Position numbers and translations under genes: made by a program
Notes under the pieces: generated by a model
Database searches by the model: none
Told to the model about the DNA's origin: nothing
Seen by the model: the letters and a program-made list of their open reading frames with translations, nothing else
Shown here: positions 1-64,000 of the stretch, in pieces
How the letters are laid out: every line of letters begins with the position of its first letter
Position numbering within the stretch: position 1 is the first letter of the stretch
Source: Amphirosellinia nigrospora
Lineage: Eukaryota; Ascomycota; Sordariomycetes; Xylariales; Xylariaceae
Length of the DNA: 64,000 nucleotides
Reading direction: 5' to 3'
NCBI GenBank assembly: GCA_004123355.1
Contig: SCHM01000001.1
Coordinates: 8,070,193 to 8,134,192, forward strand

Positions 1-141
1 ATGACCGTTTCGCCACCGTCGCCACGTCCTCTTCTTCTCAATATAAATACTGTATGGCAAGTAAGCTAAGCAGACGAGCGCAGCCAGTGTCCTACCCCTG
101 CGCGATCTTCTCATCTCCATCATTTAAACTACCGACGACCT

Positions 142-2318
142 TCAACTCCGCCTTGGCCTGCCGGCTCGCGCCGGCGGTATCGACGCGCTTGAGGGGCGGT
201 AGATGGGATCCCACATCTGCTCGCGGATCCACTCCTCCAGGTCCGCGTCGTTGTCGGGGATGTGCTCCTCCGTAGCGACGCCCTCTTCGACGGCTGTCTT
301 GATGACCTCGCGGGCGACGCGAACGGAGACGCGCCGCACTTCCTCGACGCCCGGGAGTAGTGGCGCCGTGTCGTCTTTTAGCGCGGGGCTCAGGTCTGCG
401 ACGCCGCGCACCGCGGCCACGAGCATCTTGTCTGTCAGTAGCTTGGCGCGGCAGAGCACGGCGCCGAGCCCGATGCCCGGGAAAACGACGCTATTGTTGC
501 ACTCGGCAACGTCGATGCTGACTTCCTTACCGTCGGCGCCCCATGGGCCCTTGACCGGCTCGAAGGGGCTGCCCGTCGCTACCAGGGCCTTGCCGTCTGT
601 CCAGTTCAGGATGTCTTTCGGCACAGCCTCGTGGAGTCTAGTGGGATTCGAGAGCGGGAAATTACGGGTCGCGGGGTGTTTGCGGCCATTTCCTTGATGA
701 TCTCTTCCGTGAAGGCGCCTGGTTTTGTGGAAGTTCCGATCAGCACGTTTGGGTGCACCTCCTTGATCACGGAGAGGAGGGCGGTCCTTGTCAGACCACT
801 CTGACGAGTCTTTCGCAAATATCTTTTGGCCATCGTCTAGCTTTGAGTCCGTGGTCAGAATACCCGGTCTGTCAATCAGCCTATTACGATGTTAATAACA
901 GAAGAGCAACAGAACCCTCGAGGTTGGCGAGAGAGAGGAATGATGAAACTTACCAGATCTGTTTCGCAGCCTCCTCTTTACTTATTCCCTTCTCAGCGGC
1001 AATTGCATCCCGCACTTGATCTGCAATGCCGACGCCAGCAGTACCGGCCCCAAAAACAACCAGTTTGAGGTCTTTCAGCTTCTGTTGGCTAACATGGAGC
1101 CCAGCCATGATAGCCGCAAGTGTGACGCATCCGGTCCCTTGAACATCGTCGTTGAAGCAGGGGATTTTCGGTCTATAGTGATCGAGGATCCTACGGGCTA
1201 CCGAAAAAAAGTCAATATTGCAAAGCCTCAAGCTACGCTCAGAGGCATGATAGGATTTATATACCGTTTGTCAATCCGAAATCCTCAAAATGGATATAGG
1301 CCTTGGGGAACAGTTTCCGAGCATTCCGGACAAACTCGTCGACGAATTTGTCGTATTTCTCGCCGCGGACTCGCTTCTGCCGAAGCCCGAGATACAGCTC
1401 GTCGTCCAGTAGTTTTTCGTTGTCCGTGCCGCAGTCCAGCACGACAGGAAGAGTGCGGTTTGGATGGACACCGGCGCAGAGAGTTGTCAATACTAGCTTT
1501 GCTACCGATATCAGGATACCCCCAACGCCTTGATCGCCTATGCCGAGGATCTCTTCGCCATCTAGTAGCTATTAGCGGGTCTATTACATCCCCCACGATT
1601 TGCTATTTTATTGGCGTTGGAACAGTTCGCTGTTGCGCACCTGAGACGACAATGTAGTCGATATCCTCTGGGTTTCCCCATTGAGCTAGGTCGTGAGAAA
1701 CTCTGTCTATATTCTCGATGTTCAAGAAGCATCCCTCTGGTCTTCGAAAAAGACGAGAGAAGTTCTGTATAGCATCGCCTTCCGTCGGCGTGTAGACGAC
1801 GCCAAACATTTCCTTGAGGTGATCTTGTAAAAGCTATTAATGATTAGTGATGCGCGTCATAGTGGTACATATTCCTCGTCTCTAAGGCAGAAGTTGGGAC
1901 AAAGACGATCAGTGTAGAGAAATGAAGCAATGCTTACCTTGAAATATAAGACGGCATTTTGCTCCTTTAATGAAGTTAAAAATGTATTCTTGGCGAGATC
2001 GTCGGGCCTCGTCGAGTACTGCTCATAAGCGCGTTTGACCTGCTGTTCGAGAGTCTGGACGCTCTGGGGTAGCAAGCCAGTGAGGTTGAATTCTTCTCTT
2101 TCCTCGGCCGTGTGGGCGGATCCGCGATTAAAGTACGGCGTGTTCAACAACACAGTTCCATTGACAGCGCACTCGATAGGACCCCGCGTGCTTAATGGCA
2201 GGTGGGAGAACTTGGATTCGGACATCTTGAGACGGCAGCTTGAACTTGAGAAAGCTAAGCGGAGGTTACTGGAAGGCTTCAATGACAAGGTCCGCCAAAC
2301 GGGACGGAATCTATGCAT
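142..2318 (-). CDS. MAE1: NAD-dependent malic enzyme, mitochondrial
   Basis: Oxidative decarboxylation of malate to pyruvate. The start at 2318 gives an Arg/Ser-rich presequence (MHRFRPVWRTLSLKPSS), suggesting mitochondrial import. Family landmarks in order: RGPIECAVNGT, VVYTPTEGDA, GEEILGIGDQGVGG, FEDFGLTN, FNDDVQGTG, the Rossmann glycine motif VVFGAGTAGVG, GTSTKPGAFTEE, ECNNSVVFPGIGLG and the terminal EEWIREQMWDP. Five exons fit: 1938-2318, 1641-1833, 1265-1561, 954-1197 and 880 downward; every junction restores the family sequence. Three frame breaks lie in the last exon: near 785 (one base extra or two missing), near 662 (T run one short, between RPVI and FPLSNPTRL) and near 196 (C run one short, after DPIYRP). 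With the last corrected, the tail reads YRPLKRVD and the stop moves to 92-94. The frame as sequenced stops at 142. The identity is firm; NAD rather than NADP preference is inferred from mitochondrial targeting. Confidence 0.93.
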
Positions 2319-2834
2319 GAGGGAAATGAGGGTACACAAGCCGGGGTAAAGAGACAACCATCTATGGTCACGGTCAAGAACGTGGTTAAGTTGACATCAT
2401 ATCACGAGAATGCGACTTCTTGTTTTGAGGTGCTCTAGTTTGCTAAGGTAAAGTAGTACCGAGTAAGATGAATAGTGCAAGCATTGAACCCACACGCAGG
2501 TGGTACTAATTGATGTTTATGTGACGTCGTTGCAGGTTCACGTGCAAAAGAACGACGCTGCGGGGGCAACGTTGTCTATCAAGCTTTCCCCCAAGTCTAC
2601 CTAGGTAGACATCTGGGCCTCTAGATAGATACCTAGGTAACTTCCAAAGGGGCCGGATTCATTACGTAGGCCTTTTTCAGCTTTAACTGATAGCTGACTG
2701 CGCACAACACTATACGACGTATGACGGGCGGGATGTTGAGGCGGTAAGCTTTATTATCGAATGATATATACCTATGCAATGCCCTGCAGCTGATAAGCAC
2801 AACAGGGAGGGGGCCATCAGTAAGAGGAAGAGTG

Positions 2835-2877
<43 letters not shown>

Positions 2878-3961
2878 GTAGGAGCTCTAGGAGCCTCGCT
2901 CATGTGAGAAGGAAGAGACGCAGGAAAGCATCAGATGAGCGTGGACTATGATGGTCCGATATACGTTGGTCTTGCAGCATCTGCCAACGGATGGTACGAA
3001 TACCATCCGTTGCCTCGATGTACCAGGCCTCCTCGAGACCCCAGCACAAGACGCGCCGGGGAATAAAGACCTTCAAAAAGAAGACTCGTAGGGGGTTTAG
3101 AGTGGCCGGTTCAAGGGTGCTGCGGGCGCTACGTAGGTACGATAGATTGGCAAGAGATAACAAACCTGTGTGTCGAGGACGGACTATGAGGCCGCTTTTG
3201 CGATACGTCTTCATGACTATTTCTCGCCTGTATTCCATGTTCATGTTTTTATCTACATGGAGGAAGAAGAGAATTTTAATACAGAAATACCTACAAGAAT
3301 TGTTTTGCTCCACATGTTTCGCCGAGTGGCCTGTGCGTTTCGGGCTAACCCGCTGCAGATTATAGCTCAATCGCAACTCCCGATCGCAATCTTTAATCCC
3401 ACTCCACGATCTATCTATTACATGAGCTTCGCCTAGGATAACGAGCTGCTGCGGCGAGAGAAAACGTGTTGTTTCTTTTGTGCTCATTTCGAGGGCTGCC
3501 CCTCCGATGTTCATATCGCCAATACACTGTACTACTACTAGTTCGAGTAAAGGCATACATGCCTACCTAACAACAAAGAGCAAACATCAATATCCTTCGT
3601 TTGCTACTTCATCAAACCGTACTGTACATATTGTTCACAAGTATGGCCGCTCACCCGTCTCCTAAGAATAAAAATCGCAAGTTACTAGGGAGAGAATCGC
3701 ATTCTTCATTAGGCGTTCAGGAATCTAATTGGCTAGTCAAGGTATCTCTTCTGGCGCCCTAACTAACGAGGGATCTATGTGCGCCCAAGCGAAAGAAACA
3801 ACACCTCGATCTGATTTCCCTGCGTTTCTTGGCCCATCGGGAAGCAATCCAACTCAAATTGTCCTGGAGAAGAAGGTTATTAAATCCACGAGTCGTTTAC
3901 ATGGGCATGCCTTCCATGCCAGGGAGTGCGTCGAGCCCTAGATTGATTATGTTAACGCCTG
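2319..3961. other. Intergenic, shared 5' side of malic enzyme and 3' side of DUF1996 gene
   Basis: No gene is supported here. It holds two copies of a CCTAGG-centred palindrome (2596-2609 and 2630-2639), a GATA microsatellite, and a 218-codon minus-strand ORF (2900-3556) with no recognisable domain and an overlapping plus-strand ORF of 124 codons, which I regard as chance. Confidence 0.6.
2835..2877. repeat. (GATA)n microsatellite
   Basis: About 10.75 uninterrupted copies of GATA, directly visible. It lies about 520 bp upstream of the malic enzyme start. Confidence 0.97.
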
Positions 3962-5240
3962 CTATGCGACAACCACATTAATATAGTAGGGGAACTCACA
4001 TTTGTCGCCAATGTCAATACCGGACTGCTGGCTCTTGGTGCAGGCAATGGCTTGCGCATCTGTCTGTCTCTTGAGCGGCGCACAGCGATCACCTGAGCAT
4101 TTGCCGTCCATGGCTTTCTGGAGGGCATCTCCTTGCCAGCCGAATAGGTAGTCTATATATTAGGTCAGAGTCCATATTTCCATTCATGATAAGAGTTCCT
4201 TGGAGTCGCGGGAGCGGAATATGTCCGTTAAGGCAGTTCAAGTCTCCGAGACATGCCAAAAGAGGAAATAAAAGACTCTAGCAACTTACCTCCGTGAAGC
4301 CCATAACCTGTGTTGTCGCCCATGCTCCAGTACCAGGGGAGTGAGCCATCCTCGGGCCACTCGGCCTTGTTGTTGAACTGGCGCGTGTCGAACATGATCT
4401 CATACATGATCTGGGGGATCTTGACGGGGTGCGTCGAGGGGCACGCGCCGCCGGACTCGAAAGTGCCGGACGCAGGGTACGCGACGTGGCTCTTGTGGTC
4501 GATCGAGTCCAGGTTCACACCGTCCCAGCAGCTGGGGAAGTGGACCGACACACGCCAGCCGCCGCCGCAGGGCTCCTTCGGGAACGCCTGGGTGTCAGAT
4601 CCCGTGCAGGGCGCGCCACCGAAGGGGTTTTGTTGCATGTTGGCTTCGCAGCGGTAGCAAAGCTGCTTCTGCATCGTCGCCTGCTTGCGGTTCAAACTGT
4701 CACCGACAAGCATGCGGAAGCCCTGATTTCTTATTGTTAGCCCATCCATCGCTTCGTACGTGTTACATTACATAGCGTCAACCTACAGGCTTGAATGCCG
4801 TGACCTTGGCGGTAGGCTGGTATCCTCGAATGTAATAGACGGTTACACCCGCCTGGACGCCGAGACCAAGATTGGCGACCTGGGGAACACGCTTGTAGGT
4901 CCCATTGCGAGCTTTGAAGTAAAGGTTGGCCGTCCTGTTGCTGTCAGAATTATGACTAAAAGTTGGAATGAGGGTCAAAATTACCAGTAGTTACTGAAGT
5001 CCTCGCTGTACGTGCAACTGGTACAGGTAGAAACCGTCGGGGGTCGTGGCTCGCTGGGACCATGCTTGCGTTGAACGAGTTTCCGCCAACGACTTGATGC
5101 ATGTGCGCAGATGGGCTGTTGCCAGGCTCGACTAGAGGATCAACCTGATCGATGACGAGCTGTGAGCATCCAAAACGCATCAGCTCTTGTGCTGCAGTGA
5201 GCTGCACCGCCAAGGCGGGCACAAGGGTTTTGAACAACAT
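3962..5240 (-). CDS. Secreted DUF1996-domain protein
   Basis: The start at 5240 gives a signal peptide (MLFKTLVPALAVQLTAAQ) directly followed by the DUF1996 opening ELMRFGCSQLVIDQVDPLV. Other family signatures are HMHQVVGGNSFNASM, NLYFKARNGTYKRVPQ, GFRMLVGDSLNRK, CYRCEANMQQNPFGG, HFPSCWDGVNLDS, DHKSHVAYP and PQIMYEIMFDTRQF, followed by a Cys-containing tail ending INVVVA. Three short introns fit: near 4935-4983 (joining NYW to TANLYF), 4721-4788 (KP to GFRM) and about 4155-4287 (GLHGG to DYLFGWQG). One frame break sits in the G5 run at 5039-5043, where a sixth G would let SHDP continue into the expected TVSTCTSC. DUF1996 proteins are secreted and often wall-associated in fungi; their biochemical role is unknown. 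Confidence 0.9.
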
Positions 5241-7797
5241 TGTCACTGCTGTTGCCTTCGATCAACTGTCAAACGAGTTCTTTCGGTCCTTGACTAGCAG
5301 ATGGGTGAAGCAACCAGGAGAAGTGAAGCGGGTGACGAAAAAAAGTAGCGAAGGAGAGCAGCCGGAAAGACTGTCAGAGAGACTGAGTGGCCGCCCTATA
5401 TCATGTCCTTGGGAGGCGAGGCGCGTCGCCCGGATAAAACCAAACCCATTGCGGATGCGGTCATAGGACTTGGCGGTGATTGGCGAAAAAAGCACGCGGA
5501 CCAACTACCGTGTATTGGCCTCTCGGCGGTTAATATGAGATTCTAAATCCGGAGCGAATCTCGTGGGGTACCGATATTAATATAGCAACCAAAGTCTGCG
5601 ATCTTCACACAATAGGCGGGGCAGGGGGCTCCGGCAGGAGATGAAGGCAGCCCAACATTGTTTCGGCAACCTTCCCCAGCTTCTGATACGTCACTTCGTT
5701 TCGTTCTTTGGTTACATGGACAAGCTGATTGGTTTCCAGTAGACATCACGAGAAGGGCCTTTCATGAGTGTGGAGCGAAACGCTGAAGACGGTGATATGG
5801 CTCACTTAAAGTAACGGTGTTCGCAAGACTAGCCTCTCGGAACATACCCAGAGACGTTGCAAGGACAACACTGACGATATTATTGCCCTATCTAGTCGGT
5901 ATTACTTACGTTGAAGACACCTAGCGCTATCAGGTCGAGCTCGTAAGTATGTATAATATTTATCCCAAATTATCCAAGACCACTTTGTTCTATAGTAGGT
6001 CAAAATTTGTGCCAATACAGTGAAGAGAAATTTGCCGAGAAATAGCAGGGCAGCTGCGAGCAAATATTACGTTGACCAAATCATGTTTGAGCTGGCTCGC
6101 CTCAAGGTCTTTCTTTGTCAATGTCACGCGGCAGTAACGTAAGATGCGATAGAATTGAAGCGTATAGAAATCCATGCGGCCGCAGGTCTTATAAATGCCT
6201 TGTTTTCTGAGACTGGCCATAAACCTCTCAACCGTCGCTTATGTCTCCCGGTACATGGTTGCTGGTAACATCCCTCCCCTGTATATTGATAGAATCATGA
6301 TGCCACCTAGTGATAGGCATAATGATAATTTCACATGTAAGCTGTACGAGTTGTATCCGCCTGAGGCCTTCTCTCCATTACCTTTCATTGTTCGCATTCC
6401 GCGCAATTTGAAAGTCCTACCTCAATGTACTTATATAAACCTTACGCGCCGAGGTTTCCCTTGTAGCTGGCATGACCTCTACTCTGGATTGACAGCTCGC
6501 ACAACATCGCGACCACTTGTTGAAGCCGGGTCACCGATACGAAAGCCTAATGACATAGGTATAGCTAGAGCATAGGTTTCGCTAGTCGTGCTCTGAAATT
6601 TGGTCGATATAGACTGATATCATATGCTACACAGGCAGGCATAGAGTTATTGCTCGGTTCTTTAATAGTGACGTTGTAGCTCATTTAGTTTTTATTTTCG
6701 CGCTCTGACTCGTCTAGGTATTTCTCGAAAACATAGTGGCGGAAGATTTCTGTCCTTTCTTTTACCCCTATTAAAAACACCCAGTCTCCAAAGGGTGGCC
6801 ATAGAATTCTTCTTCGCGACATACTAGGGCCTAGGGTTTTAGACTATTCTTGAGCTTTGTTTATACACGAAGACCACAGACTAGACCAAGACGGCAGGCT
6901 AAAAATCTGTCAAGGTTAACAATGAAGGGTAATGCATACAGCTATGCAGGCCTTGAGAGTTAATATGGTGGGCACGGAAGCATTTGAAGCTGCTGCTGCG
7001 CCACCATAAAGAGTTAAATTAGCTAGCAAACGATACCGAATGAGTGTTTAATACCTATTGCCATTATTGTATAAGAAAGAGTATTAACATTCAAGAAGGG
7101 AGGACTTTCAACTAGGCATGGCAATCACCACGGGAAACTAAAGCATAGCCACAATCATGGATCCTCAAACCCGAGTTTTTCGTACTCGACAGGAGGAACA
7201 TGACAAAACTCACTAGATCACAACGTTACTTAAATTGCAACGAAGGCGGCTATCGAAGCAAATGGGCGTTCTAAGTTGAATGTTTGCGCCGCCTAGCCGC
7301 CGAGCTCGGTTCCCAGTCTCACCGCTGGAATCCGATGATCGTAACGTGACACAACAGTTCTCCAGCAATCTAGTCCTCGGTGGTTCGTCGCACCACATGA
7401 CCCTTCGGCGTTGGTGGCAGAATTTAGTAGAGTGAAACGGAACACATGTGCAGCCTCGTTGGGTTCTATCTCAGATGATTGGACTGGCCGAGAGAAACAC
7501 AAGAATAGTCGCAAAAATGGCGGTGGCAACAAAGCCAACAGAATGGATGTCAGTCATCTCTTGTTCGTATTGTAAACTAGAATCCCCGTTGCTATAAATG
7601 ATTACTTCCCACCTGGTCTCTTATAATACCCGCACCTTCTAAGTACTTACACATCCCTCCTCTTGAGCGGTTTTGTCACAGACCATAACCCCTTTCGCCT
7701 TCCATCCGCACACTAAGTCAAATCCCCTCAAAAAACCAACACAAAGTAACAGCATCAATTCTATTCGACGGAACCACAACAACGAAAATCCTTCAAG
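5241..7797. other. Intergenic, gene-poor
   Basis: I see only short scattered ORFs on both strands without domains, signal peptides or coherent splice sites, and no RNA gene. Confidence 0.55.
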
Positions 7798-7995
7798 ATG
7801 TACTTCACTCAGTATTTCATGCCGGCTACTATTGTATATCCGACGCCAGCCGTTGTCGTTGCACCGCCACCGCCTCCTCCGCCTCCCGTTTTTACTCAAC
7901 CTGTAGCCCCTATGCTACCGTTGGTCCCGGTGTATCCAATGGCGCCGATGATACCAATGGCCCCAAATGGTATCTTGATTAAGAGGTGGCAATAA
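7798..7995 (+). CDS. Possible small proline-rich protein (65 aa)
   Basis: A 65-codon ORF starting MYFTQYFMPATIVYPTP with a run of eight prolines (VVVAPPPPPPPPVF) and a P/M/V-rich second half (VYPMAPMIPMAP). The start context CAAG-ATG fits fungal starts, and about 200 nt upstream there are TATA-like sequences (TATAAAT, TATAATA) followed by pyrimidine-rich sequence. No domain is recognised. Against it: the ORF is short, low in complexity and isolated in a gene-poor stretch. Proline-rich short ORFs also arise by chance from CCN-rich DNA, so expression data would be needed. Confidence 0.35.
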   Translation: MYFTQYFMPATIVYPTPAVVVAPPPPPPPPVFTQPVAPMLPLVPVYPMAPMIPMAPNGILIKRWQ

Positions 7996-9000
7996 AATAT
8001 CTCAATGATATACGAGCATAATGATTATTACGGATCAACGAGTCATAGGGAGTGCTACAGACATCACGATGCGAAGACTTTATTTGATTTTCGAATGTAT
8101 AGGAGTCAGTGTCGTACTTTGTCTATGAGGCGGATTGAAATTACCGGAAGCGAGGTCGGCGTGGCGCCATCGTTGTGTAGGGGTGCATTATCTAGGGTCA
8201 ACCTACTCTCAAAGTCAGTCCATACTGATGGAGCCAATATCTGAGACGGCATCTTGATATTAAGATGAGTAGAACACATCGACATGATTAGATAACGAAC
8301 GGCACCTAGCGATTATATAGCGATTTAATTTTACTTCTACTGCGGGAGAACTTTGCACTTGCAAGTGCAACTTAATCTATAATATTCAACACAGAACCTC
8401 AGCAGAATGTATTTTAATAGCTACATCCCTCATCTCGGAATAACAATGAGCTAGCGCGAATCATTTATATTTACAAGTTCAATTTAACAAGACGTGATTT
8501 GAGCTAGAAGTTCGTCCATTCAAGCTACACTCCAAAAGTTGGTTCACCGAAATCCCGGTTTTCGGGGACAGTTTCCAATACTCCGCTTTTTGTGACCGTA
8601 GCCAAGCTTTGCACACCCCACCGATGTTGCTACGCATAGAATTACGATCACTATGAACCCGGGAGCAGTGTCGGGAGCATGGGTGAGAGGTGCCAAGTTT
8701 ATTGCATCGCGATTTGTGGACTCTTTTGGATCGAGGAGTATGGCGCAAGCGCACGATTGAAAACGTTATTCCGATGCCCTTCGTCTGGCCTGAGTTCGGG
8801 ACAATGGATCCCGAAAGGATGATGACTTAAATGTTGGAGTTGACATTGATCCCGCTTGAGCTCAGGTGAAGCTCTTTATCCGGAGCGATGCGACGAAAAC
8901 ATCTAAATACGTACGGCCCGCTCGCTTTTCCTGCAGCATCACTTGGCCGATTGACCGACCATTTGAAGTGGCCCTCTTCACATGTTCACCAGAATCGAGG
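7996..9000. other. Intergenic, promoter side of the PL26 gene
   Basis: No gene seen. It contains a perfect 18-bp palindrome (TTGCACTTGCAAGTGCAA) at 8353-8370, about 630 bp upstream of the PL26 start. Confidence 0.6.
8353..8370. repeat. Perfect 18-bp palindrome
   Basis: TTGCACTTGCAAGTGCAA equals its own reverse complement over all 18 positions; the flanking bases (T at 8352, C at 8371) do not extend it. It could be a dimeric regulator site or chance. Confidence 0.9.
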
Positions 9001-11778
9001 ATGCATGTTAATGTGTTGAGTTATTTAGCACTCTATTTGACTTGTGTCACTGGCCGAGCCCTTTTGCCGTCAAACGACAATAGCTCGTCAGATGCGGTCG
9101 ATGTAAGGTGGCTCGAAGGCAAGCCGGCCTTAAATCTTGGTGCTACCTTCGGGTTGCCTTGGCCGAAAGGCAAACATCTTGGGGACCAAGTCACTTTCGC
9201 TGCTTTGACCGATAGTGGCGAGGATGTGGCTCTTCAATCATGGGTAACGTCATGCTGGGCCGATGGTTCTATCAAGTGGACAGGTCATGCCATTCCGGGC
9301 TCCGAATCAGTACCCGACGGGTATAAAGTCACGGCCTCCAAGGGGGCTTCCCGAACGATTAAGGGGCGATCTATTGGTGTGGACAATGCACAGGACGAAA
9401 TTACGGTCGATACGGGGAAAATTACAGCTTCGTTTCCGAAATCTGGAAGTGTACTTCTCAGCTCTTTGAGCACATCTAGTGGGAAGGTCGTGGGCGCGAA
9501 CGGCAAACTCGTTTTTACATCACAATCGGGGGTTGTAGAATCTGGGGATAGCCCAGTGAATAAAGACATTGACTACTACCAGTTGGAATCCAGCATCAAT
9601 ACGACAACGGTGGATGAGAATAGTTCAGTCCGAACGCTGGTCACGATTCGCGGCGACCATCGTATAGCCAGCGATAAATCTTCAGCGACGCATAGTCCTT
9701 GGCTCCCGTTTACGCTGCGTTTCTATTTATACGCCGACTCTGACACGATTAAGATAGTACATACCCTTCTTTTCGATGGGGAGGCGGACAAGGATTTCAT
9801 AACCGGAATCGGGCTTCGTTTCGACATCCCGCTAGCTGGCGAGGAGCTATACGATCGTCATGTCAGGATCGCGGGCGTGGGCGATGGCTTTCTAAGCGAA
9901 GCCGTACAAGGGATTACCGGTTTGCGCAGAGATCCGGGTGAAGCGGTTCGTGTCGCTCAATTCGAAGGCGAGAAAACACCAGACGTCGCCACATGGGCTA
10001 CGACAGTCAATTCGAGATTGCAGTGGATTCCGGCTTGGAATGATTATACGCTTACACAGCTATCTCCCGATGGATTTACGTTGAAGAAGCGAACCAAGTC
10101 CGGGCAAAGTTGGGTTAAGATTCCTGGGGGCACGCGGGCTGGTGGATTGGCTTATCTCGGAGGTGCTACAACGGGCGGTTTAACTATTGGACATCGCGAC
10201 TTCTGGAAGCGATATCCAACTAGCATCGATGTCTCGAACGCGGCTACGGACACAGGCCAAATTACGTTATGGCTATACAGCCCAGCCGGTGAACCTATGG
10301 ACCTGCGCCCTTTTCATGATGGCCTGGGAGAGGACACGTATGCTAAACAGCTGGACGCGCTGGAGATCACATATGAGGACTATGAAGGCGGATACAATAC
10401 CCTCATGGCATCGGAAGAACTAACGAGATATTCATTCGGCCATTTGACAGCACGCCATCGTCGGATGAGCTCGCATCGTTAACTAGTTTTATCAATGAAC
10501 CGCCGGTGTTAGTCCCACAACCTGAGTACATCAAGCAAACCGAAGCCATTGGGACTTACTGGGATGTGCCAAATAACAAGACAGCAACACAGGCTGTGCA
10601 GACTATTGAGACGCATTTAGATTTCCTTAACAAATTCTATCAGGGACAAGTGGAACAGAGAAAATGGTACGGCTTCTGGGACTACGGGGACTTCATGCAT
10701 ACATACGATACAGACCGTCACGTTTGGCGCTACGATGTCGGCGGATACGCCTGGGATAACTCAGAGCTATCACCGGATCTGTTCTTCTGGAATTATTTCC
10801 TCCGCACAGGCCGTTCAGACGTTTATCGGTTTGCCGAGGCCCACGTCCGACATACCAGCGAAGTTGACGTCTACCACTTGGGCCCCTATAGTGGGTTTGG
10901 CACTCGCCATGGCGTAAACCATTGGTCAGATAGTGCAAAGCAGATTAGGGTTTCGACGCCAATCTATCGACAGATTTTCTACTATGTATCCGGCGGCGAC
11001 GAACGTATCGGTGAACTACTCCATGACCTCATGGATGCAGACAAAACTTTTCTCACAGTCGATCCACGACGGAAGGTCCGCGATGACAATGGCACTTATG
11101 TCCCAGATCCGACAGCTATCGACCTCGATCTCGGTATTGACTTCTCTGGGCTCGCAGCCATCTGGCTTATCGAGTGGGAACGCCGAGGGTCACGCTGGCA
11201 AGAGGCTAAGTCGAAACTAAACGCCACAATGCACGGCATTGCGTCGTTGAAAAACGGCTTCGTAACAGGCGTGGGACTATATAATATCTACACCGGAGAG
11301 GTCAAGCCACCAGCCACAGATCCGGATAATCAGGGTGACGTTGCGGTATCGCATCTCTCCGCGAGCTTCGGACTTCCTGAGATCATCGCCCAGATCACTC
11401 AATACCTGGGCGATGACTTACCGGAGGCCTTTGACAAGGCGTGGTTAGATTACTGCTATTACTACGCGCGCAGGTGGAGATGAGCAGAAGGCACGGTATG
11501 GGGAGTCGTTTGGAAGTCTGAACCTCCACCAAGGACACTCGCGATTGACAGCCTATGCGGCGAAGAGACTAGGAAATGCGACACTTGCTAAGAGAGCGTG
11601 GAATGAGTTTTTAAACACGGATGGCTTCGCGCCAACGGCGCCTTGGGCGAGTGTGCGATTGAATGGCAGTGAGGTCCTGGCGTCTGTGGACGAGGCGGCA
11701 TGGATTTCGACAAATGATGTTGCGCTGTACGGTTTGGCCGCTATTGAGAACCTGGCGCAAGTGGGAGATGCACTATGA
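9001..11778 (+). CDS. Secreted exo-rhamnogalacturonan lyase-like protein (PL26, PcRGLX/YetA family)
   Basis: The protein matches the family of Penicillium chrysogenum PcRGLX: an N-terminal RIFT-type beta domain (VDVRWLEGKPALNLGATFGLPWPKG), a central beta-sandwich (HSPWLPFTLRFYLYADSDTIK, GIGLRFDIPL, GHRDFWKRYP) and a C-terminal alpha/alpha toroid (QRKWYGFWDYGDFMHTYD, YAWDNSELSPDLFFWNYFLRTGR, GTRHGVNHWSD). These enzymes release unsaturated galacturonosyl-rhamnose from rhamnogalacturonan I, a pectin backbone. I chose the ATG at 9001 over the in-frame one at 8866 because it begins a clean signal peptide (MHVNVLSYLALYLTCVTG). The coding frame breaks twice: near 10402 (a C run one short; the next frame continues GIGRTNEIFIRPFD) and near 11467 (frame resumes with AGGDEQKARYGESFGSLN). 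No intron is seen. Joined length is about 925 residues. Family confident, exact substrate inferred. Confidence 0.88.
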
Positions 11779-13005
11779 TCAGTATGAGGAATTTGTTGCC
11801 AAGTTCTTCATGAGAGCGACGACCCTCTCACGCATAAAGAGGAAATTAAGCTATTTAGAACTGGTGCACAGACCACCTACCACATTGCCAGGGCCCCTGC
11901 CCATCTGTTCTCACGTGACTGCACACAATATTATAGGCTAAGAAAATAAGAAAACCCTCCAATCGTGGTTTCGGACCTCCGAGAGTTCGATGGTTTCTTG
12001 GTGTAATTGGCTAGCACTGCGGATTCTGATTCCGCCAATCTGGGTTCGATTCCCAGGGAGACCTAAGTTTAAACTTTTATCATGGCAAGGTTTGATTTTT
12101 TTTTACTCTACGGAGGTTATGTACCTAGATAAAGGTCTATATAAGGGCACGTAGGTCGGCGGCAGAGTAGTAGAAGTAAGAACTGCTAGTAAAAGCGTCG
12201 TATTATATATTACTACAACTATACAGCTAGTATGGACGCCCAGTAACGTTTTTTGACCGACTACTAAACAAACTATTTTCCCAACCTTTTACCTCACCGA
12301 CTACACGCTATTTGTACGGCCAAAACGCCTGGAGTACGCTATACTGCAGCTGTGTAGGAAGACCGTACGTATGACCGGTCGTCTCGGAATTTTAAACAGT
12401 ATAAAAAAATCTATAGGTTAATATCCATAAGTTAACCTATTCAAAACCCAAAAAAAACAAAAACAAAAAAAAAACAATGGGTTTTCCTTGGGTACCTATT
12501 TCCGACCCTAATTCATGGGACCGAATACATTTTATTTTTGACCTTTTTCCATTGATTGCATCAAGTACAAACACAATGCAAAAGCAGGTAGCCATGTATT
12601 GTGCTGTGGCGGGGTAATACATTTCTTCATTGACCCAGCAACTTCAAACAGAACTTCGGGTAGATGCGTAATTGCCTGCGTCACTCCGGTCACTCTTCAA
12701 CAACGTTTTAGAACTACAAACGGCTTAATTGAATCTGACTGGGCAATATTGTGAGTCAAGTAGTAGGTGCCTGCCGGAGATTCTGCGGATTTGTAGCAGG
12801 TTACCAGGCAGGCGAGGAAGCAAGGCTTTCGTGGAAACTCTACCAATGTTGCCATTTCGATCTTATGTCTATATCTTGAATACTTTCGTTGTAGGCTTCA
12901 TTCAAGCTTATGCTTTCTGAACTCTCAAGCGAGGTTACTTGATCACGAAACGTCCCGTCAATACATTCCAGTACATCTTTAAACCTCGGCCACATCTACT
13001 CAACC
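11779..13005. other. Intergenic with tRNA and AT-rich tract
   Basis: Apart from the tRNA, the stretch after it (about 12080-12480) is AT-rich with long A/T runs and a 9-bp inverted repeat (ATAGGTTAA at 12413-12421, TTAACCTAT at 12432-12440). It could be a decayed mobile element next to a tRNA, but no coding remnant or terminal repeat pair is visible. Confidence 0.5.
11992..12064 (+). tRNA. tRNA-Gln (anticodon CUG)
   Basis: A 73-nt cloverleaf without intron. Acceptor GGTTTCT pairs with GGAGACC (two G-U pairs) and the discriminator is T. The D stem is GTG/CAC. The anticodon stem GCGGA/TCCGC encloses the loop TTCTGAT, giving CUG, which reads CAG glutamine codons. The T arm is CTGGG-TTCGATT-CCCAG with the canonical TTCGA loop serving as internal promoter box B. 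Confidence 0.95.
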
Positions 13006-14235
13006 ATGAATCGCCTCTGCCAATCTTCCTATGGCAACCTAGAAGCCGTCATCAATATTTCTAGCTACGACGGAAATGCCCAGCGCCAGCTTGTGCACTT
13101 CTATCGAGACCGGATGACTGGTCGGTGGTCTGCCTGCGCAGTGGTTTCCGGTAACCCTAAATCAGGTGGCTCCATGATCCAGAGCACTTCAAGACATCAC
13201 GCCAATCAAGAGCACGGGGATTTTGAGGTCGTCGTGCTCGAAGCGGATGGCGCTCTTCACCACTACACACGCGACAATACAATTCCGTCGACAACGGCAT
13301 ATATGCCTGGCGGCTCTCGGCAATCATAACTGATGCTCCGAAGAATAATATATTTTCCGATCCCGGTATTTCATCTCCCTACCCTTCTTTCTTATTAATA
13401 TGCGCTAGGCATATTCATCACGAGTGGTATATGGGCTCAGATCCACTACCTACATTTTATCTAGGGCCCTCAGTCACATTCTAAACTAACATCTCCAACA
13501 GGCATCAACGAACCAGCTATCCACGCAGCTCCTTTATTCCAGAGTCATTTATCTATGGACAACGATTCTGACGGAACCACCCTCGAGACTGTGGCTATTA
13601 ACGAGAACCGGAAGGCGTACCACTATCGTTGCTCTCAATATGGAATAGGCAAGAATTTGGCCGAGCGTCAACATCGTTGGAAAAATTGCGGCTTTATTGC
13701 CGACATGGCTACAGGTCCCGCATATATCTATCAGACTTCTTCGGACTCTTTGATGGCACTCATTCCCGTCGATAATGGCATTAAGCGATATTGCTTCAAA
13801 TCTAGACGTGGATGGGAGCACCCTTGGGAAGCAGTCGACGTAGTGACGACCATGAGTGGCCCTAGCTGCGTATACACCAACCTTATCGCAGGCGCTACTA
13901 CGTTCCACGCTCTCGTCCGTGTAGGCTATGAAATCCATGAAAAGATCTATCAAGATGGATCCTGGAAAGCTTCCAAATCGGCACTCACAACCTCGTTGGG
14001 CTTAATCGGCCACACCCCATATCACAAAGTCCTCCCTACAAATCCGATTGCGGTCCTGTCCCAGCCCAATAACACACTTGGCCAATTTCATAACACTGAT
14101 GCCATCGTTTTCCATGCCTGTGGCACCGGATTGCAGGATGCGTGGATGATACTGCATTGGAGTCTCATTGTTGGAACCGGAAGATGGGTTGTCTGTGGTG
14201 TCGTGTTGCAACATGTTATTGGAATGCCTTTGTGA
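13006..14235 (+). CDS. Beta-propeller lectin-like repeat protein
   Basis: The sequence shows repeating blades of the type GN(L/F)E(A/V)V...L.HY.RD: GNLEAVINISS with LVHFYRDRMTGRWSACAV, GDFEVVVLEADGALHHYTRD, LETVAINENRKAYHYRCSQ with RWKNCGFI, and later AIVFHACGTGLQDAWMILHW. This resembles the repeat of seven-bladed PLL-type propeller lectins and related fungal proteins, so sugar binding is an inference. Exon 1 ends at 13365 and exon 2 starts at 13502 (GTATTT..CAACAG, branch ACTAAC); joined they read SDP-GINEPAIHAAPLFQ. A frame break near 13300-13310 (TATAT tract) separates HHYTRDNTIPSTTAY from the continuing frame AWRLSAIITDAP. No signal peptide is visible. The first bases of exon 1 may be incomplete. 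Confidence 0.6.
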
Positions 14236-17180
14236 TGGCAGGCTTTCGTGGGAAATAGTCGCTTTTTGTCTAGCTAAGACATAGATGTAGCCTGCTAGAC
14301 GCTACAGCATACTATCCAACCTCCTCGGAAGACCAAAAAGTTTTTCTCATCAGTTTGGAATGTGTAGGTCGAGACACAACTACTATCTATTTGGCTACAG
14401 CCATGGTTCTTTCTTGATGTGAAAATTCATTAAAGAATCTAGCCTCAAATCCCTTCTAGCCCGTGCTATATCTTAAAACCTTTCGGCTTTCACGGTCCCA
14501 ACACGATTCTCAAGACTAGATAATTATTAGGCTAATGGTTTCCCAAATTTGGAAGTGAATTCACATGTCACGCTCTCGCCCGACAGCCACTCCTCATCAC
14601 CCGAGATACCAGATGACACATATGAAACCCCAGCGGTCTTCGTGATTGCTACACTTATTGCCCGAGACTCTTGCTCGTATCAACTGTCGAAGACCTTTCG
14701 CCTTTGCGAGATTGACTCGACGTTTGTTCCAATCCCAATACTTCGCAAAAAACTGTCTACTAATAATCCCTATGTTATACTTCTCGGCACCGCGATATCT
14801 TAGCAGATCAATCACCTTTTTTTAAGTAGGTTGCCAGGAACAGGGATCAGACCAGTTAGACAAAGAGACTCCTCGTATATAGCCATATGGTCACGTAGAG
14901 CCCACGGAGATGACTTCACTGGTCCTCTGTGCAACAACAGATGTTTACACCCTACCTTTGCGAGGATCGTGACATAGGTATAGATGCAGAGATAGAATAC
15001 CCAAAAGTCTTAGCAGTTTAAGACAGCGCATAGATTGATTTGGGTTTTGAGTGATGCCTAGTCATATTTGCACTCGTCTTCTGTTTAATAGGTTAGTGAA
15101 CTCTTCCTCCTTCTAGATAATTATCCACTTACATGACACTAGGCGTTGCCTAGATCTTGTCAGCTATGGTACTAGGATTTCCCAATCCATGGCAGGGGCC
15201 AACCCCCCAAGCCGTTTTGAGTTCCCAAACTATACCCTCCAGACATCTCTAAGCCTACTATTCGCGCCAGCCCCTGCAGTAATATGTCCGACCTATCTAC
15301 ACTGAGTCATTTTCAAGCATGGAATCAATCCCCTCCACAGTATCTCTCTCAGAAACCCTCTACAGCTCCCTACGACATCAACCAAATCCCTCTCCAAGAA
15401 TGCTTCCTGCGTCAGCAGATTCTTGTTGTTACGCGAAAAGTCTAACTTGTTCGTGATATAGGTCGAACCCCAATCTCTAGTACATATATACACGTCCGTA
15501 TTTTAGAGAAGCCGTAGCAAGCGTAGGAGCAGGCATAGTATTAGTTGTAGAGGATAATTAGACATAGATCATGACTCTAAATACAGACTGGGACTACCTG
15601 AATATTATTCCAGTCATGCAAAAAGTTTGCAACAATCATTGCTGAGCTACAAGTGCCTCTTAAGTAAGTAGGGCATACAGTAAATAGGAAGCCTTATCTA
15701 AGTATTGTAGTAAGCTTAAAATAGTCATTCGAGAATTTTCATGGAACGCTATAGAAAGAAACAGAATTCTGCACCATTCTCTAGAGACCATAAAAATGTT
15801 CACACTATGATTAGAAGATAGGCATAGGATGCGTGTCTATAGAGTGCACGTAACGCACACATGCACGTAAACGAAGATATCACCAATACGGAGACAGCCT
15901 TCAAGGAGTTGATTTTAGGGGCCTTCGTGCAGCAACAAGTGTCTATTTTCGACCCCAAGTACAGAGTCCAGACCGAAAAATCCGTCTCCCGGCAGACCTG
16001 GCTGACACCCCAGACAACAGTTCCCTCTTCCAAGTGATATTTCGGGACAAAGACCGAGTTTTAAAGTTGGCAGGTTCTTACTGCTTTGGAAAATTCTGAA
16101 CTGGATTAAGGCGATCTTTCAATCTCCCAGCACAATGTGGTGACCAGGGATGCAGTGTCTCCGCATTTACAGCCATGTTCCGGGTAGGTTCGCTTGGCCC
16201 CGTATTACCACCAACGACCATATTTTCATGAAGCCAGGTGTGCACAAGCTGCACACTTGCGATGTGTATATCAATATACTCTAGGGAATTTCTCATAAGT
16301 CATTGTCTTCAAAAACTCAACGTGTGATAAAATTCCTCTGGTCTGCACCCAACCACCTTCTTAGCATGGTGCATCTATTTCTCTGCGTGCTTTTGCGTTC
16401 CCTACTTACAAATTGCCTGTGATAAAACTTTGGCATTTCTGCTACTAGGATTTCTTTGTGTCTTTTGTGGAAAGGCTTGTGTGACTTCCTGTACAGAATA
16501 CGTACATCTAAGTTATTAAATTTATTTGTGTTTTTCGTAAGAAATAAGTGGCTCCTTGACTTCCACTGTACTATCCTTCTTGCCTTGTTTTGCTGGATTG
16601 TCGGCCACCTCAAGCTACGTACAAGGCCATTTGCTCCCCGTAGTCAGGTTCTGCTCCCCTAAATCTCATCTTATTATCGTGAACCTTGTCGTCGCCCGCG
16701 AGACAGGCGGAGACCTTGAGGATGCGCAGCGCACCATTGGCCGCAGTCATATGGCATAGCCCCAGCCCTCTTCATATTGACCACAATGGTTATTGTAGAG
16801 TTGAATCAGGCAGTTGCAAACCTAGCCTAAGCTTGGAAGATCAGCTCCTCTCCCTCTTCTTCTTGTTTTATCCCACATTCTCTAAGAGAACAGTCCACCA
16901 AATCCTTCTCTTCATCCCAAACAATTTTCTCAACTTGTATTCAGTCACATCCAACCTACTACTATAAATTTCTAGGCAAAATGTACTGAATGCTTCTTCA
17001 TTCAACTTCCCTTTTCCCAGTTGATCATAGTGATCACTTAGTTTTCTTGATTCCCTCATCGCGGTCCTCGTGTCTACGCAGGAAACTGAACTAGCCTCCA
17101 ACGTTCTGTCAGGCATTCCAAACCGACCACACGATTCCCTTACTTTCTGCTCGTCGGACTTCTTGTATTCCTCAAACACC
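14236..17180. other. Intergenic, no gene seen
   Basis: Only short ORFs without domains. The last 200 bp before 17181 are pyrimidine-rich, as expected for a fungal promoter/5' leader. Confidence 0.5.
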
Positions 17181-20100
17181 ATGCCGTCCAAGAAACGCAA
17201 CAAAAAGAATCGCATGTCTGGCAACGGCCACGGCCACGGCCACGGCAGTTCAGGTAGGTATTCCAATCCTATAAAGACATCAACTTGAATACAGGCTTCT
17301 AACGTTTGTAACTCTAAGCTGCTAATGGCAACTCAGCTCAGCGTCGGCCTTCGAGCTCCTCCAACTGGGAGGGAATGCCGTCGCGCCAGCCTACCGGTAT
17401 GTTATTTTTAATCTACTTCTCTACCCATAACTCCCCTTCCACACCCGCTCCCGTACCACTACCTCCATACCAATTTCGACAACCTCGAAATCCTAATTTC
17501 ACCTCCTTTCTAACCGTCGACTCTTCGGAAATAGGAACTCTTGTGAGACAGAACCGGCCCCCGGTGTCCGGGAGGCAAGAGGTTGCGCCAATCTGGTCTT
17601 GGCTCACAAACTCCATTTCAATTGCCGCCACAGGGCGACATGTCAGACAGCGAATACCTACGACTGGTTCGTGAGATTAACCCGGCCCCGATCCCGTCTA
17701 TGCCGAGCCGGGCCGGCCAAGTATACGGTGACCATCGCGACTATATGACACGTGAACAGATAGAACAGTCTGGCGGAAGCCAGTCCGATAGCCATCATCT
17801 AACCCGAAATTCCCCAAGTCTCGGAATAACCAGTGGTATTTCGCAACCCCGGATAATACTCAACCCATCTACTACACAATCAGGTCGTAATACAGGACTG
17901 TCCCGTTCCTCAGCTCGTTCAGATCAACTCATCGACGAGGTTCCATACACATCGTCATCAAGAGGGCGAGCTGGGCATGATAACCCTTTTACATCGCAGC
18001 GCCCGAAGTCCTCGAAGGCGCGGAAGTTTAGCGACCGTGACTCAAACCCATCTCCGCCTGGCTTCAAGCGCTTTCGACGAATTGAGGATATTACTGATCA
18101 AGAAGAGGGAATTTGCGATAGAAACCCTTCTAATAACACCACCTTGCGCTTTTCTCGACGTGACCGCGTTCACGAAGATGGTTCACACTCATCTCAGTCG
18201 GGCATGACAAACGCAGCTAGAAATCTTCCTACGAATGCTCTTGGGATTATGAACCCACCCGAAGCCGCCGCCATGCCGCCTCCGCGTTGCGGTAATATCC
18301 TAAGCGATGGTTACAACATCTTCAACTCTTCCATCATGGGTCGAGTAGCAGTGCTCTGCGAACGGTCCCGGTTAAGAAACACGCCGGAAGCGATCGTAAC
18401 GCACCATCAGTTGGCAATGGCCGACGATCTTTATTACCAAGGCATCTGGAGAGGCAAGTTCCTAGTTAAAAACGAATATATTATTGAGTACCACGATCCG
18501 GCTACATCCCGCCCTGAAGTCCCTGATCATCTGCGCACCGACCGTCGCCTAGTCATGGCCCATATTCTGAGCCACGGTACACCACAATGGTACTCGAACA
18601 TAAATGGAAACGTACTCATCCCCGCCGCGGAGCAAATGAACCTTGATTCCGGTGAGTTCCGTGACACATTGGACCTTTTGCAATATTTCTACATTCGCGT
18701 CCCCTGCTCTCCGAATCTTGATCGATACGCAGAACTGGTTGCCCCATTGCACGTCGATCGGAGTCGTGAAGCGCGCATCGAGAACGAGAGGCTCGTCGGT
18801 ATGGCCCCGGGATCTGATCCGGCCACTGCCGCTCTGCGTATCGCCACGCCGGCCGAGGAAGCTTCAGCTGAGGCGAGGATGGCGACTCGCTATATTCCTC
18901 GTGTCCGTCACAACGATTCGCCTTCTATACCTAGCAACACGCCCCCTACCACGGCTGCGCCCGCTGCGCTCCTTCCCCCAGCAGCACAAGTATGACCTCG
19001 AATGCAACAAACCCTAGTCCTGACTACTTTTTCCTAGATCCGGACGGAAACCCAAGTGTGCTTGCTAATCCAGTTGCCCCTCCTAACCTCATGGATCTCG
19101 GCTCTAGCGCCTTTAACTCATTCTCGAATCTGGGTGTGACCATAAATGAGTCTACTACTCCCCTACCTGCTGTCAGCGCCGGGGGTTCGACTACAACAAC
19201 TTCAACTCGTTCACAAATTTGGGTGTAGCCTCAGGCGAGTCTGTTCCTCAGATTCCTACTTCTAACTCTGGGGGATTCAACCTCAGCAACTTGAATCAAT
19301 CTACTAATATAGGTGTGACTTCGAATCAGTTTGGTGCTCCTCTATTTGCTTTTAATGCTGGGGAGTCCAACTTCAGCAACCTTAATCCACCTCCAGATTT
19401 AGGTATAACAAATCAGATTATCGCTCCTACTCCTACTCTCAACTTTGTGAACTTCGACTTCGACAACTTTAACCTACCCCCAAGTCTTGATGTAGCCAAT
19501 AATTCTGTCGGCCTCCTTTCCGCTACCACTGGTGAATTCGGCACCGGCAACTTTAATAACTTGTTCACGATTCCGAGTGTAACTTCAGGCGAATCTGCTG
19601 CTCCACGTCCCGCTATCGAATCTGGGGAATTCTACTTTGGCAACTCTAACTCGGTTTCGAATCTGGGCATGCCCACAAATGCTCCAACCCTACCCGATCC
19701 CGCGGCGGCGCCTCCCATCGACACTCCCACGGCCGAGGATAACGCAGCTTTTATGGAGTTCTTCGAATTTAATGGAGGTGAAGATGAAACTTCAGCACTG
19801 GGTATTCCATCTACTTCTGCTCAGATGCTTTCGTCCGACAATACAAATGCAGCACTTGATTTCACCAATTCCTTTACTCCGTCCTATCCTAGTACATCTC
19901 AGGATCTGGGTGCCATTCCGACTTTAGTAGGCACGTTTCATGCACCACCACAGTCCCCAAGCGATATGCTATTAAACACACCCACTGCACACACAGCTAC
20001 ATCTCTGCCCTTATTGATCGACACAGATACAACTCCAGCTGCAGCAGGTGCTGACTCCCATCATCCGACATCACTCTCTACTCCGGGCGCGCCTCCGATA

Positions 20101-20586
20101 GCGCCAGTTATGTCTATAGCTACTCTTGCCACTCCTGATAATGGCAGCAACCCTGAGAATTCTCATTCCGGAGAGAACCAGTTTGAATGGGACCCCTCCG
20201 TATACACTTGGCCCGACCCTGGTCACCCTTTCCCTGGAAGCGCCACCCAAAACTATCCTGACGATTTTGGTTTCAATGCGCCTCCTGACCCTGGCATGCT
20301 CCATGCCCCAACAACAACGTTTACCCCGATTAACGCCAACTTGGTTGGTAATAGCTCGGTCGATGTTCAAAACCAATGGGGCAGTGGTAATCAGTCTGGT
20401 GCCAGCAACCAGGTCGGCAACGACACACCTGCTGGCGACGATCAATCTAACTTCAACCCGGCGTTCGACGGAACCCTAGGCCCGAACGATCCGGTTCCAG
20501 ATGACCCTTCAGACGGACCCTCAGAGAGTGATTCTTATAGTCCGAAGTTAGACGAGGATGAGGGTCACGGGTTTAGCGAAAACTAA
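17181..20586 (+). CDS. Unrecognised large disordered protein with repeat region
   Basis: Function unknown. Exon 1 (17181-17253) encodes a basic start, MPSKKRNKKNRMSG, then (GH)n. Exon 2 is 17337-17396 and exon 3 starts at 17552. The N-terminal third is Ser/Arg-rich with KR clusters, possibly nuclear (inference). Residues encoded by about 18270-18800 look folded (MGRVAVLCERSRLRNTPEAI, YYQGIWRGKFLVKNEYIIEY, DTLDLLQYFYIRVPCSPN). The rest is Pro/Ser/Thr/Asn-rich with seven degenerate repeats and an acidic end (DEDEGHGFSEN). Three breaks, each at a five-base C or G run, interrupt the frame: about 17558 (C5), 18977 (C5) and 19172 (G5); a sixth base joins all parts into one protein of about 1,080 residues. 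A 72-nt intron-like segment (20621-20692, CTAAC branch) lies in the 3' UTR. Confidence 0.65.
19081..19710 (+). repeat. Seven degenerate protein repeats of about 28-33 residues
   Basis: In the corrected frame seven units follow a loose pattern G/E-F-x-F-x-N-x-N-x(3)-N-L-G-V-T-x(2)-E-S-x-A-P-x-P-A. Visible cores are FNSFSNLGVT, YNNFNSFTNLGVASGES, LSNLNQSTNIGVTSN, FSNLNPPPDLGIT, FDNFNLPPSLDVA, GNFNNLFTIPSVTSGES and FGNSNSVSNLGMPT. The DNA has diverged well beyond identity, so the repeats are old rather than a recent slippage product. Confidence 0.75.
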
Positions 20587-22454
20587 GGATAAAGCCGCAG
20601 TCATACGCCGACAGCCAAAGGTAAGCAACAGTTTTCCCCTTCTTTTGCCACCCCTCCGCAACATATTCTAATAAACTAACTTAATTTCACAGCAGGGCTT
20701 TCATCCTTGGCGATTATACTGTGCATGGACTTCGTCGCCTAGTCCTCATGTTGCCCTCGATTCAACTCGATTTGGCATTGTACCAATACCACCAAAAGTT
20801 CTTGATTTCGTGCTCTTTCCTAATTTTTTCGCTGGCGTTTAATGGTTACGACAACTGATGAATCTTTCAATTCATTCACTCCACTCGAAGCAAATGATTG
20901 CATGGCGTGTTCGATACCCGACCGTAAACAGGAGTTCAGGGTTTCCGCTTTCCATTTCCTTTCCGCGTGCGCCCGTGTGCTGATGTTGCTACTGCAACAA
21001 CATTTCACCTCCCCGGTCTTTTCTGCCCTACGACGCAACAGGCAGACGGATCTCGCATTCTCTTACGCACACCATAGAAGGCTCATCATAATGTAATTGG
21101 AGAAGAAACAACTTCTCACACATCATTTCAATCTTTCCTTCTTGGGACAGAAATTGTCCCCGCTTGGCCGCTTCTCCCAAGCACGCTCGACTGGACAATC
21201 CTACGCACCACGGACAGGTACACACAAAATTTGATTGATGACCTGGCTTTCGCCCTGTTGATACCCATCAGCTCTTTGAGTCTTCCCGCCCCTCGGCCCA
21301 AGAGTTCTTCACTGTTCTTCTCTGTACAGACTGGTTGAACTCTACTATTTGCCGAGATGCAAAGGATAATTCGTTTTTTCTTCAAGAACCATATAGCACT
21401 GGCGTCGATCGGACGAGGGACGAATCGATGATTTTCGGACTTCTTTTGCATCAAGCGAGGTGGGCCTGATGTGATAATGGGAAAGACGAATAATCTCTAG
21501 TTACGTCACCGTTCCGTAGCTAGTTGCTAGATATGGCCCTTCTTAATACAAGGTATAGATATAGTAGTTCTTGTCGGTTTCTTTCCGCTTTGTGGATCTC
21601 GAGGATGATATTTTAAACTTCTTTTGGAAGTTTCGAATGTTATTATATTAAATCGTAGTGCCGAAAAATTGGAGTGGAAATAGAGCTTTATGATTTCCCC
21701 CTGCCTTCCGGAAGCTTTCCGGAACACAGGCGACTGACGAGCGTCCGGTACCGGGACGAATCATGCGCATATCCGTCGTTTAACAAGATCTCACTCTAGA
21801 CGATAAATCAGCCAATTAGACGGGATGTGGTCGAAGCATGGCGTCATGATGTGACTCGGACCCGAATAATTGGAAGTCGTATTATAGCTGATTACGTTAG
21901 CCGACATCTGCCTACGAACGTCAATCATGATCCATTGACACGGGTTCAACGATGACACAAGGAGGGTTGGGGATCCCAAGATAAGTTCCCCTCTACAAGA
22001 AGTACGATGTCATGGGCCGTACAGTACAAAGAAAGGATATATAGGCGTTGCATACTGTACAGGATTCTCTCTTCAGCGGACGGGGATGGCACTCCCACGT
22101 CCTATCTCTCGGCCGTAAAAATATGGCTGCTGCAAGTCAGCAAGAGCGTGGTTCAGGTTCAGATCGATAATATGTGCGATCAACATACCTGAGTAAGCAG
22201 GGCAGCAGACGATTTTAAGTAATGCTTTCTTCTCCCTTCTTCTTGTCCTTTGCTGCACTACGGTATCGTGGTATCTTTTTAACTCGCTACTACTGCTACC
22301 CTGCTTACTTGCTAATTATATCCCGGCAACGACAGACCCAGCTAGGTCTTTTTTCGGGAGACATTCCACACCGCTCCACATCGCGGGCTACCACCGTCCT
22401 ATGACGCCGTTTTTGCAGGTCTAGATAGTAACACAACAGCACAGCATCGCTACA
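20587..22454. other. 3' UTR intron candidate, then intergenic
   Basis: The first about 110 bp are the 3' UTR of the repeat protein, containing the intron-like segment 20621-20692 (GTAAGC ... CTAAC ... CACAG). The rest shows no gene; the final 250 bp are the promoter region of the paraoxonase-like gene. Confidence 0.55.
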
Positions 22455-23924
22455 ATGGGTTTTAAGCTAGCGCTCGTGAGTTTCCGATACCTTAACTTAT
22501 CCTCTGCGTCACCAGGTCCATGATATTTATGAGATAGTTCGAGATACTAATTGAGGACCACGTAGAGAGTCGTCGCCTTGGCATTACTGCTGCCCTTCGC
22601 CTACGAGCGCGGGCAGGTGCTGTTCAACATATTCTGGAAGAATGCGCCCGATCGGCTAGTCAAGGTCAATACCTTCGCGTCGCACGAGATCAGGTTCTCC
22701 GATCGCATCCGCAGCTGCGAGGATGCGCTGCTCGTTGAATCGGAAGGTCTCGCCATCCTCGGCTGTGATGTCGGTCGCGAGAGGTGGAATACCGTCATGG
22801 TAAATGCCTGATGATTTATTTATTTATTCGTTTATCTGTAATGGTGCCGTTGTTGCTAGTGACTACTCCTATTCGCCCGATTTTGAATGAGCTATCGTCT
22901 CGGCTGCGTACAATGTTCTTGAGTATCGTGTGTTTCGCGCTTGCTGACAATCATCCGGTCCCAGGGCATATTCCTCCCCGAGCCTGTAGAAAGTGGAAAG
23001 TTGTACATATTCGACTACAAAGATGCTAGTGCATCGGACAATGCAGCCCTCAGGCGGCTCGAGTTTGTCGATTTCCAATCTTCCCACGATTTTCACCCTC
23101 TGGGCATGGCGTACGACGAGTCGACGTCGACTCTGTTCGTCGCCAGCCATGCCGACGAGTCCCCCGCCGTGGAGATGTTCAAGCTGGATCTGAAGGCGCA
23201 CACGGCGACGCATCTGCGCTCTGTCAGGCACCCGCTCATCCATGGGCCGAACTCCATCGCGCTGGTCAGCGACCACGAGTTCTACGTCACCAACAACAAC
23301 CACTTCCATATCCGAGAGAATCCCATTCTCAATCAGCTGGAGACCAATCTCGGCCTGCCTGGCGGCACTGTCGTCCACGTCGACATCGCGCCCGTGCTCA
23401 ATGACCCGGAAGCCCCGGTGCAGGCCAGCGTCGTCAAGCGTCTTGCCTTCGCGAACGGCATCGAGTTGTTGAATGACACAACAGCCGTCGTCGCATCATC
23501 GGGCAAGGCGAAAGTCTACTTCTTCTCCATCAGCCGGCCAGAGAGCTCGCCAGGCGTGCCCAAGTTCACGCCCGCATCGGAGCTCAGGGTGCCGTTTAGC
23601 CCCGACAACCTCTCGGTCTCCAAAGACGGGGCGCTCATGATCGCGGGGCACCCGCACATCCCGAGTCTTGGCAAGTTCGCCAAGACGCGGCACATCTGCA
23701 ACTCGCCAATCGAACTCGCGGAGGCGGACGCGTCCATGCAGGAGACTTGCAGGAGACTTTCGGCGCCGTCTGGGGCCGCGAGGTGGACCGAAGAGGGCGG
23801 ACTCGAGACTTTGTATCTTGACACGGAATACCCGTCGAGCGCCACGGCCACGCGGGATTCAGATAGGAAGGTTGGTATAATATCCGGTCTATACGCCAAG
23901 GGTATTCTTGTCTGGAGAGAGTAA
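22455..23924 (+). CDS. Paraoxonase/arylesterase-like beta-propeller protein
   Basis: Predicted calcium-dependent six-bladed propeller of the SMP-30/paraoxonase type. Exons are 22455-22475, 22566-22799 and 22975-23924; junctions are in frame (MGFKLAL-RVVALALLLP and NTVM-GIFLPEP). A hydrophobic N-terminus (LALRVVALALLLPFAY) acts as signal anchor or uncleaved signal, as in animal PON enzymes. Family-typical segments are EGLAILGCDVGRERW, HPLGMAYDESTSTLFVASHA, HGPNSIALVSDHEFYVTNNNHF, FANGIELLNDTTAVVASSGKA and FSPDNLSVSKDGALMIAGHPH, supplying the Asn/Asp residues that normally bind calcium. The reading frame is intact over about 400 residues. Lactonase or esterase activity is family knowledge; the natural substrate is unknown. 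It converges tail to tail with the chitinase about 485 bp downstream. Confidence 0.88.
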
Positions 23925-24409
23925 CTGTCGCAGACGCCCCTTGAGAGGGGATTTGGTGCTGGTGTAACTGCGATCACCTACAGTTTCGGTCAGTTTCATC
24001 TACTCACCCGTTTCTATCATGACCGTCTCAGCTGTCAGGATTGTATATTTCACGACATTGGCGATGTATAACGGGGATCAATCTAGCTTATGGAGCATAG
24101 TCAGTCTTTCATATCGCGGCCAAAGGCCTTTGTATGATTGTGTTAATGGTATGTGCATGTAGGCGGGCATAGCCCAAAAGAAGTTCAAGTATATACAAGA
24201 ATGAATAGAGTGCGGTCATTCCCAAATCGAAAAACAAAACCAAAACATCATCCCTAGGTCCTCCCTCCCCAAAGGTGGCAATCTTCCCGTTCACGCCTTT
24301 CCACCCTAGCGTACCCCATCCGCGGCATTCGTTTCACGTCGGTCGGCGGGTGAGAGATATCGATGTCGGACTCGCTCGAGGACGGACGTTCGTTGCGACT
24401 TAGGTAGGC
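23925..24409. other. Short convergent spacer
   Basis: 3' regions of the paraoxonase-like gene and the chitinase gene; no gene or clear hairpin seen. Confidence 0.6.
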
Positions 24410-25937
24410 TTACTGGCACGACGACCAGTAGTCGCCGCCCTTTACGCACGTGTAAGGCGGCTGGCAAACCGTCGACCCCGTGTAACCAATCCTCCACACC
24501 TGTAGCTGGTCAGCAAAAATGTCCCGTCCCAAGGAAATACACACTGGGTCCGAAAACCACGCCCCCAATCACAACTGCCTCAACGCTTTTAACAACCAGT
24601 TTTTCAAGGAGAGAGGGTACCGTACTGTCCCCACTGTGGAACTCCCGTCCCTGTAGGCTGGCGCGTGGTTGTGCTGGTGGCCATAGTCGTCGTCTTGGTC
24701 GGCGTACCTCGGGTGGTGGTGGTCGCGGCGCCGGCGAGCGAGGCGCGGACGCTGTCGAGGAAGCCGTTGTTGGTGTACAGCTGGCTCATGTCCCACATCA
24801 TGACGCCGCCGAAGCTCGAGTACTTCGACTTGGTGTCCTGGATGATGCTCCCGAGCGTCGTCGCGTCGACGTAGCCGCCGCCGGCGCCCGTGTTGGCGGG
24901 CACGCCGATGAGGACCTTGACGTTGGGGTTCTTGCTGGTGTTGTGCGCCCAGTTGTCCCAGACGTTGAAGTTCCACGCGTTGGTGTTGGAGAAGTTGATC
25001 ACGCCGCACCAGTTGTTGTAGAACTGGATGTTGATCCAGTCGAACGAGATGGCGCCGTTGAGCATGTCGTTCATCGCCGCGTCGGGGTACACACACTGGG
25101 GCGCCGCCGAGAGGTAGTACTTCTTGCTCGAGTCGGCGTCCATGAGAGAGCGCAGCTTCGAGGCGAAGGGCACGAAGTTCTGCGTGCTGGACTCGAAGTC
25201 GAAGTCGAAACCGTCGACGACGGCGGAGCCGAAGGGTCGGTTAGCGGCTGCTGTGTTAGAACCAAACAAGTCCCAGACTGTCTGAGCGGACGCTTGAGCA
25301 GATGCAGCATCGCTGAAGCCGCCTCGTAGTATGTGGTACCACCGATGGATAATAGAATGGTCTTGCCCTGAGATTGGCAGTACTTGATGTCGTCCCTGTG
25401 GAAATACGGGTTAACTTAAAACCCGGTAAAACTTTGGGGATTCTGCTATAGTGAGGCGTACTCGATCTCGGGGCATCTCAGCAGACCTGTGCCGGAAATA
25501 GCTGTGCACAGATTGCCAGCGCTAGCAAAGTTAGTGGCCAGGGTCTTGATGCCCGTCAAGAATGAGACGTTAATGATCTATAATGTCCTGTTAGAACGCT
25601 AATTTGCGGGTGTCAGGCAGAGATCATCTCACGTTGATTCCATTGTCTGTTGACCAAAGTGTTAGTGACAATTCCTGCAGATATAGTATTATAGCAGCCG
25701 CCATACCGGTACAGTATGTCTTAAGCCTGTCCTGAGTAGTAGCACCGTTGGCTGAGTTCTGGCCTATATAGATCACGTTAGTCTATCTGCACCGTTGATC
25801 GTAACATGCTGATCTGTCGTCCTTACCCCAGTATACGGAGATGTTATCCGTCCCGAGGCAGAGAATCCGGCAAGAGCAGATGGAGCAAGGGTGAGGATGC
25901 TGGCGATCGAAGCCAGGGTTGTTCGAATGGGAGACAT
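24410..25937 (-). CDS. Secreted GH18 chitinase with C-terminal CBM1
   Basis: Hydrolyses chitin beta-1,4 linkages. The start at 25937 gives a signal peptide (MSPIRTTLASIASILTLAPSALA). The GH18 TIM barrel shows GKTILLSIGG and the catalytic DxxDxDxE as DGFDFDFES, with the last Glu as acid/base; INIQFYNNWCG and SSFGGVMMWDMSQLY complete the active-site strands. A Thr-rich linker (TTTMATSTTTRQPTGTG) leads to a fungal cellulose/chitin-binding CBM1: GGIGYTGSTVC then QPPYTCVKGGDYWSSCQ at the very end, coded by a separate last exon. Several short introns lie in the first half (25400-25860). Two frame breaks: near 25325 (G run one short, between TTYYE and GGFSDAASAQ) and near 24485 (one base short inside CGGIGY). 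The architecture is of the secreted class III, plant-type-like fungal chitinases. Confidence 0.92.
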
Positions 25938-28900
25938 TGTCAATGAAGGAGAGACGAGCTCGAGCTAGCTGAGCTAAAACTGTATAAAGAGAAAAGGAAT
26001 GTGGGAGCTAAAGCTGCCTGAGCTGATTGAATGTCCAAAAGTGGATGTCGTGATGCTTCCAAAATGATGAGGGAATGTGAGGACTTCTCTCAATATATAT
26101 CTCAGTTCTACTCCCTTACTAGCAGCGAGGCCGCCATCCTAGGATCAACGTTACTCAATCATCAGGTATGGCTTGTCGACCATGAGACGATAGGCCCATC
26201 GTGCGCGTGCAACCTCCGAACCTGAATCGATAAGACGGCACAGCCAAGCGGCCCCGTTCTTAGAACCAACAACATGATCGAGGCTATAGTCAGGGTGAGA
26301 TTCACAGCTGCAAAAAGCAATCCATCCGGGGATAGTGCCATCCAGGATCGGGGGCTCGTTGCAAGAGCAAGCTCAAGCCACGGCGGTGGTCATCCTACCA
26401 TGAACGGCTGGCCCTGGTGGTAGTCACGATAGGTGCATACCAGAGAGCGGCAAGTGGATGATACAAGCAGGTGATTAGCCACAGGCGAATAGGAATCAAG
26501 ATTAACTTAATCCGAATGGGGATGTGATCGACAGGCACAGAGATTTTGGGCTCTACCAGCGAGAGGCTTGCGAAGCGTCGACAATGGCAAGTCACATCGT
26601 GCTAGTTCGTCCAAAGGCGAGGATCAAGGCAGTGGTCGGCAACCACCAGCATGCCAGCGAGCTTCCGGATCGGTGCGCGTAGGAATGTTCGGGGGGATTC
26701 GACCAGCCGAGTCTACGGCCAGATCGGAAACACCGCTCGCTGGCTGGGCTGGGCCTGCAATGTAGAAATTGGCGAGGAGGCTCCAATATGCAAACACATG
26801 TCTAATAATAAGACCCAACATCTTGTAAGACAATCCTTTACCAAGCACGGCCGGCCATGCGCGCGACTGAGTATCCACTGAAGCGAGACATAGCGCAGCG
26901 CCGAAGATACATTGTTGCTCGTGTTTGAGACCTTTGTTGGCTTCTACAGCTTTCTCCCCTTTCTGCCATGTCCTTGGTGATTGTTACATCTTATCCCAGT
27001 TGTGGTGCTGGTGTGATTAACCACTTAGAGATAAGTCGAGGTGTCCCGAACCCATCAAGACCTTGGTACAAACCTGTGTACAGTCTCATGCGTGTGCTTT
27101 CGATCAGCCCCTTGCATCCCCCAGCTTCCCTTTGCGGAATAGAAGCAAGGACTCGACGAATAGGAGGATTTAACGGCACATCACCACGAGGGACCCCCCG
27201 GCAAGGAACTAGGAGCTCTGCTACCAAGTTTGGTAGCTAAAGCAAGACCGTTGCAACCTTGGACGGATAAATGTTGGTTTCAATTCGTCCCTGGTGACAG
27301 AAATATAGATAACCAACAGCACTGGATGCAGTCAAGTGTCGATGAACCTATGCACGTCAGAGTCGAAAGTGGACTATAACCCCAGAGAATACAACAGGAT
27401 TGAGCTTGCCCAAGCGGGGAACTAAGCCTTATCTTGTCTATCGGTGGGCGATCATATGAACAAAACCCATGCCAAGCTTTTGCTTCAATGCAACCATCGA
27501 CGGATAGACTAAACCGCTTGTCATCATAGCCTTGGACGCAGACAGAACAAGGTATTTGCTAATACCGATATACCACAACCTGAGTATACCTGTCTGGGCT
27601 ATTCCTCGTCCTGCCATGGGCGGCTGTCTGTCTCCCTCCTGACGTACGTAATTACTAATCTAGATGAAGGGGAACGCTATACGCCCGATGAAACCCTAAA
27701 TGGCAAGCCGATGCGACAAGCTTAATTAATCTTTAAACTCGCCGTTCTCCCTCTATCCATATCGTGGTGCTAACGCGTCTTCAAGGTGTATCCACGATAT
27801 CAACGCCGGTCGTGCAACGTTACTACGCGAGGTATGGCCTTCCTTATACTCGACAACGCCGACTAGCTGAGTGGATAGCCAAACCCTAGAGAGCTACCGA
27901 CCTGACCACAGCATAGATAGGTGGTCTTTTCTTTATCTGATGCACCCTCATATCTTGCTCAGTTACGTCCGTACGCCTGTGACAGCGATGCCATACTGGT
28001 TCGTGGTGACATGCCACCGAAAGAGCGCCACGAACATCGGCGATGGTCACGATACTAGATGGAAAGCAGACGATGGGTGGAAGATAAGCTTGGTAGCCTA
28101 AAACATCGACACCACACTCTCATTAGTAGCCAGTTACACCGATAGCCACCTCCCTATCTCTCATGCTATACCGAACCTCGCACACCAGGATTTAGGAGCG
28201 AGGCCGAGGGGACCACCGCGCGTCAGTGCGAGGTGAAAGTAGCAGGCGTAGAAATTACCGTATAAGGCCCGACACCAGGTATCTACTTGACACGGCGAGA
28301 AAAAGCATACCGCAATGTCCGGCGCGGGCCGAACAAGCAACTTACCTTACCCCGGATATCTACTTACTTAGTATCCATGATGATGAGCATGATCACCCTT
28401 CCCATCTCTTTCCGGCCGGGGTCCGCTGCTACATGGTAGTGGCCTACCCTCGTGCGCGCTATCTACCTACCATTTTAACATGAGCCAAGGCAGATTTGAC
28501 ACTTTTCTCAATTTTAGTGTTAGTGTTACTGTAGCATAGCGGGTTCTCGTCAATCCTTCTAGTTTCATATACATATTGCCAAGCCGGTACCGGTCGTTCG
28601 GTGAAGGTACAGAAAAAAGGAAAGTGTCACCAGGGATTCAGAGGATCTCAAGCGATTCCGCCTCACACGAACCAACATCACGTTACACTTATTTCTGTAT
28701 TTAAGCCATATAGCCCCAAATCCCACCAACACACCAACACACCAACACTGAACCACCTACCTAGGTAGATTGTCTCCGACTTTTCAAGGAATGTTGCCTC
28801 ATTTACCTAAGTAGCACTCCGTCCTAGTGATTGGCGAACAGGCCCTACAGAGAATCACAGCAAAGCAAAAGCGAACAATCAACTGACGAGACGAAATATC

Positions 28901-29181
28901 CCATCAATTGAAGCCTCTAACAAGGCAGCAATCCTTCCAGACTTCTACTCTGTCAACCCAAAGCCAGGTACGCGTACCATATCACTACATGGTCCAAAAA
29001 GGTCGACAAGTAATCCGAATTCCTAAGATAAACAAAGAAGACCCGGGCATGAAGCCTCCATAGGGGGAAAAATAACGGCGTTCCAAAACTCAATCAGTCC
29101 GGTGTAAAAATCAGTGCCCGCAGTCCCAAAATAGATATCCATCTTCTCTCCCCGCAATCACCCGCCAAACCCCCACCGCAA
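25938..29181. other. Intergenic, 3.2 kb without a gene
   Basis: No ORF with a domain, no tRNA and no transposon coding remnant. The only structure noted is a CTACCTAGGTAG palindrome (28757-28768) and a short ACCAACAC triplication at about 28730. Confidence 0.5.
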
Positions 29182-30483
29182 TTAGCATTTCCGTAAGAAC
29201 ATCCCAATGCCATTCCCCTGTGTGCAGTTCAGGCATGTATCCGCCATAGGCGCCTCGCCTAAGAGAATGCTGGAGTGCGTTGTCGAGCCTGGGCACGGGA
29301 ACGGACCAAAGGTTTGTTGAAGACCCGCGTACAGTAGCGCGTTGTCCATCGTTTCGATCTGGCGGGGCATCGAATTGTATGTCGTGTTAGCATCTGCGAA
29401 GTCATCGAGCACTGTGAATGTGACGACGCCCGTGCCTGTCAGATTATATGCCTCCCCGCGCTGCATCCGAAACGAGAGCGAGCAGGTCTTCCCAATATCA
29501 GTATCGTCGAAGTGGAAGTTGAATATGGACGACGCATTCGGCGATACTTGGATGTGCTGCGCCACGTTGGGCCCGTACGCGGTGTCTGGATTCCCTAGAT
29601 CCGTAAGAATGATGCTGTCGGGCCCGACCTCGACGCATCCGCTTGACGTAGGGGCAGGTTCTGTAACCGTCGTCGTCGACGTGCTTGTAATGCTCGTGAT
29701 GGTAGTCTGTCTGCTAATCGTGAACGGCGTAGGGGATAGCGGCCCTGTTGAAGTAGGCGACGTCGATGTAGAAGACGTGGAAGATGTAGTTAGAGTAGAA
29801 GCTGTCGCCAGAGTAGAGGTTGTCGCCAGAGTAGAAGCTGTCGCCAGAGTAGAAGCTGTAGTCAGAGTAGAAGCTGTAGTCAGAGTAGAAGTTGTCGTTC
29901 CAAAAGTTGATGTTGAGGTCACCGCTCCCGGCATTGGAGCGACACCGCCACCTATGCACGTAGACGGTGCGCAACTATCTGCTTGGATCGTGATTTCATG
30001 GCATTGGTCACTGATGGGACGGAGGTAGATGTTGACCTCGTCGCCCTGTCCGGTCGGACACTCGTAAAACACAGACTGGCCGTTGAAGGATAGAGAGCCA
30101 TCACACCCGATCTGAAAGCCGTGATCTGGTTGTTGGTTCTTGTCGCATTGGAGTGTAAAGGTCGGGGCTATCACACAGCTTTAGCTCAGCAACGTAACTA
30201 TTGGAAGAGGACCAAAGAGTGAGATTGACGTACGAGTCCACCAGCATCCACTGCCCTGCTGATCAGCAAAAGCATCGCCAAACCAGGTAAACAAGCTCGG
30301 TGATACGTCTCTACTAGCCCGGGCCTGGCCACTGCTTTTCTCGCCGATAGACCCGTTAAAGCTGCCTGAACATGACAGATGAAAGCCACAGCCGACATTG
30401 TCACGCGTAGCGCGGGCGTCGACGAGGTGTAGGGAGTGCAGCCAGAAGACGGACAAGAAGGGGATGACTATGACTAGTATCAT
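29182..30483 (-). CDS. Secreted Thr-rich protein with But2 C-terminal domain
   Basis: The start at 30483 gives a signal peptide (MILVIVIPFLSVFWLHSLHLVDA). Exon 1 ends at 30234 and exon 2 starts at 30167, joining WWT-PPTFTLQCD. The N-terminal domain has CGFHLSCSGSFNG, GQARASRDVSPSLFTWFGDAF, DQQGSGCWW, GFQIGCDGSLSFNG and FYECPTGQGDEVNIY, a pattern seen in fungal wall proteins. A Ser/Thr linker of TTASTL repeats follows. The C-terminal 150 residues match the But2 domain: SIFNFHFDDTDIGKTCSLSF, NLTGTGVVTFTVLDD, NTTYNSMP and FGPFPCPG. The frame is intact. There is no hydrophobic GPI tail. The domain is named after a fission yeast Uba3-binding protein, but in secreted fungal proteins it is probably structural, so wall localisation is an inference and the function is unknown. 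Confidence 0.82.
29795..29902 (-). repeat. 18-bp tandem repeat (6 units) in the Thr-rich linker
   Basis: Six consecutive 18-bp units, consensus on the + strand GTAGAAGCTGTCGCCAGA, encoding TTASTL/ATASTL hexapeptides on the - strand. Units differ by one to a few bases. The length is a multiple of three, so copy-number changes keep the frame. Confidence 0.95.
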
Positions 30484-31003
30484 GGCGCAGAGGCACGTGC
30501 GGAACTTGACAGACTTGGAAAGAAGCAAAATGATGATGGCTGCCCACTGAGTCTTCCAAGAAAAACAGACAAGGAGACCAAAGAATTGATCTGGTTATGA
30601 TGGTCAGTTTTGATGCAGCCGTGTAACAAGAATCAGGTGGGCAATGATATGCGGTGAGATAGTCAAGTCTCCTGCGAACCAACCATAACGACATTCCTGG
30701 CCGCTTTTCCTGTTGGTCGTGTACCTTCCGCTTTATCTGATGCATACCTTCCTTACTACCTATGGCATAGGCAATCGATACAATAGTACCTTCCCAGCGC
30801 CAGAAGTAGCCTATACGACGCAGGATCGTGCTTTACACTAAGTCGTAAGCATCCATGGATCTGAAGGAGTTGCGCTCCGGTTGAAAGTTGGTAGGCTTGG
30901 GTTTAAGTCACAGGGGGATCACGAAGATAATTAAAGGTAGATGCAAGTGACTGGTGTGCTCACATTCCGTTTGCCGCTACCTATCACCCACAAAAATGGC
31001 ATC
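30484..31003. other. Intergenic: But2-gene promoter and NOG2 3' region
   Basis: Upstream of the But2 gene and downstream of NOG2. No gene seen. Confidence 0.6.
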
Positions 31004-34000
31004 TCAACCATTCTCTTCACCGTCGCTAGAGTCATCATCCGACTCACTCAACTCTTCTAGGGGTATCATGTCATCATCTCCACTTGCCGCTTCCTCAACA
31101 TCGTCTCTTGATGCTTTATCCGAATCATCATCCGAATCATCATCCCCACTGAAACCTTCAAATTCATCGTCGTCGCTTTCGCTATCGTAAGCTTCGTCCG
31201 CAGTCTTTGCGTCAGCTGCCAAGTTTGCGATGGGCTTTGAGGCCGAAGAGACATTCTCATCTATGTCGTCTCTTTTCCGCTTCCTGGGCATTTCGCCTAG
31301 CCGGCCTTCACGGCCCTCGATAACATCGCCCGCATTCTCTGTCTCGGTCTTCGGTGCTGGTGTAAACCAAGGGATCTTCCCTCGCATGAAATCTATCCTA
31401 ATAGTTAGTGACAAGGGAGACTGAGCGTGGACGGAAAACGAGCACGCTGCGGAACACAAAAATATAGGGGGCATACCTGTAAGGACCATTTTTGCTACAC
31501 CGTCAAGATCAACCTCCCCTATACATAACACTGGAGTCAGTAGTGTCCACTTATAGTAATAATTACTCAAGTCTCAGAGACTTGCAGGAGGATCAAGAGC
31601 AGAAAGGCAGTCTACGGCTCCGACACATCGGAAGTGGTAATAAAAGACTCCGGCGACTTACCTGCTTTCAATATCTTCCTCCTTTTCGACCGAGGATCTC
31701 AAGAAACTCATGGTGGTCCTTCCAATTTTTTATCTCGTAAGTTCGCTCAACTGCGAGAAATTAAGAATTAGAAAATATCATTTGGCAGGAACTTAGTTCT
31801 TGATTGGAACGCTTTGGGGACACGCATGAACATATGATTTAGGAGTAGAACTTTGTGGAATTCGGGAATAAACGACTTAAAATACTCACGATGATGTCGT
31901 TTCACTTTCTCCATCATGGGAAGAATATATTGTTCAGGGTTGTCGACTTTCTCAATCCTTACGACTCCGCGGAGGAGAATGTCGGCTGGGGAATCCCCGG
32001 CATTAGGCGGAACAATTCGGGACAACTGCTATGGTTAGCATCGAAAGTCCAAATCTCCTCGCTTTTAGAGGCGAAACAACTAACTCGATCAAATATATAC
32101 GTTTCATCAATGTGACAAATTGCCAGACTTTTGTCTCTCCGGGGATTGGTGCAACAGTACAAGTCTTCTTGGATTTTAAGGTATTGATTAGGCTGGACTT
32201 TCCTGTTATTTGTTCCATTATCAGTATATCGAATTTCTCAATAGGGTATTGCTTAAGGAATCATACCGACGTTAGGGTAGCCGATCAAACCCACGCTAAT
32301 TTGTTTTCTATCCTTATGAAGATTTGAGAATTGACGTAGGAGTGAGATAAGCTGTCCCTTGCCAAAAGAGTTTGTTATCGAGGAATGGAAAGCCAACGTC
32401 GGCACTTCCTTCGATAAGGAGCGCACCCATGCAGCCTAAATCGAGTCAGCAAATGAGCTCTAATACGTGATAAGAGAAATAAACGCGTGTAGAAGCGGAA
32501 TGTATGAATCGTAACTAAGAAGTCTGCCACAGACTACCTGAGAGCGGTAGAGGCAGACTTCAACTCAGTGAAACACGGCGAAACTAATGAGAGGGTCCCA
32601 AAACGGAACTCAATCAGCTCTCCAATCCGAAGCTGGAGAGCAGCAAGTTTGATATTTGATTTTCCAATGCTGTAACAGATAGCTTCCAGGGAAGGGCAAT
32701 AAAGCAGAAAGTATCCTGACAAGAGCATTGGGACAAATTGAGGGGGGAGCCACAGAACAACAAGATACTCACAGCAACTGAAGTCGGGATTAGGTCGACT
32801 TTGTTGAGGATGAAAATTAAATGTTTATGCGGGGCTTCCGTTTGAAGATACCGCTCCACTGCACGGCATCTGGTTCCTTCAGGGTTGCGGGCATCTGTTT
32901 AAAATTAGAGGGATTAGAAAATTGTCTAACAGTAACAATAAGAGGTTTACGAAAAACACATACCTAATATATGAAGGACCACGTCACTTGAATCAAGAAC
33001 CTTGTACAGCTCATTCCATATTCTCCGGCTTTGCCCTTTGTTGAAAACAGGTTCGATAGCCATTGACAAGGCGTCTGCCTCGCCGTCCTCAGTCTCACCC
33101 GCGCCGCTTAGGAGTCTGGCTTGTTCTAAACGATCATTATATGTGTCCATGCTAGTCACGGTATCATCGGCGAAGTGACTCAGAGAGTTCACATTCAGCT
33201 TTACACGTTTACGCTGCGACTTGGGTCCACTGCGAGAGAGGCTATTAATATCGATCGGAGTCGTAAAGAAGAAATATGAGATATTAAACTTAGGATAATA
33301 TAAAAACGGTCAACTTACAATGTATCCGAAAAAGACGCCGTTTCGATTGTCATTTTCGCTTGGTGCTGTTTTAACCCTGGCGTATCGGAGGGCTCCCGGA
33401 GAAGAGCCATTGGGAGTTTATTAGATTTTAAAAGGACGGAGTAGGGATCTTTAGCTTTTTCCGCCATAGCCTGTCGAAATGTCGTGAGGGAGTCTTGAGA
33501 GATCACTCTCGTATTGGAAACCATCTGCGATCAGGTTCTATCCTGGCGACGGGCGCATCTCGTGACTCTGAGGGTCATGTCAGTAAGTCGTGACCATTGG
33601 ATATGCGAACGGCGGGGAGGGACAAAGGTCGTCATTCGTCCAAGAGAGTAACGTACGGTATTTGGCAGCTCTGCAACACAGTTAGAAACCCGTACCTTTC
33701 TACCGGACATGAACATGACAGCGAACTTACTGAACAATTTTCCCCTCGGCGTTCCTTCGCGGACCGTGGTCCTTACGAATATTCAGGGCTCTAATCCTTT
33801 TCGCATCTCTATAATTGCTTGTTAGGACTCGCTCTTTGCAGAAGTAGCAAGAAACCCCCACCACAGTCCTCCTTACTTTCTTACCTGTAGAAGTTTTCAC
33901 CTGTAATACTTGGAGTTAGTCATTGCCATCTGGAACTGATTTACAAGTGCTTTAGAGGCTGCCAGACAGTCTTTTATCCCCGACAGAGAAGACCTCATGT

Positions 34001-34129
34001 TCTAAAAGCTCAAAACAAGACGAAGATGGTTCCAAGAATTGCTCACCTTTAATTTTGACATTGTCCATGTTACCCGTCTTGCCCTCTCGGGCGAGACGCG
34101 TTCTTTCCTTCTTTCCGGTACCCGACCAT
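31004..34129 (-). CDS. NOG2: Nucleolar GTP-binding protein 2 (60S ribosome export GTPase)
   Basis: A circularly permuted GTPase needed for late nuclear pre-60S maturation. In order: N-terminal [77 protein letters not shown]4 NKVDLIP, then G1 [15 protein letters not shown]2-like [16 protein letters not shown]3 [13 protein letters not shown], and RGKIPWFTP before a long acidic tail ([17 protein letters not shown]). The permuted order G4-G1-G3 is diagnostic. About nine short introns fit; one splits the P-loop between NVG and KSS. Single-base breaks are seen near 34127 (start codon region, ATGG where ATG-TCG-GGT would fit), 33513, 32018 (between DCP and GIV) and 31673 (between GGRY and LKA). It is divergent from PET123. 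Confidence 0.93.
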
Positions 34130-34602
34130 TGCGATGCCGAACTGAGTACGAAGCTGGGTTGCAGACCAGAGAAGATTGGCTGGCTGGCTGGCTGGTGAAG
34201 TAGGTAAAATGGGGCGGGAATCGCTGCAGCTTGTCCAAGAAGTTTGTTCTGGAGCACCGCCCCACCACGATTTTTTAAATTCTGCCCGGCCGCGAAATCT
34301 TCACCGCTTTTACTCCGCCGTACCTTGAGCCAGCCGATGAAAAGGAGTGGGCAATGTGGGCCCCGGAACCTTCAATTCAGACGCAACTTTTCTATCAGTG
34401 GGAAAAGTTGAAAGTTGGACGAAATTCTACCATAGTCACCCAAACGTTGGCGCCAGCCACAACGCAGCCCATAAACTCAAGAGGAGAGGGAGAATCAATT
34501 CGTAAGAACTGGGCAGGACTAGACCGTCAATTACGAAGCCCGACACAAACTCGCCTGGCTTGAAGCCTCATTGTGCCTGAGGGGCACTCGACAACCACCA
34601 CC
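34130..34602. promoter_or_regulatory. Bidirectional NOG2/PET123 promoter region
   Basis: A 473-bp spacer between two divergent start codons, both for ribosome-related proteins. It contains (GGCT)4 at about 34178-34196 in the NOG2 leader. No TATA box is obvious. The shared promoter is inferred from geometry. Confidence 0.5.
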
Positions 34603-35569
34603 ATGGCCTCCCTCCTCCCACGAGCCGCTCTGCTGCCGCGAAGTATAACGAACAATACAGCCGCATCGCCATCCACGACTCAGGCCCTCACACGACTTTT
34701 CTCCTCAACGCCGAGTACCCTATCACAGCAGATCCCTCCCGAGTCACCCCTGTTCATCAACGTACCGAACCCGCCGCAGGACCAGTCGATCGAGGCGAAG
34801 CGGGAGCTGAAGCGGATACGAGGCTTCGTTCCCGTACCGCCGCCGCATCTTCGCGCACCGCGAAGCCCGAGAAGCCCACCGACTCATGGCTCACCCCGCC
34901 GCGCCGAGCCCACCAACGCCAGGTCACAGGCGGAGCCCAAGTCCGAATTGGAGGCCTGGAAGCGCAAAATGGCGGCGAGCCGTCGCGAGAACATGCGCTC
35001 CGGTGTACGGGATCTGTGGATCGGAAGCAGCGCTCTGACGCCAAGCGTCTGGCCGCCCGCACCGCGAAGCTGGCCGCCAACAGGGCCGCCGCCTTGGCTC
35101 CTGAGCGCGAGGACGAGCGTCTGACTCGCGGCACCATCAACGCGGGCACCTTGCAGACCGCCGTGGCCCTGATCCGCTTCGCTTCGAGCGTGCCCTCGCG
35201 TCTGCCTCGCGCTCGGCCGCTATCGCAGCCGACAAGAGCGAGGCGCGACGCGATGCCATCCAGACCCTATACATGAGCGCCCGGTCCTTCATCGTGGACG
35301 AAGCCGAGTTAGAGATGGTTGTCAACCGCGCGTTCGCCGACGACTACTTTAAGTTGATAGGCCAGAGTAATGCCGGTTATTCAATCCAGAATATATGGGA
35401 TTCCCAGAACGCCCCTATGTCGGTGGCTGATATGTTGAAGGACCTGGAGGGCAAGCACGATACCCTGATAGATGAATTCACCCCGGAAGAAACACGTACG
35501 GTCCGGCGACAGCAACAGGTCGCTGAGGAGTTAACCGGCGGCAAGATGGACGATCCACGCAACCTTTAA
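34603..35569 (+). CDS. PET123: Mitochondrial small-subunit ribosomal protein mS26 (Pet123 homologue)
   Basis: A component of the mitochondrial 37S subunit. The start at 34603 (ACCACC-ATG) gives a Ser/Thr/Arg-rich presequence containing RLFSSTPSTLSQQ. Family segments follow: RELKRIRGFVPVP, RRIFAHREAREAHRLM, EPKSELEAWKRKMAASRREN, RKQRSDAKRLAARTAKLAANR, APEREDERLTRGT, DPLRFERALASASRS, SEARRDAIQTLYMSARSFIV and DEAELEMVVNRAFADDYFKL. These lie in different frames, with breaks near 34842, between 34870 and 34925, near 35018 (G run one short; DLW then DRKQRSD) and near 35171 (AL then DPLRF). The uninterrupted family order across the breaks argues for an intact gene. Joined length is about 320 residues, normal for this family. 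Confidence 0.85.
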
Positions 35570-35918
35570 TGTATGAGAGCAGGTATCACCGGAAATAACG
35601 TCCCCGACAGGGGGATTTGAGGGTTGCACAAGCACTTGAGCAATAACCATCCCTTGTGGACCAAACTTGTTACAAAAGTTGCCACGAATATGTACTATAT
35701 GTATATAACTCTTGGTTACACTGTATTCCGAAATGGTTGATTATGAGTCAATGAGCCTCCATGACGCCACCGTGACCGTCGATATGCATTTAGAAAACAA
35801 AAAGATGATCAGGCCTACTGTCTACACCCAGGCGATGAATACGATATCCAGAATCGATCAATTCGGGCCCAACATCAGTATCTACCAAGTACGCAACAAA
35901 GTCCCAATATGTCTTAGT
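35570..35918. other. Convergent spacer PET123/ADP1-like
   Basis: 3' ends of two convergent genes; nothing else seen. Confidence 0.6.
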
Positions 35919-38900
35919 CTACCTTCTCTCCACAAGCAGGAAATGCATCGCTGCGTATGCCAAAACAACAAAAACAGCAGCAAAGATGCCTAGATTGATG
36001 ATATCCATCCATTTCGCCCCGTTATCAAAACCGAACGAACTTAGAATCGCGGCACCTGGAACTGTGATATCTAATCCGTATTTCTTGTCCACAAGCGTCA
36101 GCTTGACCACCTCATTGACGATGAGTGCTTCGAAGCCGTAGTGGAAAATGGATAGGGACTGTAGCCACAGTGCTGCGTCGGGATCTTATTATGATTTAAT
36201 AGTAATCCGGCAAATAACAGGGAGAACAACATGACTAAGCTGCCGATCAGGTTGGCGACACCGCCGTCCTTGCAAACAATGCCTATGAAAAAGCAAATAG
36301 ATGCAGCTGCAAGATTGAAGAGGACTAGAGTCAACATGAAGGTGAAAAAGTGGGGTGCATCTGGTATGAGGCCCGTCATAGGATAGATGATGGCACCCAT
36401 AATAATTGGAGGGATGATCCTCAGAGGGATAATATCAAAGAGAACTTTGGCCGAGAAGTACGTGATGGGGGAATAATACCCATTTGCTCGTTCGCGAACA
36501 AACAAGAGTCGCTCTGAAGCAAACACATTCAAGCTCGTGAGGGTACTAAAGCCGAACAGAGCGAGTAGGAAGAAGAAAAGACCGAGTCGGTTCTGAAAGC
36601 CAGGTATATCGTCCGTCAGGCCGTAGAAGAGATAGCCAGAGAGAACCGCCAAAACGATGGCGATAGCGTAATGAGTTAGCATTAGGAGTGGGTTGCGGTA
36701 CAGGTTCCTCCATGTGCGTTGTGATAGAATAATGAATTGTCGAAGATAACTAACTCGGGCATAGCCACGACCAATCGCACTACTGTTGCCGTTTCCAACT
36801 ACGGCGCCATTTTGTCCGTTGGCCTCACGTGCAGTAGCCACGGCCTGCTGGATTTCGTCGTGAGTGTTCTCCGCGATATCAGATTCAGCAAATGACTGAA
36901 CGAGGGTATCTAGGTTGGTTCCGGCCGCTGGAGGAAGATCGTGAACATCTTCAACAATAATTTGAGGCGGCACAACACCAGCAGGCTGCTTATGAAGCTT
37001 GTATGCTCCAGCTTCTTCTTCCACATCAGAGGATGCGGCCGTATCAGCAGTATGTTTACGTCGAGTAAAAAGCTCCCGTTCTTGGCGAGCCCTAACTGAG
37101 TTTTTGCGTTGGTTCTTCGGCCGACTGGAAGATGGCTCGGCAATAGAGCTTTCCTCGGCGGTGCTGTTACCCGAAATACTGGCTATCGACTTGACGGCCT
37201 GGGTACTGCTTGGACCAACGCTGCTCGCAGTATCGTTTAATACACTGCCATCATCGAAGAACCCCGCATTGCTAGCGTGCATAGTTAGGTCAACAAGATA
37301 GTCGGCAATATTGAATCCCGGCGGGCACGCATAGCCGACCTCATCAAAGTATTCCTGGCACCGCGAAAAGGGCCCTGAAAACACAGTCTTGCCTTGAGCC
37401 AGGAGGATGAGGCGATCGAACAAGGCAACAATGTTCGATCTTGGTTGATGAATGGTGAAAATGACAGTGCGCTTATATGTCTTAGCCAAAGTCACTAGAC
37501 ATTCAATCACATTGTAGGCGTTGTAAGCATCAAGACCACTCGTCGGCTCATCGAGGAACAAAATTGATGGACTTGTAACAAGCTCACAAGCAATGCCGAC
37601 GCGACGTTTTTCACCGCCTGAAATACCACGTCCCTTGCCCTCTTCGGAGCCAATCAATGAGTCTCGGATATGATAAATACCAAGTTGTTTCTCGACTTCA
37701 TACACCCGTTGCTCCTTGGCGGCGCGGCCCATGTGTCGAGGAAGTCGTAGAAGAGCACTCGTCAGGATGGTCTCATGGACTGTGAGAGTAGGCAGCATTG
37801 TATCCTCTTGATCAACAAATCCTATGACGCTCCTGAAATCGGTATCGGTAACCTTTTCTCCATTCACATAGAATTCTCCAGAAAAATGACCCCGTTTGTT
37901 CTTGCGCGCAAGGATGTCCAGGAAACTCGTCTTTCCAGCACCAGAGGCACCCATGATGGCGGTAATTTCGCCAGGATGGGCAATTCCGCGAATATCACTG
38001 AGAATCGGTTTTCCGTTTAGACCATAACTCACATTTTCAAAATACAGCGAGGCTGGTTTATGGTCCGTCATGAGTTTCGTGGACTCGTCGTCAGAATCGT
38101 CCAAATGGATGGCTCCATACTTATACTGGCGGCGGAAAGATACCAAGTGACTAAAATAACAGCCACAACGAATAGAGAGCAACCAGCAATGACACCGGCG
38201 ATGAGAGGCGTATTGATGGTCTTTACGGGTCGCTGGTATCCAGGCACTTCTGTGTGGTAAAGACATTCTCCGGATCGACAGTCTAGCTCAATGCTTTCGT
38301 CCCGAATATGCTCCGTACCATCCAGTCAAGTTGAGGCTCCTTGAACTTGCATGTATTCACGCCACCATCTTGTTGTAGGCATTCGAACGTGGCTGGGCCC
38401 TCGACAGATTCTTTCAGGAAATCGGTTAGATCTATGGAGCCTTCAAGGCCACATAGAAACCGATCCGTAATACAGCTACATTTGACGTCGGGGCACTTAT
38501 AATATGTGCTGTTCTGGTCGGAGGTGAAAGTTGCGCTCGATTCACATTTCTCGAGATGGCAATAGAAAGACTCGACTCGATCAACCCAGACTGCGGGAGT
38601 CGACATCAGCTCAGTTCGGCCAAAATAATCAGCGTTACATAATAGTTACTCACATTGAAAGTCACAGAAACCACTCTGCTTGTCACAGGCAAAAGAAGCT
38701 TGGGGTATCTTGCCGTCAAGCATGGAGAGAATCTTCTCGTTAGTGACACCACACATCTGGTAGTTGTTCTTCACGACCTCGCCATTCTGATAGCACACGC
38801 CATCCTCACCAGTTTCCATCAAGGCATTACACGCCTTGTCCTCGGTGCAAACGTTGCAGTTGACTCCCGTCCAGCCGTCGTCGCACTCGCAGGTGTCACC

Positions 38901-39351
38901 CTTTCTTATCGGCCGATCTTTACCTCGTGCCAACGAGCCGCATGCTATTCGCTTGTCAGTGTTCTGGCCAGCATGAAAACGGCGCGTTCATTACGGGGCA
39001 GCCATACTTGGTTCTAAGCAGTCGTCTCCTCCGAAACCCGCAGGGCACTCGCACTGCCCATTGTATGTGTTGCAGTCGGCGTATTGGCCGCACTCGTAAG
39101 CGGGCAGGAGGCAGTTGAAGCTATCGGCGGGTACAGCACATGTCAGTTTACAGGGCCCAGACGCCAACACGAGCAGTGTTGGGGAGAGGTGCACAGCAAG
39201 CTTACCACGGGGGACAATCTCCCGGCCTGTCGCCTAAGAGTGCCAACTGCGCCCGCATCATGTCGACTTGGGTATAATTTGTCTGTGCGGCGACTATACT
39301 CGACAGGGCCACCACGCCCATGACGAGGAGCCGAATGCTCGGCGGCGCCAT
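35919..39351 (-). CDS. ADP1: ABCG half-transporter with Cys-rich EGF-like ectodomain (Adp1-like)
   Basis: Homologue of yeast Adp1, an ABC transporter with a large N-terminal lumenal domain; its substrate is unknown. Signal peptide [22 protein letters not shown] at 39351; Cys-rich EGF-like modules ([36 protein letters not shown]); a TM segment [20 protein letters not shown]; then the nucleotide-binding domain with Walker [10 protein letters not shown], signature [12 protein letters not shown], Walker [13 protein letters not shown] and H-loop IHQPRSN; then the ABC2 membrane domain ending [14 protein letters not shown]. Introns lie at about 39124-39203, 38942-39008 and 38595-38653. Breaks near 38310 (G run), 38143 (T run) and 36183 (C run, NHNKIP then [11 protein letters not shown]) are each one base short. 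Joined length is about 1,050 residues, equal to Adp1. Confidence 0.92.
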
Positions 39352-41100
39352 GATGGAGAGTTCTCGCCGGGCTCAAGCTTAGACGGATGCAGATTATTTA
39401 TCAAGTTTGATGGTGGTTGATTGCGAACTTCAGAGCAAGATGACTGACGGTGATCGGCGGTGGCAGCGATGCGACAGGCTACCACATTGAGATCGTGTTT
39501 GTCGCGGTAGGCGGTAGGCGGTAGGCGGTAGGCGGCGGGTGGTAGATGAGCGGCTCTCAGGAAGATAATAAGCTGCGAGAGTGGTAAGGAGCGATACTAC
39601 CGGTACGAATGAAATATCGGAACTGATAGAGACGAGATCATAGGGACAGGTTGTTGGACAGATCGCATCTAATCTGAGCTTCCATCAATCAGCTCATTCA
39701 CATTGACACAGCTGCAGCCTCCCGAGGTAGGACCAGGCAAAGGTAGATACAGTGTAGAAAGCGGCGATTACAGCGGTGGTGACGACGCTGACTGCTCTAG
39801 CTACCTAAGTCTTGGCGGGCTGCTTAGCGTAGGTAGGGAATCAGCAGCTGGGGAAACACACCTCATGACGAAACCTACCTCTTTACTGTACCTACCTTCC
39901 TAGAAAGCATAGCCCCAATTCCTTCCAAGGTTCTTGTCCACGTGCAATCCTGCGTAGCAGCCTGGGGTATTTACAGTGGCGAATCATTATTGCGCACTGT
40001 GTTACAGAGATAGGTACCTATCCCTCGGTATGATGTGAGTTAGGTACCTAATGACCCAAAGCATCCCTAACCTAGGTGTACCCGTGGATTCATAAGGCAT
40101 TTCCCGTCATCACCCATACGGATTGAAGAACATTTCTGTCAAAGTATATAAAAAGAAAACTTCAAGTTGTTCAGCCTTTACAAACTAATTGTTTTACTGG
40201 TGGTGCTGCAATGGGATAATTACATAGTAGCTGCCGCTGTTAAAGGTCTATCAACTGGAATTGACACCCACACTCTGAATACCAGGGCAAATCCAACTTC
40301 GGTGAACTTATTAGTCAGAGCCTCATTCCTAGTTATTCATTTTATAGACATGAGACAATGCTTAGTCTGTGTTACGTTGCCTACCTACCTACACAGAGTA
40401 GATGAACCCCGATAAAGGACTATGAACTATGAACTTGGAAATTTAACTTTCACTCTAAAGAAACCCGATTGAGAAGGGTGAGGCGAAGTACTGAAGCTCA
40501 TGAAATTATCTAATATCATTGTTACTTATATTTGGGGGATTTGGCAACACTAATCGCATCCGCTCTCATGAATGCATATGCTACACTGCCATGATCCTTC
40601 TTATCTATCACAACCTCATTGCCAAAAAAAACCAATCCATTCAAGGGAGCAGTTCTTGCAGCTCAGGTAGGAACCGACCAGTATATTACCTGTCCTTCTG
40701 AGAAGAATTTCATTAAACCAAATAACACAAGGAGTATAAGCTCCGCAATGCCCGCCAAAAAAATCGATGATGTAATCGAGTTAGGTCACCTCACCAAAGT
40801 TAGGATTAGTAAACTGAAAACTCGCTTCACGTTTACATACAATTTTTGAGAGCCCTACGGTCCGATGTACTTGACGTATAATATTCAACTCGCAGCCTGA
40901 AGTGCACCGCCTACCTAGGTAGGCACTAGTCTAACCCGTCTAGATTATGCATTCTAAATACCAACCTGAAGACCCGGCCCCGTCTAATCCATGTACGGCT
41001 TGGGATAATGTGCCCAGAAGCCATTTCTAACAGTTCCTCGCCAATCCTGGATATCACTAAATCGTATGAAAAGTAAAAGAATAAGAAGACTAAGGACAGC
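39352..41100. other. Intergenic, palindrome-rich
   Basis: No gene supported. It holds four copies of GCGGTAG (39504-39531) near the transporter start, and palindromes GATAGGTACCTATC (40009-40022), TTAGGTACCTAA (40040-40051) and GCCTACCTAGGTAGGC (40909-40924). An ORF at 40167-40415 begins with a hydrophobic stretch but has no coding support. Confidence 0.55.
39504..39531. repeat. Heptanucleotide repeat (GCGGTAG)4
   Basis: Four exact copies, followed by a partial fifth (GCGGCGG), 153 bp upstream of the ABC transporter start codon. Confidence 0.95.
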
Positions 41101-42762
41101 CTAACTTGCTAGCCGCGCGATTTCCCTGGCTGCTACGTATCGACCCGGGTCTTTTCGAGCGATTTCTCCCAGGTATTTAGCCCTACTTCTCAGTTGAAGG
41201 CTCTCTTCGTGTTCGTCAAGCACCCTAAGAAGGCTATCACGCAGCCCTTCTACTGTCCAGTCAGGTGCTGTGGACCGCGTGGCATAGACGCCAACGCCAA
41301 CGTCCTCGGCCAATTGTGCGTAATTATAACAGTCAAGCCACATGGGAATGACAACCTGAGGTATACCAGCCCTGGGAAACGTCAGCGGAAAGAGAATATA
41401 ACGGACTCAGCGGAGACTTACGCAATGGCTTCATGATAGCAGTTTGCGCCCCCGTGATGGACAGATGCTGTGATGTGGCCTGTTTCCAGTATCGACGCCG
41501 GGCTGACAGTGAGCCAATCTACGATTCTAAGCCGGTCCTCATCTATGATGCTCTTGATCGGTAACGTGTAGTTTTCAGGAACGCCCTCTTCCTTGGCCAT
41601 CTTCCACAACACCTGTACGTTCGTCTTGGCAAGGACTTCCTGTATCGCTAACGCCATCGTCGTTGCATGGCGCTCAGTGTAGGCGAAGAGACTCCCGAGG
41701 TTGACGAGCACCGTTGGTGCTCTCGATAACCAGGCCACTAATTCCGGATCTTGCTCCCCAGCGGGCTCCGCGTCGAATATGATGGGCCCTGCGCTAGTGA
41801 CGTTGGGAGGAATATAATCGAGAGGAAGGCTAGCTTCCGGCAAGTTTTGCGAAATCCATGGTCTGTCGTTAGGACGTGGAATGGTAATCGAATCCTCGAT
41901 TCCGTGCGCCTCAAGATACTTCCTGGTCCCTTCCAAACCCGGCCTAGTCAGGACTCCATGGATGAAGCGCACGGTGAAATAAATATTCTCTGGTATCTTC
42001 CGCCATGGCACTGGGAAGGGAAAATCACATCCGAGTCTGAGTTATCTTATTAGTCACTACCAAAACTCATGACGGACCGCCGACAAACCGAGAATATTTC
42101 CAGAACATGGCTCCGTTAGGTTGCTCGGCCCAAAAAGTGTCAGCCAAGACATTAGGCGTGACATAAGCATACAAGCGATTGTTCTGCCTTGCAGCATCTA
42201 TCGCTGGCCGCATGGCCATGTCCAAAACGACCAGTGCCGGATCGATAGTCTGGATAAGCTCAGTAGCCTTCTCATAAAGCTGTACGTGTTCCCTTCCATC
42301 CCAGGGCGAAATTGCGGGCATCACCGAACGCATTACTTTGTCGATGCCCTTGACACCAGGCGCATGCACCATATGATGCACAGACTTCCTTCCAAGGCCA
42401 CCCAATCGATCTGAAAGCGCTTCTGCATACTCCGGTCCGGGAAGCTCATGAAAATGAATATCTTTAGCGCTCTTGAATTTCCGCCGGGCCAGGGAAGTGA
42501 CTCTCGCTATCTTGGGCGCGACTCGAGGAAAAGATGCAATATGCACATCAATCTCCGGGTGTTTCTCTAGAAGCGCGCTGGCGGTCGCTAAATGAACGTT
42601 GCTAAGACCATATTCGGCATTGATAAAAAACAGCACTGTCTCATTTTTGCCCTGGACCGGGGCAATGTAGTCTTTTGTTGTTGATGAGGCTCGAGCCAAG
42701 AAGATGGCCACCAAGACCACTGAAGCCGCAACAACAGTGGTTATTTGTCGTAGTCGGCCCAT
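41101..42762 (-). CDS. UDP-glycosyltransferase (GT1 family)
   Basis: Transfers a sugar from a UDP-sugar to a small acceptor. The N-terminus has a hydrophobic segment (ITTVVAASVVLVAIFLA) suggesting ER entry or anchoring, then the GT-B acceptor half (NETVLFFINAEYGLSNVHLATASALLEKHP). The donor half shows VLVNLGSLFAYTERH, VQVLWKM, RIVDWLTVSPASILETG and the nucleotide-sugar motif core HHGGANCYHEA followed by AGIPQVVIPMWLDCYNYAQLAE; the usual catalytic-type His and the terminal D/NQ region are recognisable. Two introns fit: GC-AAGI (about 41376-41424), and a 52-nt one with GTTTGT donor and TGACTAAT branch joining KYSR-LGCDFPFPVPW. The frame is intact, about 525 residues. Acceptor unknown; it belongs to the fungal group with an N-terminal membrane segment. 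Confidence 0.88.
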
Positions 42763-45607
42763 CGTGAAGCTCGCACCATATAGCTAGGCTCGCGAAACGA
42801 CTTGAAAGTTGATGAAAAGGTATAAAAGAGCGCCGAGAATAATAGAAATGGCGTCAGCACACGATGAGAATCCAATTGGGGCGGCTCAACAAATTCTCAC
42901 TACTCAATAATAACGACGGAAGGATTGTTAGCGCACCAACCGTAAGAGTTGGTCTTTTGGTGTGCTCCGGTGCCATTTCCGTAGAGCCAAGGGGCTCCCA
43001 GGCAGGGGATAATACATCATCCGATATACAAATGACGAGCGTTACCAACATGGCGCCAGGGAAAAATGGTATGCCACACCTTACGCTTTTCACAACATCA
43101 AAATCAAATCTCCCTATGCAGGAGAACTACCACGTGCAGCATACATACCAACAGTTGTGTCACAATCATAAGCTGTACTAACCAGCTTTTGCGTCCAACC
43201 CCCAGTACACATGTGCAGATTGCGGTGTATTATTCTTATCATTCTAATTATAGGTTCTCGATTCTCCCTTGTTGACCAGTACAACAAGACATCCGAGGAC
43301 TGAAGTGGGAAATTTCCATTGGAACTATACCGTTCACGGCATTCTAAATAATACTATGCAAGGGGGGTATCAGTAAAGAGGACCCTTACTCGAAAACACG
43401 TTGTGCTTGCAGTATAACCTTCAAATATTATATGGGCCTACATGGGTTGTCAAGTAAGCTTGGTCAAGAATCAGCAGCTAAGCATCAAGGCATTGAATCT
43501 GCAAAGTAAGGCCGAACAAAGAGCCAATCCATAACGGGTTCATATAACACCCTGACGCCCTAGAGTAGTATAGAAACCTCAATATTAAAGCCCCTAACCG
43601 CGACCTTACTATATAACTTTATTGTGAGCATCCAACAGAGAGCACTCGAAGTGCCGAGTGACTGTCTACCGTTGAAGTCCTAGCTAGGCTGACAAATTTC
43701 GCGTGCAACCTGGTTATAGCTTGCCTGGGCTATGGTTCGCGCAAGTGTTGACCCTGGTCACCGGGATCTCATATATTGGCAAGCACCGGTAGTTCGAGCT
43801 GTAAGGGAGGGGGCTAGGAACAGTAGTCCCGCGAAAATCCTACACTACCAACACTAGGGTCGGGTCGATCAAGGGGAAATTGAAGAACGGATAAGATGAT
43901 CGCATTCCTCTGTCTAGTGCACTTACTAAAGAGCACCGGACACCTTCATTCAGGATAGGGACTGATTCTCCGAAACAAATCAAGTTGCTGTTTTCTGTCT
44001 TGGCCTAGCGATAACAAACCAATTTTGTGAGATAACGGAAAAGAAAACCGACAGCTCATTTCCGGTTTGGGAAACTAGTATCCGAAGGTTGGAATCATCG
44101 CGGTTAGGCTTGCCTGTAAGGGACGCAAGATGGAGAAAAACGGAGACGCTCATGTGAAAACCAGCTTCCATTGCAACCACACTGTTCCTCTCCGATCATT
44201 TATACAGATAGCACTTGGAACCCAATTTCAAGTTGGAACTTCTTTTGACAAACTCAATACCGCTTAGATAGACCTTGGCGCATCATAACTTGGTAGTTCT
44301 AGACCCTCCTCGGAGATACTGGCGACGGAAGTGGTAGGCGCCTCTTACTAGAGAGGGGACGCCATTCTAGTGCAGAGGTTGTTCGGCAAGAATTGGCGAC
44401 CACCCCTAGTTTCGGGGCCCTGTTGCGTCGTACCGTTCTATGCAATGTTACGGTAATACTCTCCTATACCCCTATCCCACCTGACCCCCGCACGTACTGG
44501 TGGATTTTGCCGACCCTGGTCTACTAGCCAGTGGATTCCGCCACAGAGTTAAATACACAAGGCGAATTATTTGTTAAGTAATTCAACCGCTACCGCTACC
44601 GTTTATAAGATTAGTTTTAAAAGTTTTGCTTTGATATAATAAGTAGCGATTTATTTAGTATAGTATTATTTTATTGCTAGTTAGACGTTAAGATATTTAT
44701 TTCTAGATATTGCTGAAGCTTAGGTGTGGCTAATCGCTGATGTACCTTCGCTGGCAGGGGTAGCTAAACTACACTTAAATAGGTGTAGTTTTCCTAACCC
44801 TGCTAGCAGAGGTACCTGGTGGAGTCTGTTCTTACCGGGCCCCAACTATGTAGTATAATCGAGATGGTTGCACTGCTCAGAGCAGCGACGACATAAATTG
44901 CCCTCAATAATGAAGCTAGGGCAATGTTTCTTTATCATCTGACATTATCCTCTTCTACACCACTGTGCCTGCCTGAGAGTATGTAAATTTTATTTATCTA
45001 TTTTTCCGTGAACCTTTGATTAGAGGGTACAATGCCGTTGCTAATCGTGACCTAAATGTGGCCTCCTTACGACGACCGTGGCCATTTAATCTGGCCCAAC
45101 TTTGAAAATACCATGAGTGGGCGTCAAATCCTCACATAGGGTAAAATCTTCCAGAGAGGCGCGTGCGACGCAAAGGAATGCTTTGCCCAATTCCCAGAGC
45201 ACAGAGGTCGAAGGATGCCCTTATTTCAGTCTCCAAACAAAGCAGACAACTGAAAAGTTAAACTACTTACTCAGCTCAAATGAGGTCTTTGGCCTATTCA
45301 TTCATCGCCCATTTGCCAGCTATGCAGAGTAGACTGACTCCACTACAGCACGCAGCTAAGATGTCCAGAAACAACTAAAACTCTCTAGCTAGAGTCGTTG
45401 TCACCGATTTCGCGCGCCCTTCCATGCGGGTGATGACATGTCAAACGATGACCATTTTACAACCTATTCTCAGTTATAAGTACGCATGCCCAGTACGATA
45501 AGAGGAAGCATAGAGCTTCTATACACAATACAACGACGTTCTTGAGACACGAATAGACAAGAGAAACTTAGGTTGGCCCCCAGTTAAAATCAGAATCGCA
45601 AGCAATC
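42763..45607. other. Intergenic, AT-rich with a strong hairpin
   Basis: No protein gene seen. 44560-44720 is very AT-rich, directly followed by a 74-nt hairpin. Upstream at about 44495-44545 there are two similar segments (CTGGTGGATTTTGCC and CCAGTGGATTCCGCC). The combination could be a decayed small element. Confidence 0.5.
44742..44815. repeat. 74-nt near-perfect hairpin
   Basis: Left arm 44742-44774, loop TTAAATAG (44775-44782), right arm 44783-44815. Of 33 opposed positions, 29 pair (two as G-U if transcribed from +). The terminal stem AAACTACAC/GTGTAGTTT is 9 bp perfect, the middle stem GCTGGCAGGG/CCCTGCTAGC has one wobble, and the base GTACCTT/AGGTAC-side adds six or seven pairs. It lies about 790 bp upstream of the aminotransferase and in no gene. 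Confidence 0.85.
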
Positions 45608-46895
45608 ATGGTGAAAATCCCCGCCTTCGAAGTTGAGCAATGGATGGATGCGTATGAGACCACACCAGGCGTGTTGAACATAGCCGAGACATGCGCATCA
45701 TCAATATCCCTCTCACAGCTCGCGGAATTCCACAGTAAGAGCAAAGATGGCTCCGCGCCGCCCGTCCTGGACTTCTCACGGCCGATGACCTACGGCGCGA
45801 TCAGGGGATCAGACGAACTACGGCGGAACATCGCCGCCTTGTACTCCGAGGGAGAAGGCGGGGCGCCTTGGCACAAGAAGACATTATCGTGTCGCCTGGC
45901 GCCATCGCAGCGAACCACCTCGTGTTCTACAGTCTCGTCGGACCGGGGATCACGTGGTGTGTGTGTTCCCGACGTACCAGCAGCTGTACACGATCCCGGA
46001 GACGCTAGGCGCCGAGGTCACGCTGTGGAAGCTGAAGGCTGAAGATCAGTATGTGCCGGACGTTTCTGAGCTCGAAAAGCTGATCAAAAAGAACACGAAG
46101 GTACGTGTTTTAACAGGTTCACATTTCGCATTTCAGAGGTTGATGTGCATCGATTGAGAAAAAAAATCATTGACATCGCTACCAGATGATCGTAATCAAC
46201 AACCCCAACAACCCAACAGGAGCTACAACTCCTAAGGCCGTGCTAGCAAAAATCGTCGAGATAGCCCGCAAGCACGACATCATCGTGTTCTCGGATGAAG
46301 TCTATCGGCCCCTTTTCCACGGAGTCACCGACGCCGACATCCCCCGTCGGCGCTCTCGCTAGGCTATGAAAAAGCGGTAGTAACCTCGTCGATGTCGAAA
46401 GCCTGGGCACTAGCAGGCATCCGTCTAGGCTGGATCGCGTCCCGCGACAAAGGCATTATCGAAAAACTCGCCATAGCGCGCGACTACACGACGATCAGCG
46501 TGTCGCAGCTCGACGACCAGGTGGCGCGATATGCGCTCAGTGCAGAGGTGCGGCCGGCGCTACTGAGACGGAATGTAGAGCTTGCTCGCACGAACTTGGC
46601 ACTGCTCGAGAAGTTCGTGCAAGACCACGCCGACGTCTGCTCGTGGGTGAAACCGACGGCCGGTACGACGGCATTTGTCCGGTTCTCCCACAAGAATGGC
46701 CAGCCTGTCGACGATGAGGCTTTCTGCAAGGACGTGTTGGATAAGACCAAGGTCATGTTTCTTCCTGGCACGCGCTGTTTCGGCCATGGCCATGACTTCC
46801 ATGGATACGTACGCATTGGCTACGTGAATTCTACAGATATTGCACAGAAGGCGCTTGAGAAGCTGCATGATTATGTAGTGGAACACTTGAATTAG
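45608..46895 (+). CDS. PLP-dependent aminotransferase, class I/II
   Basis: Fold-type I aminotransferase. Start MVKIPAFEVEQWMD at 45608. Motifs in order: GAIRGSDELRRNIAALY, DIIVSPGAIAANHLVFYSL, VVCVFPTYQQLYTIPETLGAEV, the Asn motif INNPNNPTGAT, FSDEVYRPLF with the pyridine-binding Asp, and SSMSKAWALAGIRLGW with the Schiff-base Lys. The C-terminal domain contains VKPTAGTTAFVRFSH and MFLPGTRCFGHGHDFHGYVRIGY with the carboxylate-binding Arg. One intron (about 46100-46184) joins IKKNTK to MIVINNP. Breaks near 45875, 45948 (G4 run) and 46341 (C5 run) each fit one missing base. About 415 residues. The sub-family resembles fungal aminotransferases of amino-acid or secondary metabolism; substrate unknown. 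Confidence 0.88.
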
Positions 46896-47360
46896 TCGCA
46901 TACATCAAATGACAATGACTATTATACGCATTCGAGGCCATTCGACGCGACCGATCCTAGCTTAGGGGGATAAACTAGCGTTATCGTAAGGATCCAATAC
47001 AAAGCCTATGTGGAAAAAATGGTATATTTGATTAAATAATTTTAGGTTTTTCTAGTCTGTAACGCCCTCTAGAGCACTATGCATTTCGATGGCAAACCGC
47101 AAAATCCCTCGCTATCCTTTTCCTCGGGTACGGCGGTTGTTGTCTGATTTCTAGTCTGAGTCAACTGTGGCTGCGTTGGCTTGATCTGCTCTCCCTTCGA
47201 TTTCGGGCCACTAGAACGCTCGGAGTCAGTTACCACCATTTAAAACATGATTTAGGAGGGTTCCAGAAGTATTTAAACACAGTCCTGACCCAAAAGGGAG
47301 TGCCCATACCCCAAGTTGCCAAAATAAGAAGGAAATAACTCCAAGAATTACTTACTGCAG
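46896..47360. other. Convergent spacer
   Basis: 3' ends of the aminotransferase and the WrbA-type gene. No gene seen. Confidence 0.6.
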
Positions 47361-48167
47361 TCAACCAGTATACTTGGCAACGGTCTTGTAGAACTCCTCG
47401 CCCTGGACAGTGGCGATCTCGAGCTCCTTAGCGCTAGGCTGGCGAGAACCGTCGCCGCTGGCGAAGGTTCCGGCACCCCACGGTCCACCACCATGTACCT
47501 ATCAAATAAGGTTATTAAAGTTATGATTGGGGTTGGGATGAGTTAGGTTACCTCGCTGAGGTCAGACATGGCAGCAAAAGCCTTGGCAAACCCAAAAGGC
47601 ACGTAAATTATGCCGTGGTGAGCGAGTGTCGACATGGCCGCAATCGCAGTCGACTCCTGACCACCACCCAGGCCGGCGGTGGAGATGAAGAGGCCGGCCA
47701 TCTTGCCGTAGAAGCCACCGGTGGCCCACTGCTGGCCGTCTTGTCCCAGAACGTCTTCCACTGAGCGGGAAAGTTACCGAATCTCGTTGGGATACCCAAC
47801 AAGAAGGCGTCGTACTGAAGTAGGGTGGCTGGGTCTTCGAGGAGAGGAACGTCCTTCGATTGGCCAGGAGCGTACATTTTCGAGAGAACCTCCTGTGGCA
47901 GTGTCTCGGGATTTGGTACAGATCGACAGTACCGCCAGCCTTCTCAATACCAGCCTTCTCGGCAGCGGCCAGCTTGGCGATATGGCCGTACATGGAGTAC
48001 TAAGGAAGGCTATCGTTAGCTTCGTAACGACTAGATCGCTCTAGGGGAGCTGAGATCTGAAATGATGGGCGTGTAACGAGTATCATGGGATCAAGTCCTA
48101 ACCAAGCCCATTATTCTATAGTAATAGGAGGGGAACTTACGTAGACAATTGCGATCTTAGGAGCCAT
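47361..48167 (-). CDS. NAD(P)H:quinone oxidoreductase, WrbA/flavodoxin-like
   Basis: An FMN enzyme that reduces quinones by two electrons, guarding against redox cycling. Exon 1 is 48141-48167 (MAPKIAIVY); exon 2 starts at 47999 ([11 protein letters not shown]), together forming the flavodoxin phosphate-binding start. Other landmarks: [66 protein letters not shown], then a third exon with [20 protein letters not shown] and [12 protein letters not shown]. About 205 residues, normal for WrbA/Pst2. Breaks near 47912 (C run one short, IP then [11 protein letters not shown]) and near 47745 (DKT then GQQWATGG). It converges with the aminotransferase. Confidence 0.92.
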
Positions 48168-51100
48168 TGTGTCGAGTGTAGTGTTTTGACGGTCTATGAA
48201 TTAGTTGTTCTAGGTATATAGTGAATGATGATGATAAACAACTTAGTCTGAGACCCGAGGGGACGATAGTTTATATATCCCACGAAGATTGAGCTGAAGA
48301 CTGTGTCTTACGTGCGGAGGGGGAGGGGAGGGGAGGGCATGAGAATGGCGTTAAGCAGGTCGGCCGACTACGAGCAACATCACGGACGAGACTTATGTAA
48401 ATCGCTTACTGATTGATTAAGAATGCCCATAGATCACCTATGAAACAAAGCAATCCGGGTTAGCATGCAGTAGTCTGTCCTGCACCTGGGGTAGGCACGT
48501 AGTAGACCAAAAAGTACAGACATGGCTGCTGAGGAAATGGTGACCAAGATGCATGGTCCTACACAGCACACCTATCGAGTTAGTGTTGAGTCAGGCTAAA
48601 TCCCGAGCTAGTCATTTTCAGGGTCTTGTTGTTTTGTCACCGCTAGGAATGGGCTTTTTCAGCCTCCTCTCCTGATTACAATAGCACCATTGAAAACGTT
48701 ACAAATCCTAATTTAGCCCCACCTACGCGTGAAAGCGCTTGGGTTTTAGTGCAGTTTATAAGAAATGTTTACTATGTAGCCTTTTATTACCTTAGTATTT
48801 ATGATAAGTTACCATGGGAGGTAACTCCCAACCTTGCCTGAGGAGTAAAACCGATTGGCTTACCTAGGCTAGTCAGTCCATTGCGATTATAGTCAGGTAC
48901 AACTAATAGCGTACTGTCCTCGAGTCGTGCAGAATATACACAGATCTAAGTGATGAATAATTGCTTACTTACCTTACCGCCGTCCAATGATTTTGTTTTC
49001 TGGAACTCATGTTCATTGCTAGAATCCATAATGGCGAAGCTCCACTCTACATATAACAAACCAATCTCATCGGATGTTGTACACAAGCTCTATCTGCGAC
49101 AGGCTATTGTTTATGCGGCAACGCTTCATTATCTTCTAATATGTTCTCGAAGATTGGTCGAGCCTTCGTAATATCTTACGGGTCTCTTGCTGGAATAACC
49201 CAGGAATCGACATCCTTGCAACGAGGCAGGGGCCCAGACTTCCCATTATGCTGGCCTCATCAACTTTAACAATATATTTCACGCGGCAGTTGTTCATTCT
49301 TGGGTTGCAGTGCATCTTGGAGAATCTGCATCTCGACCCGATCTTGACTTGCAGGTTGCAATACCAGGCGAGAGTGACCATTCGCTAGTCGCAATAATTG
49401 GTCTTAGGGCGCTGCTAAGGGTGTCGATGCTTTTCTATTAATGATTCATGCACATCAATGAAACCCTACCGCTTTTAAGCTAATGCGAAAAGCTATGATG
49501 TGTCGGGCGACGACTTTACCGCACAGAATTGGCTCCTACGCTTTTATGCCAATATCTCACCGAACAATCCCTGACATTACCCGTGGTACCACGCTATCTA
49601 ACGTCGTATTACATTAAAACTCTGATGGGAGACTTGTACTGAGATATCAATTGGGTCAATGGCATTCGACGCGAATATCCCCGCGGTGCATCGGACCGTG
49701 AGCGAGGTCTAGGCTACCTGCATAGACAAGTGTAGATCTGATGGACCCCGCATCGTACTTGGAACATGTCTAGACTAGGGTTTTGCTTTTTTGGGACTCT
49801 CTTCGACAATGGCGCCTTCAACTATACGCGATCGGGTGTCAAACGTCAGTCGGCAATACGGCATCCAACCGAAACAAGGTAAATATATCCCAGACATCTG
49901 TGACTGTGTGAGCTTCAAAATGCCGGGAGGAGGAAATATAAGCCGGGCTCCGGGCGGGACCACTAGGTACCTACTGCCGCAAACGAACTCGAAGAACCGA
50001 ATTCCAACCCGGGCGAACCCCTGCTCTAAGGTCCGTATATACGTCTAATGTAAGAAGGCCACGAACGCAGCGGGAATAGTAAGGAAAGGCCATGTTGCTG
50101 ACGCCGAGGTTGTGAAAGTTTCCCCTATCCTACTGTAAAGTGATCCGAGACTGCTGCCGAGAATGAGAGCTTGTTTAAATGCTATCCAAAATAATCCATT
50201 CACCACCCCAAAACTAGTGCTTGATTAGCTCTCGTATGCTTACCTCAGCAGGCGCGCGGGTGCGAGCCGGATAAAAAAAGTCTTGACCCAACTCTTCGAA
50301 GATGTCACCAGCTTTCCATACCTGTTTCTCTATCCTCCTAGTTTAATCCGATACGTGTATTTATTCTACTTGATTGAAATCGCGAATCATTCTTGTCAAT
50401 ACTAACACTTAGTACATGTGCCCCCCTTTCCCCAATGCTGCGATATAATCAGTTTTAAGGCCAACAGACTTGCCTTATCGCATTGTTTACAAGTAGCACT
50501 TGTTTAAGGTCATTTTAGCGTTGTCAACATTGAAATCAAGTGCTCGTTCTACGCCACCACCCAAACGGGACGGGAACCTAGAGCATCAGGAGCTTTAATG
50601 ACGAGGTCAACTATAGCATATTCCTACGAACCGGTTTAGAGCACAGGAATAGGGCCGCGGCTTATTAGGGAAGGTGGTTAACCATCCTACACAACATAGC
50701 GCTAGGATTCAGAGATTCATGAGCATTAGTAACTAAGGCTCTAGGATTGATGAATAGTCTGGACTGGGTGCCGAAGAGAATAGCGATACAAGCATCGAAG
50801 AAGAAGGACTTAGCAGCGAGGACAGTCCAATATTAGCTAGTTGTCGATCAAGTCGAAGTGAGGCAATATATCTACGCCTTACTTATCTATTCGTTCGCTC
50901 CTTGATGAGCTATCATGATACTTAGACCACCTAACTTCCTGGATTTTTCAAGATAGAATATGAGGATTAGACGTTTATTTAGGGACCGTGCAGCTGACTA
51001 TACAATACCTAATTATTTAGACAAGAGTTATCATATGCTTATACGATGTAGCCCTGAATCTGAGGGGCCGCTTTCTCATCGTGATATCTGCATTTCGTTT

Positions 51101-52875
51101 ATTGATATCTTCGGTAAGCAGAGCCATGAATGCTCAACTTGCTGAAGATGAAGAGTTAAGGCGGCTCTGTTGTTTGTAATACAAGGCCCGTAGTCTCTCA
51201 TGAGCCTTAATAGCATCTTTAATTTGCGTGGTCTTTTCAAAACCGAGAAAGTCTTCCAACTGTCCACCTTCATCGACATAGGCTTCTTGTTCATATTCAA
51301 GTTCATCCACTTTGCTAGCGCCCTTAACTCTTGTATGAGGGCTATGTCTTCCTAGTAGTTGGATGACTGGTGAGATTATGACGAGAAATAAACTTGTCCA
51401 CATCGATAATTGGGGGTAGCTGTGATCCAGACTTCTTTATACAATGCAACTGGTCGCCGATCGGAATGAAGACATGTCCCATGAGTTCGGATTGTCGTCC
51501 GACCTGTTCGTGTGTTGGGTCTTATATTATAAAGCTGTAGGCTGAGCTACGCGCGACGTCAACGATGATGAAGTGTCCTTCCTGTATTTAATATACCAGC
51601 TTCCATTCGTCGACCGAATACAACTCGATTTTATTCGTACTGTTATCAAGGCATAGATTCTTGTTGTTGATGAGGGGCGTCGAATCTCGGAATCGAGTAC
51701 TTTCTCTAGCGATAGCCAGCAAATTAGACCCATCATATTCTCTGCCCAGTCGCTATGGCAAAGATGGCAACACAAAGTTCCTTGACGCATTTGCTCGACA
51801 ACTCGAGCTACCTCTCGTCCGTGCATTGAACGATCCGGTGCATTCTTTGGCTTCTTCTTTGTCGCTAGCTAAAGCGATCTCAAAGCGACGCGGGGTATCG
51901 GAGTTAGTCGTGAGTTAATCTAGTCCTCGAATATAGTGTTCGGCGGCATTCAGGCATATTCTGCTGTTCAAAATTGCCAACGTATACATACAACGTTGAC
52001 CAATGCGTGACAGTCAAATGATGCAATTAATACTGCGTGAGTATTAACGGTATATGGATGGCTTGGCATAAAGTGTTGTTGGAGGAAGTTGTAACTGTGC
52101 TGCTAACTTGGTTTCACGCATATCAATGTTGTACCTAAATGTCTTACTTTGGTCTAAATTGAAATGAAACCCCTTAGTATTTTCTAAGAATAGACTGTAG
52201 CTTCTATTTTTTTGAAGGTTTGTAGTAGTTAGATGAAGGGGGCTTTCTGAAATACTTAGGTACCTACTAGGTAGGTAGCAGGAGAAGCTCGTATAGGTTA
52301 GTGGACTGGGTGCATGCTATATAGTGAGTCTCAACTAACCAATTTTTAGGTAGAGCATTTGGTAACATCAGATACTACTCACGATATGCATAAACATGAT
52401 AAGCTGTATAGACATTTATTGATAGCTCATCGTGGCTTGGTTTGTTTCGTGTTGTTGTATATCACTTCAAGGTTGGTATGCTTGCTTTAGTGCTTTTTCA
52501 TAAGAGATAAAACTGAAAAACATAAAATGTACGTTATTCATAGGTAGTAACTGAAAGAAAACTTAGGTTCAAGGTATCTGATACGTAAAACACAATAAAA
52601 GTCAACAAAGAAGCCCGTGCGTTTTTGCTATGCTGGTAGGGGTTATGAAACCAGTGAAACCAGTGAAGACAATCCGTCAATCCCTCAATCCCTCAACGCC
52701 ATGTTATGAGCTATACCTGCAGCCCTTACGTCCTTCATATCCATTACTGTACAATCGGGCATGATGTACCGAGAGAATCGCTACCACTCATTACTCACTA
52801 TCAATCTTCCGTGATAGCCTGTACACATGTCTCATTTTTGTTTTACAGAAGCCCTAGCCGGCCCCAGTGCGCATG
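48168..52875. other. 4.7-kb gene desert
   Basis: The first 200 bp are the WrbA promoter with a G-tract. Beyond it I see only short ORFs. Around 50950-51910 there are several overlapping ORFs of 60-100 codons (for example - strand 51134-51403 with KAHERLRALYYKQQSRLNSS) that might be scraps of a decayed gene or element, but I recognise none. TAGGTACCTA at 52257-52266. Confidence 0.5.
48316..48337 (+). promoter_or_regulatory. G-tract with G-quadruplex potential
   Basis: GGAGGGGGAGGGGAGGGGAGGG: four or five runs of at least three G separated by single A, 149-170 bp upstream of the WrbA-type start codon, on the strand opposite to the gene. Quadruplex formation is inferred from pattern only. Confidence 0.6.
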
Positions 52876-53362
52876 TTACTTGTATTGCATAGGTGGTTGA
52901 CCGTGAGGTGGCGGCGGGCCTCCACCCCAGCCTTGCGGTGGATGTTGATTTTGCATCGGTATGTTGTTGCCTCCGCCCCTCATGTTCATAACGTCGGGTC
53001 TGTTCTCAAGCGGTTGGGCGAAGTTGCAAACGTGGCAGACGACATCGTGATAACCTTTGAAGGAGAGAGGTAGGACAGGCTACGTAGTCCATAAGTTAGC
53101 GCGTATAGCCTTTGATTTCGTGGTCGCGTACACCCATTATACCGGTGATTTGGCATATGAAAGTAGGGTGAGACAGAAGGCGATAGGAGAGGCATAAGGC
53201 GAAAGAGGAGGCACTCACGACGAAGCAGAAAGTGAACCATGGGTTACTCTTGATGACATGGGCGGAGTAGTTGCCGCAATTATGGCACTGGCAGGTGATG
53301 CCCTCGTAGCCCTCGACCTCCTTGCGGAAGGTGTGCTCGCCGCAGGTAAAGATTAGACACAT
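52876..53362 (-). CDS. Small zinc-ribbon protein
   Basis: The start at 53362 reads MCLIFTCGEHTFRKEVEGYEG. The first Cys pair CQCHNCGN and the second CHVCNFAQPLENRPDV form a zinc ribbon of the zinc-ribbon-15 type common in ascomycetes. Exon 1 ends FTFCFV before GTGAGT at 53222; exon 2 starts after CTACGTAG near 53082 with PVLPLSF. A one-base surplus in a T run near 53060 precedes KGYHDVVCHVC. The tail is Gly/Pro/Gln-rich (GWGGGPPPHGQPPMQYK). About 130 residues. Function unknown; hydrophobic residues between the Cys pairs (NPWFTFCFVPVLPLSF) may touch a membrane. It is divergent from RPP1. Confidence 0.78.
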
Positions 53363-54056
53363 CGTTCAGAGGGTGCGGCTGAGGCGATGTTCGGTGTGTG
53401 ACGGCTGTTACATGCGCTGCGGGATAGCGGTGGATGGGACTGGAGACCTGTTGAAGGCTCTTGTGTCGCGTGGAATCGTGGATGTCGGAAGAGAAGATGC
53501 GATGCAATAGGTGCCTACTATCTAGGCTTGTAGGAAAGATATCAAATGAGGTGTCGGTGCAGGCGGCGAAAATGTGTTGTCCTGTCACTAATATTAATTA
53601 CTTAAATGATGGAGTGACATCGGATGATGCGTCACTGAGGCAGTGTTATGGAACCTCGGATGTCACACTAAGAAGCTGCCCAAAAAGCTACCTAACTTGC
53701 TTGGCACTAGTGCTCTGAGGGGATAGCTGTGGCCCCAGGAGATAAATCATTGTATATCGCCTTCAGGTATAGGTAGGTATATATCGTCAAGCACCCCCCT
53801 TCTGTAGGACGTGGGTTATAGCTGCTGTTACCTACATGTAAGGCAGGTAACAGGACTACAGGTACCTATCAAACATGTACCTAGTTACTCCACAGGAGCT
53901 TTCCAATTGTGTCCCACTCCGATAAGAAATTTACATGACCAAAGACTCCAATCAACTCAAGTTCCAACCCCCAACGTCTCAACTTCAGTTGGATCCTGCT
54001 GGCTAAAAGCCCTGATCCCATGCGCCGCGGGCCTCGAGCCCATTATTGCCATAACG
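53363..54056. promoter_or_regulatory. Divergent zinc-ribbon/RPP1 spacer
   Basis: A 694-bp region between two divergent start codons. It contains AGGTACCTA-type elements around 53770 and 53870. No gene seen; the promoter role is inferred from position. Confidence 0.5.
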
Positions 54057-55177
54057 ATGCTTTACGACCTCAACATCGCGTGGTCACCGCACACGAGCGC
54101 CGCAGAACTCGAGCGTACACTGCGCTTTAGCGCATCACTTGGCTACGATGTCGTCGCGCTGAACTACACCATCGGGGGGGCAGTACCACCGCAAATCACG
54201 AATCCGATCCCGAAATTTGATTCTCCCGCCGCCGCCTCTTCGACATCATCAACGTCGCAGCCTAAACTTCCTACCGTCCTCCGCCGCGCAACCCTTGTCC
54301 TGACCGAGTCCTCGCAGCATCACCGCCTACCACAGCTCGCGTCTGCGTATGATATCCTTGCCGTACGTCCGCAAACCGATGACGGGTTCTCAGCGGCCTG
54401 TCAAAGCCTCAACGATGTCTCCATAATATCGTTGGACCTGACGGTACGCCAACCCTTCACCTTCCGCCCGAAGCCCTGTATGTTCGCCGTGAATCGCGGC
54501 GTCCGCTTCGAGGTGTGCTATTCCCAGGTTCTACAAGGCCCGACGGCGGCGCATTTTCTTGGACCTAAGGGCTCAAAGGACGGCAATGGTGGCCATACTG
54601 GTGGCACGGGGTAGTAGCCGTCGACGCTCGGGCTCGCGCGACCTTCATTGGCAACGTGTCGTCCTTGATCCGTGCGACCCGTGGCCGTGGAATCGTAATA
54701 AGTAGCGAGGCGAAGTCCGCGCTGGGCCTGCGCGCCCCCGCTGATGTGGTGAACTTACTTCACGTATGGGGTTTATCAACAGATCGCGCCACAGAGGGGA
54801 TAGGTGTATTACCACGCGGCGTCGTCGTCAACGATGGGCTAAAGCGCAGCGGCTTCAGGGGAGTCGTGGACATAGTTAACGTTGCCGACCGCGAACAAGC
54901 TGACGTCGAAATGGGCGAGGCAGACGATGACAGTGTCAAAACTGCCGGAAACGCCCAGAACAACAAAGGCAAAAATAAGAAGCAAGATATGAACGGTTTA
55001 GGAGGGAAGAAACGAAAGAATGGGGATGACGCCGAACCTTCGGCCCCTACAGGTGCAAATGGCAATGCAAATTCGGTCGGTGATGGTGAAGAACAACCGA
55101 TTAGCAAACGACAAGCAAAGAAAATGAAGGCTGCTTTACGAAAGAAACAGGCAGAAGGAGACGTAGCCGATCTGTGA
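54057..55177 (+). CDS. RPP1: RNase P/MRP protein subunit Rpp1 (p30)
   Basis: A TIM-barrel protein subunit of nuclear RNase P and RNase MRP, acting in tRNA 5' and rRNA processing. The ATG at 54057 is chosen over in-frame upstream codons because the family begins M-x-YDLNI; here MLYDLNIAWSP. Family segments: SASLGYDVVALNYTI, LPTVLRRATLVLTES, YDILAVRPQTDDGFSAACQS, IISLDLTVRQPFTFRPKPCM, AVNRGVRFEVCYSQVL, then GIVISSEAKSALGLRAPADVVNLL and WGLSTDRATEGIGVLPRGVVV. The C-terminal tail is acidic then Lys-rich (KGKNKKQD, KRQAKKMKAALRKKQ), suiting the nucleolus. One break at about 54607: a G run one short (GTG then VVAVDARARATFIGNVSS). About 370 residues, no introns. Confidence 0.92.
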
Positions 55178-55758
55178 TGCATCTCCACTAGCATCAGAGT
55201 CGCATAAAGCATGTATAAAGGTTATTTGGCGTTTTTGGGGCATTGGGTTTGAAGAGAGAAAATCTGGACTTATGATACCCCCTAAATAGACTGGCTATCC
55301 CAAGATAGCTTTGAACGGTTTCACCGATGTCGGTATGAAATGGATTTAGGACCTGAAAATGTAAAAAATGATGATGAGCCCTAATTCGAGCAGAATTATA
55401 CCTATTCAAATATAGGTTCGCAAACAAAGAGGCTGATGGGACAAGGAGGCGGGCTGAGTGACTGAACCTATGGCTACGACCTGGCAATATAGGCTGACTA
55501 TCGATCACGAAAACTGTTCATGCATCAATCATCCAGACGGCCGAGGGAGGCACATAGGGTCAAATTCTTTAAATTGCATTATATAATCAAGAAGAAAATA
55601 TGTTCCACCAGGGTGTTTCTCGCAAGATTGAGTTCTAGAAAGTTTTACGTATATATATAATAAATCATGTAACCAGGGAGCAAATGTTGCACTGTTACAT
55701 CGCTCGTTTCTCATACACCCCTTCCACTCCCATCTTCATCAGCGGCACCTCATGGAGA
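55178..55758. other. Convergent spacer
   Basis: 3' ends of RPP1 and the Ser/Ala-rich gene; no gene seen. Confidence 0.6.
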
Positions 55759-57200
55759 TCACCCGACGGGGCCGAGATCAATCACCGAGCTTAGATCGAC
55801 GTTGCTGAAATTGATCGGCGGGCCCTCGTTGGCGCCCGCGAACGTCGTCGCCGTGATGACGGCTGGCACCACGGCCCCGAGGTTGACGTTGGGGGTAGGG
55901 GTCTCCTGCACCGGGAGAGCGATCGATGACTGCCCCTCTGCTGCTGTCGTGGTCGCTACTACTAGGGACGGGGTCCCATCGACGGGTAACGCAATAGAGG
56001 AGGCGCCGACAACTGGCGCTGATGATGTCGTGACTACGGGAGCTACCGAGGTCGACGATGTCGTTTCTACGGCGGCTGATGTGCTGGCTACCACCGTGCT
56101 GGAGTCTGCTGGTAGTGAGCTCGATGATGGAAGCGCTGCGGCACTGGATGTGCTAGAGTCGATGGCTGCCGAGCTAGACGACGGAGCTGCGGCTGCGCTG
56201 GATGTGCTCGGGTCTACGACGGCTGAACTCGAGGTCGGAATAGCTACCACGGATGATGTGCTGGAAACAACGGCGGCTGAGCCAGATGATGAACCTGCTA
56301 TTGCGCTCGATGTGCTTGGGAGCACGACGGTTGATAGAGAGGTTGGTAATGAGTTTACAGGAGGAATGGAAGATGCTTGCGAAGGCAAGGCGACCACCGC
56401 TATACAAATCAAGTATCAGTTTACTGTTTCTGAGCGAAAAGACGAAAGGTCGAGTATCTTACGTATGGAACTAGTCGAGCTAGTAACAGCCGGTAATGAA
56501 GCCAGTGAAGTCGTCACAGCTGAAGCCGTTCCAATGATCGGGATGGATGAAGTAGCTGCTATGGCGGATGATTCTTGCGCCAGGCCAGACGAGACGACCT
56601 GAGCTACAGAAGAAGCGATAGACGAGGCTTCAGCAGGGGGGACCGGAACGCCAAACGCCATCCCGCAAGCAATCAGTTGCATCATGGTGGTGGTCATCGT
56701 CGTAGTCGCCATTTGAGTGACCGTCACTTGTCTGTCGACCATGTCAGCGCCCTATTCAACTATTCCATCTGCGTGACGTCGACCTACTCTATCGTGCCCC
56801 CAGCATTGCCAGCGCCCGCGGCGGCCTGTGTGACTGTAACCGTCGCGGTGGCCGTCACGGTTGGCATCGAGGTGTTGAATAAGCCACCCAGCCCACCACC
56901 ACCACCGACTGTGATAGTCTGCCGAACGGTCTCGGTGACGGTCTGGCCGCCGCCGCCGCGTCCCCCTTTGCCATTGCCTCCATCACCACCGGCACCACCA
57001 TCGCCTCCACTGCCGTCGCCATTAAGCTTTCCCAACAAATCCTGCAAAAACGAGCGTTTTACGGGCGTATCATAATACTTATACTGGTCGGCCTGCTGTA
57101 TGTTAGTCCCAGTCGTTTAGTTAGTAGTAGTGATACACACCTGTACTGGTGATAGAGTACCCAGTGCCAACACTAAAACTCCCGAGTAGAACGCCCTCAT
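55759..57200 (-). CDS. Secreted Ser/Thr/Ala-rich low-complexity protein
   Basis: No functional domain recognised. The start at 57200 gives a signal peptide (MRAFYSGVLVLALGTLSPVQA). Exon 1 is joined to ADQYKYYDTPVKRSFLQ. A Gly-rich stretch (GGDGGAGGDGGNGKGGRGGGG) precedes Thr/Val repeats (TVTETVRQTITV, TVTATATVTVTQ). A 56-nt intron (GTAGGT..GACAG) joins GGTI-EQVTVTQMATT; another (GTAAGA..TATAG near 56400-56460) joins SSI-PVVALPSQ. The second half is nearly only Ser, Ala, Thr, Val and Pro with four 18-residue repeats. Such proteins are usually O-mannosylated wall proteins; this is inferred from composition. No GPI signal is visible at the end (SSVIDLGPVG). The frame is intact. Confidence 0.7.
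56104..56319 (-). repeat. Four 54-bp (18-residue) tandem repeats
   Basis: In the protein: PSTSSAIAGSSSGSAAVV, SSTSSVVAIPTSSSAVVD, PSTSSAAAAPSSSSAAID and SSTSSAAALPSSSSLPAD. The DNA units are similar but not identical. Confidence 0.85.
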
Positions 57201-58586
57201 CCTGATCGAGGATATAGGGTAAGGAAGCCTTATGATTTGATATCCAAACTACTTCGCGATCCAGAGGGCCGATGCGTCGACAAAGGCAAAGTGATAAGAC
57301 AGAACAGGCCAGCCGTTACGAAGGATATGGGTTCAACCCAGTCACAGACAAGGAGCGTAAAAGGAGAATAATAGCCTTGAAGATCGCCGTCACGGGTTCA
57401 AAACGAAAGCATTCCGGAATGTTTCTTAGAGGTGAAAAAAAAGAACCGTTGTGCGGTGCCGGGCAGTTGAGGGTATGGGGACTAAAGGAGCGATAGCACC
57501 ACCACCTGCAAAACATTAAACGGCGCGAACGACGAGAATAGAAACGAATTGAAAAACGGCACAGTTCACCGATACCACGAAGAAGACATCAGGTCATGGA
57601 AGGAGAAGAAACTCTGTGGGGAAAGGAACAGAAAAACGTGTGGAAGAAGGGCTAGGAAAAGAGTGAAACCCCAGCATGAGGGAGGCATGTCACTAGCACA
57701 CCAGACGCATGTAGTCTGGAGATCGTTTCGACCGGGATGTACGATATTACCTATCTAGATAGTCTACGCAGTCCCAAGCTGGGGGACAATTACTCGGCAC
57801 CGATGTTCATTGACCTGGGCTGCATGATAGCAGTGACAAATGAGAACGTGGCAAGATTGAGACACGGGTTAAAGGTCGAGAGAAGTGTGACTTGAGGCTG
57901 ACAATGTCAATGGCTGTTGTGAGAGAAATGGGGTCGGATTGGAGACGACAAGGGTTGAGACAGTGCCCTGACAAGGGGTGTTTCGACCCCCTAACTTCAA
58001 CGCTATATCATCAGGTCATCACAGAATCGAATAAAACCGTGTGAACGCGTCAGCGCTTGCTGTTTGTTTTATATCATATCAAAATTCGCTCTGAAGGGTT
58101 ATTTCTTGAACACCGAATTCTTTGGACGATAGTTGTGTAAGGCGATTGACTGTGTATCAATTTGGAGCAACTGCACGGGTAACGGCCATGTGTAAGCTTG
58201 GCAATTTTGACAATGCACCTGGTATATTGGCAAGCGAGGGGCCTTGTGCCTTGACATTGCCAGATGATATCGAATTCACCCCTATTAGTGCTAGACTACA
58301 CTAAGCGCCTGGTATCGTGAATTCGGCACCTTAAAAGTGATGTTAAGCTGTCACCGCGTTGAGGGGGAGAAGAGATGGGGATTGTTTAAAAATGAGGGAC
58401 CATTGCAGCATCTTGGCAGGAGACGGATCCCTGCAACATGATTACCTAAGTATCGCGACATGTGATTTTACCGAGTACAGCAGAGAAGTTAGCACTCCCA
58501 AGTTCACTCATGCCTAGGTTAGACCAACCAGGATCCCATCCCATTCCACTTCCCAGAGGAGTTTCTTATGTTCGACTTTCTGTCCA
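57201..58586. other. Intergenic, no gene seen
   Basis: Promoter side of the Ser/Ala-rich gene. Purine-rich on the + strand around 57270-57700; short ORFs there (for example 57272-57496) are Arg/Lys-rich by composition and lack support. Confidence 0.5.
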
Positions 58587-59930
58587 TTAAAAAAAGTCAT
58601 CTTCTCCCTCATACTGAGTATTATCTCCCGCGAAAGCACGCTCCATCTCGGGGACAGTCTTCTGGAACTCCAAGAACTGCAGAATCTCCTTCATATTCCA
58701 GCTTCCCTTATTCGGGCTAAGTCCAGCCGCTGTTGGCTTGAGGTAGCTCGCAAGTCCAGATTTGATGGCCTGCTCGCCGAGATGGTTGGCTGACGCCGCC
58801 GGAAGAGTGAAGCGGACCTCGCGAAGGAGCTTCTCGATGCGTTCCCAAAACGTGCCATCAGCATCGCAGAAGCGGCCATCGTGGTGATGAGCGAAGTACG
58901 GGATGTTGGGATTGGCGCGGAAAATCTCTACCAGGGTTTTAGGGCTCGCGGTGAGCTCGTGCGCAGACGGCAGCGGCCAGATTCCCTCAGCCTTTAGCAT
59001 GTTCACAAACGACGTGAACACGTTTTGGCGCCAGCCCCAGTCATCTTTGCCGTCCATTCGCCTGCAGCGGAGCCAGATGGGCTTTTGGCTTCCAGAAAGA
59101 TGCTCTTCGAGAATTTCCTTCATATCCTTACGGATCATCTTGAGGACCTCGAGGCGCGCGTGGCCAACCTCGACTAGAGATCAGTCGAGCAGACGTTAGT
59201 CATCTATTCAACGGGGATGTCGTTTGATAATTAATGGCTTACTAGATGCGCATGGCGGCACGGAGATATCGCGTGCTGACTCGTTGGTGAAACAGTGTTG
59301 CTCAGCGGGATCGGTGAGTCTTCCAGAAGCGTCAAGGTCGCTATAAAAGGCAATCTGCAGCACCATGTAGGTGTAAAGGGGCTCGTGTCCAAGGACCCAG
59401 AAGATCCAAAGCAGAGACTCCAGAACCTCGGTCGATTTTCTGACGAACGCTTTGCCGACCCAGTACTGTTCCATATCCTGCACCCACTGGGCGGACCATT
59501 TGGAAGAGGTGCACAAGGTCGTACTTGTTAGCGAGAATAGTAAGACGAAGGAGCTGTTCGAGATTCATGTGCTTGTCCTCGGCCGCAGCGGGGTGGTACC
59601 CGTAGAGGATGCGGATGATAGTCTGCATCGCCTGCGGATCATCGTCGGGGAGCTTGACGGTCCATTTCACGCCATCCTCCTTGGCCTCTGCGCTAGGGCT
59701 GTAGAGGGCCAAGCCGAAAGCTGGCGAGGCGCCGGCTACGACAGCCGAGTTGACGTGAAGACAGATTGCGTTCGGTTGCTTGTTTTGTTTCTGGTCACCG
59801 CAGGAAACTTCCGTGCACTTCTGCTTGCCAACGAGAAGTATCATATCGGCTTGGGCGTCGAGTGTTTCCACTGTCGGGGCATCTTGGCATGCGAACAGCT
59901 ACTGCCATTTGACAAACGGCGGCTTGCCAT
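58587..59930 (-). CDS. BTB/POZ-domain protein
   Basis: The BTB fold is visible as ADMILLVGKQ, the linker CLHVNSAVVAGASPAFGLAL, VKLPDDDPQAMQTIIRILYG and LEQLLRLTILANKYDLVHLF, i.e. the expected beta strand, HxxVLxxxSxxF-like helix and D-P-x-A-x-x-x-I-L-x-Y-x-Y region. BTB proteins dimerise, often as cullin-3 adaptors. The part after the domain (QWVQDMEQYWVGKAF, LESLLWIFWVLGHEPLY and a C-terminal EGEDDFF) is of the type found in fungal BTB proteins with no other domain. One intron joins VPPCAS-I-EVGHARLEVLKM (about 59174-59243). A break near 59498 separates LVHLF from KWSAQWVQD. The N-terminus is uncertain: a start at 59930 (MASRRLSNG) needs another shift near 59900. Confidence 0.75.
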
Positions 59931-60958
59931 CTGCAGTATGTGCCAATCAAGGGTGGTATCGTTGGTGGGTTCTTGTTGTGTGTTATCGAGGCGGCGTCTA
60001 GACGTCCAGGTATGATGCATCAGAACCTGAGATGCCCTACGTACGTACCACTTCGAGGTTTGCCACTGAAAGCTGGCTGGCCAAATACACTACCCGAACG
60101 TTACTTACTTGAAACGCTGTAAGACTGTCCAATGCACGTGCGGGATGCTCGTGTAAAAGCGAATGAAGGCGTGTGATCAATGCGCAGCTAAGCTGGAAAG
60201 CACTACGTTACGAACGGGTTACCGGAAATGTTGCTGTGCCTATATTGCATCAATAACAACGCGCCCACCCCGCTAGCATTGCTATGGTAAACAAGGAGCT
60301 GTGTTTCCGGGTTTATATAGAGGAAGCTCAGTGTGTTTAGGTGGCTGCGTTGCTCGGATATAACCGTTATGTAGTGTATTGTGCTACTAACTATTCAAAT
60401 GTTTAGGTCAGTCACGAGCGAGATGCTCTTGTAATACTGTTTCGGCATTATATACTACTAACGTATGTAATCTATATAACACTCAAGGACCCTAGGCATA
60501 TGCAGTCATACATGTCTGCGATACCTGGCCGCTCCTCGTATCGCAGGTGCCAGGTCGACTGTTTAAAAGATGCATCTATTCTGTTGAACTAATCTCATTG
60601 GTAGTAACTAGAAATATATACGTGTATAAATACGTTTCGTTCGACGATTATTGCAATATATGGGCCACATAACATTGAAGATGAAGTGAACTATATACAA
60701 CATGATTGTTTCAAAATACCTAGAAACAATTATTTAGTATTACGAATAGGTAATATTAATAAGTCGCGAGAACAAACATAGAGCCTTGACAACGCTTTCA
60801 TCATGTGCTAAAACTGTATCAATCTACAATTGTTCTCTTCTCATACATTACTTATTCTTGCGCTATGTCAACTCTTGTACGTTATCCGCAGTAATACCAA
60901 ACACCCTATTTCCCAACAAGTTTCCCAGAACCCCAATCTAACCCACAACTTACCCGCC
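59931..60958. other. Intergenic
   Basis: Promoter side of the BTB gene and 3' side of the betaine-lipid synthase. AT-rich, no gene seen. Confidence 0.55.
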
Positions 60959-63565
60959 TCAGATCTCAAGAGAGGAGATCTCTGCACTGCCCATCGACTC
61001 CATCTCAGGAGTAGGCGGCGCGAGATGTTCCCTCTTCGTGCAAATCCAGCATGAAGCGTACATGTTCACGCGATCGATACAAGCGCCTCCCTCCCTAGAT
61101 CCCATGCATTTCGTCACGAAACCAAGTCTCACGAACTCCTTCAGGTACCAAGGCTTCAGGCCAGAGGAACGCAGCATGACGCGCCCGCCCATCTTGAGCG
61201 CGCGATTCAATTTCGTAATTTGCGATGCCGCTGCGTTCGACCCTGGGTCAAACCAATCCATACTATCCATGACCACGGCGACCGTAAGCGTGCCGGGCCC
61301 GATGCGGGCAAGAACCTCCTCGATCTCGTCTGTGTGTATGCGTAGATTGTCGAGAGCGTCCGGCCGCGAGAGGCGCGCGTGGGCTTTCGGCGATAGGTAA
61401 TCAGGGTGGCACTGCCGCGAGAACTTGCCGTCGAGACACACCAAGTAGTACGGATTATCTGCGGCAATGTGTGTCGACTCTACCATGGGATCGAGGGTAT
61501 TAACCATGTATTGCCAGACAGCGTGCGAGCGCGTGTTCTTGGCCGTCGGGTTCGGGCCGCAGACTGCGTCGGAGACTGCGTGGTCCGCCTCGAGAATGGC
61601 GAGTTGGTTCTTTGGCACACCGAGCGCGGTCCAAAGGAATGATTCTTGGCTTACGACGAACTTGGATACAAAACGAGATAGCAGCGCGGGGCGAACGCGA
61701 TTGCGCCAGATCTCGCGCTGCTCGTTGAGCGTCTTAGCAGCGAGGAGATCTTTGACGGCTGCTCGGCACCCGAAGACTTGCGTGATCGAACGAAAGATGC
61801 GGATTCCGTGTTTCGAGCCGCCAGTATCGTAGAGGCCGCCTCGAGTCTTGGTAAAGATACGGTGATTACTCAGCCAGTACTGGAAGGCACGGCTAGATAG
61901 GTGAGGCGACATCTTTTTCATAAGTAAGGATCGGAAGTTGGCGTGCTTGCCTTCGCCGAAAATCTTCCAGAAGTCCTCATATTCGAGCGACTGGTATGCG
62001 GCGACCTTGAGCTCTAGCAAGTGATTCTGCGTCGGGTTCAAGTCGACAGCGTGGATCCTAGCAGGACCTTGGAGTGCATAGGAAAGGATGTTGTCGCCTG
62101 CACTAGTGATGGCGAGAACGACATCGTCTGGCTTAAGCTTCAATATACGCTCATCGACACGTGTGTCTTCCCAGGTGAATGCGTAGATGTATTCGTCATT
62201 AAACTGAGTGTGCTTCTTTAATTGGTCGTCATAGTATATTCGATAGTGGTGGTTTTGATAGAAGAATGAAGGGAGGGGCAAGTTGGAAGAAAGATTGACA
62301 ATAGCAGCGTCGAAAGCCTTGGAGCGAATCTCCGGGCCGCCCTTATGTGTCGTTCGGAACAATGCATCTGAATGATTGGTAGGGTAAAGATACGGCGACT
62401 CGGTAACCAATGCATTGACTTTCTCTACAATCTCGTGTGAGAGAGAAGACGAACGCGGCTGCTTGCGTGCGCCTAGCCATATATAGTATGGAATTGCGCC
62501 AAGCACATAATTGCGATTGTTGACGTTTAGAACCGTACCGAAACGGTACTCAAGGTAATCACGGCGACCAGGCTCGAGGGCAACCCTATCAATGTCGAAC
62601 CACGCACGCCAGAAGGTTCTTCCTATAAAATTCACGTGACGATCAATAAGGCCCCCGGTATAGTTTCTGAAGCTGACATCGACTCGGGATTGAACGTAAA
62701 AGTCAACCACGCTGAGAATACCATTCGATGCTAACAGTGAAGCCAAAGAGTCGACCACAGAGTAGTAATCAGGCTGGAATATAGTTAGCACACCCAACAC
62801 GAAGTTTAGTGGAACACTTACAATCATGGACAGGCTATAAGACATAGTGATAAGGTCGGCGCCGACATGCCGTGGCTGTTCTTGGGAGAAATAACTACCT
62901 TCCGGGGAGCGAGGCCGATCGCTATGGGAGACTGGTTCATGGTCCTCCAAGCGGAACATCCTGGCATCTTGACATACGATTTTCACGTTCGTCCAACCCA
63001 GCCTAGCAAACCGCTTCCGAGCCACTTCACAAAGAGACGGCGAGAAGTCGACTAGGTATACACTATCGAAGAAGGTAGGTACGTCCACAAACTGCGACAT
63101 CGCTTCGATGTTCCAGCCAGTACCACCACCGATCTATATTTCCGGTTAGTAAGAAGTTAACTAGGAGTCGAGTATGGCTACCGACATCAACCCATATTTT
63201 CTTGGTGTTGTTTAAATCAGCTGTTTTGGCCTTGAAGGTGAGCTGGGCAGCTGCTAGGGCGAGCATATCCTCGCGGCCTCTGAGAAGGCGCCTCCTCGTC
63301 GCGTCATATGCGCCAGCCTGCGACTTGTAGAAGCTCTCAAGGGCGTCCTGCTGGTTGCCCTTGCTATTAGCCTCATGCGGCTTGAGGAAGCAAGAATAGA
63401 AGAATAGCCATAGGGACTGGATGAGGTTGGGATTCTCATTGTCTTTGGCTGTTTTGGCGGAAATAATAGAAAAATATGTCCCTGCGAGGAGGAACACTCC
63501 TATTCCTGCTAGGAACAATTTGAGCCCAAGTCGAGGGATAAGATGTTACCACCAAGAAAATCCAT
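60959..63565 (-). CDS. BTA1: Betaine lipid (DGTS) synthase
   Basis: A bifunctional enzyme making diacylglyceryl-trimethylhomoserine, a phosphorus-free replacement for phosphatidylcholine. The N-terminal half is the BtaB-like methyltransferase: SAM motif IWVDIGGGTGWN, then SVYLVDFSPSLCEVARKRF, VKIVCQDARMF and DLITMSYSLSMI. The C-terminal half is BtaA-like aminocarboxypropyl transferase: DERILKLKPDDVVLAITSAG, HAVDLNPTQNHLLELKVAAY, VVMDSMDWFDP and ALKMGGRVMLRSSGLKPWYL. Splicing joins WVD to IGGGTG across an intron with a GTCGGT donor; a 48-nt intron (62774-62821) lies within SMI-PDYYSVV. The start at 63565 (MDFLGGNILSLDLG) needs one extra G near 63527 to reach LFLAGIGVFLLAGTYF, a membrane anchor. 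About 845 residues, normal for the fungal fused enzyme. Confidence 0.94.
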
Positions 63566-64000
63566 GATACTCTCTCATTTCTGGAGATGGGTGAACGAGG
63601 TGTAGGGTATGGTTTGACAGTATTGGAATGGTCAGTCCCGCTGGTACATGAGAGAGAAAAATCTCGGCATGAGAGGAGGGGCGGAAGCCAGGATATATAT
63701 CGAACCTATCAAGGAGCCAGACATTGTCCCTTCGTTTTCGTGTCTAGGTCGCATTGAATACAACCGGATCGTTTAGCCAATGCGTGGACAGATGTCGACG
63801 CCGGGTTGCTATGCAAATTGGACGACCGGTCAAACTAGACAGCACGCTTCACAGGCCACATGGAGGGTAAGGTCAAGCTCAGTGTCACTGACTCGATAGG
63901 GCCCTACCAGCTCGAGACCCCACCATCGAGTCTACTATGGTCAAACTCAAGACCGGGATTTGGGTTCATTGGTTGTTATAGGAGCCAATCATTCAGGCCA
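63566..64000. other. Upstream region of the betaine lipid synthase gene
   Basis: Presumed promoter; no gene or clear motif seen to the window edge. Confidence 0.5.

Follow-up and report, generated by a model that had tools for sequence, protein, structure and literature searches.

The window analysed here is a 64-kb stretch of the Amphirosellinia nigrospora genome, bases 8070193-8134192 of contig C1 in an assembly of 48.1 Mb and 11 contigs. Among its genes are those for a malic enzyme, a DUF1996 protein, PL26 (PcRGLX), a repeat protein, NOG2, an ABC transporter, an aminotransferase, a WrbA-like protein and RPP1. The original prediction held that one-base frame breaks run through this window and listed 15 positions for them. 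We compared the open pieces on both sides of each listed position, piece by piece, with Pfam and PDB sequences. A break was recognized where the family positions continue while the reading frame changes, and the space available for an intron was checked at each. In outline the frame breaks are real features of the assembled sequence and they also occur outside the window, although several details had been overstated. Seven of the 15 positions (662, 10402, 36183, 45948, 46341, 47912 and 54607) have family evidence of varying strength and one more is supported by an internal repeat, the other seven being no more than candidates. The family comparison also revealed four breaks absent from the earlier list, at ~800 (weak), 11469, ~45860 and 47737, which brings the window total to 11 breaks supported by family matches, some more strongly than others (Table 1). 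This evidence reaches six genes, and the figure of twelve broken genes out of nineteen was not confirmed.

Table 1 Frame breaks and probable frame breaks in the 64-kb window, with the evidence for each
Feature	Position in window	Strand	Evidence
Malic enzyme, probable break, newly found	788..827	-	Malic_M profile 64-94 (weak, E 0.18), then 83-140 in another frame
Malic enzyme, break at ~660 (listed as 662)	651..669	-	Malic_M profile 83-140 / 141-258, abutting in DNA, frames differ
DUF1996 gene, intron-sized gap and probable break near 5040	4933..5049	-	Profile 1-30 / 50-94
PL26 (PcRGLX), break (listed as 10402)	10395..10412	+	Central domain match ends at 10401, profile position 331 of 360
PL26, second break, newly found	11458..11475	+	PcRGLX_3rd profile 1-307 / 308-409, abutting in DNA, frames differ
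Repeat protein, probable break near 19172	19150..19225	+	Similar repeat units (FNSF.NLGV) in two frames, one per side; by reading
NOG2, probable break in GTPase G3 region (near 32015)	31990..32035	-	By reading, against the G3 motif
ABC transporter, break (listed as 36183)	36175..36190	-	ABC2_membrane match ends at 36179, profile position 187 of 211; one-sided
Aminotransferase, one break or, more probably, two (~45860; listed as 45948)	45847..45948	+	PDB 3op7 matched collinearly in three frames
Aminotransferase, break (listed as 46341)	46329..46368	+	Aminotran_1_2 profile match stops at 196 and resumes at 209; frames differ
WrbA-like gene, break (listed as 47912)	47895..47915	-	PDB 5mp4 chain 9-40 / 40-95, abutting, frames differ
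WrbA-like gene, second break, newly found (47737)	47730..47745	-	PDB 5mp4 chain 40-95 / 94-156, abutting, frames differ
RPP1, break (listed as 54607)	54545..54626	+	RNase_P_p30 profile 1-153 / 153-211, frames differ; PDB 6agb chain from 161

The strength of the evidence differs from gene to gene. In the malic enzyme gene, the piece downstream of ~660 also has a PDB match, and the listed position 196 lies outside the family match, past its end. In PL26, the domain that follows the break at 10402 starts at 10500 in another frame. The aminotransferase aligns to 3op7 over chain positions 2-77 (E 0.0098), 80-105 (weak, E 0.76) and 103-161 (E 5.6e-15), and at its later break a DNA gap of 38 nt fits the 12 residues between the two parts of the profile. 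Past 36183 in the ABC transporter gene, an open frame of 88 amino acids continues in the other frame, itself without a Pfam match. For the DUF1996 gene, where profile positions 1-30 end at 5049 and positions 50-94 start at 4933, a break near 5040 is probable from the reading frames and stands alongside the intron-sized gap. At position 17558 no break is required, since an in-frame ATG, probably the start codon, follows farther downstream at 17640, while 18977, 38143, 38310 and 63527 have no family match on both sides in the Pfam and PDB comparison of the pieces.

Essential genes had been predicted to be affected like accessory ones. For RPP1 this agrees with the family match, with about 80 nt of slack that makes an intron formally possible, whereas in NOG2 the break is only probable, by reading. 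The identity of NOG2 is supported by its other pieces, which match best the Nog2 chains of solved pre-ribosomes in the PDB, the top chains being presumably fungal. The two pieces compared with the PDB keep one frame across an intron, and no break is seen between them.

Frame breaks of the same kind are spread across the whole assembly, which we searched with profiles of three core families: chaperonin (PF00118), HSP70 (PF00012) and 20S proteasome (PF00227). Among the 35 tabulated junctions between neighbouring matches outside the window, 17 are frame changes without space for an intron, 17 are intron-sized, with 52-152 nt of extra DNA, and one is unclear. The 17 breaks fall in 12 of the 25 tabulated genes, on six contigs (C1, C4, C5, C6, C7 and C8) and irrespective of gene importance; six of the nine chaperonin genes are broken and the other three are unaffected. 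Thirteen of these breaks are firm, and the four less certain ones belong to two loosely aligned genes, three to a gene at 6.1 Mb of C1 and one to a gene at 2.6 Mb of C4. Nine loci with a single match (one chaperonin-like, three HSP70-like and five proteasome) offer no junction and were therefore not tabulated. The resulting rate is 0.4-0.6 breaks per kb, taking 13 or 17 breaks over either 28.2 kb, the tabulated genes with overlapping matches counted twice, or 32.2 kb, which adds the nine single-match loci. As a control, none of 24 chaperonin and HSP70 matches was split in five genomes, which were bacterial and intron-free rather than fungal.

The frame changes are biased in direction. A change of -1 in the coding direction, which corresponds to one base lost or two gained, was found at 9 of the 11 window breaks and at 12 of the 17 core-family breaks, the remaining five of the latter being +1 or -2. 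Pooled, with weak and one-sided cases taken in, 21 of 28 breaks are -1 changes (one-sided binomial 0.006).

The sequence context of the breaks was examined at 19 bounded junctions, 12 of the 17 from the core families and 7 of the 11 from the window. Breaks with wide bounds, breaks without a locus and the 20S proteasome junctions fall outside this test; the bounds in the window were set by hand, and the expectation was taken from random intervals in the same genes. Runs of at least five C or G occur at 4 of the 19 junctions against 0.2-0.4 expected, a count reached by at most 0.07% of the random sets, and runs of at least four occur at 4-6 against 1.2-2.3. For runs of at least three the excess is smaller, with 11-12 of 19 depending on padding against 5.9-10.0 expected (1.7-25% of random sets reach this), and it weakens as the padding widens. 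A/T runs show no clear enrichment at the 19 junctions. Long C/G runs are thus strongly enriched at the breaks, but most breaks lie outside clear homopolymers: the longest C/G run measures only 2-3 bases in 15 of the 19 junctions, and none exceeds three in 13 of them at the widest padding. The description of the breaks as mostly homopolymer contractions is therefore too strong. In the window as a whole, C/G runs of at least six bases are mildly depleted (9 seen against about 14-19 from Markov models), a shortage too mild to be decisive alone, and A/T runs reach 10 bases, those of at least eight not being depleted relative to the Markov models.

The 5S rRNA genes, which have no reading frame, lose bases in the same way. 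They are dispersed in this genome, with 33 matches in the assembly, 30 of which were retrieved. Nineteen of the 33 are copies of the main type, three lack a locus and the remaining 11 were judged by eye to be other sequence types. Relative to their consensus, 10 of the 19 main-type copies carry deletions, in 15 events with no insertion, and 11 of the 13 single-base losses fall in C/G runs of at least three, which make up 18 of the 120 consensus positions. Seven of the 15 events affect one common C run and could represent a naturally occurring allele; four are found in a single copy that is perhaps decayed. Together, the 30 retrieved copies have 34 bases deleted, 2 inserted and 230 substituted, the substitutions being in our reading mostly due to the different 5S types. 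Copies elsewhere that are otherwise identical to those with C/G losses are intact. Since no reading frame is involved here, these observations point to a loss of the same kind that is independent of frame.

Where a short spliced intron separates two exons, the reading frame shifts from one to the next, and this could be mistaken for a break. Introns are present, as indicated by the intron-sized half of the core-family junctions and by NOG2 and other window genes, and a GT-AG scan returned intron candidates at 4 of the 15 listed positions (10402, 18977, 19172 and 38143). The best-looking of these, 18990-19037, has a length divisible by three and leaves the frame change unexplained, while the candidate at 10402 would cut out family-matched sequence. 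At the 17 other core-family junctions, by contrast, the matches abut or overlap both in the DNA and in the profile, and the same holds for the window breaks at 660, 11469, 46341, 47905 and 47737. As no space is left between the matches, introns are excluded at these abutting junctions, and as a general account of the breaks they are very improbable. Real gene decay, whether local or genome-wide, is also very unlikely. Frame breaks by themselves resemble pseudogenes and a few 5S copies may indeed be decayed, but the genes hit include those for chaperonins, HSP70 and the proteasome on six contigs, as well as RPP1 in the window, and a fungus living with two-thirds of its chaperonin genes broken is hardly conceivable. 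The weak family matches and many inner stops of genes released from constraint were not found in the core families, where matches between the breaks remain strong and 55 of 69 matched pieces are free of inner stops.

The breaks could also be real in the DNA and made good at the level of RNA or translation, by slippage, insertion editing or frameshifting. Such a process would agree with the preference of the breaks for long C/G runs and for one direction. Against it, C or G bases are also lost from 5S rRNA copies of which otherwise identical, intact versions exist elsewhere, and inspection by eye revealed no common site at the breaks. We know of no such frame-restoring system in fungal nuclei, and we regard this explanation as extremely unlikely. 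A more specific version, likewise improbable in the extreme, would have the fungus restore real breaks in its RNA, with slippage during transcription or insertion editing acting at C/G runs of nuclear genes and 5S rRNA alike.

The breaks are very probably errors of the assembled consensus, left in an under-polished long-read assembly. This explanation fits losses that are genome-wide and biased in direction, that affect core and non-coding genes alike and in which long C/G runs are over-represented. That the breaks reflect errors of sequencing or of the consensus and not the decay of genes, as originally predicted, is well supported by their genome-wide spread, the otherwise strong matches of the core genes they hit, the prevalence of -1 changes and the C/G losses in 5S rRNA genes. 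We infer that the assembly was probably built from long error-prone reads, most likely of nanopore type, with too little polishing, so that a frame would be broken about once in every 1.7-2.5 kb of coding sequence. The -1 change that prevails would most simply be the loss of a single base, with C/G runs over-represented among the sites, and the genes underneath would be expected to be intact. The frame breaks are most likely an ordinary artefact and not a real feature of this genome.

This has practical weight for annotators of the present genome. Because the breaks most likely derive from the assembly, its gene predictions are untrustworthy without accurate reads, and gene counts, pseudogene calls, intron lengths and claims of gene loss would all be wrong at about the above rate. 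These analyses also indicate that a few core protein families, together with dispersed 5S genes, can expose such errors without reads.

Similar artefacts are described in four published reports. In Rosellinia necatrix, nanopore assemblies reached a completeness of 68.2-82.5%, against 97% for an improved assembly (PMC10796067). Filamentous ascomycetes sequenced by nanopore resemble our case in that, at low coverage, indels both in and outside homopolymers led to frameshifts; they differ in that three inspected genes were free of indels at 100x coverage (PMC9453082). Bacterial long-read assemblies likewise contained short indels, many of them homopolymeric, that yielded false pseudogenes, although those genomes, unlike the present one, were bacterial and came with reads and reference genomes (Kastor, PMC12007338). 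Conserved genes were also broken in nanopore-only assemblies of Drechmeria coniospora, with errors that were mostly homopolymeric (PMC7500977). Like the present genome, these are fungal, of chromosome level and carry indels, there mostly in homopolymers, that interrupt the frames of conserved genes. Polishing there added more insertions than deletions, whereas in the present genome, for which the platform is presumed, -1 changes prevail.

Some genes in the window are without a visible break; the arylesterase/strictosidine-synthase-like gene and the chitinase-like piece each hold one long open frame. When both long pieces of the repeat protein were compared with Pfam, no match was obtained for either.

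Features located in the window
Feature	Position	Description
Long low-complexity protein	17640-20583	Repeated NLGV/NFSNLN-like units
tRNA-Gln (ctg) gene	11992-12064	One copy; ARAGORN prediction
Gene with weak arylesterase/strictosidine-synthase-like matches	22923-23921	Single long open frame kept
GH18 chitinase-like piece	24607-25410	Single long open frame kept

Among the 5S rRNA copies taken from the whole assembly (L050-L079) there are at least two sequence types, one of which is marked by linked substitutions in a block. These genes are carried by many contigs, a dispersed arrangement.
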